A stretch of DNA of 64,000 bases from positions 182,684 through 246,683 of the forward strand of contig NZ_CP085156.1 of assembly GCF_022788695.1 (NCBI RefSeq), given 5' to 3'. The stretch is from Pseudosulfitobacter sp. DSM 107133 (GTDB taxonomy: Bacteria; Pseudomonadota; Alphaproteobacteria; Rhodobacterales; Rhodobacteraceae). Numbering within the stretch: position 1 is the first letter of the stretch; every line of letters begins with the position of its first letter. The notes below the pieces were generated by a model. That model made no database searches and was not told the origin of the DNA. It saw only the letters and a list, made by a program, of their open reading frames with translations. Position numbers and translations under genes: made by a program. This document shows positions 1 to 64,000 of this stretch, one piece after another.

Positions 1-821
1 CGCACCGAATTGACGACAGCAGCCTTGAACCCCTCCCATGTAAGCTCGCGATAGACAAAGATGGTGACAGCCAGCGCCCAGATGGCCCCAAAGGCACCGG
101 ATTCGGTCACCGTCATCACCCCAGACAACACGCCACCCACGATAATCACCGCCGTCAGCAGGCCCGGAATGGCTACAACAAAGTTGATGAACAAGGTGGA
201 CCAGCCGGGAAATTCCTCGGACGGGTAGCCGCGTTTGACGGCAATCCACCAGGCCACGATGCCCAGACACAGGCACATCAGAATGCCCGGAATGACCCCC
301 GCCAAAAACAGCTGCGACACCGACACACCGCCACCCGCCGCCACCGCGAACAGGATCATGTTGTGCGACGGTGGGATCACCACCCCCGCAACCGACGACG
401 TGACGGTGACATTGACGGCATAATCAGCGTCATAGCCTTTTTCCTTCATCACCGGCATCAGGATCGCACCCAGGGCCGAGGTGTCGGCCACGGCAGACCC
501 CGAAATGCCGCCGAACAGCATGGACGAGGCGACGTTGACCACCCCCAACCCGCCACGCGATTTGCCCACGGCGCTGGCAGCCAGCCGCACCAGACGCCCT
601 GCGATGCCGCCCTGCATCATCAGATCACCGGCAAAGATGAAAAACGGGATGGCCAGTAATGAAAACACCGAAATGCCCGACAGGATGCGCTGGAAGCCGA
701 TGAACAGCGGCAGGCCTTCGTACAGAAACCCCGCAACCGTCGCCAGCCCAAGGGCAAAGGCCACCGGCATCCCTGCAATCAGGCCAAAGGCAAAGATGCC
801 AAAAAGAAGTGCAAGGCCCAT
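1..821 (-). CDS. dctM: TRAP transporter large permease DctM (partial, C-terminus off the left edge)
   Basis: The minus-strand reading frame opens with ATG at 821 and is still open at base 1, so about 273 N-terminal residues of a protein usually near 430 are present. The translation begins MGLALLFGIFAFGLIAGMPV and is strongly hydrophobic, with conserved DctM stretches such as ASSMLFGGISGSAVADTSA and a VIPPSHNMILF segment. DctM is the channel-forming subunit that couples sodium import to solute uptake together with DctQ and DctP. Its ATG directly follows the TAA stop of dctQ (TAAATG), which implies translational coupling. The adjacent uronate catabolic genes suggest a sugar-acid substrate, but that is inference. 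Confidence 0.93.
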   Translation of the reverse strand, partial: MGLALLFGIFAFGLIAGMPVAFALGLATVAGFLYEGLPLFIGFQRILSGISVFSLLAIPFFIFAGDLMMQGGIAGRLVRLAASAVGKSRGGLGVVNVASSMLFGGISGSAVADTSALGAILMPVMKEKGYDADYAVNVTVTSSVAGVVIPPSHNMILFAVAAGGGVSVSQLFLAGVIPGILMCLCLGIVAWWIAVKRGYPSEEFPGWSTLFINFVVAIPGLLTAVIIVGGVLSGVMTVTESGAFGAIWALAVTIFVYRELTWEGFKAAVVNSV

Positions 822-1340
822 TTAACGCTCCGTGGGGTCAATGCCGCGTGCAAGATCGGCAAGATGTGCAAGGGAAAACAAAATGCTGAGAATGCCGCAG
901 ATCATCATCGGAATGGCCCGCCAGCCTTCGGCGATGCCCAGCATCGGGATACGACGGCGCCATGTCTTTTCGGCCAGATCATAGCCTTGCGTGGTCAGGT
1001 AATAGCCGAAAACAATCACCCCGATGACCGCAATCCAGCGCAGCGGGACACGGATTGGACGGGGCATCATCTCGCGCAGGAAATCAACCGACAGGTGGGA
1101 TTTGCTCCACACACCCGCCGCGCCGCCCAGAAAGGTGATCCAGACCACCAGCAACAGGGCCGCCTGTTCCACCCATGTCGGCGTGTCGTTCAGAACGTAG
1201 CGCCCGAAGACCAGCCAGCCAAAGATGGCAATCAGAAAGACCAGCTGCGCGCCGGCAACAATCATGCAGATGTGGGCAATGGTGTCGAGAATACGGGTCA
1301 TCGGACCGCGAGGACCGTGAGTGGTGGGCAGAACTGTCAT
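822..1340 (-). CDS. dctQ: TRAP transporter small permease DctQ
   Basis: This 172-residue protein has four predicted membrane segments (around residues 25-45, 60-80, 100-120 and 140-162). It carries the family-typical FGRYVLNDTPTWVEQAALLL and KSHLSVDF segments, so it fits DctQ, the small integral membrane partner of DctM. An alternative start is the internal Met14 (sequence MTRILDTIAH), which would give a more typical N-terminus; the upstream Met is kept because no clear Shine-Dalgarno sequence decides between them. It sits between dctP and dctM, with a terminator-like hairpin separating it from dctP. Confidence 0.92.
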   Translation of the reverse strand: MTVLPTTHGPRGPMTRILDTIAHICMIVAGAQLVFLIAIFGWLVFGRYVLNDTPTWVEQAALLLVVWITFLGGAAGVWSKSHLSVDFLREMMPRPIRVPLRWIAVIGVIVFGYYLTTQGYDLAEKTWRRRIPMLGIAEGWRAIPMMICGILSILFSLAHLADLARGIDPTER

Positions 1341-1359
1341 GGTGGCCTCCGCTGAGACG

Positions 1360-1390
1360 AAAAAACCCCGATCCGCTGTGCGGACCGGGG
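1360..1390 (-). terminator. Hairpin with T-tract between dctP and dctQ (attenuator-like)
   Basis: On the minus strand the arms CCCCGGTCCG and CGGATCGGGG (one G-T pair) surround a short loop and are followed by six T residues (plus-strand A run at 1360-1365). It lies after the dctP stop and before the dctQ start. It is therefore expected to end most transcripts after dctP and leave a smaller amount for the permease genes. Confidence 0.8.
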
Positions 1391-1407
1391 GGATTTTCAG
1401 GCTGGTG

Positions 1408-2382
1408 TCAGTCGGTCGACTGAATATCCGTAATCAGCGTTTCAAGGTCAGGGTTCGCCTTGATAAAGCCGTCATAGACGGGGCCCATCGCATCCTGGAA
1501 CGCCTTGGGATCCTTGACTTCGTTGATCGCAACGCCTGCCGCTTCCACCTTGGCACGGCTGGCCTTTTCACGCTCGGCCCACAGGACCCGCTGTTCCTTG
1601 GCGGCGGTCACGGCAGCGGCTTTCACGATGTCCTTGTCTGCATCCGAAAGCGCGTCCCATGCGGCGGTCGAAACACACAGACATTCGGGAATGATCAGGT
1701 GGTTGGTGATCGAATAATACTTGGCCACTTCAAAATGGTTCGAACTGTCGAACGAGGGATAGTTGTTTTCGGCCCCGTCGATCACGCCGGTTTTCAGCGA
1801 CTGGTAGACTTCGCCATAGGCCATCGGGGTGGCGTTGCCGCCCAACTGATCAACCATGTTCACATAAAGATCGTTGTTCATCACGCGGAACTTCATGCCT
1901 GTGACGTCGGCCGGTGTTTCGATGGGGTGTTTGGTGTTGTAGAACGACCGCGACCCGCTGTCGAACCACGACAGGGCCACCAGACCCTCGGCGGCAAGCG
2001 CATCCGAGAAACGCTGACCGATTTCGCCGTCCATGACGGTGTGCATCTGATCCACGTCGCGGAAGATAAACGGCAGCGACAACACGTTGGTTGCCGGAAC
2101 AATCTGGCCCATCGGCCCCATGTTAAAGTTGGCAAAATCCAGACCGCCGTTGCGCACCTGTTCAATCGCATCAGGTTGGTCGCCCAGAACCGCATTGTGA
2201 TAGACGGTGGGGCTGATCCGGCCTTCGGTCTTGTCGGTGACTTCCCTGGCGAAAGTTTCCAGCGCGATCGAGTTCGGATAGTCTTCGGGGTGAATGTTCC
2301 AGCCGCGCCATTCATCTGCCATCGCCGGAGCGGCGATGAGGGCAGCGAATGCGCCGGACAGCACGATACGGGTAAAAGTCAT
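1408..2382 (-). CDS. dctP: TRAP transporter substrate-binding protein DctP
   Basis: The 324-residue protein starts with a Sec signal peptide (MTFTRIVLSGAFAALIAAPA, cleavage likely after AMA near residue 22). The body is a typical DctP/SBP_bac_7 fold, with motifs such as SLPFIFRDVDQMH, MKFRVMNNDLYVNMVDQLGG and VIDGAENN. It binds the solute in the periplasm and hands it to DctQM. It is the first gene of the minus-strand operon and diverges from the GntR regulator at 2539. Proximity to kdgD-gci-gli suggests hexuronates or aldarates as ligand; the sequence alone does not prove it. Confidence 0.95.
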   Translation of the reverse strand: MTFTRIVLSGAFAALIAAPAMADEWRGWNIHPEDYPNSIALETFAREVTDKTEGRISPTVYHNAVLGDQPDAIEQVRNGGLDFANFNMGPMGQIVPATNVLSLPFIFRDVDQMHTVMDGEIGQRFSDALAAEGLVALSWFDSGSRSFYNTKHPIETPADVTGMKFRVMNNDLYVNMVDQLGGNATPMAYGEVYQSLKTGVIDGAENNYPSFDSSNHFEVAKYYSITNHLIIPECLCVSTAAWDALSDADKDIVKAAAVTAAKEQRVLWAEREKASRAKVEAAGVAINEVKDPKAFQDAMGPVYDGFIKANPDLETLITDIQSTD

Positions 2383-2430
2383 GTAAAATCCTCCCAGATT
2401 TATTGAACGGTCTTGGCCGCCGATGTGCCG

Positions 2431-2470
2431 ATGTATGAAGAAACATATGAGAGGTTGTCAACACATATGA
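2431..2470. promoter_or_regulatory. dctP promoter with repeated ACATATGA motifs (candidate GntR operator)
   Basis: Two copies of ACATATGA (2443-2450 and 2463-2470) lie exactly 20 bp, about two helical turns, apart, and a relative ATGTATGA is at 2431-2438. A minus-strand TTGACA (2456-2461) lies between the copies, with TCATAC 17 bp downstream as a weak -10. Repeats that bracket a -35 box suggest repression of dctP by the divergent GntR protein. The regulator assignment is inference. Confidence 0.5.
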
Positions 2471-2538
2471 TGAATTTAGGCGAGATTTGACAACTCTGCC
2501 GAAATACCGCTTTAGTTCCAGGCAAAAGGATTCACGCA

Positions 2539-3294
2539 ATGGCTAACATTCCAACAGGTAAAACCACCCTCGCCCGCCGTACGCCCCCGCGTGCGCGCGG
2601 TAATATGGTGGCCGAGGTTGTCGTACAGCTGCGCGAACAGATTGCGCGCGGCGCCTTTGCCGTTGGCGACAAGCTGCCATCAGAAGCGCGGCTGACCGAT
2701 GCGTTTTCCGTGTCACGCACCGTGATCCGCGAAGCCATCGCCACCCTGCGCGCCGACGGGTTGGTCGAACCACGACAGGGCGCGGGCGTTTTTGTTCTGG
2801 AACCCGCAAGCCCGGAAACCCGCCCGTTTCAGGTGGTAGATGTCGACAAGATTTCTTCGATTATTGAGGTGCTTGAGCTGAGAACGGCCGTGGAAATGGA
2901 AGCCGCGGCATTGGCCGCCGTGCGCCGTTCACCCGCGCAGGAAGAAGAGATTTACGAGGCCGAAGCCCAGATTCGCGCCCTTGCCCAAAAAGGTGAAGCC
3001 ACAACCGAGGCCGATTTCCGCTTTCACCGCGCCGTGGCGCTGGCCACCAACAATCCGCGCTTTGTCGAGTTTCTGGACGTCATGGGGCCGACGGTAATTC
3101 CGCGGTCGAATCTTGAGGCCGACGGGCGGCAGCGCAGTTCGGACAGCTATATCGCCCTGATTTCAGCCGAACATCGCGCCATTGCCGATGCCGTCGCCCA
3201 GGGCGACGGCGAAGCTGCGCGCGAAGCTGTGCGCCACCACCTGCGCGGAAGCCAGCAACGGTACCGCAGCCTTTTGCGGGACTCGTCAAAATAG
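2539..3294 (+). CDS. GntR-family transcriptional regulator, FCD (FadR) subfamily
   Basis: The 251-residue protein has an N-terminal winged helix (residues about 27-90, including GDKLPSEARLTDAFSVSRTVIREA) and a C-terminal all-helical FCD domain. That domain has acidic and His residues typical of metal- or ligand-binding FCD proteins (FRFHRAVALATNNPRF and HRAIADAVAQGD). It lies between the divergent TRAP operon and kdgD-gci-gli, so it is the likely local repressor, released by a uronate or aldarate metabolite. Length and domain order are normal for the family. Confidence 0.93.
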   Translation: MANIPTGKTTLARRTPPRARGNMVAEVVVQLREQIARGAFAVGDKLPSEARLTDAFSVSRTVIREAIATLRADGLVEPRQGAGVFVLEPASPETRPFQVVDVDKISSIIEVLELRTAVEMEAAALAAVRRSPAQEEEIYEAEAQIRALAQKGEATTEADFRFHRAVALATNNPRFVEFLDVMGPTVIPRSNLEADGRQRSSDSYIALISAEHRAIADAVAQGDGEAAREAVRHHLRGSQQRYRSLLRDSSK

Positions 3295-5404
<2,110 letters not shown>

Positions 5405-5408
<4 letters not shown>

Positions 5409-6271
5409 TTGATCGCAAACTGTCGGGCGAAAAACCTGCAATAGCCTTGCCTAAAGGTGCCATAGACACGCAAAGCCACATGTATCTGCCCGGCTTTCCG
5501 GCGCTGCCGGGTGGACCGGCGAACCCTGTTGACCCTTTGCCGACGCCGGACATGTATCTGGCGATGGCCAACTGGCTGGGCATCGACCGCGTGGTCATCA
5601 CCCAAGGCAATGCGCAACAGCGCGACAATGCCAACCTGATCGCCTGTGTGTCACAGCTGGGCGACATGGCGCGCGGTGTTGCGGTGATTGATGCGCAAAC
5701 CGCTGACGCCGAAATGCGCGCCCTGTCTGACGCAGGCATCGTTGGCGCGCGGATCATGGATTTGCCCGGCGGCGCGGTCGGGCTGGACTCACTTGAGGCA
5801 GTCGACGCCATGGCCGCCGCCCACGGCTGGATGCTGGCCGTGCAGTTTAACGGTTCGGACATTCTGGAACACGAAAGCCGGTTGGCCGCGCTGAAAAGCC
5901 GGTGGACTCTGGACCATCACGGCAAATTCTTTCGCGGCGCCACACCGGATGGCCCCGAAATGGCCTGTATCAAACGTCTGATCGACGGCGGACGCTGTTG
6001 GTACAAACTGGCCGGTTGCTACGAAAGCTCCAAAGTCGGCGCGCCCGATTTTACTGACATCGCCGCGATGACACGCGCCGTCGCCAACCACGCGCCAGAT
6101 CGGTTGATCTGGGGAACGAACTGGCCGCACAATCTGGCCAGGACCACCACAGAATACCCCGATGACGGGGCGCTTCTGGACGTGGTTCTGGGCTGGGTGC
6201 CAGAGGCGGATCGCGCCAAGGTTCTGGTATCCACCCCAGAAACCCTGTTCGGTTTCCCGCCGCTCGGTTAA
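5405..6271 (+). CDS. gli: D-galactarolactone isomerase (amidohydrolase superfamily)
   Basis: The 288-residue protein belongs to the COG3618-type amidohydrolases. It resembles Agrobacterium Gli in order and sequence: GAIDTQSHMYLPGFPALPGG, GIDRVVITQGNAQQRDN, GARIMDLPGGAVGL, LDHHGKFF and IWGTNWPHN. Gli interconverts the 1,5- and 1,4-lactones of D-galactarate so that Gci can act. The usual HxH at strand 1 is replaced by QSH, as I recall for this subfamily, so a classical metal centre is not expected. With kdgD and gci it forms the core of oxidative hexuronate breakdown. The expected uronate dehydrogenase (udh) is not in the window. Confidence 0.93.
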
Positions 6272-6712
6272 TACCTGTCTCAAAAGCAGTGGCGCGCCTC
6301 AGATGTGCGCCACCATGCCCTTGGACATCCGGCTGCGCCTGCGCGATTGCTGTCTCACGGTCACCCGCCCCCTACACCACACGCACCATGTCGGCATGTC
6401 TGATGTGCAATGAAGCGGCATCATCTGCCGTGTGCACGGCCACGGCTTCGACCCCGAGGGCCGTCAATTCCATAATTTTTGTAACAGCAACTAAATCAGC
6501 TTGAAAATAAACGGCCACTTAGGCGTTGCGTGCTGGCGCGCATTGCTCAAGCCTGTGCGCACCGATCTGTTCGTCAGATTGTTCCAACGCGATGACAGGG
6601 CTTTCCAGACCATGGAACGGCCCGGTGCAGCTTTGCCGTCCCTCGGAGGAGGGGGCGGCCGGCTTTGTACTGTCGACGCGCAGCACACCATTCGGTCGGG
6701 AGGACCAGTACC
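6272..6712. other. Intergenic region, 441 nt, between gli and the nucleobase permease
   Basis: No intact gene is visible. The segment 6372-6515 on the minus strand keeps a recognisable coding remnant (separate entry). The part next to the permease has a clear ribosome-binding site (GGGAGG at 6698-6703) for the start at 6713. I saw no convincing riboswitch fold, though a purine-responsive leader would be a reasonable place to look. Confidence 0.6.
6372..6515 (-). pseudogene. Decayed fragment resembling the N-terminus of a biotin carboxylase
   Basis: Reading the minus strand from about 6515 down to the TAG at 6372-6374 gives roughly 46 codons. The end is LGVEAVAVHTADDAASLHIR followed by HADMVRVV and a stop. 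This matches the first Rossmann-like strand of ATP-grasp biotin carboxylases, where ALGI-TVAVHS-DDA-SLHVR-AD is typical. The expected IANRGEIA start is eroded (ADLVAVTKIMELTA) and an upstream TAA closes the frame. There is no RBS and no downstream ATP-grasp domain, so I read it as a relic of a lost carboxylase gene. Family assignment is by eye. Confidence 0.45.
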
Positions 6713-8080
6713 ATGTCGAACCACGCACTCTCAGAGGTTCTGTCGCACGAGCACAGCGAAAGCCACGCGACAGACGTCAACTATATGCCGCCCCTGTTCG
6801 AAGCGATCCCGCTGGGCATCCAGCACGTTCTGGCGATGTTTGTCGGCAACGTCACCCCGCCGTTGATCATCGCCTATGCCATCGACGCGCCGGCGGCGAC
6901 AACGGTGTTTCTGGTGCAGGCGGCGATGTTTGTGGCAGGCATTGCAACCCTTGTGCAGACGCTGGGACTGGGGCCGGTCGGGGCAAAGGTTCCGATCGTT
7001 ATGGGCACCAGCTTCGGGTTTCTGCCGATCCTTGTTCCTATTGCCCAGAACAACGGGCTGCCTGCCGTTTTGGGCGCGTGTTTCTGTGGTGGCATAGCTA
7101 TGGCAATTGTCGGCTATTTTATCCGTCACGTCCGGTTTCTGTTTCCCCCCGTGGTCACCGGCACTTTTGTTCTGTTGATCGGCCTGATCCTGTTACCGAC
7201 CGGTTTTGCCTATGTCGGCGGCGGTTTTGGCGCCGAGGATTTCGGCGCGACCCGCCACCTGTTGCTGGCCTTTGTCGTGTTCTGCGTCACACTGGGCATC
7301 AACCAGTTCGCCAAGGGGTTCTTGTCTGAAATGGGCGTGCTGATTGGCATCATCGTCGGGTATCTGATCGCAATTCCGATGGGGCTGATCGATTTTTCCA
7401 GCGTCGGTGAGGCCGATTGGGCCGCTCTGCCGCATCCGTTCAAGATCGGACTTGAGTTTGTGCCAACCGCAATCTTTGGCGTTGTGGTGATGTCGATTGT
7501 GACCAGCGCTGAGTCCATCGGTGATATTGCGGGTACGGTGATTGGCGGGGCCAACCGCGAACCCACATCCAAGGAACTGTCTGGCGGGGTAATGGCAGAC
7601 GGGCTGGCCAGCAGCTTTGCGGCCATCTTCAACGCCTTCCCGCAGATCAGTTTCAGCCAGAACGTCGGGCTGGTGGCCCTGACCGGCGTGGCCAGCCGTT
7701 ATGTCGTCGCCATCGGCGGCGGGTTCCTTGTGTTTGCAGGGCTGTTCCCCAAGGTCGGCGCCTTTGTTACCACCATTCCGGCTGCGGTGCTGGGCGGCGC
7801 GGTTGTCATCATGTTCGGCATGATTGCCGCTGCGGGAGTCAGGATGCTGTCACTGGTCACCCTCAACAAACGCAACATGTTGATTATTGGCGTGTCGGTT
7901 GCCTTTGCCATCGGTCTGCGCGGTCAGCCCTCGCTGTACGAACACTACTCTGTCGAAATCAAGGCAATGCTGGAATCCGGCTTGATACCCGGCACCGTTG
8001 TTTCGATGGCGCTGAACCTGCTGCTGCCGGGGCGCGAAGTGGTAGATCATGGCGACCAGGCCGTCGGGCAGACCACATGA
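6713..8080 (+). CDS. NCS2 nucleobase:cation symporter (uracil/xanthine permease family)
   Basis: The 455-residue protein has about 12-14 membrane segments. NCS2 signatures include the NVTPPLIIAYA segment in TM1 and, in TM8, VVVMSIVTSAESIGDIAGT with the conserved substrate-binding Glu. TM10 has NAFPQISFSQNVGLVALTGV. The start at 6713 is chosen because GGGAGG lies nine bases upstream; an in-frame ATG at 6665 would add 16 unrelated residues. The gene ends close to the deaminase at 8115, so uptake and deamination of an oxidised purine or related base are probably coupled. Confidence 0.93.
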   Translation: MSNHALSEVLSHEHSESHATDVNYMPPLFEAIPLGIQHVLAMFVGNVTPPLIIAYAIDAPAATTVFLVQAAMFVAGIATLVQTLGLGPVGAKVPIVMGTSFGFLPILVPIAQNNGLPAVLGACFCGGIAMAIVGYFIRHVRFLFPPVVTGTFVLLIGLILLPTGFAYVGGGFGAEDFGATRHLLLAFVVFCVTLGINQFAKGFLSEMGVLIGIIVGYLIAIPMGLIDFSSVGEADWAALPHPFKIGLEFVPTAIFGVVVMSIVTSAESIGDIAGTVIGGANREPTSKELSGGVMADGLASSFAAIFNAFPQISFSQNVGLVALTGVASRYVVAIGGGFLVFAGLFPKVGAFVTTIPAAVLGGAVVIMFGMIAAAGVRMLSLVTLNKRNMLIIGVSVAFAIGLRGQPSLYEHYSVEIKAMLESGLIPGTVVSMALNLLLPGREVVDHGDQAVGQTT

Positions 8081-8114
8081 ACCGCACCTCAACACTGTCA
8101 AGAAATGGCTGACC

Positions 8115-9476
8115 ATGACCACATTGCTTATCAAAAACGCCCACCTTCTTGCGACGCTTGACGACACACGCCGCGAGATACCGGACGGCGGGATGTTCAT
8201 CCGCGACAATGTCATCGAACAGGTCGGCCCCACAGCCGACCTGCCCGAGACAGCCGACAGCGTCTATGACATGGCCGGACATGTGGTGTTGCCGGGCCTG
8301 ATCAACACCCATCACCATATGTACCAAAGCCTGACGCGGGCTGTTCCCGCAGCACAGGATGCGGAACTGTTTGGCTGGCTCAAGACACTGTACCCGCTCT
8401 GGGCGCGGCTGACTCCCGAGATGATCCGCATTTCGACCCTGACCGCGATGACCGAATTGCTGCTGTCGGGCTGCACCACCTCCAGCGACCATCTGTATGT
8501 TTTTCCCAACGGGTGCAGGCTGGACGACAGCATCGAAGCGGCAACCGAGATTGGAATGCGCTTTCACGCCTGTCGCGGCAGTATGAGCGTGGGGGAAAGC
8601 AAGGGCGGGTTGCCGCCCGACAGTCTGGTGGAAAACGAACCGGACATTCTGGCCGACACACAGCGTTTGATCGAAGACTATCACGACGCCGACCGCCATG
8701 CGATGCTGCGCATCGCCGCCGCCCCCTGTTCGCCGTTTTCGGTCAGTCAGGGGCTGATGCGCGACACGGGCGAACTGGCCCGTACCTACGGTGTCGGACT
8801 GCACACGCATCTGGCAGAAAACACCAACGACCTTGCCTACAGCCGCGAAAAATTCGGCATGACCCCGGCCGAATATGTCGAAAACCTTGGATGGGTCGGC
8901 ACGGATGTTTGGCACGCCCATTGCGTGCAGCTTGACCAGCCCGGCATCGACCTGTTCGCCCGCACCGGCACCGGCGTGGCACATTGCCCCTGTTCAAACA
9001 TGCGCCTTGCTTCTGGCATCGCGCCGATCCGCAAGATGATCGACGCCGGGGTGACTGTTGGGCTGGGAGTCGACGGCTGCGCCTCGAACGACGGGGCGCA
9101 TATGCTGGGAGAAGCGCGGCAGGCGATGTTGTTGCAGCGCGTGGGTTTCGGACCTGCGGCCCTGTCAGCCCGTCAGGCGCTGGAACTGGCCACACGCGGT
9201 GGTGCCAGCGTGCTGGGTCGCGACGACATCGGGTCACTTGCCGTCGGCAAATCGGCTGACTTTATCGCGTTCAACCTGAACGAGGTGGAATTTGCCGGCG
9301 CCCACAGCGACCCGTTGGCCGCAATGGTGTTCTGCGCTCCTGCCAAGGTCGATTACAGCTTTATCAACGGCAAACTGATTGTTGAAAACGGGCGCATCAC
9401 CCGCATGGACATCCCTGCCATCCTGCGGCGTCACAATGAACTGGCCGCCGATCTGCTGCGGGGTGAAGCCGCCTGA
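8115..9476 (+). CDS. 8-oxoguanine deaminase / hydroxyatrazine-type amidohydrolase
   Basis: The 453-residue protein is a TrzN/AtzB-like amidohydrolase. The metal-binding motif is VVLPGLINTHHHMYQ, the HTHLAEN and HAHCVQL motifs carry further His ligands, and the catalytic Asp is in GLGVDGCASND. The sequence matches the 8-oxoguanine deaminase group (for example RAVPAAQDAELFGWLKTLYP and SGCTTSSDHLYVFP), which hydrolyses 8-oxoguanine to urate and ammonia. I chose MTTLLIKNAHLLATLDD at 8115; an ATG at 8049 would overlap the permease. The preceding nucleobase transporter supports a purine salvage or catabolic role. Confidence 0.88.
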   Translation: MTTLLIKNAHLLATLDDTRREIPDGGMFIRDNVIEQVGPTADLPETADSVYDMAGHVVLPGLINTHHHMYQSLTRAVPAAQDAELFGWLKTLYPLWARLTPEMIRISTLTAMTELLLSGCTTSSDHLYVFPNGCRLDDSIEAATEIGMRFHACRGSMSVGESKGGLPPDSLVENEPDILADTQRLIEDYHDADRHAMLRIAAAPCSPFSVSQGLMRDTGELARTYGVGLHTHLAENTNDLAYSREKFGMTPAEYVENLGWVGTDVWHAHCVQLDQPGIDLFARTGTGVAHCPCSNMRLASGIAPIRKMIDAGVTVGLGVDGCASNDGAHMLGEARQAMLLQRVGFGPAALSARQALELATRGGASVLGRDDIGSLAVGKSADFIAFNLNEVEFAGAHSDPLAAMVFCAPAKVDYSFINGKLIVENGRITRMDIPAILRRHNELAADLLRGEAA

Positions 9477-9480
9477 AACA

Positions 9481-9509
9481 ACGAAGCCACGCGACTGGCG
9501 TGGCTTCGT
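9481..9509. terminator. Bidirectional terminator hairpin between convergent genes
   Basis: A perfect 12-bp inverted repeat (ACGAAGCCACGC and its complement) encloses a 5-nt loop between the deaminase stop and the end of the convergent aldehyde dehydrogenase gene. The minus-strand exit is followed by TTGTTT, and the plus-strand exit by CTCATT. Confidence 0.8.
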
Positions 9510-9545
9510 CTCATTCACAGCGCACAAGGCATGCCCTCAGGCCGC

Positions 9546-11018
9546 TTACAGACCGGCGAAATGAAACGCCTTGGTCTCAAGGTATTCCTCGATCCCTTCC
9601 TGCGCGCCCTCGCGCCCCAGACCGGAGGCTTTGACGCCGCCAAATGGGGCCTCTGCATGGCTGACCACACCGGTGTTCAACCCGACCAGACCCGCCTCCA
9701 ACGCCTCGCCGAACCGGAAGGCGCGTGCCATATCGGTGGTGTAGAAATAGGCCGCCAGACCAAAGGGCGTGCCATTGGCCAGCGCCAGCGCCTCGGCCTC
9801 GGTGTCAAACCGGAACACCGGCGCAACGGGGCCAAAGGTTTCCTCCTCGGCAAGCTGCATGTCCACCGTCGCCCCCGACAGCACCACCGGATCGGCAAAT
9901 TGCGCCGGCAAATCGCGCTGTTTGGTGGCACGCACCGCGCCCTTGGCCAGCGCATCCGCCACATGGGCGTTGATTTTGGTGATGGCGCTGGCGTTGATCA
10001 TCGGGCCAATGGCAATGCCCTTGTCTGTGCCGGGACCAACCGTCAGCGCATCGACCCGCGCCGCCAATGCGGCGACAAAGGCATCGTGAATGCTGGATTG
10101 CACCAGAATGCGGTTGGCGCAGACACAGGTCTGACCGCCATTGCGGAATTTCGACAGCATCGCGCCTTCGACAGCGGCATCCAGATCGGCATCGTCAAAG
10201 ACGATGAACGGCGCGTTGCCGCCCAGTTCCAGCGACATTTTCTTGAGCGTCGGCGCGCATTGCCCCGCCAGCAGCGCGCCCACGCGGGTCGAGCCGGTAA
10301 ACGACAGCTTGCGTACCACGGGGCTGGCGGTCAGCGTTTCGCCAATCACTTCGGGTCGGCCTGTCAGAATGTTCAGCACCCCCTTGGGAATGCCCGCCCG
10401 TTCGGCCAGAACGCCAAGCGCCAGCGCCGAATAGGGGGTGAAGTCCGACGGCTTGATGACCATCGTACACCCCGCCGCAAGGCCGGGGGCCACCTTGCGG
10501 GTGATCATCGCATTGGGGAAGTTCCACGGCGTAATGATGGCACAGACACCCACCGGCTCTTTCATTGCAAAAATCTTTTTGCCTGCCACTGGCGAGGGGA
10601 TGATATGCCCGTTGATCCGCCGTGCCTCTTCCGCGAACCAGCGCACAAAGGACGCGCCATAGACGATTTCGCCACGCGCCTCGTCCAGCGGCTTGCCCTG
10701 CTCGGCGGTCAGGATCATCGCAAGGTCGTCGGCGTGGTCCAGCATCAGCTGATACCAGCGCATCAGAATATCGGCACGTTCGATATTGGTGCGTGTCTTC
10801 CAGCCTTTCATTGCCACCTCGGCGGCGTCGATGGCGGCGGTGGTTTCATCCGCCGTGCAGTCGGGCATATGGCCAATTGCGCTGCCTGTGGCAGGATCAA
10901 TCACCGGCATATCGGCGCGGGCAATCCAGATGCCGTCAATCAGCGCCGCCTCGCGCAGCAGGTCGGGATCGGCCAGACGCGCGCGCAGATCGGTGGATGG
11001 TGTGGTGTGAATGGTCAT
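9546..11018 (-). CDS. NAD(P)-dependent succinate-semialdehyde dehydrogenase-type aldehyde dehydrogenase
   Basis: The 490-residue protein is a full-length aldehyde dehydrogenase of the GabD clade. It has ITPWNFPNAMITRKVAPGLA, the glycine motif SFTGSTRVG, the general-base Glu in LELGGNAPF and catalytic Cys298 in GGQTCVCANR. It would oxidise succinate semialdehyde or a similar omega-semialdehyde. 2-Oxoglutarate semialdehyde from KdgD is a candidate, because the window needs that step, but the gene is not in the kdgD operon. Its ATG overlaps the stop of the upstream dehydrogenase gene (ATGA), so it is translated with it. Confidence 0.93.
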   Translation of the reverse strand: MTIHTTPSTDLRARLADPDLLREAALIDGIWIARADMPVIDPATGSAIGHMPDCTADETTAAIDAAEVAMKGWKTRTNIERADILMRWYQLMLDHADDLAMILTAEQGKPLDEARGEIVYGASFVRWFAEEARRINGHIIPSPVAGKKIFAMKEPVGVCAIITPWNFPNAMITRKVAPGLAAGCTMVIKPSDFTPYSALALGVLAERAGIPKGVLNILTGRPEVIGETLTASPVVRKLSFTGSTRVGALLAGQCAPTLKKMSLELGGNAPFIVFDDADLDAAVEGAMLSKFRNGGQTCVCANRILVQSSIHDAFVAALAARVDALTVGPGTDKGIAIGPMINASAITKINAHVADALAKGAVRATKQRDLPAQFADPVVLSGATVDMQLAEEETFGPVAPVFRFDTEAEALALANGTPFGLAAYFYTTDMARAFRFGEALEAGLVGLNTGVVSHAEAPFGGVKASGLGREGAQEGIEEYLETKAFHFAGL

Positions 11019-12067
11019 GCTGTGCCCCCAAGTGCAGCAACAACAGCTGCCGTAATCTCATCGGTAGAGTTCTGACCGGGACGGGTGCCAATCCCCTGTG
11101 CGGTCGCCGTTTCGATAGCCTCCAGCACAGCGGCAGCGGCTTCGCCCTCGCCCAGATGCTCCAGCATCTGCGCCCCCGACCAGATCGCGGCAATCGGGTT
11201 GGCAATGTTCTTGCCCGCAATATCCGGTGCCGACCCGTGCACCGGTTCAAACATCGACGGCGCGCTGCGGTCGGGACAGATATTGGCCGAAGCGGCAAAG
11301 CCCAGCCCCCCCTGAATGGCAGCACCCAGATCGGTCAGGATGTCGCCAAACAGGTTCGAGGCGACAACCACGTCCAGATCCTGCGGGTTCATCACCATCT
11401 TGGCCGCCATGGCGTCGATATGCATGTGGCTGACCGTCACCTCGGGGTATTCAGCGGCCAGTTCGCGCGTGACCTCGTCCCAGAACACCATCGAATATTT
11501 CTGTGCGTTCGACTTGGTGACCGACGTCAGATGCTTGCGCCGCGCCTGTGCCTGTTCGAACCCATAGCGCAGGATACGTTCGACACCTTGGCGGGTGAAA
11601 ATTGACGTCTCGACCGCCACTTCGTTGTCGCGGCCCTGATGCACACGCCCGCCGGCACCGGAATATTCACCTTCGGTGTTTTCGCGGATACACAGGATGT
11701 CGAAACCTTCCGCCTTCAGCGGTCCTTCGACACCGGCCAGCAACCTGTGGGGCCGGATGTTGGCATATTGGTCGAACGCCTTGCGGATCGGCAGCAACAG
11801 ACCATGCAGCGACACCGCATCGGGCACCGTTTCGGGCCAGCCCACCGCCCCCAGAAAAATCGCATCAAAGCCGCGCAGCGTTTCAATGCCATCATCCGGC
11901 ATCATCGCACCCGTTCTGGCGTAGAATTCGCAAGACCACGGGAATGTCTGCGTTTCCAATGCAAAGCCAAAGCGCCGGGCGGCGGCATTCATCACCTCCA
12001 TGGCGGCGTCGGTGACATCAACGCCAATGCCATCACCGGGGATCAAAGCAAGATTATATGTGGTCAT
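11015..12067 (-). CDS. Tartrate dehydrogenase / D-malate dehydrogenase (isocitrate-isopropylmalate family)
   Basis: The 350-residue protein has the beta-decarboxylating dehydrogenase fold. It shows LIPGDGIGVDVTDAAMEV at the N-terminus, CIRENTEGEYSGAGGR with substrate-binding residues, the Lys in SVTKSNAQKYS, and NLFGDILTDLGAAIQGGLG with metal-binding Asp residues. The ENTEGEY form and length point to TDH/DmlA rather than isocitrate dehydrogenase. The start at 12067 is backed by AAGGAA seven bases upstream. It sits between two aldehyde dehydrogenase genes, suggesting oxidation of a hydroxy-diacid made by this operon. Substrate not proven. Confidence 0.9.
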   Translation of the reverse strand: MTTYNLALIPGDGIGVDVTDAAMEVMNAAARRFGFALETQTFPWSCEFYARTGAMMPDDGIETLRGFDAIFLGAVGWPETVPDAVSLHGLLLPIRKAFDQYANIRPHRLLAGVEGPLKAEGFDILCIRENTEGEYSGAGGRVHQGRDNEVAVETSIFTRQGVERILRYGFEQAQARRKHLTSVTKSNAQKYSMVFWDEVTRELAAEYPEVTVSHMHIDAMAAKMVMNPQDLDVVVASNLFGDILTDLGAAIQGGLGFAASANICPDRSAPSMFEPVHGSAPDIAGKNIANPIAAIWSGAQMLEHLGEGEAAAAVLEAIETATAQGIGTRPGQNSTDEITAAVVAALGGTA

Positions 12068-12084
12068 ATCCGTTTCCTTGGTCT

Positions 12085-13548
12085 TCACAGGTCGATCAGA
12101 ACCGATTTTGTTCGGCGGTTGGCGGCATAGGCCTCGCGGCCCAGATCCTTGCCCAAACCGCTGGATTTCCACCCGCCCGTGGGCAGGATGTGATCGGTCG
12201 AGCGGCCATAGCGGTTCACCCAAACGGTCCCCGCCTCGATCCGGCGGGTCAGACGCAGGGCGCGGCTGAGGTCGCGGGTAAACAGGCCCGCGCACAACCC
12301 ATAGGTCGGATGGCCGGCAAGAGCCATGGCTTCGTCATCGGTATCGAAAGTTTGAAAGGTAGCTACCGGTCCAAAAATCTCTTCGCGCAGGGCGGGGCTG
12401 GTGTCGGTCACGCCGGCCACCAGCGTCGGCTGATAATAACTGCCTTCGTGGTCAAAACGCGCACCGCCGCACAGCACCTCGCCGCCCTGATGCACCGCAG
12501 CCCTGACAATGCTGTCGATCCGCTCCAACTGCTTTTCGGAAATGATCGGGGAATAGCCCGCCGTGACCGCAAGGGTGTGCGCCGGACGGTGGCGGCCAAA
12601 GCGTTCCCTGACCTTTTCCGCCAGCGCGTCGGCGATGGCGCGCGCCACGATCAGACGCGAGCCTGCCACGCAAACCTGACCGGCATTCGAGGTAATCCCG
12701 CGATCAATACAGTCTGCCGCCAGATCCAGATCGGCATCGGCGCAGACGATCACCGGGCTCTTGCCCCCCAGCTCAAGCGTCATCGGCTTGATACCCGTGC
12801 GCGCGATGTTTTCCATGATCGCAGCCCCCGCGCGCGTCGATCCGGTGAACGACACCTTGTCAATCCCCGCATGTCCGGTGATCGCGGCACCCGTGACGGG
12901 TCCGTCGCCCAGAACCACGTTGATCAGCCCCGCCGGAAGCCCGGCGCGCACCGACAGTTCGGCCATATACAGGGTCGAATAAGGCGTCATTTCCGATGGT
13001 TTGATCACCACCGCATTGCCCGCCGCCAGTGCCGGCCCCAGCTTCCAGCCCGCCATGGAAATCGGGAAATTCCACGGGGTGATGGCCCCGACCACACCGT
13101 AAGGTTCATCCGAGATATAGCCGAAACTGCTGTCCGCTACGGGGGCCAGCGCACCGCCTTCCTTGTCCGCGAACTCTGCAAAAAAACGGATCTGTTCGGC
13201 GGTGATGCGTATGTCGCCTTCATGCACCTGCCAGTAGGGGCGCGACGAGCACACCGCTTCAAGCATGGCCAGCGTTTCGGCCTCGGCTTCGATCAGATCG
13301 GCCCATGCACACAGCGCCCGCAACCGCTCGCGCGGGGCAATACCGCCCCAGTTTGACGCGGCCAGCGCAGCACGCGCAGCCTTTACCGCACGGTCTACGG
13401 TCGCGGCGTCAGCAATGGGGATCTCGCCCAGTACCTGACCCGTCGAAGGCGACAGAACCGCAATCTGTCCGTCGCCGGCGACATGCTCGCCGCCGATAAA
13501 ATGGCTGTTGGGCAAAGCGATGCGGTCGGGTTCAACGGCAAAGATCAT
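12085..13548 (-). CDS. Aldehyde dehydrogenase family protein
   Basis: The 487-residue enzyme has the family motifs ITPWNFPISMAGWKLGPALA, VSFTGSTRAG, LELGGKSPV and catalytic Cys293 in NAGQVCVAGSR. The C-terminal NRYGRSTDHILPTGGWKSSG replaces the usual PFGG-KSSG motif, which hints at a specialised substrate. It heads the minus-strand set with the TDH-like and GabD-like genes. A TATAAT hexamer lies only about ten bases before the ATG, so the transcript could have a very short leader. Confidence 0.92.
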   Translation of the reverse strand: MIFAVEPDRIALPNSHFIGGEHVAGDGQIAVLSPSTGQVLGEIPIADAATVDRAVKAARAALAASNWGGIAPRERLRALCAWADLIEAEAETLAMLEAVCSSRPYWQVHEGDIRITAEQIRFFAEFADKEGGALAPVADSSFGYISDEPYGVVGAITPWNFPISMAGWKLGPALAAGNAVVIKPSEMTPYSTLYMAELSVRAGLPAGLINVVLGDGPVTGAAITGHAGIDKVSFTGSTRAGAAIMENIARTGIKPMTLELGGKSPVIVCADADLDLAADCIDRGITSNAGQVCVAGSRLIVARAIADALAEKVRERFGRHRPAHTLAVTAGYSPIISEKQLERIDSIVRAAVHQGGEVLCGGARFDHEGSYYQPTLVAGVTDTSPALREEIFGPVATFQTFDTDDEAMALAGHPTYGLCAGLFTRDLSRALRLTRRIEAGTVWVNRYGRSTDHILPTGGWKSSGLGKDLGREAYAANRRTKSVLIDL

Positions 13549-13567
13549 GTGTCACCTTATTATAGAA

Positions 13568-13664
13568 TTCTGCCTGAAAGATTGCGTATTTACCGCGGCG
13601 AAAGCTGCCGAAAGGCGCCTGTCCGCAGCATATTTCGCTGCATGTCCCCAGCTTTCAGGCAGAA
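13568..13664. repeat. 13-bp inverted repeat flanking the aldehyde dehydrogenase upstream region
   Basis: TTCTGCCTGAAAG (13568-13580) recurs as its exact complement CTTTCAGGCAGAA (13652-13664), 71 bp apart. The right copy overlaps the stop codon of the FAD oxidoreductase gene and the left copy adjoins the TATAAT before the aldehyde dehydrogenase. It could be a looping operator or part of a transcript-end structure. Function unknown. Confidence 0.45.
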
Positions 13665-15037
13665 GATTGTGCCGCATTTTCAGGCTCTGAGGCAATATAT
13701 GCGTCGACCGGCGCAGGGCGCACGGGCGGCTGGCCACGCAAACGGCCCACCTGCGCGGGGTGCAGCCCGGCCTGCGCGGCTATCACCTCGGCGCCGGCAA
13801 GCTGGCAATACCGGCCCTGACAGCGCCCCATGCCAACCCGTCCCAACGATTTGGCGCGGTTCGCTTCCGGCCCCGAAAGCGCCAGCGTTGCGCGCAAGTC
13901 GCCTGCGCTGATGCTTTCGCAGCGACACAGCACTGTCTCATCAGGCAAGGCGCGCACCATTTGCGCGGGCCAGGGAAAACCGCGCTGCATGGCCGTTGCA
14001 AACCGCTCCATGCGGCCAATGGCCTTTAGCGTGGCGCGGGCATCGGGCGCAGGCAGCCCCGCGTCGATCAGACAGGCCGTTGCCGCCAGCCTGCCCGCCA
14101 GTTCGGCCCCGTCAGCGCCAAGAATGCGCAGCCCGTCACCGGCCAGATACACGCCATCCCCGCCGCGCCCGAACGCATCGGTCCGGGGCAGCCATTGCGC
14201 GCTGGTCTTGTCCCAGTCAAAGGTCACGCCTGCCAGATCGGCCAGATGTGTTTCGGCCCGCAGGTGCCAGCCCATGCCGACCATGTCACAGGCGCTGACC
14301 CGCGCACGCCCCTTTGCATCGCGCCAATGCATGGCAACCGGTCCTGTGGCGTCTGTCTCGATCCGGTCCAGCTGAACGCCTGCATGATACCGCCGCCCAA
14401 GCTGCGCGCGCAACGACAGCCCCCGCAGCGCCACGCCGGGGCGTGCCAGCGCCATGCCGGCAAACCCGCGCGCCTGTGTGCGCAGTGTCGACGTGTCCAG
14501 CACCGCCGCAACCCGCGCGCCCGCTTTCAAAAGCTGTGCCGCCACCAGTGTCAGTAGCGGACCGGACCCGGCCAGCACCATGCGCCGCCCCAATGCAACG
14601 CCCTGCGCCTTGAGCGCAATCTGCGTGGCGCCCAAACTGTAGACCCCCGCGCTTTGCCAGCCCGGAACCGGTGCCAGACGGTCGGTGGCGCCGGTGGCCA
14701 GAATGACCCTGTCATAGGCGATGGTATGTACCCTGTCGGCCTGTAAAACCTGCGCCTGACCTGCCCCCAGCCCAAGCACCGACGCGCGCATGTGATAACC
14801 AAGCTGCCCCAGCCCCAGCATCTGTTCAAAACATTGGTGCAGCGCATCGGCCTTTGCCGCCTCTGATCCATACAACACCTTGGAGGAGCGCTGGAAATTC
14901 TCGGGCGGGCGGCGATAAATCTGCCCGCCGGCGCGCGCGCCTTCGTCAACCACAACAGGATGCAAACCCGCCGCAACCAGCACTTGCGCCGCGCGGATGC
15001 CCGCAGGCCCCGCCCCCACGATCAGCACCCGCGTCAT
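13655..15037 (-). CDS. FAD/NAD(P) oxidoreductase with BFD-like [2Fe-2S] domain (HcnB / OoxA / D-hydroxyproline dehydrogenase type)
   Basis: The 460-residue protein starts with an FAD-binding GxGxxG (VLIVGAGPAGIRAAQVL) and has a second dinucleotide motif around MVLAGSGPLL. It ends with a BFD-like cluster domain, CRCESIS followed by GRCQGRYCQ, giving the four cysteines. This architecture is that of the alpha subunit of heteromeric amine dehydrogenases such as HcnB, octopine/nopaline oxidase subunit A and D-hydroxyproline dehydrogenase. A beta (DAO-type) subunit is not in the operon, but DAO-type proteins lie at 20476 and 21594. Its ATG overlaps the TGA of the [2Fe-2S] subunit gene upstream. Confidence 0.88.
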   Translation of the reverse strand: MTRVLIVGAGPAGIRAAQVLVAAGLHPVVVDEGARAGGQIYRRPPENFQRSSKVLYGSEAAKADALHQCFEQMLGLGQLGYHMRASVLGLGAGQAQVLQADRVHTIAYDRVILATGATDRLAPVPGWQSAGVYSLGATQIALKAQGVALGRRMVLAGSGPLLTLVAAQLLKAGARVAAVLDTSTLRTQARGFAGMALARPGVALRGLSLRAQLGRRYHAGVQLDRIETDATGPVAMHWRDAKGRARVSACDMVGMGWHLRAETHLADLAGVTFDWDKTSAQWLPRTDAFGRGGDGVYLAGDGLRILGADGAELAGRLAATACLIDAGLPAPDARATLKAIGRMERFATAMQRGFPWPAQMVRALPDETVLCRCESISAGDLRATLALSGPEANRAKSLGRVGMGRCQGRYCQLAGAEVIAAQAGLHPAQVGRLRGQPPVRPAPVDAYIASEPENAAQSSA

Positions 15038-15336
15038 AGCAGATGCCATTCATCAGGCGCGTCGCTCAGCAGGCGCATCCCCGCCGCCAGCGGCGTGGAA
15101 CAGGCACGCAGGCGGGGGCCGGTTTCCTGCCAGACCCAACAGTCCTGACAGGCGCCCATCAGACAGAACCCCGCGCGGTTTTCGGCCCCGAACTCTGACC
15201 TGCGCAGGCTTTTGCGCACCATCAGGATTGCCGTCAGCACCGTGTCCCCTTCCAAAGCGTCAAAGGGCAGACCGTCCAGATGAAACGACACCGGCGCGCG
15301 CCCAGTTTCGGCCAGCCGGACGATCTGCCCGCTCAT
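15034..15336 (-). CDS. [2Fe-2S]-binding small subunit (HcnA-like)
   Basis: The 100-residue protein resembles the plant-type [2Fe-2S] gamma subunits that accompany HcnB-like oxidoreductases. It has a ferredoxin-like N-terminus (VSFHLDGLPFDALEGDTVLTAIL) and a cysteine cluster CLMGACQDCWVW plus RLRACSTPL. It should pass electrons between the FAD subunits of the amine dehydrogenase. It overlaps both neighbours by ATGA: with the 3' end of the HyuB gene and with the start of the FAD subunit gene. This ties the redox unit to the hydantoinase pair at translation level. Confidence 0.88.
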   Translation of the reverse strand: MSGQIVRLAETGRAPVSFHLDGLPFDALEGDTVLTAILMVRKSLRRSEFGAENRAGFCLMGACQDCWVWQETGPRLRACSTPLAAGMRLLSDAPDEWHLL

Positions 15337-17318
15337 TCTGCGGCCTCTGCCGAGGCTGGCAGCTGTGGCAGGTCGGCAAACCGCGCGCAGGTTTCGGCAA
15401 ATGCGGTATCCACACCCTCGGCCCCGCTGCGCCCTGCCATCCGGCGAAAGATTTCGGTCTTGGCAAAAAAGCGCCAGTGGATCGGCAATGCCGCCAGAAT
15501 ATCCGTCAACCGGTCATAGGCCGCCGCGTTCCACTGCGCTTCGTAGCCATCGCGTTCGGGACCATAGTGGAAATGCGCCGCATGTGTCGGCATCGTAGCG
15601 CGCAGCGCCTCGGTCGCCGCCTCGTCAACTGCACCCTTGTCCAACACGACCCCGTATTCAGCCTGTGCCACAGATGCCGAAACATAGCCCCGCGCCACAT
15701 CCTGCGCCACGCGCCACGCCGCCCGCTGCAGGGGATCGCCGCGCCCGCCACCCCCGGCCGAGCGGATCTCGATCACATCGCCAGGTTGCAATATCGCGGT
15801 GTCCCTGGCACCCAGGGGACGTTCGGCGTTGCTGTCGGGGTTGATGACCATATCGGCCAGCCCGCCCGCATGGCCGCCCAGCACGCCCCACGGGCGAAAG
15901 AACGACCGGTCGCGGTTGCGCGCGGTGATGCGCGTGTCGGGGGCAAAGACCCTGAACGCCATCTCGGTCGCCAGACCGCCGCGCCAGTATCCGGCCCCGC
16001 CACTGTCGCGCGCCAGCCCGTATTTCACGAATTCCACCGGCACTTCGGTCTCGGTGATCTCGATCGGCGTGTTCTTGAGATAGGCCGCATCCGCCCCCGA
16101 TCCGTTGGTGCCATCGCGGTGCGGCATGCCGCCGCCACCGCCCACCACCGGGTTGATCGCGGCAATCACGGTTTTCTGCGTGCGCTCGTCACGGGTCATG
16201 ACGTTGACGATACAGTTGTTGCCCGCAGGCGCCGCCGGCATCCGGTCGGGAATGGCCTGCGAGAATGCGCCAAAGATCACCGACCGCAACCGCGCACAGG
16301 TCAGCGACCGCATCCCGACCGCTGCCGGTTCAACCGGGTTCAGAACCGTGCCTTGCGGCGCGATGCAGGTAAAGGGCCGCGTCAGGCCGGTGTTCAGCAG
16401 AATACGCGGATTCAGCGTGTACAGCACATAATAGACCCCCACCAACAGGATCGTGTGGCGCGGATCGCCCCCTGACGGGACGTTCAGCGACGATCCAAGC
16501 TGCGGATCCGAACCGGTAAAATCCAGCACCGCGCTGTCGCCGTTGATGCGCAGGGTCAGCTTCAACCGGCAGGGATTGGCGTGATCGCTGTCTTCATCCG
16601 CATAATCGGCAAACACATATTCACCGTCCGGGATCGCTGACAGGATATCCCGTGCCTGCGCCTCGGCCTGATCCATCAGCGCCGCAACGCCCTGCACAAA
16701 TCCGGCCTTGCCAAAGCGTGCCGCCATCGCCTGCACTTTGCGCTCGCCCGTGGCCAGTGCGCCGACCAGCGCCTTGATGTCGCCGATGTTCAGCGCAGGT
16801 TTGCGCACGTTGGTTTCCATGATCCGCAGGATCTGCTGATCGAAAACGCCCTCGTTCACCAGCTTCATCGGCGGAAAGCGGATGCCTTCCTGATGGATTT
16901 CGGTCAGCGACCGCGACAGGGACGCGGGCACCGCGCCGCCCATATCGGTGTTGTGGATATGGCCGCCGGTCCAGGCGATGATCTCATCCTCGACAAAGAC
17001 AGGCCGCCACAGATGCGTGTCGGGCGCATGGGTCGCGACATGGCCGGAGTACGGATCGTTGGTAAAGGCCACATCGCCGGGGCGATAGTCATCGACCATG
17101 TCGATCGCGCGCCCGTAGGTCAGACCCGGATACCAGGTGGCACCCAGCTCCATCGGCACGCCAAAGGTATCGCCCGCCCGGTCCATCAACATGACGGTAA
17201 AGTCCTGCGTTTCCTTGACAAAAGCCGAATGGGCCGTGCGGTGCAGGGTCAGGGCCATATTTTCAGCCGCGGCGCGGGCGTGGTTGGCCAGCACCTGAAG
17301 GGTCATTTTATCAAACAT
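15333..17318 (-). CDS. hyuB: Hydantoinase B / 5-oxoprolinase B family protein (HyuB)
   Basis: The 661-residue protein has the HyuB hallmarks: an early AENMALTLHRTAHSAFVKE segment, FTNDPYSGHVATHAPD, HIHNTDMGGAVPAS and a late glycine-rich RSAGGGGRGDP. With HyuA it forms ATP-dependent amidohydrolases or carboxylases acting on lactams, hydantoins or ketones. About 80-90 residues follow the usual end of the family core, a tail of unknown role. The start overlaps the end of hyuA by 8 nt; Met5 is a possible alternative. It is part of a tight four-gene unit hyuA-hyuB-[2Fe-2S]-FAD. Confidence 0.92.
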   Translation of the reverse strand: MFDKMTLQVLANHARAAAENMALTLHRTAHSAFVKETQDFTVMLMDRAGDTFGVPMELGATWYPGLTYGRAIDMVDDYRPGDVAFTNDPYSGHVATHAPDTHLWRPVFVEDEIIAWTGGHIHNTDMGGAVPASLSRSLTEIHQEGIRFPPMKLVNEGVFDQQILRIMETNVRKPALNIGDIKALVGALATGERKVQAMAARFGKAGFVQGVAALMDQAEAQARDILSAIPDGEYVFADYADEDSDHANPCRLKLTLRINGDSAVLDFTGSDPQLGSSLNVPSGGDPRHTILLVGVYYVLYTLNPRILLNTGLTRPFTCIAPQGTVLNPVEPAAVGMRSLTCARLRSVIFGAFSQAIPDRMPAAPAGNNCIVNVMTRDERTQKTVIAAINPVVGGGGGMPHRDGTNGSGADAAYLKNTPIEITETEVPVEFVKYGLARDSGGAGYWRGGLATEMAFRVFAPDTRITARNRDRSFFRPWGVLGGHAGGLADMVINPDSNAERPLGARDTAILQPGDVIEIRSAGGGGRGDPLQRAAWRVAQDVARGYVSASVAQAEYGVVLDKGAVDEAATEALRATMPTHAAHFHYGPERDGYEAQWNAAAYDRLTDILAALPIHWRFFAKTEIFRRMAGRSGAEGVDTAFAETCARFADLPQLPASAEAAE

Positions 17319-19377
17319 CGGTGGGCTCCACGAGATTCAGGTGAATGTTCAGATGCTGGTCCGTGCGCGCCTGCGCACCCGAAGGAATTGCAAAGGTGGT
17401 GTCTTCCTGCGCCACGATGGCAGGGCCGTCGAACACCGCCCCCGCAGCAAGCTGGTTGCGATCATACAGCGGCACGTTTTGCCAGTCTTCCAGCCAGACC
17501 GGAACATGGCGCTGCGGTGTCGCCGCTGCACCGCCGGTTTCGGCATCGGGAAACTCGGGTTTCGGCCCCGCCCCCAAAGCGGACAGTCGCAGGTTCACCA
17601 CCTCGATCTGCCCGTCGGGGTCGTCGAAATCATAGATCCTGCGATGGGTGTCATGAAAGGCCTGTGCCATACGATCAGGCGCATCAAAGCAATCTGTCTC
17701 AAGTGCAACTTCGATTTCATAGCTTTGTCCGGCATAACGCATGTCCGCAGACAACCGCAGCTCGGCTGCGCCGTCATGGCCCTGTGCTTGCAGCCATGCA
17801 TGACCCTCGGCGCTCAGCGCGTCGAATTCAGCCCGCAGCACCGGCATTGCAGCATCGTCCAGCGGGGCAAAAACCGTGCGGATAAAATCACCACGCAAAT
17901 CGGCCACCAGCCCGCCAAGCGCCGACACGACCCCCGGCCTGCGCGGCGCGATCACCCGTTTCATACCCAGTTCACGGGCCAGAAACGCACCCAGCATCGG
18001 ACCGCCACCGCCAAAGGGCATCAGCGCAAAGTCACGCAGATCGACACCGGCCCGCGACGAGAGTTTTTCCACCTCGACGAACATTTCCGAAATCGCAATG
18101 TCCAGAATGGCCTGCGCGGTTTCCTCGTTGCTGCGGCCCAGCTGTTCAGCCAGCCGCCCGATTGCCTTGCGCGCCAGATCAACGTCCATGTTCAGCTGGC
18201 CATAGGCCATTTCCGAATGTCCAAGCCAGCCGCATACGGCCAGCGCATCGGTCACTGTCGCGGCTTCTCCGCCGCGCCCATAGCAGGCCGGTCCGGGGGC
18301 TGATCCCGCAGATTCGGGGCCCACCCGCAACACGCCGCGATCATCCACTGTTGCAATCGACCCGCCGCCGATCCCGATCGAGCTGACCGAAACAGAGGGA
18401 ATATGCAGCGGAAACGGCCCGATCAGCTCATCGCTGCCATATTGCACCTCGCCGTCCACGATCAGCGCAAAATCGGCAGAGGTGCCGCCGATGTCCAGCG
18501 TCAGCACCCGTGCCTCGCCCGCCTGACGCGCCAGCCATGCGGCCCCAATCACACCCGATGCAGTGCCTGACAGCAACATCGACACACAGTCCCGACGCCC
18601 TTCGCCCGCGCTCATCAGCCCGCCGTTGGATTTGGTCAGCATCGCCCGTGCCGGCACGCCCTGTCCGGCAAGCCGGTCCTCCAGCGCACTCAGATATCCC
18701 GACACCCGCGGATGCACATAGCCGTTCAGGATCGCGGTCGAGCTGCGTTCGTATTCGCGGATCACCGGCCAGACCTCGCTGGAGGTAAAGACGAACAGGT
18801 CAGGCGCAGCAGCTTCGATCAGCGCCTTCACCTCGGTTTCCTGTGTGCCGTCGCGCCAGCTGTGCAGCAGGGCGACGATAACGCCCTCGGCTCCGGCAGC
18901 TTTGGCCGCTTTGGCCGCCGCCGCCACGGCCTCCTTGTCCGCGTCTGCCGAAACGCTGCCGTTGGCACGCATCCGGGCGTTGACGCCAAACACCATATCG
19001 CGGGCAATTAAAGGCTCGGCGCGGTTGCAAAACAGCGAATACATATCGGGCATCCGCAGCCGCGCCAGTTCGATCACATCCTCGAAACCGGCGTTGGTGA
19101 CCAGCGCCAGCTTGGCCCCCTTGCGTTGCAGGATGGTGTTGATCCCCACCGTGGTGCCATGCACAAACCGGCTGACAGCTGTGGGGTCCATCCCCTCGCG
19201 CTCGGCCAAAAGGGTCAATCCGGTCAGCAATTCGGCCCCCGGATCGTCCGGCGTGGTCAGCACCTTGAGCGAGGCGACACGCCCCGAAACAGCCTCAAGC
19301 GCACAGAAATCCATGAAAGTGCCGCCAATATCGACACCAATCTTCCAATCCGCTTTTAAGGGCGTGCTGCCATCCAT
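17311..19377 (-). CDS. hyuA: Hydantoinase A / 5-oxoprolinase A family protein (HyuA)
   Basis: The 688-residue protein has the ATP-binding start WKIGVDIGGTFMDFCA and the conserved RFVHGTTVGINTIL. Further motifs are LTLDIGGTSADFALI, ACYGRGGEAATVTDA and MPFGGGGPMLGAFLAREL, all typical of HyuA/OplahA. It is the ATPase half of an ATP-dependent lactam or hydantoin hydrolase. It is the first gene of the minus-strand operon, with AAAGGAC as RBS. A palindrome CATAAG-N5-CTTATG, the candidate LysR site, lies about 90 bp upstream. Confidence 0.93.
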   Translation of the reverse strand: MDGSTPLKADWKIGVDIGGTFMDFCALEAVSGRVASLKVLTTPDDPGAELLTGLTLLAEREGMDPTAVSRFVHGTTVGINTILQRKGAKLALVTNAGFEDVIELARLRMPDMYSLFCNRAEPLIARDMVFGVNARMRANGSVSADADKEAVAAAAKAAKAAGAEGVIVALLHSWRDGTQETEVKALIEAAAPDLFVFTSSEVWPVIREYERSSTAILNGYVHPRVSGYLSALEDRLAGQGVPARAMLTKSNGGLMSAGEGRRDCVSMLLSGTASGVIGAAWLARQAGEARVLTLDIGGTSADFALIVDGEVQYGSDELIGPFPLHIPSVSVSSIGIGGGSIATVDDRGVLRVGPESAGSAPGPACYGRGGEAATVTDALAVCGWLGHSEMAYGQLNMDVDLARKAIGRLAEQLGRSNEETAQAILDIAISEMFVEVEKLSSRAGVDLRDFALMPFGGGGPMLGAFLARELGMKRVIAPRRPGVVSALGGLVADLRGDFIRTVFAPLDDAAMPVLRAEFDALSAEGHAWLQAQGHDGAAELRLSADMRYAGQSYEIEVALETDCFDAPDRMAQAFHDTHRRIYDFDDPDGQIEVVNLRLSALGAGPKPEFPDAETGGAAATPQRHVPVWLEDWQNVPLYDRNQLAAGAVFDGPAIVAQEDTTFAIPSGAQARTDQHLNIHLNLVEPTDV

Positions 19378-19447
19378 GATGTTGTCCTTTCAGGTACAGG
19401 TCTGCGTTGCCCCTAGCTGAGCAGAAAGCGGCAAACCGGTCCAAGAC

Positions 19448-19464
19448 GCATGCAGAGTGCATGC
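19448..19464. repeat. GCATGC inverted pair upstream of hyuA
   Basis: Two GCATGC hexamers (19448-19453 and 19459-19464) are spaced by AGAGT between hyuA and the LysR gene, directly beside the CATAAG-N5-CTTATG site. They may form a second half of a LysR binding region. Function is inferred only from position. Confidence 0.35.
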
Positions 19465-19480
19465 ATAAGGCAGACTTATG
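19464..19480. promoter_or_regulatory. Candidate LysR operator 1, CATAAG-N5-CTTATG
   Basis: A perfect 6-bp-arm palindrome (CATAAG, spacer GCAGA, CTTATG) overlaps the stop codon of the LysR gene and lies about 90 bp before hyuA. The same motif with one mismatch occurs at 20381-20397, at the other end of the regulator gene. LysR proteins usually bind T-N11-A palindromes, which this fits. Confidence 0.55.
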
Positions 19481-20372
19481 GGCTGGCGGAAAGCCGGTCC
19501 GCACAGACCGCGCGGATCTGGTCGCGCATGATCTCTTCCGCGCGCGACAGCCCCTTGCCCCGCAGTGTCAGCAGTGACAGGGGCAGATCGGGCGCATGGC
19601 TAAGCGGGCGGGTGACCACATGATCGAACTGCCCCCAGGGCAGCAGCGAATCCACAACTGCCACGCCCAGACCGGCCTGCACAAACCCCACAGCGGTGAT
19701 CGACACGTCAATCTCAAGCTGTGGCGCAAACCGCTGCCCCGCGCGGCGTGCGGCCTTGTCCAGTTCATCATGCGGGCGGGTTGAACTGCGGTAGGAAATA
19801 ATGGTTTCAGCTTCCAGATCGGCGAAACTCACCTCGTCCCGTTCTGCCAGGGGATGCGCCTGCGGCAGCAGGCAGCAGAACGACGTGGCACCCAACCGTT
19901 CAACCGCGATGTCCGGCGGCAGATGGTCATCCAACGCAAGCGCCAGCGCCGAATCTCCGGCGCGCAACATCGTGACCAGTGATGAAATCGGCGCCACATT
20001 CGAGCGCAGCAAAATATCGGGATGCAACGCGCGATACTGCGCAAGGATCAGCGGCAGCAAAGACATCGCCGGCGGGGCCGACGCCCCGACCCGCACCAGA
20101 CCGGCGCGCCCCAACCGCAAATCCTGGGTTTTGCGGCGCAACCCTTCCAACCCGCCAAACAGTCGCTCGGCTTCGGGGTATAACTCCAGCGCCTCGGCGG
20201 TGGGCCGCAACCGGCCCTTTTCGCGGTCAAACAAGGCAAAGCCCAGCTCATCCTCGCAATGCATCAAAATCTGGCTCAGCGCGGGCTGTGAGATATTCAG
20301 CTGCCGCGCCGCTTCTGTCACGGTACCCGCCCGCATCACCGCGGTAAAAACTTCAAGCTGTCGCGCGCGCAT
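19476..20372 (-). CDS. LysR-family transcriptional regulator
   Basis: The 298-residue protein has the LysR winged helix at residues 1-60 (MRARQLEVFTAVMRAGTVTE, then AARQLNISQPALSQ) and a periplasmic-binding-like effector domain. The start MRARQ at 20372 is chosen because it gives the standard LysR N-terminus; a frame extension to 20519 would overlap the divergent promoter. It lies between hyuA (same strand) and a divergent FAD oxidoreductase gene. Matching palindromes at both ends of the gene suggest it controls both. Confidence 0.93.
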   Translation of the reverse strand: MRARQLEVFTAVMRAGTVTEAARQLNISQPALSQILMHCEDELGFALFDREKGRLRPTAEALELYPEAERLFGGLEGLRRKTQDLRLGRAGLVRVGASAPPAMSLLPLILAQYRALHPDILLRSNVAPISSLVTMLRAGDSALALALDDHLPPDIAVERLGATSFCCLLPQAHPLAERDEVSFADLEAETIISYRSSTRPHDELDKAARRAGQRFAPQLEIDVSITAVGFVQAGLGVAVVDSLLPWGQFDHVVTRPLSHAPDLPLSLLTLRGKGLSRAEEIMRDQIRAVCADRLSASP

Positions 20373-20380
20373 GCTGCCCC

Positions 20381-20397
20381 CATAGGTCCGGCTTATG
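20381..20397. promoter_or_regulatory. Candidate LysR operator 2, CATAGG-N5-CTTATG
   Basis: This 17-bp imperfect palindrome lies nine bases before the LysR start and about 80 bp before the divergent oxidoreductase. It shares arms and spacer length with the site at 19464-19480. Autoregulation plus control of the divergent gene is the classic LysR layout. Confidence 0.55.
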
Positions 20398-20475
20398 ATA
20401 TACACCACTTTGCGTCTTTGACGCAGGCCTGTCCTGCCCTGTCTTATAACGATAACCAAAGGATCGGGACAGGGG

Positions 20476-21588
20476 TTGGCTGTGGATGTGATTGTACTTG
20501 GTGGCGGGCTGATGGGCACAAGTGCCGCCTATTTCCTTGCGCATCGGGGCAAATCGGTCACGCTGGTCGACACCGGCCCGATTGGCGCGGGGGCCACCGT
20601 GGCCTCCTTTGGCAACATTCGTCGCACCGGACGCTATTTGCCGCAGCTGCCACTGGCGCACCGTGCGCTGGGGCTTTGGAATGACGCCGAAAAGCTGCTG
20701 GGACAGGATGTAGAGTTTCGCGCCACCGGCCATCTGCGTCTGATCTTTGACCCCGAAAGCCGGGCCGACATGCGCCGGTTTGCACAGGACGCGCGGCCTT
20801 GGGGTCTGGAAATCGAGGAGCTGGACGCCACAGACCTGCGCCGCCGTTTTCCGGGTCTTGGGCCCGACGCCATTGGCGCGTCGTTTTCGCCCGATGACGG
20901 CTCTGCCAACCCCCGCCTTGTTGCCCCGGCTTTTGCCCAGGCCGCCGCGCGCATGGGGGTTGAAATACGGCCCAATACCCAGATTCGCAGCATCACACAC
21001 AGCGACGCGGGTTTTGCGGTAGACACCAGCCGTGGTCGGCTGCAAAGCCCGATATTGCTGAACTGCGCCGGCGCATGGGGCAAGGACATCGCCGCGCGCT
21101 TTGGCGAAGACGTGCCGCTGACAACCCACGGCCCCCAGATGGGTGTGACAGAACCCCTGCCCTACAGCATCAAACCGGTGCTGGGGGAATGGTCGCAGGG
21201 CCATGGAGTCTATCTGCGGCAGGTCGAACGCGGCAATATAGTTTTCGGCGGCGGTGTGACCCGCACGCCGGTCAACCCCGACCCCGGCCACGCCACGGTG
21301 AATCCCGCCTCGCTGGCGCAGCAACTGCTGGGCCTGATCCGCATTCTGCCCGCCCTGCGCAACGTCGCGGTGATCCGGCAATGGTCGGGCTGCGAAGGCT
21401 ATCTGGCCGATAATCTGCCGGTAATGGGCGCGTCGGGCACCACGCCGGGACTGTTTCACGCATTCGGGTTCAGCGGACACGGCTTCCAGCTTGGCCCCGG
21501 CGTGGGCGACGCAATGGCCGAGCTGATTGCAACCGGCATCTGCGACACCCCGCTTGCACCCTTTGACATCCGACGGTTTGCGGTATGA
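20476..21588 (+). CDS. FAD-dependent amine oxidoreductase (DAO family)
   Basis: The 370-residue protein starts with the FAD-binding motif VIVLGGGLMGTSAAYFLAHR. It has the DAO-family C-terminal FAD contact GLFHAFGFSGHGFQLGPGVG. It is the size and type of the beta subunit of heteromeric amine dehydrogenases (HcnC/OoxB/hydroxyproline dehydrogenase beta). It could pair with the FAD/BFD and [2Fe-2S] subunits encoded at 13655-15336 across the LysR gene. The start is a TTG at 20476 behind GGGACAGGGG; a GTG at 20482 is an alternative. Confidence 0.88.
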   Translation: MAVDVIVLGGGLMGTSAAYFLAHRGKSVTLVDTGPIGAGATVASFGNIRRTGRYLPQLPLAHRALGLWNDAEKLLGQDVEFRATGHLRLIFDPESRADMRRFAQDARPWGLEIEELDATDLRRRFPGLGPDAIGASFSPDDGSANPRLVAPAFAQAAARMGVEIRPNTQIRSITHSDAGFAVDTSRGRLQSPILLNCAGAWGKDIAARFGEDVPLTTHGPQMGVTEPLPYSIKPVLGEWSQGHGVYLRQVERGNIVFGGGVTRTPVNPDPGHATVNPASLAQQLLGLIRILPALRNVAVIRQWSGCEGYLADNLPVMGASGTTPGLFHAFGFSGHGFQLGPGVGDAMAELIATGICDTPLAPFDIRRFAV

Positions 21589-21593
21589 CACGC

Positions 21594-22919
21594 TCAGAAC
21601 TTCGACACGCTGCCCCATTGGGATTGGTTGAAACGGTCCAGCCGGTATTGCGCCGTTTCGGTGATGGGCGCACGGCCCAGCACCAGATCGGCCACCAGAT
21701 GCCCCACCCCCGGCCCGATGCCAAACCCGTGGCCCGACAGGCCGGCAGCCAGCGTCAGACCGGCAATGCCAATGTCGTTGTCGATCACCGGCACGCCATC
21801 GGGTGTGCTGTCGATATAGCCCGCCCAGCTGGCCTGAACCGGCACATCTGCAAGCGCGGGCAGCAGCTGCCGCGCGTTGGCCAGCGTCTTGTTCACAGTC
21901 GCAACCGAGGGGCGCGGATCAAGGATGCGCACCCGCTCCATCGGGGTTTCGCGATCAAGATCCCAGATCGCCATGGTTTCAAACCCCGCTTGCCAGGCCT
22001 GCAACCCGCCCGGCACCAGCGACCGCCAGCGTTTGGCGAACATCGGCAGGAAATGTTTGGCTTTGCGGATCATGCGGGGGGTCAGATCAACGTTTCCCTT
22101 CCCCGATATCGCCAGCGTGTGCCCGCCGTCGCCGCGCCGTGTCAGCGACACCGCAGCCGTGTGCAGCGCGGGCGGCAGCCCTTCGGCTCCCGGCGCCACG
22201 GACAGGATCGAACTGCGCACCGACGCCTGCGGAAAGAAAATGCCGGACTGGTGCAAAAAGCTGCCCGCCCATGCGCCGCCCGCCATCACCACCTGCGACG
22301 TGCGGATAACGCCGCGTTCGGTCACAACCGCAGAAACGGCCCCGGCTTCGGTTTCGATACCGCGTGCGGCACAGCCTTGCAGCACGACACCGCCATGCTG
22401 CATCACACCGCGCGCAATCAACGGTGCGGCGCTGGCGGGATCGGCAATGCCATCGCTGGGCGACCAGACGCCCCCGGCCCAGCTTTGCCCGGTGGCAGCC
22501 CCCCTTTCGGTGGCCTCTGCGGCGCTGAGCATGCGGGTATCGACCCCTTCGCCCCGCGCAAACCGGCCCCATGTGGCCCAACCGTCGATCTCGGCGGCGT
22601 TATTGGACAGATACAGCAATCCACAGCGGCGAAAGCCCAGGTCGGCCCCGATGTCCCTGGCCATATCCTCCCACAGGGCCAGACTGCGCGTCGACAACGG
22701 AAGTTCACGCGCGTCGCGGTTTTGCTGACGGCACCAGCCCCAGTTCCTGCTGGACTGTTCGCCGCCCACACGGCCCTTTTCCAGCAAGACCACCTTCAGG
22801 CCGGACCGTGCCAACCAATAGGCCGCACTTACCCCCACAATCCCGGCACCGATCACCACGCAATCTGCGGCATCGGGAATTTCGTCATTCGTCGTCAATT
22901 TCATCAAGGGGGCAGGCAT
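21594..22919 (-). CDS. FAD-dependent amine oxidoreductase (DAO family)
   Basis: The 441-residue protein has an N-terminal GxGxxG (CVVIGAGIVGVSAAYWLARS), an EQSSRNWGWCRQQNRD flavin-proximal segment and a C-terminal AAGLSGHGFGIGPGVGHLVA. These mark a D-amino acid/sarcosine-type oxidoreductase. It runs convergent to the previous oxidoreductase with only five bases between their ends and diverges from the Lrp regulator gene. It is therefore probably Lrp-controlled and acts on an amino acid or N-methyl amino acid. Substrate not determinable. Confidence 0.88.
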   Translation of the reverse strand: MPAPLMKLTTNDEIPDAADCVVIGAGIVGVSAAYWLARSGLKVVLLEKGRVGGEQSSRNWGWCRQQNRDARELPLSTRSLALWEDMARDIGADLGFRRCGLLYLSNNAAEIDGWATWGRFARGEGVDTRMLSAAEATERGAATGQSWAGGVWSPSDGIADPASAAPLIARGVMQHGGVVLQGCAARGIETEAGAVSAVVTERGVIRTSQVVMAGGAWAGSFLHQSGIFFPQASVRSSILSVAPGAEGLPPALHTAAVSLTRRGDGGHTLAISGKGNVDLTPRMIRKAKHFLPMFAKRWRSLVPGGLQAWQAGFETMAIWDLDRETPMERVRILDPRPSVATVNKTLANARQLLPALADVPVQASWAGYIDSTPDGVPVIDNDIGIAGLTLAAGLSGHGFGIGPGVGHLVADLVLGRAPITETAQYRLDRFNQSQWGSVSKF

Positions 22920-22968
22920 TGTATTCTCCGCACTTTTGTCCGAGCCTAAACCAGGTCGCCCAGCCGCT

Positions 22969-22998
22969 TATGCCGGATAGCCGCCTGACAACGGCATA
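22969..22998. promoter_or_regulatory. Inverted repeat in the Lrp/oxidoreductase divergent region
   Basis: TATGCCG (22969-22975) and CGGCATA (22992-22998) form a dyad with a 16-bp spacer, roughly centred between the divergent starts at 22919 and 23080. It is a possible Lrp site. Weak evidence. Confidence 0.3.
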
Positions 22999-23079
22999 TC
23001 CTGTCGAAAGCAGTTGACCTGAACAGTTTGCTGGCATTTCACACACGCTATAAGGTCTAAAGATCGAGAAGGACTGAAC

Positions 23080-23574
23080 ATGACTCTTCGCCACAAGCTG
23101 GACCGGATCGACCTGAAGATTCTCACCGAACTACAGGGCAACGGGCGCATCACAAACGCCGAACTGGCCGAGCGGGTGCACCTGTCGCCCTCGCCCTGTC
23201 TGATGCGGGTGAAAAAGCTGCAAAAGTCGGGGTATATCACCGGCTACGCAGCCCAGATCGACGTGGCGATGCTGGGCGAAACCCTTGTTGTCTTTACGGA
23301 ATTCACCCTGACCAACCACCGCCAGATCGACTTTGCCCGCTTTCAGGAAGCGCTGGAAAAGCTGGATTGCTGTGTGGAATGTTACCTGGTTTCGGGCGGC
23401 TACGACTATCTTGCGAAATTCGTGACCTCGTCGATTGCCGACTATCAGAACATCATCGAGGCCCTGATCGACCGCAACATCGGTATCGACAAATATTTCA
23501 GCTTTGTCGTGATGAAAACACCCTTTGCCAAGACCCAGATTCCCCTGACCCACCTGTTCGAAGATCAGGTCTGA
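23080..23574 (+). CDS. Lrp/AsnC-family transcriptional regulator
   Basis: The 164-residue protein has an N-terminal HTH (LKILTELQGNGRITNAELAE, then RVHLSPSPCLMRVKKLQKSG) and a C-terminal RAM domain around residues 65-145 with the usual CVECYLVSGGYDYLAKFV. AAGGACTGAAC precedes the ATG, a good RBS. It diverges from the DAO oxidoreductase at 21594-22919, so it likely senses an amino acid and activates that gene. The palindromic element at 23583 begins only eight bases after its stop codon. Confidence 0.94.
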   Translation: MTLRHKLDRIDLKILTELQGNGRITNAELAERVHLSPSPCLMRVKKLQKSGYITGYAAQIDVAMLGETLVVFTEFTLTNHRQIDFARFQEALEKLDCCVECYLVSGGYDYLAKFVTSSIADYQNIIEALIDRNIGIDKYFSFVVMKTPFAKTQIPLTHLFEDQV

Positions 23575-23582
23575 AATGCGCC

Positions 23583-23891
23583 AGGCTCTGGACCCATTAA
23601 TCTTACATACTCAGCGGCTATTTCACGAAATTGCAAGGGTTTGGGGCGCACAGCCAATAGTGGTTCTATTTGCAAGCGACCCAAACCCTTGAGATGAAGT
23701 GAAATCGCCGCCCGTCGCTCCGTAGGAGCGCTTAATAATATTGGCACGCCTTCGGCGTGACGGGTTTGACGGATTTTCCCGCAGCCTTCGTCACATCTGC
23801 TTGAAATAGAACCACTATTCTTGCGCAGATGCTCCTAGTCTGCGAAAAAATCTGTCAAACTGAGCATGTAAGATTAATGGGTCCAGAGCCT
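23583..23891. mobile_element. 309-bp palindromic MITE-like element with loop-complementary hairpins
   Basis: The ends are 32-bp inverted repeats (23583-23614 and 23860-23891, one mismatch; outer 26 bp perfect). Inside are several hairpins. Hairpin 1 has arms CAAGGGTTTGGG 23634-23645 and its complement at 23680-23691. Two small stems are at 23716-23730 and 23745-23759. Hairpin 2 has arms 23764-23784 and 23840-23860, 18 of 21 matching, plus a 7-bp inner stem. The loop of hairpin 1 contains a 16-mer (23656-23671) exactly complementary to a 16-mer in the loop of hairpin 2 (23804-23819). No protein is encoded. The right end supplies part of the stop codon of the ATPase gene. No clear target duplication was seen. 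Confidence 0.7.
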
Positions 23892-25557
23892 AACGGTCGG
23901 CAAACTGCGCGACCAGTTCAGGGTCCTGTTCCAGCGCCGACAACCAGCCCGTATCCAGCTGCGGTATCGACGAAATCAACAACCGCGAATACGGATGGGT
24001 GGCCTGCGCCGACATGTCGGCAGCGGGCAGCGCTTCGACCACCTTGCCTTTCAGCATCACCAGAACATCATCGCAAATCGCCTCGACGGTTGACAGGTCG
24101 TGGCTGATGAACATGTAGCTCAGGTTCAGTTCGCGCTGCAATTCCTTGAGCAGCTCAAGGATCGCCGCCGCCACAACCGTATCCAGCGCCGAGGTAATCT
24201 CGTCACACAGGATCAGTTCGGGTTCGGCCGCCAGCGCGCGGGCCAGATTGACCCGCTGTTTCTGGCCGCCCGACAATTCGCTGGGCAACCGGTGACGCAT
24301 GTTTGCAGGCAGGTGCACCATATCCAGCAATTCAATCACCCGCGCCTCGCGTGCCTTGCCCCGTAGACCGCGATAAAAGGTCAGGGGGCGTCCGATAATC
24401 GCGCCAATGGAATGGCCGGGGTTCAGGGCGGTGTCGGCCAGCTGAAACACGATCTGCATACGGCGCAACTGCTCTTTCGAGCGGCTTTTCAGGTCTCCTT
24501 GCAAGGCAGTGCCGTTCAGCATGACCTGTCCGGCAAAGGGTGGCAAAATACCCGCCACCGCCCGCGCCAGCGTCGACTTGCCCGAACCCGATTCACCGAT
24601 CACGCCCAGATTGCGCCCGGGCTCCAGACGGAACGACACATCCTCGAGAATTTTTGCGGTCGGCTCTCCGTTGCGCATGCGCCCGTAACCCGCGCACAAA
24701 CCGCTGACCTCAAGTATCGGCGTGATGGTTTCAGCCTCGGCTTGCGCTGCCTCGGCCGCACGCGGGGCCGGTTCAAACGCCGACAACAACTCTTGAGTAT
24801 AGGGGTGGGCCGGTGCCATCAGAATCTGTTCAGCGGTGCCTTCTTCCTGAATTTCACCATTGCGCAGCACAACGATACGGTCGGCAATCTGCGCCACAAC
24901 CGCAAGATCATGGCTGACGTAAACACCTGAAATGTCGCCCTGTTTCATCACCGACTTGAACGCCCGCAACACTTCGATCTAGGTGGTCACGTCCAGCGCC
25001 GTGGTCGGTTCGTCAAAGATCACCAACGACGGGCTGCCGATCAACGCCATCGCCGCCGAAAGCCGCTGAAGCTGGCCGCCAGACACCTGATGCGGATAGC
25101 GGTGCCCGATCTCTTCGGGGTCGGGCAGCGCCAGCGCGCGGAACAGTTCCACCGCCTTGGCCTGTGCCTCGCTGCGCGACATCAGCTTGTGAATGGCCGA
25201 AATCTCGATCACCTGATCCATGATCCGCTTGGACGGGTTGAACGCTGCCGCCGCCGACTGCGGCACATAAGACACCTGCGTGCCACGCACCTTCGCCCGC
25301 GCGCGGTTGCCCATCGCGGTAATGTCGGATTCACCGATGCGGATCGTACCGCCGTTAATCTCGCAGCCGGTGCGGGTGTGCCCCATCAGCGACAGCGCAA
25401 TCGTGGTCTTGCCCGAGCCTGACTCTCCGATCAGCGCCAGAATTTCCCCGGGCGCAATGTCAAAGCTGACGCCCTTGATGATCTTGACCTTGCGGCCGGA
25501 ATCCGTTGTGGCACCGATTTCAAGGTCCCGAACGCTCACAAGAGGGGTCTGTTGCAT
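23890..25557 (-). pseudogene. Fused dipeptide/oligopeptide ABC transporter ATPase (DppD-DppF) interrupted by an in-frame amber codon
   Basis: Together the frame encodes about 555 residues with two nucleotide-binding domains. NBD1 has Walker A GESGSGKTT, signature VSGGQLQRL and Walker B LVIFDEPTTALD. NBD2 has GESGSGKST, LSGGQKQR and LILCDEITSALD. Codon 193 (plus strand 24979-24981) is TAG where the family normally has Gln in DVTTQIEVLR, a single C-to-T change on the coding strand. Both halves remain in frame and otherwise intact. A GTG at 24972 could permit restart, giving a 360-residue product lacking the Walker boxes of NBD1. It may be a recent null mutation, a sequencing error or a suppressed stop. 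The ATG overlaps the upstream permease stop (TAATG). Confidence 0.85.
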
Positions 25558-26420
25558 TATTCGCTCCTGTCGCGGATTCGGGTGGGCAGATTGTTGATGA
25601 ACATGTTGACCGAAATCGTCAGCGACGCGATGGCGACCGATGGAAAGATCACCGCAGGCGCGCCCAGGCTCAGTCCTTCGATGTTCTCACGCACCAGTGC
25701 GCCCCAGTCTGCATAGGGCGGTTGCACACCCAGCCCCAGAAACGAAAGCCCCGACAGAACCAGCACGATAAACACAAAGCGCAGGCCCAGATCGGCCAGC
25801 ACCGGACCCAGAATATTGGGGAAAATTTCACGCACGATCAGATAGGGCGTCGCCTCGCCGCGCGCACGGGCAACGGTGACAAAATCCATGGTGTTGATGT
25901 TGACCGCCAGCGCGCGGGCAAACCGGTAGGATCCGGGCATGTAAATCGCCGTCAGGGTCAGGATCAGAACCGGAATGGACGACCCGACAGCGGCCACAAC
26001 GACCAGTCCGAACAACAGCGACGGAATGCCGTTGAACGCATCCAGCAGGCGCGACAGGATCATGTCGAACCAGCCGCCCGCAACCGCTGCGATCATTCCC
26101 AGCAGCACGCCGAAGGTACAGGCCAGCGTGACCGCCGCCAAAGCGATCCCCACGGTATAGCGCGCGCCCATCAGGATGCGCGAAAAGATGTCGCGGCCCA
26201 GATAATCGGTGCCCATCCAGAATTTGGAGGTCATCGGGCCAAAATAATCCCAATCCACGATCTTGCCCGGCGGATGCGGCGCCACCACCGGACCCACCAG
26301 CGCAACCAGCGCCCAGAACAGGATCACGACAAGGCCGATCCGCCCCACCCAGTTAAAGCTGAATTTGGCGCCTTTTGGCGGGGCAATCTCGGCTTCGGCA
26401 GAATTCTCAAAAGATGTCAT
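25557..26420 (-). CDS. dppC: ABC transporter permease DppC
   Basis: The 287-residue permease has six predicted membrane segments. It has the DppC-type N-terminal part (FGPMTSKFWMGTDYLGRDIF) and the EAA-like loop ARARGEATPYLIVREIFPNI. The start MTSFENS at 26420 overlaps the stop of dppB by ATGA, so the longer frame beginning at 26492 is rejected. With DppB it forms the membrane channel for peptides or similar solutes. Confidence 0.93.
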   Translation of the reverse strand: MTSFENSAEAEIAPPKGAKFSFNWVGRIGLVVILFWALVALVGPVVAPHPPGKIVDWDYFGPMTSKFWMGTDYLGRDIFSRILMGARYTVGIALAAVTLACTFGVLLGMIAAVAGGWFDMILSRLLDAFNGIPSLLFGLVVVAAVGSSIPVLILTLTAIYMPGSYRFARALAVNINTMDFVTVARARGEATPYLIVREIFPNILGPVLADLGLRFVFIVLVLSGLSFLGLGVQPPYADWGALVRENIEGLSLGAPAVIFPSVAIASLTISVNMFINNLPTRIRDRSE

Positions 26421-27376
26421 CAGCGCAACCTCGGATTGGACAGGATGGCGATCATATCCGCCAGCGTAATCAGGGACAGGTAGCTGACACAAAAGATCAT
26501 GGCGCAGGACTGGATCAGCGGCAGATCACGGGTCGACACCGCATCGACCATCAGCTTGGCCACACCGGGATAATTAAAGATCGTTTCAACGATAATCACG
26601 CCCCCCACCAGATAGCTCAGCGACAGGGCCACCGCGTTCGCAATGGGCCCCAGCGCGTTGGGCAATGCATGCACCAGCACCATACGCGACCGCGATGCGC
26701 CTTTCAGCAGCGCCATTTCGACATAGGGGGTGTTGATCGTGTCGATCACCGCCGCGCGGGTCATGCGGATCATCTGGGCGGAAATCACAAACGACAGCGT
26801 AATCACCGGCATCGCATAGGCCCGCAGCATCGCAGAGAATGAATCGACATCCGCGCCATAGCTCAGCGCCGGCAGCCAGCCAAGCCAGACCGCAAAGATC
26901 AGCACCGCCAGCGTTGCCACCATAAACTCGGGAACCGAAATCACCGAAATCGTCACCAATGTCACAATGCGGTCAAAGAGTGATCCGCGCCACATCGCAG
27001 CCCCGATCCCAAGGCTCAGCGCAACGGGAACTGACAACAGCGTTGTCACCGCCGCCAGCCGCAGCGAATTCACCAGACGCCCGCCAATCAGCTGCGCCAC
27101 ATCAATGTTGTTCACGTAAGAGATGCCCAAATCGCCATGCAGCAAACCCGTCAGCCAGCCGACAAACCGGCTGAGCGCGGGTTCGTTCAGCCCCATGGCT
27201 TCGCGCAGACCGGCCACAGCGTCAGGGGTTGCGGCCTGCCCCAACAAAATCTCGGCCACGTCGCCGGGCAGCATTTCCGTGGCAAAGAACACGGCGAATG
27301 ACACGATGACCAGCGTCACCAGCGCGATCCCAAGCCGTTGGGCGACAAGAATCCAGGGTAAAAGCGATTGCGGCAC
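26420..27376 (-). CDS. dppB: ABC transporter permease DppB
   Basis: The 318-residue permease has the DppB N-terminus (LVAQRLGIALVTLVIVSFAV), the large periplasmic loop and the cytoplasmic EAA-type segment LKGASRSRMVLVHALPNALG. About six membrane helices are visible. It is followed directly by dppC (ATGA overlap) and preceded by a hairpin that separates it from the binding-protein gene. Confidence 0.93.
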   Translation of the reverse strand: MPQSLLPWILVAQRLGIALVTLVIVSFAVFFATEMLPGDVAEILLGQAATPDAVAGLREAMGLNEPALSRFVGWLTGLLHGDLGISYVNNIDVAQLIGGRLVNSLRLAAVTTLLSVPVALSLGIGAAMWRGSLFDRIVTLVTISVISVPEFMVATLAVLIFAVWLGWLPALSYGADVDSFSAMLRAYAMPVITLSFVISAQMIRMTRAAVIDTINTPYVEMALLKGASRSRMVLVHALPNALGPIANAVALSLSYLVGGVIIVETIFNYPGVAKLMVDAVSTRDLPLIQSCAMIFCVSYLSLITLADMIAILSNPRLR

Positions 27377-27408
27377 AAAAGCACCTCGTTCTGTTGGGTG
27401 TCCGGTCA

Positions 27409-27433
27409 GGGCCGCGCGATCACCGCGCGACCC
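27409..27433 (-). terminator. Stem-loop between binding protein and permease genes
   Basis: In minus-strand RNA a 10-bp stem (GGGTCGCGCG pairing with CGCGCGGCCC, including one G-U pair) closes a 5-nt loop. It lies in the 83-nt gap between the binding-protein stop and dppB. There is no T-tract, so it more likely protects the upstream mRNA or attenuates weakly than terminates fully. Confidence 0.5.
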
Positions 27434-27459
27434 CGGATTTCAGGCCAGATCAGGCCGGA

Positions 27460-29070
27460 TCAGGCATCAAGCCAGACGTATTCCGCAAAAGCATAGCCCA
27501 TCATGCCACCCAGCGGGTTGGCTTTGAGGCCGCCAAGTTTCGTGGTCACGGCATCGACGTTGGAAATATAGGTAGGAATGATCGTTCCGGCCTCGTTTGC
27601 CACCATCTCTTGCATTTCCCAATAGATCGACGTGCGCTTGTCTTCGTCCAGCGCGCCGCGAGCTTCGATCATCATCTTGTCGAACTTCTCGGACTTGTAC
27701 TGGCTTTCGTTCCACGGTGCATCCGAAGCATACAGCAACGAAAACAGGATGTCCGGTGTCGGACGCGGGTTGATGTTGCCGAAATGGATCGGCGCTTTCA
27801 GCCAGTAGTTCGACCAATAGCCATCGTTCGGCACACGGTCGACTTTCAGGTTCATGCCAATCTCGGAACCGGCCTGTTGAACCAGCGTTGCCATGTCCAC
27901 CGACGACGACGCCGCATCAGAGGCCACAATCGGGATTTCGGTGCCCAGCAAACCGGCCTTTTCAAAGTGGAACTTGGCCTTTTCCGGGTCATAGGCACGC
28001 GCTGCAAGGGTCGGGTTGTGGTAACGGCTTGCCGAAGACACCGGCTGGTCGTTGCCAATCTCGGCCAGTCCGCGCAGCACCGATTTCTGGATCGCTTCGC
28101 GGTTGATCAGCGATTTCATGCCCTCGACGAAATCCATCTTCGTGCCCGGCTCCAGGTCGAGGCGGATGTTCAGGTTGGTATAGTTGCCCGCGGTCGAGAC
28201 CGAAGTTTTCACACCGTCCTGTCCTTCCAGCATCCGCAACGAGCGCGGATTGACCGCCCCCGCCAGATGGATGTCACCGGACAGCAACGCGTTGACGCGG
28301 GCGTTGTTGTCGGGGATGGCAAAGAATTCAAAGCTGTCCAGATAGGCGCCCTGCGCTTTGAAATAGTTGGTGTTTTTCACCGCAACCGACCGCACGCCGG
28401 GTTCAAAAACCTCGCAGATGAATGCGCCGGTGCCGTTGGCCTTGGTGAAATCCGTGGTCCCATCGGCAATAATCATGAAGTGGTGCAACGACAGGATCGT
28501 CGGCAGGTCGGCATTGGCCGCGTTCAGCACGATCTTGACCGTCAGGTCGTCCATCTTGGAAATCTCGGTCATCTGCTTGGCGATCGAATTCACCTTGGAC
28601 CCGACAGCTTCGTCCAGATGACGCTTTAACGAATACACAACGTCTTCGGCGCTCAGCGTCTTGCCATCGTGGAATTGCACACCCGACTTCAGCTTGATTT
28701 CCCATGTTTGCGCATCGTCCGAAGAAACGCTGTCGGCCAGCTCCATTTCAACCTGACCGGCTTCGTTCAAAAAGGTCAGGCGGTTGTAGAACGCACAGCA
28801 GCGCACATAATCGGTGGATAACGATGCCTTGGCCGGATCCAGCGTGTCAGCCGTCGACGACGACCAGCCCGCAGCCTTGAGCGAGCCGCCCGAAACCGGT
28901 GTTGCCGCAACCGCCGCACCGGCGTTCATCAGCAGCGAACCACCAGCCGTGGCCGCGATGCCCGATGCCATCAGCATTTTCAGCAATTCCCGTCGCGATG
29001 CCCCGCGGCGGATCATGTTCTCAATCGCCGCATCATCGCGGCGGGTCCAGTTTGTTGGTGTTTTTGTCAT
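27460..29070 (-). CDS. ABC transporter substrate-binding protein, family 5 (dipeptide/oligopeptide type), Tat signal
   Basis: The 536-residue SBP_bac_5 protein begins with a long Tat-type leader: RRGASRRELLKMLMASGIAA with a twin-arginine motif, a hydrophobic stretch and an AVAA-like cleavage area near residue 55. The mature part has family features such as WEIKLKSGVQFHDGKTLSAE and VVYSLKRHLD. It delivers a peptide-like or other cationic solute to DppBC. Because the ATPase gene downstream is interrupted, this transporter may be inactive or may borrow another ATPase. Confidence 0.92.
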   Translation of the reverse strand: MTKTPTNWTRRDDAAIENMIRRGASRRELLKMLMASGIAATAGGSLLMNAGAAVAATPVSGGSLKAAGWSSSTADTLDPAKASLSTDYVRCCAFYNRLTFLNEAGQVEMELADSVSSDDAQTWEIKLKSGVQFHDGKTLSAEDVVYSLKRHLDEAVGSKVNSIAKQMTEISKMDDLTVKIVLNAANADLPTILSLHHFMIIADGTTDFTKANGTGAFICEVFEPGVRSVAVKNTNYFKAQGAYLDSFEFFAIPDNNARVNALLSGDIHLAGAVNPRSLRMLEGQDGVKTSVSTAGNYTNLNIRLDLEPGTKMDFVEGMKSLINREAIQKSVLRGLAEIGNDQPVSSASRYHNPTLAARAYDPEKAKFHFEKAGLLGTEIPIVASDAASSSVDMATLVQQAGSEIGMNLKVDRVPNDGYWSNYWLKAPIHFGNINPRPTPDILFSLLYASDAPWNESQYKSEKFDKMMIEARGALDEDKRTSIYWEMQEMVANEAGTIIPTYISNVDAVTTKLGGLKANPLGGMMGYAFAEYVWLDA

Positions 29071-29132
29071 TTTCTTCCCCTGTTGTCGTTGTTGGGTGCC
29101 TTTCCGACCTTGTGTCGGTTCAGGCGGTGGTT

Positions 29133-29864
29133 TCAGGCGCCAAAGGCCGCGTCAGCCGCATCGGCCAATTCGCGCAACGCATGAAAATGAAAATCCGGTT
29201 CGGTAAAGGCCGCAGGTGCGATGGTGCCACCATAGCCCTTTTGGGCGTGGCGACGCTGGATCCATGCGTTTGTCATGCCCAGTTCGCGCGAAATACCAAT
29301 GTCATGATACTGGCTTTGCGCGGTGTGCAGAATGTCGGTCTTGGTGCCGCCGTCCTGTGCGACAAAATCAAAGACCGCATGAAAATAGGCCGGATCCGGC
29401 TTTTCCGTGCCGGTGTCGTCCACCGTGAAACCGGCCCAGAACGGGTGCCCCAGTTTCGCAGCATATTTGTCAAAGGCCCAGCGTTGCGCGTTGGTCATCG
29501 CAATCAGCTTATAGTGCTTCTGCAACCGCGCCATCGCATCGACACTGTCGGCAAACGGCTTGGCCGCGCCCATCGCATCAATCATGTGCCGACGGTTTTC
29601 GGGCGTGTCGGGCAGGCCAAAGGCCTTGGCAAGCTCACCGTAACACCGCCCCAGATCATCGGGAAAACGCGCGGCATCGGGGGCATAGCGCGCCTCGCGA
29701 TACACGGCCAGCGCCGCCTCGGCCTTCACCTCAATGCCCTCTTTTGCCGCGATCCCCGCCAGCCCCTCCACAATTGCCCCTTCAAAGTCGATCAGGGTTC
29801 CGACAACGTCAAAAGTAACGTAATTGAACGCAGTCAAAGGCTTTGGGGCGGTTGTCGTTGCCAT
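29133..29864 (-). CDS. Haloacid dehalogenase type II-like HAD hydrolase
   Basis: The 243-residue protein has the HAD nucleophile Asp19 in YVTFDVVGTLIDFE, motif II Thr/Asn in LIAMTNAQRW, and motif III Lys in TGTEKPDPAYFHAVFDF. The start at 29864 (MATTTAPKP) has AGAGAGGA upstream; the frame extension to 29969 is not convincing. It follows the aminotransferase and GhrA-like genes and precedes the Dpp operon. Its substrate is unknown. A second HAD protein of the same size class is at 35053. Confidence 0.88.
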   Translation of the reverse strand: MATTTAPKPLTAFNYVTFDVVGTLIDFEGAIVEGLAGIAAKEGIEVKAEAALAVYREARYAPDAARFPDDLGRCYGELAKAFGLPDTPENRRHMIDAMGAAKPFADSVDAMARLQKHYKLIAMTNAQRWAFDKYAAKLGHPFWAGFTVDDTGTEKPDPAYFHAVFDFVAQDGGTKTDILHTAQSQYHDIGISRELGMTNAWIQRRHAQKGYGGTIAPAAFTEPDFHFHALRELADAADAAFGA

Positions 29865-30053
29865 GGTGGCAATCCTCTCTTTGGCTTGCAGCCTTGCGAT
29901 GTCGGACACCGCAGACTCAGATGGTTTGCGCTCTGATTGAGCCAGCATCCCCCGAAACACCCTGTGCAAAACGCCGAATTCGCAGGGTCACGCGGCAGAT
30001 TCTTCTGTATTCGCAAAAACTGCGGCATTTCGCTTGGTGCCGGTGTCTTGCGC

Positions 30054-30965
30054 TTAGTACCCCCTGTTTTGATCAATGCGACCGGGAAGCGGGCTGTTGT
30101 CACGGGTGGCTCGGATCACCGACAGTGCGTGCATTGCACCTGCATGGTGGTCGGTCACAGCCGCCACATGCGGCGTGACAATCACGCGCGGATCACGCCA
30201 TGCCCAATGGTCTGCGGGCAGCGGTTCGGGGTCGGTCACGTCCAGCATCGCGGATGACAGCGCGCCGCTGTCCAGTGCTTCGCGCAGTGCCTGCATGTCC
30301 AGCTGCGCACCACGTCCTGCATGGACCAGCGCCGCAGCCTCGGGCAGCCTGGCAAACAGGTCAGCGTTCAGAATGCCACGGGTTTCACGCGTCAGCGGCA
30401 ACAGACACACCAGAATGTCGCTTTGCTCCAGAAACGCATCCATCTGTTGCACTCCAAAGACCTGAGCGCCCGCCACCGCACGGCCCGAACGCGACCAGCC
30501 GCTGATCCTGAACCCCATGCTGCCCAGCGTTTGCGCCGCCAGCGTGCCAATCCGGCCCATGCCCATGATCCCGACGCGAGTGTCTTTCGCATGTTTCCCG
30601 GCCTGTGCCTTCCACAGCCCCTGTTGCGCTTGGGCCAGATAGACCGGCATCGCGCGGTGCAGCATCAGCGTGGCCATGACCACCCAGTCGCGCACCATCT
30701 CTTCAATCCCCGGATCAATCGCGCGCACCAGATCCACACCCTCGGGCAGCTTCGGCATCTGGTCCACCCCCGCACCCGCGCTGATAACAACCCGCAGGTT
30801 GGGATAGCGCAGCAGATCCTGTGGCGGTTTCCAGCACATCAAATGGGTGATCGCCGCAGGGTCGGTCACGGCCGCCTCGCCCACAATCATGTCCTCGCCG
30901 GCCTCGGCAAATGCATCTGCCCAAACCGCCGCGCGCGCCGCGTCAGAGATAAACAGCAGCGCCAT
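30054..30965 (-). CDS. Glyoxylate/hydroxypyruvate reductase A-like 2-hydroxyacid dehydrogenase
   Basis: The 303-residue protein belongs to the D-2-hydroxyacid dehydrogenase family, GhrA subgroup. It has the NAD(P) motif VGIMGMGRIGTLAAQTL, catalytic Arg in LVHAGRGAQLD, Glu in DVTDPEPLP and His in VTPHVAAVTD. It reduces 2-oxoacids such as glyoxylate or hydroxypyruvate. Its start overlaps the aminotransferase stop (TGATG), so it probably reduces the oxoacid released by that transaminase. Confidence 0.92.
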   Translation of the reverse strand: MALLFISDAARAAVWADAFAEAGEDMIVGEAAVTDPAAITHLMCWKPPQDLLRYPNLRVVISAGAGVDQMPKLPEGVDLVRAIDPGIEEMVRDWVVMATLMLHRAMPVYLAQAQQGLWKAQAGKHAKDTRVGIMGMGRIGTLAAQTLGSMGFRISGWSRSGRAVAGAQVFGVQQMDAFLEQSDILVCLLPLTRETRGILNADLFARLPEAAALVHAGRGAQLDMQALREALDSGALSSAMLDVTDPEPLPADHWAWRDPRVIVTPHVAAVTDHHAGAMHALSVIRATRDNSPLPGRIDQNRGY

Positions 30966-32350
30966 CAGCGCAGCACGGCGCGCATTTCGGGATCGTCCAG
31001 CGTGATGTCCAGAACCTTGCGGGTCCGCGCCACGATCTCGTCAATCTCTTCATCCGTGCAGCACAGTGGCGGCGCATAGCCGAATATACCCTGCGCAAAC
31101 GACCGGATCACCAGCCCCTGCTCCCATGCACGATCAAACAGCCGCGTTGCGGGTTGCATCTCGGCAGGCAGCGGCGTTTTCAACGTCTTGTCGGTGACCA
31201 GCTCCACCGCCGCCAGCATCCCGCGTCCGCGCACATCGCCAACCAAGGGATGATCGCGCAGTGTTTCCAGCCCCGCCATCAGACGTTTGCCCGCCCGAAT
31301 GCCGTTCTCGAAAATGCCGCCCTCGTACAGCGCCAGCACCTCAAGCGCGACCGCCGCCGAAACCGGATGCGCGGAATAGGTAAACCCGTGACCCACGGCC
31401 TTGGCCCCTGCACCTTCGGCAATCACCTCGTACACATGGTCCGACATGATCACCGCGCCCATCGGCACATAACCCGAAGTCAGCCCCTTGGCGCAGGTCA
31501 GCAAGTCCGGCACGATGCCCTCATCGGCGCTGGCGAAAATCGGGCCGGTGCGCCCGAATCCGGTGATGACCTCATCGGCCACAAACAGAATGCCCAGTTC
31601 GGTGCACAGATCGCGCATTGCCTTGATCCAGCCCGCAGGCGGCACCAGCACGCCGCCCGACCCCTGAATAGGCTCGACATAGAAGGCCGCAACACGGTCT
31701 TCCCCGATCGCGGCCACCTTGGCGCGCAGCTCGGCCACTGATGCGTCAATCACCGCCTGCGGATCATCGCCCAGCGGATTGCGATACAGGTAATGCGATG
31801 AAATCTTGTGCTGCCACGCATAGGGCACGCCAAAACCGTCATGAAAACCGGGCAGCGCCGTCAGCCCCGCGCCCATCGTGGTTGACCCGTGATAGCCCTG
31901 CTCGACCGAGATAAACTGATCGCGGTCGGGTTGGCCCAGGGCGTGCCAGTAATAGCGGACAAAACGGATCGTGCTGTCGACCGCGTCCGACCCGCCAAGG
32001 GTGAAATAGACATGGTTCAGATTGCCCGGCGCACGATCGGCCAAAGCGGCGGCCAGCCGGATCGGCGGCTCGGACCCCAGATCGAAATATCCCGTGGCAT
32101 AGGGCAGCCTGCGCATCTGCTCGGCGGCGGCCTCAACAACGCTTTCGTGGCCGTATCCGGCGTTCACACACCAAAGCCCCGCAAACCCGTCCAGCAGCTC
32201 ACGCCCTTCGCTGTCGGTGACAGTCGCCCCTTTGGCCGACCGCAAGACGCGCACGCCGCGCGCCTCGTGGCCGCGGAACGACGACACCGGATGAACAAGA
32301 TGCTGGCGGTCCAGCTCGACAAGAGAATTGGTCAACATTTCACGTCCCAT
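30965..32350 (-). CDS. Class III pyridoxal-phosphate aminotransferase (omega-amino acid/diamine:pyruvate type)
   Basis: The 461-residue enzyme has the class III motifs. The PLP Lys is K288 in LLTCAKGLTSGYVPMGAVI and the PLP-binding Asp is in LFVADEVITGFGRTG. It also has GYHGSTTMGAG and a substrate region near the N-terminus (LLDGFAGLWCVNAGYG). This fits pyruvate-dependent transaminases acting on omega-amines, taurine, beta-alanine or polyamines. The PuuB-like oxidase nearby (35735) is consistent with amine catabolism, but the exact amine is unknown. Confidence 0.93.
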   Translation of the reverse strand: MGREMLTNSLVELDRQHLVHPVSSFRGHEARGVRVLRSAKGATVTDSEGRELLDGFAGLWCVNAGYGHESVVEAAAEQMRRLPYATGYFDLGSEPPIRLAAALADRAPGNLNHVYFTLGGSDAVDSTIRFVRYYWHALGQPDRDQFISVEQGYHGSTTMGAGLTALPGFHDGFGVPYAWQHKISSHYLYRNPLGDDPQAVIDASVAELRAKVAAIGEDRVAAFYVEPIQGSGGVLVPPAGWIKAMRDLCTELGILFVADEVITGFGRTGPIFASADEGIVPDLLTCAKGLTSGYVPMGAVIMSDHVYEVIAEGAGAKAVGHGFTYSAHPVSAAVALEVLALYEGGIFENGIRAGKRLMAGLETLRDHPLVGDVRGRGMLAAVELVTDKTLKTPLPAEMQPATRLFDRAWEQGLVIRSFAQGIFGYAPPLCCTDEEIDEIVARTRKVLDITLDDPEMRAVLR

Positions 32351-32355
32351 TCAGG

Positions 32356-33201
32356 TTATCCCAGCGCCTGCGACACAAGCGCAAAGGTTTTGTAATCAGA
32401 AGGCGTGCGCGTGCGCGCGGCCCGTTTCATGGCAATGCCGCCCCCTGCGGCCACCAGTCCCAGCCGCGTCGCCTTCTCGCTCATGCCTGCGTCGGCGGGC
32501 AGATCAACACGCAGGAAGTGTCCGGCGCAGCGGCGGGCGGCCTCGGTCATCAGCGCCGCAGCACTGGCCACGTCCTGCGCCACAACCGGCCCCAGCACCC
32601 GCCCGCGCCCGAAATCGCGCAGCAGGGCAAATCCGTTTTCGCACAGCAACACGTCGCCCTGCGCGGCGATGTTCGCCAACAATCCGGCCCGCGACAGGCC
32701 CGAGGCCTGCAAATCCGCCGCCGCCAGCGCCGCAATATCCTGCGCAGTGCCGCTGTGGACAGGCAATTCCGGCGTCGCGTTCAGCGCGATCCCCTGCTGC
32801 TGATGCACCTCGCCATAGGCCACGAAACCCAGCTTTTCATACAGCGGCAGCCCGTCTGCGGTGGCGATCAAACGCAGTTCACGCGCACCACCCAGGCCAA
32901 TCACCTGATCCATCAGCGCCCGCCCCAGCCCGCGCCCGCGCATCCGTGCGTCAACGATAATCATGTTCATCGTCGCAACGTCGCCAAAGGTCGAACACAG
33001 CGCGGTCCCCACAACCGCGCCGTCCAGCAGCGCCACAACCCCCTTGGACACCGACAGCGTCAGCTGCCAGTCTTCGGTACGATGCGGCCAGCCGGTCTCG
33101 GCCGACAAACGCAGCGCGCCGTCCAGATGGGCGGCCTCAAAGGCTGTGATCTGAATATCGTCTTGCGACAGCCTGGCCGGTTCGGGTTTGCTAACGGTCA
33201 T
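32356..33201 (-). CDS. GNAT family N-acetyltransferase, two-domain
   Basis: The 281-residue protein has an N-terminal GNAT domain with the acetyl-CoA motif VDARMRGRGLGRALMDQVI (residues about 85-105). A C-terminal domain of the Acetyltransf_18 kind follows (LLRDFGRGRVLGPVVAQD). The start MTVSKPEP at 33201 has AGAGG at suitable spacing; MDFMTVSK at 33210 lies too close to it. It is a paralogue of the protein at 37048-38004, and together they bracket this amino-compound region. Substrate unknown. Confidence 0.88.
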   Translation of the reverse strand: MTVSKPEPARLSQDDIQITAFEAAHLDGALRLSAETGWPHRTEDWQLTLSVSKGVVALLDGAVVGTALCSTFGDVATMNMIIVDARMRGRGLGRALMDQVIGLGGARELRLIATADGLPLYEKLGFVAYGEVHQQQGIALNATPELPVHSGTAQDIAALAAADLQASGLSRAGLLANIAAQGDVLLCENGFALLRDFGRGRVLGPVVAQDVASAAALMTEAARRCAGHFLRVDLPADAGMSEKATRLGLVAAGGGIAMKRAARTRTPSDYKTFALVSQALG

Positions 33202-33270
33202 AAAATCCATCCTCTTTGGCCCCAATCTAGGCCCCTGCAAGCGGCAGTTTTATTTTGATCCCCGCCCGTC

Positions 33271-33319
33271 GCGGCAGTTTTCTGCGGCAGCCCCCAAGCG
33301 CCACCGCAGAAAATGCCGC
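33271..33319. terminator. Long stem-loop after the ArgE-like gene
   Basis: GCGGCAGTTTTCTGCGG (33271-33287) and CCGCAGAAAATGCCGC (33304-33319) form a nearly perfect 17/16-bp stem with a 16-nt loop. It lies in the 133-nt gap between the ArgE-like stop (minus strand) and the next minus-strand gene. A third GCGGCAGTTTT copy at 33241 is adjacent. Likely a transcript-end structure; the T-tract is poor. Confidence 0.5.
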
Positions 33320-33334
33320 GCACAGGCCTCGCGG

Positions 33335-34447
33335 TCAGGCCGCCAGATGACGCCCCAGCGACAGGATCATCGCAACCGCCCCCGCCAGTTCGTCTTCGGT
33401 CAGATATTCCTCGGGCCGGTGCGCACGCGCGATGTCGCCGGGGCCACAAATCACCGATGCAATGCCCGCCTGCTGGAACAGCCCCGCCTCGGTGCCAAAG
33501 CTGACTGCGCCCAGCGGGTCGCGCCCCGAGATTTGCGCCGTCAAGGCGGCCAGCGGATGACCTGCCTCCAGCGACAGCGCCGGATAGGACGACAGCCATT
33601 CGCCGCGCACCCCCGCCCCCAAGGCATCCATGACCGGTGCCAGCAGCGTCTTGGGATCAACTCCCGCAATCGCGCGCGCCTCGATGCTGGCCTCGGCGTG
33701 GTCGGGGATGATGTTCAGCGCCTGACCGCCCTGCACCGTGCCGATCTGAAGACTGGAATAGGGCGGCGCAAACCGCGCATCCTGCGGCCCCTCGCGCAGC
33801 GCATCGGCCTGCGCGCTTGCCGCCACCAACGCGGGCAACAGCGCGTGAATGGCGTTGTCCCCCAGATCGGGGCGCGAGCTGTGGCCCGACACGCCCGCAG
33901 CCACCAGCCGCAGCGCCGCCTTGCCCTTGTGCGCCAGCACCGGCACCAGCCCCGTCGGCTCTCCGACGATACAGCCCAGCGGCGGCGCACACAGATCGGG
34001 CAGCGCCGCAATCATATGCGGCACGCCGCGACAGCCCGCCTCCTCGTCATAGGACAGCGCAATATGAACAGGGGCCGACAGATCCATGCGCACCAGCGCG
34101 GGCACGGCCGCCAGCACGGCAGCCACATAGCCCTTCATGTCGCAACTGCCCCGCCCGATCAGCCGCCCGCCGTCCCGGCGCAAGACAAAGGGATCACCCA
34201 GCCATTCCGGCTCGCCCGCAGGCACCACATCGACATGACCCGACAGCACATAACCGGGCCGTGACGCATCACCGATGGTGGCAAACAGGTTGTAACGGTC
34301 GCCTTCCGGCCCCTTCAGCAGATGATAGGGCACGCCATGTTCACTCAGGTAATCGGCAACAAACTGCATCAGCCCGCCATTGGGCGTACCGACCACGCTG
34401 GGAAATCCGACAAGCCGCTCCAGCAATTCAACGCCCGATGTCTGCAT
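33335..34447 (-). CDS. Acetylornithine deacetylase-like M20 family metallohydrolase (ArgE-like)
   Basis: The 370-residue M20 peptidase-family protein has the metal His-Asp in VLSGHVDVVPAG, the bridging Asp in IGRGSCDMKGYVAA, the catalytic Glu pair in ALSYDEEAGCRG, and the dimerisation-domain His in GVSGHSSRPDLGDNAIH. It would hydrolyse N-acyl amino acids (N-acetylornithine type). The start MQTSG at 34447 gives the normal N-terminus. It follows the cupin gene after five bases. Its location among amine genes suggests a catabolic role rather than arginine biosynthesis. Confidence 0.9.
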   Translation of the reverse strand: MQTSGVELLERLVGFPSVVGTPNGGLMQFVADYLSEHGVPYHLLKGPEGDRYNLFATIGDASRPGYVLSGHVDVVPAGEPEWLGDPFVLRRDGGRLIGRGSCDMKGYVAAVLAAVPALVRMDLSAPVHIALSYDEEAGCRGVPHMIAALPDLCAPPLGCIVGEPTGLVPVLAHKGKAALRLVAAGVSGHSSRPDLGDNAIHALLPALVAASAQADALREGPQDARFAPPYSSLQIGTVQGGQALNIIPDHAEASIEARAIAGVDPKTLLAPVMDALGAGVRGEWLSSYPALSLEAGHPLAALTAQISGRDPLGAVSFGTEAGLFQQAGIASVICGPGDIARAHRPEEYLTEDELAGAVAMILSLGRHLAA

Positions 34448-34452
34448 GGCAT

Positions 34453-34833
34453 TCACCCCGCGACAGGCGCTGCGATGACATAAATCTTGCGCAGGGTTTC
34501 CAGCGTTTTCCACTGGCCTTTGAAACCCGGCTTCATCACGAAATTGTCGCCGGCACCAAAGCTGAAGGTATCGCCACCCTCTTCGCTGATCTCGGCGCGA
34601 CCCGACAGGATGTGACAGAACTCAAAGGTGTCACCCTTGATCGACAGCGTCGTGCCGGGCGTGGCTTCCCATACACCGGTGCGAATCTGGCCCCATTGCG
34701 CCGCCTCTGCCAGCGCTTCGTCCAGCGCCCATGTCCGAAACGCAGGTGCGCCTGCGATCAGGCGGTCGGGGGCGGCCACATCTTCGCGGGGGGCAAAATC
34801 GGGGGCGGTCTCAATGGGAACAATAAGGGCCAT
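34453..34833 (-). CDS. Cupin domain protein (Cupin_3/DUF861 type)
   Basis: The 126-residue protein is a small cupin with VWEATPGTTLSIKGDTFEFC and HILSGRAEISEEGG-DTFSFG, and ends VMKPGFKGQWKTLETLRKIY. It matches the EutQ/ureidoglycine-like Cupin_3 group often found beside amino-compound catabolic genes. I chose the ATG at 34833; a TTG at 34860 in the same frame would add nine residues. The next gene (ArgE-like) follows after five bases, so they are co-transcribed. Function unknown. Confidence 0.82.
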   Translation of the reverse strand: MALIVPIETAPDFAPREDVAAPDRLIAGAPAFRTWALDEALAEAAQWGQIRTGVWEATPGTTLSIKGDTFEFCHILSGRAEISEEGGDTFSFGAGDNFVMKPGFKGQWKTLETLRKIYVIAAPVAG

Positions 34834-35052
34834 AATGGGGGCTTTCTGTTGATGCGCCAAACGGCGCGTTTGTCTTCCCCGACACAGTGCACCAGCTTGC
34901 CCGGCGATCCCGGCCGAAGTTTCCGCGCCGGCGGCAGGTCATGCCGGATGCCGCGCGATAAACGCAATTTACTGCTCGTAATTCCGCAAACGCGGCAAGC
35001 CCTGTGGCGCAAATCGGGTGAACATCACTGCAAACAAACCCCGGAGAGACAG

Positions 35053-35718
35053 ATGACCTTCCGCCCCAAATTTATCACCTTTGACTGCCACGGCACGATG
35101 ATCTTCTTTGACATGGCAGGGGCCGCACGCGCCCATTACGCCGACCAGCTGTCGCCCGCGCAGATGGACAAGTTCATTGCCGATTTCTCGGCCTACCGGC
35201 TGGACGAGGTGCTGGGCGCATGGAAGCCTTATGCCGACATCGTCCACAACGCGCTGGAACGCACCTGCAAACGCAACGGTGTTGTCTTTGATCCGGCGGT
35301 GGCTGCCGAAATCTACACCCGCGTGCCCACCTGGGGGCCCCATTCCGACGTGCCCGCAGGCCTGGCCAAAATCGCGGACAAGATCCCGCTGGTGGCGCTG
35401 ACCAATTCGATGAACGACCAGATTCCCCACAACATCGCCAAGCTTGGCGCGCCCATCGCCCATGTCTACACCGCCGAAAGCGCACAGGCCTACAAGCCGC
35501 AGATGCAGGCCTTTGAATATATGTTCGACATGCTGGGCTGCGGTCCCGAAGACGTGCTGCACGTTTCGTCCAGCTTCCGCTATGACCTGATGACCGCGCA
35601 TGATCTGGGCATCAAACACAAGGTCTGGGTGAACCGTGGCCATGAACCGGCAAACCCCTATTATGGCTATACCGAGATCAAGGATATCTCGGGTCTGGCC
35701 GCGGTTGTGGGCCTGTGA
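35053..35718 (+). CDS. HAD hydrolase, haloacid dehalogenase type II-like
   Basis: The 221-residue protein has the nucleophile Asp11 in FITFDCHGTMIFF, motif II in LVALTNSMNDQI, and a Lys in AQAYKPQMQAFEYM, so it belongs to the same HAD group as the protein at 29133. The start at 35053 is supported by GGAGAGACAG. It is followed by a PuuB-like oxidase gene after 16 bases. It may dephosphorylate or dehalogenate a pathway product, but that is unknown. The frame extends far upstream to 33817, but this reads antisense through the ArgE-like and cupin genes and is rejected. Confidence 0.88.
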   Translation: MTFRPKFITFDCHGTMIFFDMAGAARAHYADQLSPAQMDKFIADFSAYRLDEVLGAWKPYADIVHNALERTCKRNGVVFDPAVAAEIYTRVPTWGPHSDVPAGLAKIADKIPLVALTNSMNDQIPHNIAKLGAPIAHVYTAESAQAYKPQMQAFEYMFDMLGCGPEDVLHVSSSFRYDLMTAHDLGIKHKVWVNRGHEPANPYYGYTEIKDISGLAAVVGL

Positions 35719-35734
35719 CGCCCCGGAGGCTGTG

Positions 35735-37024
35735 ATGAAATATACGTCCTACTGGCACGACACTTCGCCCGCCTTTGCGCAGGCCCAATCCGGTCCGGTG
35801 ACGGGCAAGGTCGATGTCGCGGTGATCGGTGGCGGCTTTACCGGGCTGAACGCCGCACGGCGTCTGGCGCGCGCGGGCGTCAGCGTGGCCCTGCTTGAGG
35901 CAGACCACATCGGCGCGGGCGGTTCGGGCCGCAATGGCGGGCATCTGAACAACGGCATGGCCCACGGCTATGGCGAAGCCAAATCGCATCTGGGTGCCGA
36001 GCGCGCTCACGCACTGTACAAAGCCTATGACCGGTCGATCGACATGATCGAGGATGTCATCGCCGAGGAAGGGATCGACTGCAACTTCCGCCGTTCGGGC
36101 AAGCTGAAACTGGCCTCCAAACCCTCGCATGTCGACGGTCTACGGCGTGGCTTTGAACTGATCCACAGCGAAGTCGACCCCGACACCCGCTGGCTGGACA
36201 AGGCCGATCTGGCCGGTGAAATCGGGTCGGATGAATTTCACGGCGCGATGCTGTATGGCAAATCCGCGATGATGCACATGGGCCGTTATGTCACCGGACT
36301 GGCCGATGCCGCCCACCGCCACGGTGCGCTGATCTGGGAGGGCGCGCCGGTTGTTGCGCGCAACCGTTCCGGCAGTGGTTGGGCGCTGAAAACGCCCAAA
36401 GGCACCCTGACCGCCGACCGTGTCATTGCCGCGACCGGCGCCTATTCCGGCAGTGTGGCCAAGGCGCCGCTGGCCTATTTCCGCAAGCGCATCATCTCGG
36501 TCGGCTCGTTCATCATCGCCACCCGCCCGCTGACTGCGGATGAGATTGCGGCCACGATGCCGGGCAACCGCACCTGCGTAACTTCGATGAACATCGGCAA
36601 CTATTTCCGCATGTCACCGGACAACCGCCTGATCTTTGGCGGGCGTGCGCGGTTCTCGGCCACTTCCGACCAGCAATCCGACGCCCTGTCAGGGCAGGTG
36701 TTGCGCCGGTCACTGGCGCGGATCTTCCCGCATCTGGCGCAGGTCGAAATTGACTATTGCTGGGGTGGGCTGGTCGGCATGACCAAAGACCGCTACCCCC
36801 GCGCGGGCGAGGCTGACGGCATGATCTATGGCATGGGCTATTCCGGCCACGGCGCGCAGATGTCCACGCTGATCGGGCAGGCGCTGGCCGATATGGCGAT
36901 GGGGCGGACGGATTCCAATCCGCTGGACGGGCTGGACTGGCCTGCGATCCCGCTGCACAGCGGCAAACCGTGGTTCCTGCCACTTGTCGGCATGTGGTTC
37001 ACGCTCAAAGACCGCATATCCTGA
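35735..37024 (+). CDS. FAD-dependent oxidoreductase, gamma-glutamylputrescine oxidase (PuuB)-like
   Basis: The 429-residue protein has an N-terminal SYWHDTSP segment and the FAD motif DVAVIGGGFTGLNAARRLAR. It also has GAGGSGRNGGHLNNGMAHGY and a C-terminal GMGYSGHGAQMSTLIGQALA. This is the PuuB/YcjA-like DAO pattern. It probably oxidises a polyamine or N-alkylated amino compound with release of hydrogen peroxide. GGAGGC precedes the start. Together with the class III aminotransferase at 30965 and the ArgE-like deacylase it points to amine breakdown. Confidence 0.88.
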   Translation: MKYTSYWHDTSPAFAQAQSGPVTGKVDVAVIGGGFTGLNAARRLARAGVSVALLEADHIGAGGSGRNGGHLNNGMAHGYGEAKSHLGAERAHALYKAYDRSIDMIEDVIAEEGIDCNFRRSGKLKLASKPSHVDGLRRGFELIHSEVDPDTRWLDKADLAGEIGSDEFHGAMLYGKSAMMHMGRYVTGLADAAHRHGALIWEGAPVVARNRSGSGWALKTPKGTLTADRVIAATGAYSGSVAKAPLAYFRKRIISVGSFIIATRPLTADEIAATMPGNRTCVTSMNIGNYFRMSPDNRLIFGGRARFSATSDQQSDALSGQVLRRSLARIFPHLAQVEIDYCWGGLVGMTKDRYPRAGEADGMIYGMGYSGHGAQMSTLIGQALADMAMGRTDSNPLDGLDWPAIPLHSGKPWFLPLVGMWFTLKDRIS

Positions 37025-37034
37025 CCCAAAACAC

Positions 37035-37069
37035 GGCGGCGCGTATTCTATCCGAAGGAATGCGCCGCC
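37035..37069. terminator. Stem-loop between convergent genes
   Basis: GGCGGCGC (37035-37042) and GCGCCGCC (37062-37069), with partly pairing ATTC/GGAAT next to them, form a hairpin that spans the 23-nt gap and the 3' end of the GNAT gene. It probably serves as a shared terminator for the convergent oxidase and GNAT genes. Confidence 0.55.
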
Positions 37070-38004
37070 AACCCGTACAGGCAGGCTCCGGTTTCGGCGC
37101 GGCGCAACGGGCCAATCCGCATCTCGGTGCAGGTGTCGAACACACCCAGCCCTGCGGCGGACAGGAACGCCTTGAAATGCTCGCTTTGTTGCGGCGTATC
37201 CAGACGGACAAACTGGCCTTCGTACTGCTGGATCAGCGGCGCGCACAGCTGCATCGCCATCTGGTCGTCTTCCGCGACCACAGGCCCAATCACCATCCCC
37301 TTGCCAAAGGGCCGCACCAGCGCAAAGCCGCACACCACACCGCCCCGCACGGCAACAACGCCACCGGATTTGCGCAGCAACGCTGCCTTCACCACCTGAC
37401 GGTCGGCACCATAGGCCTGTGTGTCCAGCGCGGACACCGCACCATGATCCGCAGCCTCAAGCGGGCGCACATCGACGCCCGCGACCGGCTCGGGCAGACG
37501 CGCAAGCTTTGCAATGCCCTGATGCTGCCAGATGGTCGCAACAGTCTCAAACCCGGCATCGCGATACAGCCGGAATCCCGACTTGGTGGCGGACAGACGC
37601 AGATCGCGCCCCCTGCAATCGTTCATAATGCGCCGCAAAAGCCGCCGTCCGACCCCTTGGGTCTGCAAGCGCGGCGTGGTCACCATCATGCCAAACATGG
37701 CAAAATCGTCACCCATCGGATAGTACATAGCCGAGCCCAGCGGGCGGCCAATCTCGTCCAGCGCGATATATCCTTCGCCAAGCGACAGAAACAGATCAAG
37801 ATCCCGCCCGCGGTGCGGCCAGAACACCGCAACTGTCAACTCATGCAACATCCCACGATCCTGCGCGACAAGCGGCCGGATTTCGGCGTTGTAATTTTCC
37901 AGCTTCAAGAGGGCATCATCCTCGGGGGACTGTCTGGCCATAAAGGCTTCATAACGCGCCGCGCTGTCCCTTTCGCCATGGTCGCCTGCGATCTTGCCCT
38001 GCAT
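37048..38004 (-). CDS. GNAT family N-acetyltransferase, two-domain (paralogue of 32356-33201)
   Basis: The 318-residue protein has an N-terminal GNAT fold (acetyl-CoA motif LQTQGVGRRLLRRIMNDC) and a C-terminal Acetyltransf_18-like domain (FALVRPFGKGMVIGPVVAED). The latter aligns by eye with the protein at 32356 (FALLRDFGRGRVLGPVVAQD). The first 50 residues are variable, and Met22 (MARQSPED) is a possible start. It converges with the PuuB-like oxidase. Substrate unknown; a role in acylating an amine intermediate or detoxifying it is possible. Confidence 0.83.
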   Translation of the reverse strand: MQGKIAGDHGERDSAARYEAFMARQSPEDDALLKLENYNAEIRPLVAQDRGMLHELTVAVFWPHRGRDLDLFLSLGEGYIALDEIGRPLGSAMYYPMGDDFAMFGMMVTTPRLQTQGVGRRLLRRIMNDCRGRDLRLSATKSGFRLYRDAGFETVATIWQHQGIAKLARLPEPVAGVDVRPLEAADHGAVSALDTQAYGADRQVVKAALLRKSGGVVAVRGGVVCGFALVRPFGKGMVIGPVVAEDDQMAMQLCAPLIQQYEGQFVRLDTPQQSEHFKAFLSAAGLGVFDTCTEMRIGPLRRAETGACLYGLAAHSFG

Positions 38005-38187
38005 TACCTTACATTCCCGTTCTAAATCAGCACACCCTTGGGTCCGTCCAGCTTGAGTGTGTGTTGTGAGGTATTTTGCGCCGACTTTGCCGAACTATTC
38101 TACCGAATGCCACCACACAGCGACATAATATGCCGCAAGCCACGCGGTCACCCACCGCTGACCAAAGGTCAACAAAACCCTTGGCGG

Positions 38188-39225
38188 CTAGAACCGCGTG
38201 ATGACCGTGGCGCCGACAGATTGGAATTTGTCCATGTCCATCAGCGCCTGCGGCGCCTCGCCCAGACTGATCTGATTGCCCACCAACCGCGCCGGGTCCA
38301 GCTTGCCGCTGGCAACCATGTCCAGCATCGCGCCATACCGGTGCGCCTGCATCCCGTGCGAGCCCAGCAATTCGATTTCCTGCCCCACGATCCTGGGCAT
38401 GGGAATGGCCGGCGCCGCATGATCGCCCAGCATCAGCCCAACCTGAATGTGTTTCCCCCGTGGCCGCAGGCACAGGATTGAATTGGTCATGGTTACCGGA
38501 TGGCCAAGCGCATCCAGCGACACATGGGCACCCCCCCGAGTGATCTCCCTGATCGCCGCCGGAACATCGGCCTCGCCACCGTTGACGACAGCCACCGCCC
38601 CCAGCTTTTGCGCAAGGGCGAGCTTGGCCGGATCAAGATCAACGCCGATCACATTGGCCCCGACAGCCGTGGCAATCATCACCGCCGACAGCCCCACACC
38701 GCCGCAGCCATGCACCGCCACCCATTGCCCCGCGCCGACCTTGCCCTGATCTATCACCGCACGAAACGACGTGGCAAACCGGCAGCCAAGGCTGGCAGCG
38801 GTGGCGAAATCCATGCTTTCCGGCAGCGCCACAAGGTTCAGATCTGCCTGATGAATGCCGACATATTCCGCAAAAGACCCCCAATGGGTAAAGCCGGGCT
38901 GTTCCTGATGCAGGCACACCTGCTGATGTCCAGCGTGGCATTCCGAACAGCTGCCGCAGCCACATATGAACGGAACGGTCACCTTGTCCCCAACCTTCCA
39001 GTTGCTCACATCCTTGCCCACCGCTTCGACCACGCCGGCCAGTTCGTGCCCCGGCACATGCGGCAGGTCGATATCGCTGTCGTGCCCCATCCACCCGTGC
39101 CAGTCGCTGCGACAAACGCCTGTGGCCGCGACCTTCAGAACAACCCCATGCGCCTCGGGGCCGGGGTCCGCCACCGTGACCAGTTTGGGCGCTTCTTGGA
39201 ACTTTTCGAACAGGACGGCTTTCAT
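38188..39225 (-). CDS. Zinc-dependent alcohol dehydrogenase family protein
   Basis: The 345-residue medium-chain dehydrogenase has catalytic zinc ligands Cys38 in [11 protein letters not shown] and His-Glu in [11 protein letters not shown]. The structural-zinc cysteines are in [17 protein letters not shown] and the NAD motif is [15 protein letters not shown]. Length is normal. It lies alone, downstream of the second hyuB gene, with a perfect 11-bp dyad about 46-82 bp upstream of its start. The alcohol or aldehyde substrate is unknown; it could serve the adjacent heterocycle pathway. Confidence 0.92.
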
Positions 39226-39270
39226 GGCAGGGTCTTTTCACTAGGGGTTTGAAAGGGTCGCAGTCACCGG

Positions 39271-39307
39271 CGACAGGTCTGGATGATGGTTTACAACAGA
39301 CCTGTCG
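39271..39307. promoter_or_regulatory. Perfect 11-bp dyad between hyuB and the alcohol dehydrogenase
   Basis: CGACAGGTCTG (39271-39281) and CAGACCTGTCG (39297-39307) are exact complements with a 15-bp spacer. On the minus strand it follows the hyuB stop by 20 nt and precedes the dehydrogenase start by 46 nt. It could be a terminator stem lacking a T-tract or an operator for the dehydrogenase. Confidence 0.5.
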
Positions 39308-39327
39308 GCGTCAAGCAACCCGCCACA

Positions 39328-41007
39328 TCACGTCCCGAACAGCCGCGCCGCCTCTTCGCTGGTATAGCGCCCCAGCCGCACATCTTCGGCGACCAGTGCC
39401 GGATCACGGTCTTTCGCAGGCCCATAGCCCCCGCCGCCGGGCGTGCGCACCCGCACCCGGTCTCCGGCTTTCAGCGCGATGTCCTGCGCCTTGGACAGAT
39501 GTTCAGGCACAAATTCCTTGCCCGATTGCGTGACCACAACGCGGTTCTTGCCGCCATCCTCGCCGCCCAGAACACCCTGAGGGCCGAAACGCCCGTGATC
39601 CATCACGAAACTGGCCCGCGCCGTGCCGCGCAGGATTTCCACCTCGTAATCCAGCCCGAAACCGCCGCGCTGCGCCCCCGCGCCGCCCGACCCGTCGTGC
39701 AGGGCATAGCGGTGGTACAGGATCGGAAACTGCTGCTCCATGATCTCGACCGGTGGGGATTTGGAAATGCCGATGGTTGAACAGCCGTTCGAAATGCCGT
39801 CACCCCCCGCATAGCCGCCGTAACCGCCGCCCGAAATCTGGTACATCACATAGCTGCGCCCCTCTTCAGGGATGTCACCCCCCAGCGCAAAGTTGCCCGA
39901 GGATCCGGCGGGCGCGGCTGTCACGAGATCCGGCAAGGGCACCACCAACGCGGCAAAAACCGCCTCGGCAATCCGCTGGCTGACCTCGGCGGCACAGCCC
40001 GACACGGGGCGCGGGTATTGCGCATCAAGGAAGGTGTCGACAGGGCGCACAATCTCCAACGGCTCGAACGCGCCCGCGCTGATCGGCACGTCGGGGAAAA
40101 TATGGCGCATCGCCAGATAGACCGAGGAATGCGTTGTCGCCAGAACCGAGTTCATCGGCCCCGCACAGGGCGCGGACGAGCCGGTGAAGTCAAAGCTCAA
40201 CCCGTCGCCATCCGCCGTGATCGCCAGCCTGATTTCCAGCGGCTCATCCACCACCCCGTCGCTGTCCACATAGGCGGTCGACCGGTACACACCGGGCGGG
40301 ATCGCCGCGATGTTCGCGCGCATCTGCTGGGCCGCGCGGGTGCGCAGCTCGGCAATGGCTGCGCGCACCGTGTCGTCGCCATAGCGGTCCAGCAACCGCA
40401 CCAGACGCGACTGCCCCACATACAATGCCGCCGCCTGCGCCTTCACATCGCCGATCCGCTGTTCCGACACGCGAATGTTGGAACAGATGATGGCGTAAAT
40501 CTCGGCGTCCATCTCGCCCTCTTTGAACAGGCGCACAGGCGGCAGCCGCAGCCCTTCCTGTTCAACCGAGGTGGCCGAGGCCGAAAAGCCCCCCGGCACC
40601 GCGCCACCTGTATCGGGCCAGTGGCCGGTGTTGGACAGCCAGCAGAAAATCTCGCCGTTCCGGTAGACGGGCATGGCAAAGCGCACATCCATCAAATGCG
40701 TGCCGCCCAGATAGGGATCGTTCACGATGTAAATGTCGCCCGGCTTGGGCTTGGCCGCTTTGCCGTCGCGGATCATCTGGATCAGGGTCGCCGTCGAAAA
40801 CTGCATGGTCCCGACAAACACCGGCAACCCTTGTGACCCCTGCGCAATCAGGCTGCCGTCAACGGCAGAATATATCCCGTCCGATCGGTCGTTGGCCTCG
40901 GCAATCACCGGCGAGAATGCGGCGCGGGAAAACGACAGGTCCATTTCGTCACAGACCTGTTGCAGGCCCGACTGGATCACTGTCAGTGTAATCGGATCAA
41001 TGCTCAT
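39328..41007 (-). CDS. hyuB: Hydantoinase B / 5-oxoprolinase B family protein (second HyuB)
   Basis: The 559-residue protein has the HyuB features: SIDPITLTVIQSGLQQVCDE at the start, the CDEMDLSFSRAAFSP segment, IVNDPYLGGTHLMD, a SNTGHWPDTGG segment and RVRTPGGGGYGPA near the end. It partners HyuA (41004) in an ATP-dependent ring-opening or carboxylating enzyme. Its ATG overlaps the hyuA stop (ATGA). It is the last gene of the minus-strand operon starting at 46616. It lacks the long C-terminal tail seen in the HyuB at 15333. Confidence 0.93.
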   Translation of the reverse strand: MSIDPITLTVIQSGLQQVCDEMDLSFSRAAFSPVIAEANDRSDGIYSAVDGSLIAQGSQGLPVFVGTMQFSTATLIQMIRDGKAAKPKPGDIYIVNDPYLGGTHLMDVRFAMPVYRNGEIFCWLSNTGHWPDTGGAVPGGFSASATSVEQEGLRLPPVRLFKEGEMDAEIYAIICSNIRVSEQRIGDVKAQAAALYVGQSRLVRLLDRYGDDTVRAAIAELRTRAAQQMRANIAAIPPGVYRSTAYVDSDGVVDEPLEIRLAITADGDGLSFDFTGSSAPCAGPMNSVLATTHSSVYLAMRHIFPDVPISAGAFEPLEIVRPVDTFLDAQYPRPVSGCAAEVSQRIAEAVFAALVVPLPDLVTAAPAGSSGNFALGGDIPEEGRSYVMYQISGGGYGGYAGGDGISNGCSTIGISKSPPVEIMEQQFPILYHRYALHDGSGGAGAQRGGFGLDYEVEILRGTARASFVMDHGRFGPQGVLGGEDGGKNRVVVTQSGKEFVPEHLSKAQDIALKAGDRVRVRTPGGGGYGPAKDRDPALVAEDVRLGRYTSEEAARLFGT

Positions 41008-43067
41008 GGCTGCTCTCCCAGGGTTACGATCAGGTTGCCGTCGGCGTCCTGCACGGCAGTGTCGCCCGGCTCCATCACCAGCGTGCAATCCATCTGTTCC
41101 ACGATCACTGGCCCTGTCAGCGTTGCGTCCGCGGGCAGGTGGTCGCGCCAATAGACCGGCGTGTCGACCCAAGCATCGAACCACACGGACCGCGTGCCTG
41201 TCTGCGCCTCGGCCAGCGTCGCGCGGCGTTCGGCGGTATCGATCAACAGCGACAGGTCCACCTCGGGGCGGCGCCCGATCACGGATGTGTTCACATTGAC
41301 CAGCGCGGGGCGGATTTCGGGCAGCGTCACCTGAAACCGCCGGAAATAGGCTTCTTCAAACAGCGCCTGCAACGCCGCGCGGGTCGGCGTGGCATCGGGC
41401 AGCGGCACCCTCAGCAAATGCGTCTGGCCGATAAACTGCATGTCCACCGAATGCATCAGGCGCAGCTCGGCAATCTCGACCCGCTCGCGGCCAATCGCGG
41501 CGGTGCCATCCTCGATCTGGCGGGCAAAGGCGGCGTGAACCTCGTCGATGTCGCAGTGATCCAGCGGGGTGTTCACCGTCTGCACAAAGTCGTGCCGCAG
41601 GTCGGCCACGATACAGCCCAGGGCGTTGGTGATACCGGGGCGCGCAGGCACCAACACGCGCGGCACGCCCAGCTCGCGGGCAATGGCGCAGGCGTGCAAC
41701 GGCCCCGCCCCGCCAAAGGCGAACAGGGCAAAATCGCGCGGGTCCTCGCCCAGTGAAATCGACACCATCCGCACCGCATCGGCCATCTTGGCCGTGGCAA
41801 TACGCAGCACCGCCGCCGCCGCCTGCACCGCATCCAGCCCCAGCGGATCACCCAGCTTGGCCGCAAAGACATCGCGGATCATGTCGATCGAGACATCCCC
41901 CGAAATCGTGTTCAGCTTGCCCGGATTCATCCGCCCGAGCAGCATGTTCGCATCCGAAATCGTCGGCTCGGTCCCGCCCTTGCCGTAACAGATCGGCCCG
42001 GGAGTCGATCCCGCGCTGTCCGGTCCCACCTGCAACAGCCCGGCCGCATTCACCCGCGCGATGGAACCGCCACCGGCCCCCACGGTGCGCACATCGACCA
42101 TCGGCACGTGGATCGGCATCGCGTATTCAATCTCGATCTCGTGGCTGACGGCAGGGTCTGCGCCACGGATCATCGCCACATCGGTGCTGGTGCCGCCCAT
42201 GTCATAGGTCAGCAGGTCGGGAATGCCCGCGCGCCGCCCGGTATAGGCCGCTGCCATCACACCCGAGGCGGGCCCCGACATCACCGTCTTGGCCGCTTCC
42301 TCGGCCACGATGCGCGCCGACACCATGCCGCCGTTGCCGTTCATCACCAGCAGATCACGGGTATAGCCCCGCTCGGCCAGCCGGTCCGCCAAGCGCTCGA
42401 CATAGCGCCGCAAGAGCGGCTGCACCGAGGCATTCACCGCCGCCGTCACCCCGCGCTCGAACTCGCGGCTTTCCGACAGCAGCGCGCTGCCCAGCGTGAT
42501 GTTGCCGTTGGGCCATTCCTCGCGCGCAATCTCGCCCGCGCGGATTTCGTGGGCGGGGTTGGCATAGGCATGCAGGAAATGGATCACCAAGGCCTCGCAA
42601 TCCTCGGCCACCAGCTTGCGCAGGGCCACGCGCAACGCGTCCTCGTCCAGCGCCAGATATTCAGAACCATCCGCAAGCGTACGTTCCGGCACCTCGAGGC
42701 GCAGATCGCGCGGGATCAGCGGGCGGAACTGCCCCGACATGCCATAGGCCTGCGGCCGGGTCCGTCGCCCCAGCTCCAGCACGTCCCGAAAGCCCATCGT
42801 GGTGATCAGCCCTGTCTTGCACAGCCGCCGCTCCAGCACGGCGTTGGTGGTGGTCGTGGTCCCATGCACGATCAGGTCCAGCATCGCCGCATCCACTCCG
42901 GCCGCGTCCAGAGCCGCCAGCACCCCATGCGCCTGATTGTCCAGCGTTGTCGGCACCTTGGCCAGTTTTACCCGCCCCGTACGGCTGTCGTAATGTACCA
43001 GATCGGTGAACGTCCCACCCACGTCGATACCGGCAAAGCTGCCGCTCAGTTCACTTGCGTCTGTCAT
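41004..43067 (-). CDS. hyuA: Hydantoinase A / 5-oxoprolinase A family protein (second HyuA)
   Basis: The 687-residue protein has FAGIDVGGTFTDLVHYD, LIVHGTTTTTNAVLERR, LTYDMGGTSTDVAMI, ICYGKGGTEPTISDAN and FAFGGAGPLHACAIAREL, the complete HyuA pattern. The start MTDASEL at 43067 is chosen because it overlaps the upstream stop by ATGA; a longer frame to 43199 is an antisense artefact. It supplies ATP-driven activation for lactam or hydantoin opening. Coupling to a molybdenum hydroxylase suggests that the substrate is a hydroxylated N-heterocycle. Confidence 0.93.
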   Translation of the reverse strand: MTDASELSGSFAGIDVGGTFTDLVHYDSRTGRVKLAKVPTTLDNQAHGVLAALDAAGVDAAMLDLIVHGTTTTTNAVLERRLCKTGLITTMGFRDVLELGRRTRPQAYGMSGQFRPLIPRDLRLEVPERTLADGSEYLALDEDALRVALRKLVAEDCEALVIHFLHAYANPAHEIRAGEIAREEWPNGNITLGSALLSESREFERGVTAAVNASVQPLLRRYVERLADRLAERGYTRDLLVMNGNGGMVSARIVAEEAAKTVMSGPASGVMAAAYTGRRAGIPDLLTYDMGGTSTDVAMIRGADPAVSHEIEIEYAMPIHVPMVDVRTVGAGGGSIARVNAAGLLQVGPDSAGSTPGPICYGKGGTEPTISDANMLLGRMNPGKLNTISGDVSIDMIRDVFAAKLGDPLGLDAVQAAAAVLRIATAKMADAVRMVSISLGEDPRDFALFAFGGAGPLHACAIARELGVPRVLVPARPGITNALGCIVADLRHDFVQTVNTPLDHCDIDEVHAAFARQIEDGTAAIGRERVEIAELRLMHSVDMQFIGQTHLLRVPLPDATPTRAALQALFEEAYFRRFQVTLPEIRPALVNVNTSVIGRRPEVDLSLLIDTAERRATLAEAQTGTRSVWFDAWVDTPVYWRDHLPADATLTGPVIVEQMDCTLVMEPGDTAVQDADGNLIVTLGEQP

Positions 43068-45790
43068 ATAGAAGCCTTGTCTTTCTGCGCGAGGATCGCG
43101 GCGCGGATGCGGTCCGGTGTCGCCGGAAGATGGTGGATGCGCGCGCCGCTGGCGTCCGCGATGGCGTTCAAAATGGCGGGGGCCGTGGGGATCAGGCAAT
43201 GCTCGCCCAGCCCCTTGGCCCCGTAGGGACCGTGTGCGTCGCCGGATTCGATGATGATCGAGGTGATGTCAGGCACGTCGCCCATCGTCGGGATCAGGTA
43301 ATCATGCAGGTTCTCGGTACGTCCGGGCAGGAATTCCTCCATCAGCGCCAGCCCGATGCCCTGTGCAATACCGCCTTCGATCTGCCCTTCGACCAGCAGC
43401 GGATTGATCGCACGGCCCACATCATGCGCGGCGACAAACCGCAACAGCTTGACCGTGCCAAGGGCCATATCGACCTCCAGCTCGACCATCTGCGCCGCCG
43501 TGCCAAAAACCGCATAGGGCGATCCCTGCCCCTTGGCGTCCATCGGCAGGGTCGGCGGATCATAGCTTTCCTGCACTTCCAGCGCATAGCCTTCGGCAGC
43601 AGGCAGTTCGATCCGGCGGCGTACCTCGCCCTCGGACAGCTCGATCGCGCCATCCACAAAGGCAATCGCGGCCCCGTCGCCCACATTGCCCAACCGCAAG
43701 ATCTGCGCCCGCAGCGCTTCACCCGCCAGCCGTGCGGCGTTGCCGGTGATAAAGGTCTGACGGCTTGCCGATGTCTTGCCCGCATCCGGCGTCAGATCGG
43801 TATCGGCGCCAACCAAAGTGACCTGCGACAGCGGCACCCCCAGCGCCTGCGCAAAAATCTGGGTGATGACGGTGTTTGATCCCTGCCCGATATCCACGGC
43901 CCCCTGATGCAGCATCAGTTCCCCGTCCGACGTGACACCCGCGCGGATGGTCGAGGGGTTCGACATCGACGTGTTGCCACAGCCATACCAGCCGCCCGCC
44001 ACGCCAACCCCGCGCTTGATCTGCGCATGGGCCGCGTTGAATGCCCTGGCCTCGGCCAACGCGCGCTCCCATTCGGGTTTCAGCGCGTCAAAGCACGCAT
44101 CAATGCCCATGCCGGTGTCAAACACCTGCCCCGTCACCGTCGCATCGCCGTTTTGCAGACAGTTCAGCCGCCGGAATGCCAGCCGGTCCATGCCCAGATC
44201 ATTGGCCAGCAGATCGAACAACTGTTCCTGCGCCACCGCTGATTGCGGCACGCCAAAGCCGCGAAACGCACCCGCCGGTGTGGTGTTGGTGTGAATGCCC
44301 ACGCTGTTCGCTTCGTAATGCGGCACGCGGTAAGGGCCGGACGCATGGATCGGCACGCGGTTCGCCACGGTCGGCCCCCAGCTGGCATACGCCCCCGTAT
44401 TGAACACACCGTCAAAGCGCGCGCCCACGATCCGCCCGTCTGCATCCGTCCCGATCTTCATCGAAATCTCGGACGGGTGGCGTTTGGTCGAACTGGCGAT
44501 GCTTTCGGCGCGGGTATAGGCCATGCGCACCGGCTGCCCCAATATCCACGCCGCCAGCGCCACATAGGGCTGCGCGGTCAGGTCCAGCTTGGACCCGAAC
44601 CCGCCGCCCACCGCAGTGGGCAGAATGCGCACCGCCGCAGGGTCCAGCCCCAGAATGCCCGCCAGCGCATCGCGGTTCATATAGGGGGCCTGCGTGCAGC
44701 ATTGCACCTCGATCCGGTCGCCCACCCTGCGGGCGCTGGCCGCTTCGGGTTCGATATAGCCGTGTTCGATAAATCCTGTTGAGAAGTCGCCCGCAACCAC
44801 ATGCGCGGCCTGCGCCAAACCCGCTTCGGCATCGCCGCGCGCCACCAGACCGCGACACATCACGTTGTCCGCGCGGTCGGGATGAAGCAGCGCCGCCGCG
44901 TTGGCCCCCGCCGGTGTCAGTTGCGCCGCGCGTTCGTCCCATTCCACCGGAAAGGCGCCCATGGCGTCCAGAACCCCGGCGCGGCCAACCACAGCAGCCA
45001 CCGCCTCGCCTTTGAAGCGCGCCTCGCCTTCGGCAAAAACCGGCTGGTCGATAAACCCCGGAATGACGCCAAACAGGTTCTCCCCCGGCACGTCGCTGGC
45101 GGTCAGGACCAAATCCAGCCCGTTTGCGTCCCGAAACGCCTCCAGATCGCCAAAGCGGAACCCAGCGCGGTGAAACGGCGACCGGATCACCCGCACCGTC
45201 AGCGAATCCGCCGGGGCGACATCATCGCCAAACCGCTCGCTGCCCGACACCTTGGGCCAGCCGTCCAGCCGCGCCACCCGCGCGCCGACGCCGCCTTCGG
45301 TCAATGTCTCGGTGGTCGCACCGGCATCCAGCACCGCCGCGATGATCTTGCGATAGCCGGTGCAACGGCACAGCACCCCGCCCAAGGCATCGGCCACGCG
45401 TTCCTCGGTCAGCGCCGCACCCGAACGCAACAACGCCACCGCCGACACCATCATGCCCGGCGTGCAGATCCCGCATTGCGCCGCCTGATGCCGCTGGAAC
45501 GCCTGCGCCAAACGCGCAGCATCGGCGTCACCGGCAACCAGCCCCGCCTGCGTTTCAACCTGCCGGCCCTGCGCCTGACCGGCTGCGGTGATGCAGGCAC
45601 AGACCGGCGCGCCGTCCAGCAGCACGGTACAGGCCCCGCAATCGCCCGCGTTGCAGCCCACCTTGACATCCAGTGCCCCCGCGCTGTCGCGCAAAACCTC
45701 GGACATCCGCGCCGTGGGCGAAGCAGACAGGGTGATTTCAGCGCCGTTCAGGGTCAGGGCAATCTGCCCCTTGGGTTCGTCAAGCGACAT
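43064..45790 (-). CDS. Molybdenum hydroxylase with fused [2Fe-2S] and molybdopterin domains (xanthine dehydrogenase family)
   Basis: The 908-residue protein joins a small iron-sulfur subunit (residues about 1-160: CNAGDCGACTVLLDG, QCGICTPGMMV and LCRCTGYRKI) to a large molybdopterin subunit. Large-subunit motifs are AVGGGFGSKLDL, AGAFRGFGVPQ, VDIGQGSNTVITQIF, and the catalytic Glu in GAKGLGEHCLIPT. The FAD domain is separate (45780). Such enzymes hydroxylate N-heteroaromatic rings next to nitrogen using water. The fusion of small and large subunits is less usual. It overlaps the FAD gene by 11 nt and hyuA by 4 nt, so hydroxylation and ring-opening enzymes are co-translated. Confidence 0.92.
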   Translation of the reverse strand: MSLDEPKGQIALTLNGAEITLSASPTARMSEVLRDSAGALDVKVGCNAGDCGACTVLLDGAPVCACITAAGQAQGRQVETQAGLVAGDADAARLAQAFQRHQAAQCGICTPGMMVSAVALLRSGAALTEERVADALGGVLCRCTGYRKIIAAVLDAGATTETLTEGGVGARVARLDGWPKVSGSERFGDDVAPADSLTVRVIRSPFHRAGFRFGDLEAFRDANGLDLVLTASDVPGENLFGVIPGFIDQPVFAEGEARFKGEAVAAVVGRAGVLDAMGAFPVEWDERAAQLTPAGANAAALLHPDRADNVMCRGLVARGDAEAGLAQAAHVVAGDFSTGFIEHGYIEPEAASARRVGDRIEVQCCTQAPYMNRDALAGILGLDPAAVRILPTAVGGGFGSKLDLTAQPYVALAAWILGQPVRMAYTRAESIASSTKRHPSEISMKIGTDADGRIVGARFDGVFNTGAYASWGPTVANRVPIHASGPYRVPHYEANSVGIHTNTTPAGAFRGFGVPQSAVAQEQLFDLLANDLGMDRLAFRRLNCLQNGDATVTGQVFDTGMGIDACFDALKPEWERALAEARAFNAAHAQIKRGVGVAGGWYGCGNTSMSNPSTIRAGVTSDGELMLHQGAVDIGQGSNTVITQIFAQALGVPLSQVTLVGADTDLTPDAGKTSASRQTFITGNAARLAGEALRAQILRLGNVGDGAAIAFVDGAIELSEGEVRRRIELPAAEGYALEVQESYDPPTLPMDAKGQGSPYAVFGTAAQMVELEVDMALGTVKLLRFVAAHDVGRAINPLLVEGQIEGGIAQGIGLALMEEFLPGRTENLHDYLIPTMGDVPDITSIIIESGDAHGPYGAKGLGEHCLIPTAPAILNAIADASGARIHHLPATPDRIRAAILAQKDKASI

Positions 45791-46616
45791 CGGTTTTCTC
45801 CACTGCATCCAACAACGTGCGCCGCACCAGCGTGCGCACCGCATCCATGCGAAAGACCGCGCTGGCCCGCACATCATCAATCGGGGTCAACGCGTCCAGC
45901 CGCGCCTCTCCGACGATCCCCCCGACATCTCCCAGCGCGGCCCCGACCAGCGCCGTTTCCAGATCAACCAGCCGCCGCGCCACCGGCGAACATGACCCGA
46001 CAGCGATACGCGCCCGCACGATCCGCCCGCCGTCAGCGTGTACAACAGCGCTGACCATCGCGATCGAAATCACCAGATACCGCCGCGCGCCCAGCTTGCG
46101 AAACGCGCCACAGCCCGGCGCATCATGCACATAGATCGCCGTCATCAGCTCGCCCGCCGCCAGATCGACCTTGCGAACGCCCTGAATGAACGCGCTCAGC
46201 GGCACCCGCCGCGCGCCGCTTGGCCCTGTCAGCTCTACCTCGGCATCCAGCGCCATCAGCGCCGGAACCCCGTCCGCCGCAGGCGAGGCATTGCACAGGT
46301 TCCCCGCAACCGTTCCGGTGTTCTGGATCTGCACCGACCCGACCTCGCGCGCGGCCAGCTTGAGCCCGTCGAACAATGCAGGCAGGTCGGCACGCACCAC
46401 ATCTGTCCAAGTCGTCGCCGCCCCGATCCGCCAGCCCTCATCAACCCGCGCGATCCCGCGCAGCCCCGCCACCGCCGAAACATCAATCATCCGCGCAGGT
46501 GGCGGCGCGGCGCGCAGCCCCGGATAGACATCCGTGCCCCCCGCCAGAACCACCCCGCCGCCTTCGGCCAGCAGGGCAAGGGCCGCGTCCAGTGTCTCGG
46601 GTCGATGAAGCGTCAT
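45780..46616 (-). CDS. FAD-binding subunit of molybdenum hydroxylase (CoxM type)
   Basis: The 278-residue protein has the CoxM/XDH FAD motif VVLAGGTDVYPGLRA (residues about 21-35), followed by IRV-type segments and NTGTVAGNLCNASPAAD, the second FAD signature. It is the electron-transfer subunit of the molybdenum hydroxylase encoded next. It heads the minus-strand operon that runs through the Mo subunit, hyuA and hyuB. A palindrome (46653-46673) and a TTGACA (46705-46710) lie upstream. Confidence 0.92.
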   Translation of the reverse strand: MTLHRPETLDAALALLAEGGGVVLAGGTDVYPGLRAAPPPARMIDVSAVAGLRGIARVDEGWRIGAATTWTDVVRADLPALFDGLKLAAREVGSVQIQNTGTVAGNLCNASPAADGVPALMALDAEVELTGPSGARRVPLSAFIQGVRKVDLAAGELMTAIYVHDAPGCGAFRKLGARRYLVISIAMVSAVVHADGGRIVRARIAVGSCSPVARRLVDLETALVGAALGDVGGIVGEARLDALTPIDDVRASAVFRMDAVRTLVRRTLLDAVEKTDVA

Positions 46617-46652
46617 GTGGTGCCTCTTTCACTGCCCGGACCAGCCCCGGGC

Positions 46653-46710
46653 TTCATTTGTGTGCAAACGATACAGGCACACCGTAGAAACTTGCATGAA
46701 AAGTTGTCAA
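46653..46710 (-). promoter_or_regulatory. Promoter and candidate operator of the molybdenum hydroxylase operon
   Basis: On the minus strand TTGACA (plus coordinates 46705-46710) is followed at 18 bp by TACGGT as a weak -10. Downstream lies a site at 46653-46673 that reads TTCATTTGTGTGCAAACGAT on the plus strand and resembles the sites at 46754 and 47701. A palindrome just past the start point suggests repression. Confidence 0.45.
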
Positions 46711-46753
46711 TCGTCCTGATCGCTTTCGGGCCTTTATCGGCCAAAAAACTTTT

Positions 46754-46773
46754 TTCGTTTGTGTACGAACGAA
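46754..46773. promoter_or_regulatory. Candidate operator upstream of the ferredoxin reductase gene
   Basis: TTCGTTTGTGTACGAACGAA is an almost perfect palindrome 48 bp before the start at 46821. It shares TTCGTTTGT and ACGAA elements with the sites at 46653 and 47701. It may bind a GntR-type dimer. The regulator gene is not in the window. Confidence 0.5.
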
Positions 46774-46820
46774 TTTTGGCGCAGCATCTGCTCTGAAATT
46801 ATGCAGAATGGAGCATTGAG

Positions 46821-47648
46821 ATGACCGATCTTGCCTTTGACCCCATCCTTCAGGGCCAGCCTGCGGGATTCGAAATACCCGCCGCCTGTTTCGGGCTGAC
46901 CGTCACCCAGGTGCAACATTACACCGACCGCCTTTTCCGCTTTCGCGTGACCCGCCCCGCCACGTTCCGTTTCCGCTCGGGCGAGTTTGTGATGATCGGC
47001 CTGCCCAACGCCGACCGGCCTGTCATGCGTGCCTATTCCATTGCGTCGCCCGCATGGGACGACACGCTGGAATTCTACTCGATCAAGGTGCCCGACGGCC
47101 CGCTGACCGAGCATTTGCAAAACATTCAGGTGGGCGACACTGTATTAATGCGCAAGAAACCCACCGGCACGCTGGTGCTTGATGCGCTGACCCCCGGCAA
47201 ACGGCTGTGGATGCTGTCCACTGGCACCGGAATCGCGCCATTTGCATCGCTGATTCGCGATCCCGAGACCTACGAGCGCTTTGACGAGGTGATTCTCTGC
47301 CACGGCTGCCGCGAGGTGGCCGAACTGGCCTATGGCGACGAAATCACCAATGCCACGCTGAACGATCCGCTGGTGGGCGAAGCCGCACAGGGCCGCCTGC
47401 GCCTGTTCAACACCGCCACCCGCGAGGCTTACAAGGTGCAGGGCCGTATCACCGACATGATCCGGTCGGGCACTATATATACGGCCCTCGACGTGCCCCC
47501 GATCACCCCCGCCGACGACCGCGTGATGATCTGCGGTTCGATGGAGATGCTGGCCGATTGCCGCGCCATCTGTCTGGAACACGGACTGGAAGAAGGCGCC
47601 AACAACCGCCCCGCTGAATTCGTGGTCGAAAAGGCGTTTGTAGACTGA
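46821..47648 (+). CDS. fpr: Ferredoxin--NADP+ reductase
   Basis: The 275-residue flavoprotein has the FAD-binding RPVMRAYSIASPAWDDTLEF and FYSIKVPDGPLTEHLQN. It also has the NADP-binding STGTGIAPFASLIRDPE and the C-terminal aromatic-rich VEKAFVD of bacterial Fpr. GGAG precedes the ATG. It probably supplies electrons to the Rieske oxygenase (51343) and/or the 6-hydroxynicotinate reductase-like protein (47768), since no separate oxygenase reductase is present. It is the first plus-strand gene, divergent from the Mo-hydroxylase operon. Confidence 0.93.
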   Translation: MTDLAFDPILQGQPAGFEIPAACFGLTVTQVQHYTDRLFRFRVTRPATFRFRSGEFVMIGLPNADRPVMRAYSIASPAWDDTLEFYSIKVPDGPLTEHLQNIQVGDTVLMRKKPTGTLVLDALTPGKRLWMLSTGTGIAPFASLIRDPETYERFDEVILCHGCREVAELAYGDEITNATLNDPLVGEAAQGRLRLFNTATREAYKVQGRITDMIRSGTIYTALDVPPITPADDRVMICGSMEMLADCRAICLEHGLEEGANNRPAEFVVEKAFVD

Positions 47649-47700
47649 TCCATGACCGAAATCCGCGCAAAACTGTTGACACACAAACGGGTGTCGTGCG

Positions 47701-47716
47701 TTCGTATACAAACGAA
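47701..47716. promoter_or_regulatory. Candidate operator TTCGTATACAAACGAA
   Basis: A 16-bp near-palindrome lies in the 119-nt gap between fpr and the reductase-like gene, just after TTGACA (47677-47682). It matches the arms of the sites at 46653 and 46754. It implies a separate, co-regulated promoter for the genes starting at 47768. Confidence 0.5.
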
Positions 47717-47767
47717 TTGCACATCCGACCCGATCCGCCCGATTGCCAAGCCCCCGGAGCCCGCACC

Positions 47768-49282
47768 GTGACCGAGACAACCCGCAAACGCCCCCAGACC
47801 GCCAAGCCGGAAAAGATCCGCTGCGATGCCTGTCCGGTCATGTGCTACATCGCCGACGGCCGCTCGGGCGCCTGCGACCGCTATGCAAACGAGGGCGGCG
47901 AGCTGGTGCGCCTTGACCCGTTGACCATTCTGGAAAACCGCGAAGACACGCCGCTGGTGCCCTTTCTTGACCGCGAATGGGATGGCGATCTGGTGTCGGG
48001 CGAAGATACGTTCATCACCGCTGTCGGGTCGGGCACCACCTATCCCGACTACAAACCCGCCCCCTTTATCGTCGCCTCGAAATCCGCAGGCGTCGACATG
48101 ATCACTGTCGTCACCGAAGGCATCTTTTCCTATTGCGGGGCCAAGGTGAAAATCGACACCGACCGCCACCTTGGCAGCGAATGCGCCCCCGTGCGTGCCG
48201 AGGGCGAGGTGATCGGCCATGTCACAACATCCGAATACGGATCGCAAATGCTGTCGCTGGGCGGGGTCAACCATCTGACCGGCGGCTCCAAGAAAGAGGG
48301 GCGCGCGACCTGTGCAGCACTTCTGGCGCTGTGCAACGGTGAACAGGTCGCGCTGACCATCGACAACGGCGCCGATCTGGAAATCACTGCCGGACAGGCC
48401 CCCATCGTCAACGGAACGCCCGAGCAACGCATGCGCGTCGGCTGCGGTTCGGCCACCGTGGGCATGTTCGCGGCACAATGGCAGGGGCTGGTCGACGAGG
48501 TTGTGGTCGTCGACGATCACATCACCGGCGTCATGTCCGAACATCAGGCGGGCAAGGTCATCGGCTGGGAACCCTCCGGCATCAAGATCAAAGGCCGCCG
48601 CTCGACCCCCGGACGCTATTTTCAGGTGGCCGAACCGGGCACCGGCTGGGGCGGCACCGACCTGACCGATCCGCTGGACATTCTGGACACCTGGAAACCC
48701 GATCAGGCGCGGGCCGGTCAATCCCTGCTGATGGTCTCGACCACCGGCGAGAACGCCGCCTATTACGAGCTGAACGACGATCTGGTGCCGGTGCAAAAGG
48801 ACATGCCCGCGCGGCTGTTGCCCTCGGTGCAGCGGATCGAGGAAAACTGCGAACCCTCGCTGACTTCGGTGCTGTTCATGGCCGGTGCGGGCGGTTCACT
48901 GCGTTCGGGCGTCACCGAAAACCCCGTCTCGCTGACCCGCTCGGTGCAATCGCGCCTGACCCGCGTCACCTCGGGCGGCGCGCCGGTGTTCATCTGGCCG
49001 GGCGGGGGCATCACCTTTATGGCAGACGTCACGCAAATGCCGAAAAACGCCTTTGGCTATGTGCCCACGCCTGCGCTGGTGGCACCCATCGAATTTACCA
49101 TGACAGCCGCCGATTACGCCGCCCTTGGCGGCCACATGGACTATGTCATGCCGCTCGAAGACGCCCTGCGCGGGCAGAAGGGGCGGCAGAACGATCACCG
49201 CCTGTCCGGCCAACGCTCCGAAGCGCGCAAAACCGGCGCGCCGTGGCCAGTCGGGTCAGACACCTCAAAGGGCAAATCATGA
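47768..49282 (+). CDS. 6-hydroxynicotinate reductase-like iron-sulfur protein
   Basis: The 504-residue protein carries an N-terminal cluster motif Cys19-x2-Cys22-x3-Cys26-x9-Cys36 (CDACPVMCYIADGRSGAC) suited to a [4Fe-4S] centre. Conserved blocks follow, such as VVTEGIFSYCGAKVKIDTDR and GVNHLTGGSKKEGRATCAAL. I recognise it as the family annotated 6-hydroxynicotinate reductase (Hnr), which reduces a pyridone ring with ferredoxin in anaerobic nicotinate fermenters. Finding it with oxygenase and Mo-hydroxylase genes in an apparently aerobic bacterium is notable. The GTG start at 47768 has GGAG upstream; in-frame GTG/TTG codons at 47696 and 47717 overlap the operator. It overlaps the next gene by ATGA. 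Confidence 0.82.
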   Translation: MTETTRKRPQTAKPEKIRCDACPVMCYIADGRSGACDRYANEGGELVRLDPLTILENREDTPLVPFLDREWDGDLVSGEDTFITAVGSGTTYPDYKPAPFIVASKSAGVDMITVVTEGIFSYCGAKVKIDTDRHLGSECAPVRAEGEVIGHVTTSEYGSQMLSLGGVNHLTGGSKKEGRATCAALLALCNGEQVALTIDNGADLEITAGQAPIVNGTPEQRMRVGCGSATVGMFAAQWQGLVDEVVVVDDHITGVMSEHQAGKVIGWEPSGIKIKGRRSTPGRYFQVAEPGTGWGGTDLTDPLDILDTWKPDQARAGQSLLMVSTTGENAAYYELNDDLVPVQKDMPARLLPSVQRIEENCEPSLTSVLFMAGAGGSLRSGVTENPVSLTRSVQSRLTRVTSGGAPVFIWPGGGITFMADVTQMPKNAFGYVPTPALVAPIEFTMTAADYAALGGHMDYVMPLEDALRGQKGRQNDHRLSGQRSEARKTGAPWPVGSDTSKGKS

Positions 49283-50169
49283 GCTGGCAGGAATCCCCAA
49301 CGGCGCATCTGTCGCCCGACGGCAGCCTGCGGCTGATCCACGGGCCGATTGACCTGATCGTCACGGCCCACGGCCCCGCACCGGCGGTGCGCGCCGCCTA
49401 TCTGCGCGCCTCGGATGCTTTCAAACCCGTGCTGAGCAATCTGGTATCGGAACTGTCGCGCTTGCGCCAATGCGACGGACCTGCCCCCACCGGCGGGATT
49501 GCCCGCAAGATGCATCAGGCCACGCGCCCCTTTGCGCCCACGTTCATCACCCCGATGGCCGCCGTGGCCGGCGCCGTGGCAGATCACATCCTGACCGCCC
49601 TGCTGGCCCAGAACCACAGCCTGACCCGCGCCCATGTCAACAACGGCGGCGACATCGCCCTGTGGACCGCGAACCAGCCCCTGCGCCTTGCCATTTGCGA
49701 GGACCCCACCACCGCCGCCCCCGGCGCACAGGCCGAAATCGGGCCGCGCGACGGCATCGGCGGCGTGGCCACATCGGGCTGGCGGGGCCGGTCGCATTCG
49801 CTGGGCATTGCCGATGCGGTGACCGTGCTGGCCGCCACTGCGGCGCAGGCCGACGCTGCCGCCACGCTGATCGCCAACGCCATCGACCTGCCCGACCACC
49901 CCGCCATCACCCGCGCCCCCGCCAACAGCCTGTCACCCGACAGCGATCTGGGCGCACGGCGGGTCACCACCGATGTGGCCCCGCTGTCGGCCCATGACCT
50001 GCGCACCGCTCTTGACCGTGGCGTGTTGCGGGCCAGAACCTATGCCGCGCGTGGCCTGATTGTCGGCGCATGTCTTGCCTGTCAGGGTGAAAGACGCATG
50101 ATCGGCACAACCATTTCCGCCCGCCCCCTGCGGGACCAGTCACAGCCCAAGGACCTTATCCATGCCTGA
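49279..50169 (+). CDS. UPF0280 family protein (ApbE-like fold)
   Basis: The 296-residue protein belongs to the UPF0280 family. Visible features are FITPMAAVAGAVADHILTAL, a VNNGGDIALW motif and GIGGVATSGWRGRSHSLGIA plus DAVTVLAATAAQADAAATL. The NGGD and GIATSG-like motifs are shared with ApbE flavin transferases, so a flavin-linked maturation role is plausible. The start at 49279 overlaps the previous stop by ATGA, and the gene overlaps the next by 8 nt. Its tight link to the reductase-like gene suggests it acts on that protein. That is inference. Confidence 0.82.
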   Translation: MSWQESPTAHLSPDGSLRLIHGPIDLIVTAHGPAPAVRAAYLRASDAFKPVLSNLVSELSRLRQCDGPAPTGGIARKMHQATRPFAPTFITPMAAVAGAVADHILTALLAQNHSLTRAHVNNGGDIALWTANQPLRLAICEDPTTAAPGAQAEIGPRDGIGGVATSGWRGRSHSLGIADAVTVLAATAAQADAAATLIANAIDLPDHPAITRAPANSLSPDSDLGARRVTTDVAPLSAHDLRTALDRGVLRARTYAARGLIVGACLACQGERRMIGTTISARPLRDQSQPKDLIHA

Positions 50170-50746
50170 ACCCGTCATCCGCAAAACGGCGCTCCTGACC
50201 GAGACCATCTATCACGAGGGCGGCCCCGCCCCCGCAAAACCCCAGCGCCGCGCCGCCTGCATGACCGTCATCGCCAACCCCTTTGCCGGACGCTATGTCG
50301 AAGATATTCAGGGCTTTATGGAAGACCTGAAGCCTTTGGGCGCAGAAATGGCACAACAACTGATCGACGCCCTTGGCGGTGATCCCGCTGCGATCCAGGG
50401 CTATGGCAAGGGCGCCATCGTCGGCACCAACGGCGAACTGGAACACGGCGCGCTGTGGCATGTGCCCGGCGGCTATGCCATGCGCGACACCATTGCCGAC
50501 AGCATGGCCATCGTGCCCTCGACCAAGAAAATCGGCAGCCCCGGCACCCGGCTTGATGTGCCGATCACCCACAGCAACGCTTCCTATGTGCGCAGCCATT
50601 TCGACGCGATGGAGGTCGGCCTGCCCGACGGTCCCAAGGCCGACGAAATCCTGTTGGTGCTGGTGATGAGCACGGGGCCGCGCATTCACGCCCGCGTCGG
50701 CGGTCTGGCCGCCGAGGACGTCAAGGGCGAGGACGGCTTGCGGTGA
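50162..50746 (+). CDS. DUF1185 'amino acid synthesis' family protein, copy 1
   Basis: The 194-residue protein belongs to DUF1185. Conserved blocks include MTVIANPFAGRYVEDIQGFM, VQGYGKGAI-type QGYGKGAIVGTNGELEHGAL, GSPGTRLDVPITHSNASYVR and SHFDAMEVGLPD. Its biochemical role is not established. It overlaps UPF0280 by 8 nt and its paralogue by 4 nt (GTGA). Position between a ring reductase and a Rieske oxygenase suggests a catabolic enzyme or accessory for a heterocycle. Confidence 0.82.
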   Translation: MPEPVIRKTALLTETIYHEGGPAPAKPQRRAACMTVIANPFAGRYVEDIQGFMEDLKPLGAEMAQQLIDALGGDPAAIQGYGKGAIVGTNGELEHGALWHVPGGYAMRDTIADSMAIVPSTKKIGSPGTRLDVPITHSNASYVRSHFDAMEVGLPDGPKADEILLVLVMSTGPRIHARVGGLAAEDVKGEDGLR

Positions 50747-51321
50747 ACCTGCGCCGGATCATAACGCTGGTCGAAGAGACACGCACCGAAATGGGCCAAC
50801 CCGTTTCGCCCCCCGCACGGCGCGCGCTGGCGGCGGCGGTGATCGTGAACCCCTATGCGGGCCGCTATGTCGCGGATCTGGCAGAGCTGTTCGAAACAGG
50901 TGCCGAACTGGGCACCCTGCTGGGAGCCGAGGCGCTGACCGCACTGGGCTGTGCGGCAGGCGATGTTCAGGGATACGGCAAAGCCGCCCTTGTCGGCGAA
51001 GACGGCGAACTGGAACATGCCGCGGCCCTTTTGCACCCGACACTGGGCGCGCCGCTGCGTGACGTGCTGGGTGGTGGCAAGGCGCTGGTGCCCTCGTCCA
51101 AGGCGATGGGCGCTCCGGGCACCGTGATCGACGTGCCGCTGGGCCACAAGGACGCCGCCTATGTGCGCAGCCACTTTGACGGGATGCGGCTGCAATTGCC
51201 TGACGCCCCGCGTCGTGGTGAAATCGTCGTGGCCGTGGCGCTGCAACTGGGCGGGCGGCCCAATCCGCGCGTTGGAGGGCTACGGCACTCAGAAGTCACC
51301 GGCGCAGACGGGCTGCGCTAG
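50743..51321 (+). CDS. DUF1185 'amino acid synthesis' family protein, copy 2
   Basis: The 192-residue protein is a paralogue of the preceding one. It shares VIVNPYAGRYVADLAELFET, VQGYGKAALVGEDGELEHAA, GAPGTVIDVPLGHKDAAYVR and a DGLR C-terminus. The GTG start overlaps the copy 1 stop (GTGA). The pair may form a hetero-oligomer with diverged halves, as both copies keep the same conserved blocks but differ at the N-terminus and mid region. Function unknown. Confidence 0.82.
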   Translation: MNLRRIITLVEETRTEMGQPVSPPARRALAAAVIVNPYAGRYVADLAELFETGAELGTLLGAEALTALGCAAGDVQGYGKAALVGEDGELEHAAALLHPTLGAPLRDVLGGGKALVPSSKAMGAPGTVIDVPLGHKDAAYVRSHFDGMRLQLPDAPRRGEIVVAVALQLGGRPNPRVGGLRHSEVTGADGLR

Positions 51322-51342
51322 AACACACCCAAGGAGGTCAAC

Positions 51343-52413
51343 ATGTCGAATTTCATCCGCAACGCCTGGTACGTCGCTGCATGGTCGACCGAGATCGACG
51401 ACACCCTGCGCCGCTTTACCATCCTTGGCGATCACGTCGTCATGTACCGCAAATCCGACGGCGGTGTCGTGGCACTCGAAGACCGCTGCCCCCACCGTCT
51501 GCTGCCCCTGTCCAAGGGCAAGCGCGTGGGCGACAACGTGCAATGCGGCTATCACGGGCTGACCTTCGACTGTTCCGGTGCCTGCGTGCGGGTGCCGGGC
51601 CAGACCAACCTGCCCAAATCCGCCTATGTCGAGGCCTTCCCGACCGAAGAACGCCACGGCATCGTCTGGATCTGGATGGGCGACCCGGCCCGCGCCGACA
51701 CCTCGAAAGTGTTCGACATGCCCGAATTCACCGATCCCGCCTGGAAGGTCCACCACGGCGATGCGCTGCACCTGAAATCGAACTATCTGAACGTGGCCGA
51801 AAACCTGGTTGATCCGGCCCACGTCAGCTTTGTCCACCCCACCACGCTGGGCAATGCCGCATCCGAAAACGTCCCCGTGCATGTGCAGACCGAAGGCGAG
51901 GCAATCCTCGCATGGCGCTGGATTCGCGACGCCGAACCCATCGGCTTTTTCAAGGCATTCGGCGGCTTCACCGGCCACGTCGACCGCTGGCACTATTATT
52001 ACCTTTACACCCCCTGCACCGCCGTGATCGACTTTGGCTCGGCCCCCACCAAGGACGCCATTGCCGAGGACGAGCGCGACAAGGGGGTGCGCATCTTTGC
52101 CCTGCACTTTATCACACCGGTGACAGAAACCTATTCGATCGACCGCTGGATGCACATCCGCAACACCGCGCTTGACGATCCCGATGCCGAAGAGACCATG
52201 GACAAAATGTTCCGCGTCGCCTTTCAGGAAGACAAGGCAATCCTTGAAGCCGTGCAAGAGGAAGAAAACCGCCCCGCCAAACGCCGCCCGATCCGCATTG
52301 CCATCGACAAGGGGCCGCTTGTGTATCGCAAGCGCATCAATGACCTGATCGAACTCGAACGCACCGAAGATCTGGCAAGCGACCCCTCGCCTGCCTTTGT
52401 CTACCACGACTAA
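51343..52413 (+). CDS. Rieske [2Fe-2S] aromatic ring/N- or O-demethylating oxygenase (VanA-like)
   Basis: The 356-residue protein has a Rieske cluster motif, Cys49-x-His51 and Cys68-x2-His71 (CPHRLLPLSKGKRVGDNVQC, then GYHG). The mononuclear iron site is NVAENLVDPAHVSFVH. Size and C-terminal domain fit the vanillate demethylase-type monooxygenases, many of which remove N- or O-methyl groups. AAGGAGGT gives a strong RBS. Electrons probably come from the Fpr encoded at 46821, because no VanB-type reductase is present. It follows the DUF1185 genes in the same operon. Confidence 0.92.
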   Translation: MSNFIRNAWYVAAWSTEIDDTLRRFTILGDHVVMYRKSDGGVVALEDRCPHRLLPLSKGKRVGDNVQCGYHGLTFDCSGACVRVPGQTNLPKSAYVEAFPTEERHGIVWIWMGDPARADTSKVFDMPEFTDPAWKVHHGDALHLKSNYLNVAENLVDPAHVSFVHPTTLGNAASENVPVHVQTEGEAILAWRWIRDAEPIGFFKAFGGFTGHVDRWHYYYLYTPCTAVIDFGSAPTKDAIAEDERDKGVRIFALHFITPVTETYSIDRWMHIRNTALDDPDAEETMDKMFRVAFQEDKAILEAVQEEENRPAKRRPIRIAIDKGPLVYRKRINDLIELERTEDLASDPSPAFVYHD

Positions 52414-52495
52414 CCGGCACCAGACCGGATATAACGGCAGCAACGACTGCCACCAACAGACCGGCAGCACTCTGCCACCAATAGGAGAGACACCG

Positions 52496-53716
52496 ATGAC
52501 CCTCACGCGACGCACCCTGCTCGCCGCCGCCACCGCCCTGACGCTGGCCCCCGGCTTTATGTCTGGGGCCGCACTGGCCCAGGACACGATCAAGATCGGC
52601 GAGATCAACCATTACAAACGTCTGGCCGCCTTTGCCGAGCCCTATAAAAAGGGGATCGAACTGGGCCTCAAGGAAATCAACGACGCAGGCGGTGTGCTGG
52701 GCAAACCGCTCGAATTCATCTACCGCGACGATCAGGGCGACCCCGCCGAAGCGGTCAAGATCGCAGAAGAGCTGATGACCCGCGACGGCGCGGTGATGCT
52801 GACCGGTTCGATCCTGTCGCACGTCGGTCTGGCGCTGTCGTCCTTTGCTGCCGAAAAGGGGTATCTCTACCTTGCCGCCGAGCCGCTGGCCGACAGCCTC
52901 GTGTGGGGCTCGGGCAACCCCAACACCTTCCGCCTGCGCGCCTCGACATGGATTCAGGCCGCAATGCTGGCCGAAGAAGCCGCCAAGACCGATGCGATCC
53001 GCTATGCCACCATCGCGCCCAACTATGCCTATGGTCAGGACGCCGTCGCCGCCTTCAAGGAGAACCTGAAACGGCTCAAGCCCGAGGTTGAATTCGTTGC
53101 CGAACAATGGCCCGCCCTGTTCAAGATCGACGCCGGCGCCGAGGTGCAGGCCATCGAGCGCGCCAAACCCGACGCGATCTATAACGTAACCTTCGGCACC
53201 GACCTTGCCAAATTCGTGCGCGAAGGCGGCGACCGTGGCCTGTTCGACGGCCGCCCCGTCTATGGCCTGCTGTCCGGTGAGCCCGAGTATCTGGAACCGC
53301 TGGGCGATGAAGCACCCGAAGGCTGGTTCGTCACCGGCTATCCCTGGTACGGCTTTGAAGACGGCACGCCGGAAAAAGCCTTTGTCGACGCCTATATCGC
53401 CGAAACCGGTGAAACGCCCAAAATCGGCTCGCTGGTCGGTTACCTCGACGTGATTTCCATCGCCGCTGCCATCGAAAAGGCCGGAGCCACCGACACCGCC
53501 TCGCTGATTGCCGCCTTCGAAGGGCTGGAAATCCCCGACACGCCCATCGGCACGCTCAGCTACCGCGAAATCGACAACCAGTCGAACATGGGTGCCTATG
53601 TCGGCACCATCGCGATGCAGGACGGCAAGGGTGTGATGGTTGACTGGACCTATAAATCGCCCGACGGCTACATGCCTTCGGACGAAGAAATCAAGGCGAT
53701 GCGCCCGGCCGAATAA
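52496..53716 (+). CDS. Branched-chain amino acid-type ABC transporter substrate-binding protein
   Basis: The 406-residue Peripla_BP_6 protein has a signal peptide with an Arg pair (MTLTRRTLLAAATALTLAPG, cleavage likely after ALA near residue 28). Typical segments are IKIGEINHYKRLAAFAEPYK, GLKEINDAGGVLGKPLEFI and LVGYLDVISIAAAIEKAGA. It binds an amino-acid-like or carboxylate ligand in the periplasm. AGGAGAG precedes the ATG. It probably recognises the heterocyclic growth substrate of the cluster. Confidence 0.92.
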   Translation: MTLTRRTLLAAATALTLAPGFMSGAALAQDTIKIGEINHYKRLAAFAEPYKKGIELGLKEINDAGGVLGKPLEFIYRDDQGDPAEAVKIAEELMTRDGAVMLTGSILSHVGLALSSFAAEKGYLYLAAEPLADSLVWGSGNPNTFRLRASTWIQAAMLAEEAAKTDAIRYATIAPNYAYGQDAVAAFKENLKRLKPEVEFVAEQWPALFKIDAGAEVQAIERAKPDAIYNVTFGTDLAKFVREGGDRGLFDGRPVYGLLSGEPEYLEPLGDEAPEGWFVTGYPWYGFEDGTPEKAFVDAYIAETGETPKIGSLVGYLDVISIAAAIEKAGATDTASLIAAFEGLEIPDTPIGTLSYREIDNQSNMGAYVGTIAMQDGKGVMVDWTYKSPDGYMPSDEEIKAMRPAE

Positions 53717-53729
53717 GCCAGTCGCGACA

Positions 53730-53756
53730 GGCAGGTGGGTGCAACGCCCGCCTGCC
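53730..53756 (+). terminator. Stem-loop between binding protein and permease genes
   Basis: The RNA forms a 12-bp stem (GGCAGGUGGGUG with CGCCCGCCUGCC, two G-U pairs) around a 3-nt loop in the 99-nt gap after the binding-protein stop. It has no T-tract. It likely stabilises the upstream message or attenuates the permease genes. Confidence 0.55.
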
Positions 53757-53815
53757 AAACCCCTTCCTGACATGACACACCGCTTGGCGGTGCCCGCCCA
53801 AGGATACTCTTCCGC

Positions 53816-55675
53816 ATGGCCTTTTTCTTTGCCCAGCTTCTGACCGGCCTCGCCAATGCCTCGTCGCTGTTCCTCGTGGCCTCGGGCCTGTCGCTGATAT
53901 TCGGCGTTACCCGCATCGTGAACTTTGCCCACGGGTCGTTCTATATGCTGGGGGCCTTTGTCGGGGTCACCCTGATGCAGGTGCTGCCCGGCACTATCGG
54001 CTTTTGGGGGGCGATCCTGCTGACCGGCCTTGTGGTAGGGGCCATCGGGGCCTTTGTCGAAATGGTGGTGCTGCGCCCGATCTACCGCGCCCCCGAACTG
54101 TTCCAGCTGGTTGCCACCTTTGGCGTGATCCTTGTGATTCAGGACCTTGCCCTGATGATCTGGGGGGCCGAAGACCGCATGGGCCCGCGTGCCCCCGGCC
54201 TGCGCGGCGTCTGGCGCATCTTTGGCGAACCGGTGCCCAAATACGATCTGGTGATCATCGCCATCACCCCGCTGATCCTCTTCGCCCTGTGGTATCTCAT
54301 CACCAAGACACGGGTGGGCGTGCTGGTGCGCGCCGCCACCCAGGACCGCGAGATGGTCGGCGCGCTTGGCGTCAATCAGGCGTGGCTGTTCACCGGCGTC
54401 TTTGCCCTTGGCTCGGCGCTGGCCGGCTGGGGCGGCGCGCTGCAACTGCCCAAGGGCGGGGCCGATCTGTTGATGGATTTCAACATCATCGGCGCGGCCT
54501 TTGTGGTTGTCGTCATCGGCGGCATGGGGTCCCTGCCCGGTGCCTTTATCGCCGCTGTGCTGATCTCGGTGCTGAACGTCTTTGGCGTCACCTACCTGCC
54601 GCAATCCACGCTGGTGCTGATGTTTGTCGTCATGGCCGTTGTCCTGATCATCCGCCCCTATGGCCTGCTGGGCCGCGAGGAAGTCGCGGGGGAACACGGA
54701 CAGGTCGGCGCACCCGAAACCCCGATCCGCCCCTATGGCACCACCGCTCAGATGCTGGTCGCCGCCCTGCTGCTGGCACTGGCCGCCCTGCCCCTCTTTG
54801 CCGACCGCTTCCTGTTGATCCTGCTGATCGACATGGTGGTCTTTGCGCTGTTTGCCGCCTCGCTGCACTTTATCCTTGGCACCGGCGGCATGGTCAGCTT
54901 TGGCCACGCGGCGTTCTTTGGCGGCGGGGCCTATGCGGCGGCGCTGCTGGTCTATCACCTCGACACCCCGATGGAGATCGCCTTCCTGTTTGCCCCCCTT
55001 GTCGCCGGTCTGCTGGCGCTTGGGATCGGCTGGTTCTGTATCCGCCTCAGCGGGGTCTACTTTGCCATGCTTACGCTGGCCTTTTCGCAACTTGTCTGGT
55101 CGATGGCCTATCAATGGCGCGACCTGACGCGCGGCGATGACGGGCTGGTCAACATCTGGCCGGCAAGCTGGCTGGGCGACACCATCCCGTTCTATTACTT
55201 CACGCTGGCCTTTGGAGTCGGCGGCATCCTTGTGCTGCGCCACATCATCCATTCGCCGTTCGGCTATGCCCTGCGCGCCGGCCGCGACAGCCCCCGTCAG
55301 GCCGAGGCGATGGGGATCAACGTCAAACGGGTGCAGCATGTGGCCTTTGGTCTTGCCGGCGTCATGGCGGGGCTTGCGGGCGGCATCTTCGTCTTCTCCA
55401 AAGGCTCGGTGTTCCCGACCGAACTGGAAATCGGTGCCTCTTTCGATGCGCTCATCGTGGTCTTCCTTGGCGGGGTCAAAACCCTCGCCGGTGGCGTCGT
55501 CGGCGCGGGTTTCATGACGCTGGTCGAAGACTGGCTGACCCGTCTTGAATACTGGCGTCTGGTGCTGGGCCTTGTCATCATTGCGGTGGTCATCATCGCG
55601 CCCGAAGGCATCGTCGGCACCCTGCGCAGCACATGGAACAAATTCCGCGGCACCAACGAAGAGGCCGTCAAATGA
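53816..55675 (+). CDS. Fused LivH-LivM branched-chain amino acid-type ABC transporter permease
   Basis: The 619-residue protein joins a LivH domain (residues about 1-290: LFLVASGLSLIFGVTRIVNF, then VVVVIGGMGSLPGAFIAA) to a LivM domain. The LivM part covers about 310-610 (MVSFGHAAFFGGGAYAAALL, ALRAGRDSPRQAEAMGINVK). About 18 or more membrane segments are visible. LivH and LivM are usually separate genes; here a hydrophilic linker around residue 290-310 joins them. It overlaps livG by ATGA. Confidence 0.93.
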   Translation: MAFFFAQLLTGLANASSLFLVASGLSLIFGVTRIVNFAHGSFYMLGAFVGVTLMQVLPGTIGFWGAILLTGLVVGAIGAFVEMVVLRPIYRAPELFQLVATFGVILVIQDLALMIWGAEDRMGPRAPGLRGVWRIFGEPVPKYDLVIIAITPLILFALWYLITKTRVGVLVRAATQDREMVGALGVNQAWLFTGVFALGSALAGWGGALQLPKGGADLLMDFNIIGAAFVVVVIGGMGSLPGAFIAAVLISVLNVFGVTYLPQSTLVLMFVVMAVVLIIRPYGLLGREEVAGEHGQVGAPETPIRPYGTTAQMLVAALLLALAALPLFADRFLLILLIDMVVFALFAASLHFILGTGGMVSFGHAAFFGGGAYAAALLVYHLDTPMEIAFLFAPLVAGLLALGIGWFCIRLSGVYFAMLTLAFSQLVWSMAYQWRDLTRGDDGLVNIWPASWLGDTIPFYYFTLAFGVGGILVLRHIIHSPFGYALRAGRDSPRQAEAMGINVKRVQHVAFGLAGVMAGLAGGIFVFSKGSVFPTELEIGASFDALIVVFLGGVKTLAGGVVGAGFMTLVEDWLTRLEYWRLVLGLVIIAVVIIAPEGIVGTLRSTWNKFRGTNEEAVK

Positions 55676-56442
55676 CCGAGATCCTGCGCGTCGAAAACCT
55701 GAAGAAAAGCTATGACGGCTTTCTGGCCGTCAATGGCGTGTCCTTTGCGGTGCAACAGGGCGAGCTCAAGGCCCTGATCGGTCCCAACGGGGCCGGCAAA
55801 TCCACCTGTTTCAACATGCTGATGGGCCAGCTGAAACCCACCGCCGGTCAGGTGTTTCTGGACGGTGAAAACGTCACCGGCCAGCGCCCCCGCGACATCT
55901 GGCGCAAGGGGGTTGGCCGCACATTCCAGATCACCGGCACCTACCAGTCGATGAGCGTGATCGAAAACGTGCAGATGGCGCTGATCAGCCACCACCGCAA
56001 ACTGTTCTCGATGCTGCCCCGCGCGTGGAAGCTGTACCGCGAAGAGGCCTTCGAGTTTCTGCAAACCGTGTCGATGGCCGATCAGGCCGACCGGCCCTGC
56101 TCGGTTCTGGCCTACGGCGACCTCAAGCGGCTGGAACTGGCGATTGCCCTGACCCACCGCCCCCGCCTGTTGCTGATGGACGAACCCACCGCCGGCATGG
56201 CCCCTTCGGCGCGGATCGAACTGATGCAGCTGGTGGCCGATATCGTCCGCGATCAGGGCGTGTCCGTCCTGTTCACCGAACACGACATGGACGTGGTCTT
56301 TGCCCACGCGCATCACATCATGGTGCTGAACCGGGGCGAACTGATTGCCGACGGTAGCGCCGCCGAAGTCCGTGAAAACCCGCAGGTCCAGGAGGTCTAT
56401 CTGGGCGGCGGCACACTCTTCAAGGAGGCACAGGATGCTTAA
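55672..56442 (+). CDS. livG: ABC transporter ATP-binding protein LivG
   Basis: The 256-residue ATPase has Walker A IGPNGAGKST, a divergent signature LAYGDLKRLELA in place of LSYG-Q-R-LE, Walker B LLLMDEPTAGM and an H-loop in VLFTEHDMDVVF. It energises uptake together with LivF. It overlaps the fused permease gene (ATGA) and the livF start by 8 nt. Confidence 0.94.
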   Translation: MTEILRVENLKKSYDGFLAVNGVSFAVQQGELKALIGPNGAGKSTCFNMLMGQLKPTAGQVFLDGENVTGQRPRDIWRKGVGRTFQITGTYQSMSVIENVQMALISHHRKLFSMLPRAWKLYREEAFEFLQTVSMADQADRPCSVLAYGDLKRLELAIALTHRPRLLLMDEPTAGMAPSARIELMQLVADIVRDQGVSVLFTEHDMDVVFAHAHHIMVLNRGELIADGSAAEVRENPQVQEVYLGGGTLFKEAQDA

Positions 56443-57136
56443 CGTCGACGGCATTCACAGCTATTACGGCAAGGCCCATATCCTGAACGGCCTGTCCTTC
56501 CAGATCGGGCGCGGCGAGGTCGTGGCGTTGCTGGGCCGCAACGGTGCCGGCAAATCCACCACCATGAAATCGGTCATGCAACTGGTGCGCCCCCGCACCG
56601 GCCGCGTGATGTTTCAGGATGCCGACCTTGTCGGCGCACCTGCCTTTCGCGTCGCGAAATCCGGCATCGGATACGTCCCCGAAGACCGCCGCATCTTCAC
56701 CGACCTGACGGTGATGGAAAACCTCGAAGTGGGCCGCCAACCACGCCGCGACGGCGCACCAACGTGGACGGTGGACCAGCTGTTCGACATCTTCCCCAAC
56801 CTCGCCGAACGCCGCGGCAACCGTGGCAAGCACATGTCGGGCGGCGAACAGCAAATGCTGACCATTGCGCGCACGCTGATGGGCAACCCGTTGCTGTTGC
56901 TGCTCGATGAACCCTCCGAAGGCATCGCGCCGGTGATCGTCGAAGAGATGGCCAACACCATCCTCAAGCTGAAAGCCGAAGGGCTGACGGTAATGATTTC
57001 CGAACAGAACCTGCACTTTGCCCGCGCCGTGGCCGACCGTGCCATCATCATCGAAGGCGGCGAAAAGAAGTTTGACGGCAGCTTTGCCGAGCTTGAAGCC
57101 CGCCCCGAAATCCGCGACGCCTACCTGTCGGTCTGA
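56435..57136 (+). CDS. livF: ABC transporter ATP-binding protein LivF
   Basis: The 233-residue ATPase has Walker A LLGRNGAGKSTT, signature HMSGGEQQMLTIAR, Walker B LLLLDEPSEGIAP and the H-loop position occupied by Gln (MISEQNLHFA), as is typical for LivF. The start at 56435 follows CAAGGAGGC. It is the last gene of the transporter set and is followed by a hairpin at 57140. Confidence 0.94.
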   Translation: MLNVDGIHSYYGKAHILNGLSFQIGRGEVVALLGRNGAGKSTTMKSVMQLVRPRTGRVMFQDADLVGAPAFRVAKSGIGYVPEDRRIFTDLTVMENLEVGRQPRRDGAPTWTVDQLFDIFPNLAERRGNRGKHMSGGEQQMLTIARTLMGNPLLLLLDEPSEGIAPVIVEEMANTILKLKAEGLTVMISEQNLHFARAVADRAIIIEGGEKKFDGSFAELEARPEIRDAYLSV

Positions 57137-57139
57137 TTC

Positions 57140-57162
57140 GGCGGACAACTCCGCCTTGTTCT
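57140..57162 (+). terminator. Probable terminator after livF
   Basis: GGCGGA (57140-57145) and TCCGCC (57150-57155) form a 6-bp stem with a CAAC loop, followed by TTGTTCT. It is four bases beyond the livF stop. Confidence 0.6.
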
Positions 57163-57249
57163 GACCGCCAGGCGTCCCAAAACGGCTGTCGCCCGTTTGC
57201 ACACTGCCGGCATCCCCTTGGCGTGTGCCTGTTGCCTGGCTCGCAACAA

Positions 57250-57273
57250 CTATTCAACTGATAGTTGAAATAG
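57250..57273. promoter_or_regulatory. Dyad CTATTCAACT-GAT-AGTTGAAATAG upstream of the RTX gene
   Basis: The arms are complementary apart from one extra base. The site lies about 260 bp before the RTX start and is in AT-rich sequence, so it may be an operator. Identity of the binding protein is unknown. Confidence 0.35.
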
Positions 57274-57533
57274 GTTTTTGCCGCGACACCACTCTCTTCC
57301 CATTTTCGACCTATTGGCAAAAAACTATTTTCAGACAGGCCGTATAGCGCCCTACTTTTCTGATGCGCCATCTTATTGAAAGTATGAACAAATTTTTGAC
57401 GGGTCACGGCATCTTAACGTCAATGACAAAGCCGTCGCGTCGTTGTTTAACAATTTCTTCATACAAACGCCACAATTCCGCTACCCTTTAAGTTGTTCAG
57501 TAAGAAATCTAGTAACCTTTAAGGGGTAGAAAA

Positions 57534-59378
57534 ATGCCTAGTTCATCAATTCAAGTGTTTGCGTACAACGGTACATTGCTCGGAACCGACCTGATCAATG
57601 ACGATCCGAACATTCTGCTGGGGTCTTTTTCGAGCGGGCAGACCGAAGTTTTTGCCGACAATGACGGCACCCTCGAAACTTCCGACGACGGAATCAGCAC
57701 ATTTGATGGCTTCCCCGTCACCTTTATCGGGTCAGGAACCGCTACTCCGGGGGTCATCCTGGGCGGCGTCCTTGTCCCGCTCGGCGCCTCTGCCGAGATC
57801 ATCGTGTTTGAAGCAAACAACCAAATCTACTTCCACTACCCCAACGGCCTTCCCAGCCTTGTAGGAGCCGTTGCCCTCGCGGTCGACATCGACCCTGTCG
57901 CAGCCGAAGTCTTCCCCAATCCCTATATCGGAACCGGGATCGACGACACGTTCACCGGCGATGACTTCAATAACGTCATGGACGGTGCCGGTGGCAATGA
58001 CACCATTGCAGGTGGCAACGGCAATGACACCATCGACGGTGGCCTTGGCAATGACGAACTGAGCGGCAATGACGGCGACGACCTGATGAACGGAAACGAA
58101 GGCAACGACACGCTCTATGGTGGCCTCAATCAGGATACTTTGAACGGCGGCGACAATCAGGACAGCTTGTTCGGTGAAGCTGGCAACGACGTGCTGAACG
58201 GCAACAACGGCGACGATAGCCTTGACGGCGGCAGCGGCAATGACACCCTCAACGGGGGTGCTGATAATGACACGCTGACCGGGTCCGCAGGCAACGACTC
58301 GCTTATCGGTGGCGATGGCAATGACACTCTCTTTGGCGGTGACGATGATGATACCCTGTGGGGTGGAACCGGTGACGACCAGTTGAACGGTGACAGCGGC
58401 AGCGACACCCTCAACGGCGGCAGCGGCAGCGACACCCTGAACGGTGGCGGCGAAAATGACGCTCTGGCGGGCGGCACAGGCAATGATGTGCTGTACGGCA
58501 ACAGTGGCAATGACACCCTCGACGGCGGTGGCGACAATGACGCGCTGAACGGCGGTGCAGGTGCAGACCTGCTCAAAGGCGGTACCGGCAATGACAGCCT
58601 CTATGGCGGCAGCAGTCAGGACACGCTGCAAGGCGGTGACGACGACGACCTGCTCTTTGGGCACAACGGGGATGACACCCTGGATGGGGGCAATGGCAAC
58701 GACACCCTCCATGGTGGCGGCGAAAATGACGATCTGAACGGCGACGCGGGCAACGACACCCTCTACGGCAACAAAGGGGATGACTCTCTGGACGGCGGCG
58801 ACGATCAGGACATGTTGTTCGGTGGCACCGGCAAGGACCTTCTGGAAGGGGGCAACGGCAATGACACCCTCGACGGCGGTGGCAATCAAGACACCTTGTT
58901 CGGCGGCGCCGGTGACGACTTGCTCAAAGGCGGCTTCGGGAATGACTCCCTCAATGGTGGCGACGATGACGACACCTTGCTTGGCAGCGCAGGCAGCGAC
59001 ACGCTGGACGGCGGCAGCGGCAATGACAATCTGACCGGCGGCACCGCGGCCGATATCCTGACCGGCGGCGATGGCGCGGATGTGTTCCACTTCAACTTCA
59101 AATCGGAAAGCACAACCGCTAGCCAGGACACGATCACCGATTTCGAGACCGGCGATCTGATCAACCTGTCGAACATCGACGCAATCCACAATATTGCGGG
59201 CAACGACGCGTTCACCTTTATTGGCACCTCTGCCTTCAGTGCCGCAGGCCAGGTGCGCTTTGAAACCGACGGCACAGACGGCTTTGTGCTCGCGGATGTG
59301 AACAACGATGGCGTCGCCGACGTGAGCATTAGGCTTCTGGGCGTCACCTCGATGACCTTGGACGATTTCATTCTCTGA
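57534..59378 (+). CDS. RTX-type calcium-binding repeat protein, type I secreted
   Basis: The 614-residue acidic protein has about 130 N-terminal residues of unknown type ([14 protein letters not shown] onward). About 42 nonapeptide RTX units of the form GGxGNDTLx then fill residues about 133-517. A serralysin-like C-terminal domain follows ([31 protein letters not shown], ending MTLDDFIL). There is no Sec signal; the C-terminal 60 residues are the expected type I secretion signal. No catalytic domain is visible. TAAGGGG precedes the ATG. No type I secretion genes are in the window. It may be a surface or biofilm-forming protein. Confidence 0.9.
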
Positions 59379-59401
59379 TTGCCCCCAGATTTCTCGAACA
59401 C

Positions 59402-59435
59402 GGCGCGTCCCCACATGGGGGCGCGCCATTTTTTT
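59402..59435 (+). terminator. Rho-independent terminator after the RTX gene
   Basis: GGCGCGTCCCC (59402-59412) and GGGGGCGCGCC (59417-59427) pair with one G-U, loop ACAT, followed by A and seven T residues. It is 23 nt after the stop codon. Confidence 0.88.
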
Positions 59436-59620
59436 GGCCAGTACCCCGCCCCGCACGTCAGCGTTTTGGCACAGGCAGGTCATTACCCGCGCAGGCGCGC
59501 GCAGTGCCACCGCATTGCAACAATCGGCACCTCGCGCGATTAATCTTGTCCCGGTGGCTGTATCCACGGACAATTTAGTGCAAAAGATTCAGCCTAAGAC
59601 CTGAATCCAAGGAGAGCCCG

Positions 59621-60067
59621 TTGAGCGACACCACACAGCCCCGCACCAGTGCAGACCACGGCTATGTGCTGGACGCGCAGATCGGCTTTCTGCTGCGCAA
59701 GGCCTATCAACGCAATTCGACCATCTTTCTTGATCTGGTGCCGGGCAAGCTGACCACCACCCAGTTTTCAATCATGCACCGGCTGGCCGAAGACGGACCA
59801 ATGTCGCAAAACCTGCTGGGCCGCTCGGTTGCCATGGACGGTGCCACCACCAAGGGCGTGGTTGACCGGCTGATCGCGCGCGAACTTCTGGTCACCCGCC
59901 GCGACCCGAAGGATCGCCGCAGGCACCTTGTTTCCCTGACGCCCAAAGGTGTCGCCCTGATCAACGAAGCGGTCGAGGCCGCCATCCGCGTCACCGAGGA
60001 AACCCTCGCCCCCCTGCGCGAACGCGAGAAGGAAACGCTGCTGCGGCTGCTGGCCAAGATCAGTTGA
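59621..60067 (+). CDS. MarR-family transcriptional regulator
   Basis: The 148-residue protein has a MarR winged helix. The recognition region is around residues 45-90 (LTTTQFSIMHRLAEDGPMSQ, then NLLGRSVAMDGATTKGVVDR) and the wing is RRDPKDRRRHLVSLTPKG. The start is a TTG at 59621 with AAGGAGAG eight bases upstream. It stands alone between the RTX gene and the NmrA-like gene. Its targets are not evident. Confidence 0.92.
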   Translation: MSDTTQPRTSADHGYVLDAQIGFLLRKAYQRNSTIFLDLVPGKLTTTQFSIMHRLAEDGPMSQNLLGRSVAMDGATTKGVVDRLIARELLVTRRDPKDRRRHLVSLTPKGVALINEAVEAAIRVTEETLAPLREREKETLLRLLAKIS

Positions 60068-60150
60068 TCGCGGCGGTTTTCTCCTCATAGAAACCGGGTT
60101 AGCGCCGCCACTGTCTGCCCTATCTTACGTCCGATAATCAGCCCCTCCCG

Positions 60151-61008
60151 CTAGGCCGGCAAACTCGCCCGCATCACGTCCTCCAGCCCCGTGTCCCTGA
60201 AATCGGGAAGCACCGCCTTGAAACGTTCCCCCGACAGCGCATGGTCTGTTTCCCACAGATACCGCATTTCACCCAGCTCGCGTGCCAGCTCCCAAAACGG
60301 GCCCGTGACCTTGAACACCCACCACGGAAACTTGCTGTATTTCAGGTTGCGCCCGGTGATGCGTTCCAGCTCGGCCTTGATATCCGCCGCAGACAGCGTG
60401 TGACCCGGAAACGGAATATCCTCGAACTGCCCCAATTCATGCCGTTTCTCTGCCAACTCCACACAGGCGCGACCCCAATCCGGCAAATAGCACATCGCCT
60501 GACGGGTCGTCTTTGGGCCGGGCAATGTCACCTTGTCATGTTTGATATCGCGCAAGTAGATCTCTGACATGATGCACCCCTGCCGTTCAGGGTCGACAAA
60601 ATTACCCGCCCGCAAGATGATCGTCTGCACACCGCTTTCGGCATAGGCACGCTCCATCTCCAGCCGGATCTGTCCCTTGCGGCTGACAGGGTTCGGCGTG
60701 GTGTGTTCCGACCAAAGCCCCCCCTTGCTGCCAAAATGGTAGACATTGCCGGGCAAGATGATGGTCGCACCACTGTGACGCGCAGCCGCAAGAACCTGTT
60801 TGGTGATCTTGGGAATGATCTCTTCCCAATTGTGATAGTTCGGCGGGTTCAGCCCGTTCACGATCACATCGCAGCCTGTTGCGGCCTGTGTCATGTCGTC
60901 TTTCTTGCGATCAAACTGACGCACCTCCCAGCCCGCCTTTTTGAAAGCTTCCGTGCTGTGGCGCCCGATCCTGCCGCTGCCACCCAATATCAATACTGTC
61001 TTGGTCAT
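60151..61008 (-). CDS. NmrA-like / atypical short-chain dehydrogenase family protein
   Basis: The 285-residue protein starts with a Rossmann motif VLILGGSGRIGRHSTEAFKK, has an NAD(P)-contacting NFVDPERQG region and PGNVYHFGSKGGLWSEH, and resembles NmrA/NAD-dependent epimerase-type sugar or quinone reductases. The start at 61008 is backed by TGGAG seven bases upstream. It diverges from a LysR regulator gene that probably controls it. A 19-bp palindrome lies between them. Substrate unknown. Confidence 0.85.
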   Translation of the reverse strand: MTKTVLILGGSGRIGRHSTEAFKKAGWEVRQFDRKKDDMTQAATGCDVIVNGLNPPNYHNWEEIIPKITKQVLAAARHSGATIILPGNVYHFGSKGGLWSEHTTPNPVSRKGQIRLEMERAYAESGVQTIILRAGNFVDPERQGCIMSEIYLRDIKHDKVTLPGPKTTRQAMCYLPDWGRACVELAEKRHELGQFEDIPFPGHTLSAADIKAELERITGRNLKYSKFPWWVFKVTGPFWELARELGEMRYLWETDHALSGERFKAVLPDFRDTGLEDVMRASLPA

Positions 61009-61057
61009 GTTGTGCTCCATTGTTCCTGCCCACAATATCGACGCTGCAAATTTGTTT

Positions 61058-61076
61058 TTGAATTGCGGAAATTCAA
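61058..61076. promoter_or_regulatory. Candidate LysR operator TTGAATT-N5-AATTCAA
   Basis: A perfect dyad with 7-bp arms lies between the divergent NmrA-like (start 61008) and LysR (start 61098) genes. It fits the T-N11-A LysR box pattern and the usual autoregulatory position. Confidence 0.6.
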
Positions 61077-61097
61077 AGGTCTGCTATTCATTTATGG

Positions 61098-61978
61098 ATG
61101 ACAGGCACACGCAACTCCCTCGACTGGACCTATATCCGCGCCTTTCTGGCGGTTGCTGAAACGGGGTCACTTACCGCCGCCGCGCAGCAGCTTGGGCAAA
61201 GCCAGCCAACACTGGGCCGCCACATCAAGGCCGCCGAGGCCGCGGTGGGCGCCGAGCTTTTCCTGCGCACGCCAAACGGGCTGCAACTGACCGACATCGG
61301 CCGGATGATGCTGGAACCCGCGCGCGACATGGCAGGGGCTTCGGCGCGTCTGGAAACTCTGGCGGCCGGCCGCGACACGCGCCTGTCCGGCACGGTCAGG
61401 CTCACGGCCAGCGTTGTGGTGTCCAACGAGACCCTGCCGCAAATCATCGCCGATCTGCGCATCGCAGAACCTGACATCGAAATCGAACTTGTCCCCTCGG
61501 ACACCACCGAAAACCTGATATTCCGTGAGGCTGACATCGCCATCAGGATGTTCCGCCCGACGCAGCTCGACATTGTCACCCGCAAAATCGCGGACCGACC
61601 CATGGCGCTTTATGCAACGCCCGGGCTGCTGGCGCGATACGGCCAGCCGGACAGCCTTGAACAGTTGCAAGCCCTGCCCTTTGTCGGCTTTGACCGGTCG
61701 GATCTGATCCTGCGATATTTTCGCGAAACAGGGTTCGACGTCACGCGAAACTTCTTTGGCGTCCGCTGCGACGATCAGGCGACGTTCTGGAAACTGGTCT
61801 GCGCGGGCTGTGGCGTGGGCGCGATGCAGACCGTCATTGGCGATGCAGAGCCCAAGGTGTCAAGGCTCGACTTCCAGTCCGAACTGCCAGCCCTCTCGAT
61901 CTGGCTGGCCGCGCACCAGGCGCTGTACCAAAGCCCCCGCATCAAACGGGTCTGGGACTTTCTGGCCGAGCGTCTGGT

Positions 61979-61982
<4 letters not shown>
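61098..61982 (+). CDS. LysR-family transcriptional regulator
   Basis: The 294-residue protein has a LysR HTH at residues about 8-65 (LDWTYIRAFLAVAETGSLTA, then AAQQLGQSQPTLGRHIKAAE) and an effector domain with IADLRIAEPDIEIELVPSD. It diverges from the NmrA-like gene and probably regulates it. The stop TAG overlaps the stop of the convergent histidine kinase gene in a shared CTAG. Confidence 0.93.
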
Positions 61983-63928
<1,946 letters not shown>

Positions 63929-64000
63929 CGGTGAATTCCCAAAGGGTGCCCGCAGCCTAGCCTGCCGCGCGCAACAGGTGAAGCATTACCCCTGCCCCCC
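63929..64000. other. Right-edge sequence, no feature
   Basis: Seventy-two bases upstream of the histidine kinase start hold no gene or clear motif that I can support. Confidence 0.5.

Follow-up and report, generated by a model that had tools for sequence, protein, structure and literature searches.

The gene cluster described here is quite probably a self-contained version of the reductive nicotinate pathway of aerobic bacteria, plasmid-borne in some relatives, with a hydantoinase/oxoprolinase-type enzyme (HyuAB) in the place of the enamidase. Three features brought out by genome comparison carry this reading, namely a common module, the occurrence of HyuAB for enamidase and a common operator motif. 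The cluster lies in a 64,000-nucleotide stretch of the Pseudosulfitobacter sp. DSM 107133 genome (the window), and its genes form two divergent operons (39328-46616 on the minus and 46821-57136 on the plus strand), with a regulator gene further downstream:

39328..41007, minus strand: HyuB, hydantoinase B/oxoprolinase-type subunit (PF02538, 518 bits)
41004..43067, minus strand: HyuA, ATP-binding hydantoinase A/oxoprolinase-type subunit (PF05378, PF01968, PF19278)
43064..45790, minus strand: MoLS, XDH-type Mo hydroxylase with [2Fe-2S] domains fused to the Mo subunit (Fer2, Fer2_2, MoCoBD_1/2)
45780..46616, minus strand: MoFAD, FAD subunit of the Mo hydroxylase (FAD_binding_5, CO_deh_flav_C)
46653..46671, plus strand: operator 1 of the divergent promoter (proposed)
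46754..46772, plus strand: operator 2 of the divergent promoter (proposed)
46821..47648, plus strand: Fpr-type ferredoxin--NADP reductase (NF008178, 142.7 bits, below its cut-off of 390)
47697..47715, plus strand: operator 3, before HNR (proposed)
47768..49282, plus strand: HNR, 6-hydroxynicotinate reductase homologue (8 Cys invariant in 97 aligned sequences)
49279..50169, plus strand: UPF0280, ApbE-like (NCBIfam NF003322, over its cut-off)
50162..50746, plus strand: DUF1185 protein a (PF06684)
50743..51321, plus strand: DUF1185 protein b (PF06684; relative of the solved 2QTP)
51343..52413, plus strand: ROX, Rieske oxygenase of VanA/DdmC type (PF00355, PF19112)
52496..53716, plus strand: LivSBP, importer substrate-binding protein
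53816..55675, plus strand: LivHM, fused permeases (UrtB/LivH and UrtC/LivM models, both below cut-offs)
55672..56442, plus strand: LivG ATPase
56435..57136, plus strand: LivF ATPase
59621..60067, plus strand: MarR-type regulator (PF01047; right after LivF in loci L051, L190 and L191)

All genes named in the preliminary description of this DNA are present as open frames at their places and match the families given there; its borders are likewise correct within a few bases, but the MarR gene at 59621-60067 was overlooked. The conserved gene order that it proposed looking for in relatives is indeed found: DNA comparison showed a 17.8 kb block (window 39335-57140) aligning end to end with a plasmid of Sagittula stellata E-37 (89.3% identity), a plasmid of Pseudosulfitobacter pseudonitzschiae SMR1 (84.7%) and a contig of Actibacterium ureilyticum (80.1%), a conservation much above chance. 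A second conserved block on the same two plasmids and contig, 59608-60078, corresponds to the MarR gene. Because MarR directly follows LivF in these three relatives, the RTX-like gene (57534-59378) that separates it from the rest in the window is regarded as an extra of the window, and the conserved unit consists of 39335-57140 plus the MarR gene 59621-60067. A Zn-ADH gene (38188-39225) falls outside the conserved block in the comparison with these relatives. The plasmid bearing the block is typed as conjugative in Sagittula and as mobilizable in Pseudosulfitobacter.

The HNR protein gave no Pfam or NCBIfam match at E≤0.001, and its name rests on close proteins annotated as 6-hydroxynicotinate reductase (85%, 96.6% and 93.8% identity); its start codon is uncertain, the annotated Sagittula gene beginning 72 bases later. 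At least 594 stretches in the genome collection match HNR, the best 80 being mostly from Alphaproteobacteria, with some from Granulosicoccus and Acidobacteria. The distribution of the module was followed in a 149-genome family sample and a 230-genome class sample (one genome per species in both), as well as in 101 sequences comprising the window, 20 family-genome stretches and 80 named loci; some genomes appear twice among the latter (for instance L033/L055 and L042/L100) and many stretches are short, so that locus counts are neither independent nor complete. Matches by tblastn covering less than 35-40% of the query length were dropped, and proteins with a stop or X were excluded from alignments, leaving 97 HNR, 90 UPF0280 and 16 ROX sequences. 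HNR is present in 68 of the 149 family genomes; that is, nearly half of the sample carries a nicotinate-type ring-reducing module. Within the 101 sequences, UPF0280 was found in 98 and DUF1185 in 90.

The HNR of named Bradyrhizobium loci is 69-72% identical to that of the window, and in the loci retrieved UPF0280, DUF1185 and a Liv importer come after it; a NicAB-type hydroxylase lies near HNR, as do an enamidase and Fpr in most stretches. The preliminary description considered the mix of genes unlike textbook nicotinate pathways, which is too strong, as passages of PMC3511419 describe a reductive route via tetrahydro-6-oxonicotinate in aerobic Azorhizobium and a Bradyrhizobiaceae strain. The nicotinate cluster of the latter, as presented there, likewise includes an ABC transporter together with two conserved proteins of unknown function; at that position the Bradyrhizobium loci retrieved have UPF0280 and DUF1185. 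The HNR of strain SG-6C is given as sharing 42% identity with its E. barkeri counterpart (PMC3511419). The same passages cite a glutarate route for Azorhizobium; a glutaryl-CoA dehydrogenase gene adjoining HNR in L061 and aldehyde:ferredoxin oxidoreductases in L058, L060, L061 and L111 (Pfam was run on the L060 protein) would be consistent with it. Given the part counts over the 101 sequences, the window appears to hold the same nicotinate pathway with parts exchanged, and is probably a variant of the aerobic Azorhizobium/Bradyrhizobium pathway of hydroxylase, HNR and enamidase. This comparison bears out the proposed catabolism of an N-heterocyclic carboxylate, along with the assignment of import, Mo-dependent hydroxylation, ring reduction and ATP-type lactam opening as its steps.

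The hydroxylase is one of the exchanged parts. At ≥50% identity, 75 of the 101 sequences have the window-type Mo hydroxylase, 20 the NicB type and 6 neither, and the two types never occur together (identity cuts for these loci, here and below, were set after the results were seen). MoLS is proposed to act as the pyridine-carboxylate 6-hydroxylase.

The ring opener is another. Both domain sets of the hydantoinase/oxoprolinase superfamily (A and B) are present in HyuAB, which scored 486.3 and 294.6 bits against a cut-off of 1000 bits in the NCBIfam caprolactamase CapAB equivalog models; therefore a lactam substrate is only a candidate. Many HNR loci carry instead a 391-aa amidohydrolase (ENA), whose sole PDB match below 1e-10 is 2VUN, named 'ENAMIDASE' (354 bits over nearly the full length). 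With thresholds fixed before the results (ENA E≤1e-60, HyuB E≤1e-200) and kept for the class sample, no enamidase match was found in the genome bearing the window, and the family sample contained 30 genomes with ENA and 35 with HyuB. The 68 HNR genomes split into 29 with ENA, 35 with HyuB, none with both and 4 with neither (Fisher p 3e-15). All 35 HyuB genomes carry HNR (within 40 kb of HyuB in 20 of them) and lack an enamidase at E≤1e-60, and the HyuB orthologue is absent from every HNR-less genome of this sample; one HNR-less genome (G048) has an ENA of 43% identity. Among the genomes with neither opener, G014 has five stops inside HNR, G030 a fragmented UPF0280 and G147 is 73% complete, while G029, 97% complete, is a plain exception.

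The class sample agrees with the family sample, a few stray matches apart. Its 34 HNR genomes comprise 12 with ENA, 21 with HyuB, none with both and one with neither (G552, 68% complete) at ≥60% identity, a cut set after the results (p 2e-8). When the fixed thresholds are applied, both openers turn up in a single genome, G589, whose ENA shows only 39% identity. Eight genomes have HyuB but no HNR match, with identities of 55-58% in 5 and ≥63% in 3 (in one of these three, G164, HNR is split), and 3 have ENA but no HNR, one at 71%. Likewise, HyuA (≥60%) was found in 13 and ENA (≥45%) in 41 of the 101 sequences, never together.

HyuAB also occurs with the NicB-type hydroxylase, in two loci that probably represent the same genome (L033 and L055) and on plasmid pLA6_008. 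On this plasmid, genes annotated nicA, nicB and nicR are grouped with hnr and with HyuAB, which there bears the annotation of acetophenone carboxylase subunits. Three genes following hnr occupy the position of UPF0280 and the two DUF1185 genes, as judged from DNA alignment with the window; no Rieske gene is annotated in the 25 kb covered. We propose that HyuAB stands in for the enamidase as ring opener, HyuB being one half of an ATP-dependent tetrahydro-6-oxonicotinate lactamase.

The mutual exclusion could also arise merely from shared descent of the genomes, with HyuAB and ENA doing different jobs. The opener label is in fact clustered on the HNR tree (which covers 36 of the 68 HNR family genomes, those with an HNR stretch at hand), changing 4 times against a shuffled mean of 10.3. 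Yet all four changes are forced by well-supported branches, the exclusion is repeated in the class sample, and the operator motif described below also lies at half of the HyuAB stretches remote from HNR, all of which makes this explanation very improbable.

Three palindromes with the consensus TTCGTTYGTRTRCRAACGAA were found in the window, two between the operons and one before HNR. The 15-base form of this putative operator matches the window 4 times where 0.36 matches would be expected, every match falling on one of the three palindromes, and within the own genome (5.2 Mb) the operator is confined to this cluster, bar one site with 2 mismatches. The motif was built from the window, sought by eye in 16 relatives, and then counted in all 101 sequences, where 118 sites were detected in 62 sequences (≤4 mismatches of 20) against 3 for a reversed control. 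As many as 116 of the 118 lie at most 400 bp upstream of one of the query genes, mostly HNR, MoFAD, NicA, Fpr, ENA or MarR, and rarely near HyuA (4), LivSBP (3) or ROX (2). The same motif was seen by eye in Bradyrhizobium loci L104 and L108, and it links the window to the Bradyrhizobium cluster.

The ring openers located away from HNR were analyzed with the motif loosened to ≤5 mismatches. Across 29 stretches this yielded 18 sites for the motif and 2 for the reversed control; of the two control sites, one falls near an ENA start and neither near HyuA. An operator lies ≤110 bp before HyuA in 7 of the 14 stretches where HyuAB is on another contig or >40 kb from HNR, and within about 190 bp of ENA in 7 of 12 stretches; it is missing in the other 7 of the 14 and in two more HyuAB stretches, 21 and 38 kb from HNR. 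We read this pattern as pointing to one regulon over both ring openers, HyuAB and ENA. A MarR gene of the window kind is present in 62 of the 101 sequences, and MarR is presumably the regulator acting through the putative operators.

Fpr is not tied to the oxygenase in the loci compared. Fpr occurs in 24 of the 101 sequences, 20 of them without a Rieske gene, and 13 of the 17 Rieske loci have no Fpr within the stretch examined; for this reason Fpr more likely feeds electrons to HNR than to the oxygenase.

The name UPF0280 is that under which the Sagittula counterpart is annotated. Members were found in 66 family genomes, all HNR-bearing; in the two HNR genomes without one, HNR lies at the edge of a contig (G132) or is partial (G008). 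In hhalign, UPF0280 matched 14 ApbE sequences at 95.6% (E 1e-8, 95 columns), eight unrelated profiles reaching at most 0.6%, and the aligned columns hold NGGD, ATSG and ADA..T motifs; as a single sequence it scored 15.7 bits on PF02424 (ApbE), against a gathering score of 25.6. The E. barkeri HNR reportedly holds a covalent flavin. A flavin attachment residue was not found among the 97 aligned HNR proteins, T230 being T in only 85. It is about an even call that UPF0280 is the private flavin transferase of HNR. As to the DUF1185 proteins, the solved relative 2QTP is, we assume, SPO0826. The chorismate-mutase-like fold given for DUF1185 in PMC2954203 was the only ground for considering these proteins as RidA-like enamine deaminases or as ring openers; the former idea was set aside, and ENA and HyuAB are the better candidates for ring opening.

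The closest solved relatives of ROX are dicamba O-demethylase (DdmC, 162.6 bits) and the Rieske protein 7QWT. The Rieske ligands and the His-His-Asp pattern (by the usual assignment of residue roles) are kept in the 16 aligned ROX sequences, in all of which an invariant Asp aligns with a DdmC Asn that we take to touch the substrate carboxylate; the Asp might weakly hint at a cationic substrate. At E≤1e-110, ROX was found in 12 of the 149 family genomes. Every one of them carries HNR, and the opener is HyuB in 4 and ENA in 7, while 1 has neither. The Liv/Urt-type ABC transporter, with its two permeases fused in one gene, has its closest subtype (LivSBP ≥71% identical) in 13 family genomes, including 11 of the 12 with ROX. 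Since ROX occurs with either opener, ROX and this importer subtype would form an entry module that can precede either version of the pathway but is not obligatory. An N-methylated substrate, as suspected in the preliminary description, is possible, and N-demethylation of trigonelline as the entry step is our best guess for ROX.

Trigonelline is a marine osmolyte, and homarine a common marine metabolite on whose catabolism work exists. Among the matches listed from CC-licensed PMC papers (titles and abstract starts), no title dealt with homarine-breakdown genes, nor did any among those listed for HyuAB, UPF0280 or a ROX-type Rieske enzyme in nicotinate breakdown. The earlier suggestion of marine betaines stands best for trigonelline, tentatively the likeliest entry substrate, at somewhat short of an even chance; it is favored because everything downstream is common to nicotinate clusters. 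Other substituted nicotinates rank next and homarine is less likely. That the cluster degrades N-methylpicolinate (homarine) or picolinate would agree with the abundance of homarine in the sea, with the joint presence of ROX and the importer subtype in nearly all ROX genomes and with their absence from the Bradyrhizobium loci fetched, but HNR, UPF0280, DUF1185, the operator motif and MarR are all shared with nicotinate clusters, and we consider it decidedly unlikely. Alternatively, the ring could be opened with the N-methyl group still on, trigonelline being hydroxylated and reduced, HyuAB opening the N-methyl lactam with release of methylamine and ROX acting elsewhere. The second PDB match of HyuB (7HK5) is indeed named N-methylhydantoinase, and ROX was not found in 84 of the 101 sequences, many of them short stretches. 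On the other hand, HyuAB does not track ROX, because it occurs also with the NicB-type hydroxylase and ROX also with ENA (7 of 12 genomes, against 4 with HyuAB), which renders this route unlikely.

In the preferred nicotinate model, the chemistry of each enzyme, regulator binding, the inducer, the entry substrate and the role of UPF0280 are predictions from sequence comparison. The Liv importer would take up some derivative of pyridine-3-carboxylate, trigonelline (N-methylnicotinate) being the likeliest, from which the Rieske enzyme may strip the methyl group to yield nicotinate, the weakest step of the scheme. The MoFAD/MoLS hydroxylase would convert nicotinate to 6-hydroxynicotinate, and HNR, drawing on NADPH via Fpr and ferredoxin and with its flavin possibly attached by UPF0280, would reduce it to 1,4,5,6-tetrahydro-6-oxonicotinate. 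HyuAB, in the place of the enamidase, which needs no ATP for this hydrolysis, would then open the lactam at the expense of ATP, and the opened product is expected to hydrolyse to 2-formylglutarate and ammonia, leading on to glutarate and glutaryl-CoA. MarR is predicted to repress both divergent operons through the three palindromes. The full set of claims, a complete roseobacter trigonelline-to-glutarate pathway with a Rieske N-demethylase, a HyuAB lactamase swapped with enamidase at least four times and a UPF0280 flavin transferase, seems rather doubtful when taken together. We know of no previous assignment of a Rieske trigonelline N-demethylase, of a HyuAB lactamase in the place of the enamidase, or of UPF0280 as HNR flavin transferase. 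The model offers a testable function for a whole clade of 'hydantoinase/oxoprolinase' genes and for UPF0280; if the Rieske step is true, the genes named for the fate of trigonelline would be traceable in ocean metagenomes.

With respect to known systems, HyuAB has both subunits and domains in common with the ATP-dependent lactamases caprolactamase, N-methylhydantoinase and 5-oxoprolinase, but it falls below the caprolactamase cut-offs and always accompanies HNR in the family sample. ROX shares the Rieske and VanA_C domains with the DdmC/VanA demethylases (the DdmC alignment spans residues 1-339 of 356). The trigonelline-degrading tgn genes of Acinetobacter, which act by flavin monooxygenase ring cleavage, may have a substrate in common with the window and are set apart by this mechanism. 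The nicotinate fermentation of Eubacterium barkeri resembles the window in its hydroxylase, 6-hydroxynicotinate reductase and tetrahydro-6-oxonicotinate intermediate; it differs in being anaerobic and in using an enamidase (2VUN), and its later steps reportedly proceed by a B12 mutase. With the cluster of Azorhizobium caulinodans, Bradyrhizobium and SG-6C the window has HNR and the operator motif in common, and in most of the named Bradyrhizobium loci also UPF0280, DUF1185, a Liv-type importer and a MarR gene. That cluster carries a NicAB-type hydroxylase and, in most stretches, an enamidase, whereas the window has an XDH-type hydroxylase of another subfamily, HyuAB, a Rieske enzyme and a different importer subtype.

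Besides the HyuAB pair of the putative nicotinate cluster, the window carries further genes on both sides of the block, listed here by window coordinates:
15651-19338, minus strand: second HyuAB pair (30% and 36% identity to the studied HyuAB)
27460-39225: genes resembling those for a peptide-type binding protein, a class III aminotransferase, a hydroxyacid dehydrogenase, an M20 peptidase, an FAD oxidoreductase, acetyltransferases and a Zn-alcohol dehydrogenase
57534-59378, plus strand: RTX-like repeat protein, 614 aa, judged by eye

Matches to a LivG-like ATPase lie at 24013-25479, some 5 kb from the second HyuAB pair. The genes of 27460-39225, which were named by eye (with a domain scan for the alcohol dehydrogenase only), perhaps form another catabolic island. 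The RTX-like gene separates LivF, the last gene of the importer, from the MarR gene, and in a locus comparison with three relatives (Actibacterium ureilyticum, Sagittula stellata and Pseudosulfitobacter pseudonitzschiae) it was absent from this interval.

The gene of the 6-hydroxynicotinate reductase homologue (HNR) is decayed or split in one genome of the family sample (G014, contig C28) and one of the class sample (G164, contig C1), the latter still retaining the HyuB orthologue. In four loci of alpha- and gammaproteobacterial lineages (L058, L060, L061 and L111), aldehyde:ferredoxin oxidoreductase genes adjoin the HNR cluster.

Past a transposase gene, the S. stellata cluster (L190) is flanked by genes identified from annotation:
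L190:904-3842: PrpF-domain protein, methylisocitrate lyase and FAH-family hydrolase

These genes fall outside the conserved block; they are reminiscent of two enzymes from the anaerobic nicotinate route, methylitaconate isomerase and dimethylmalate lyase.
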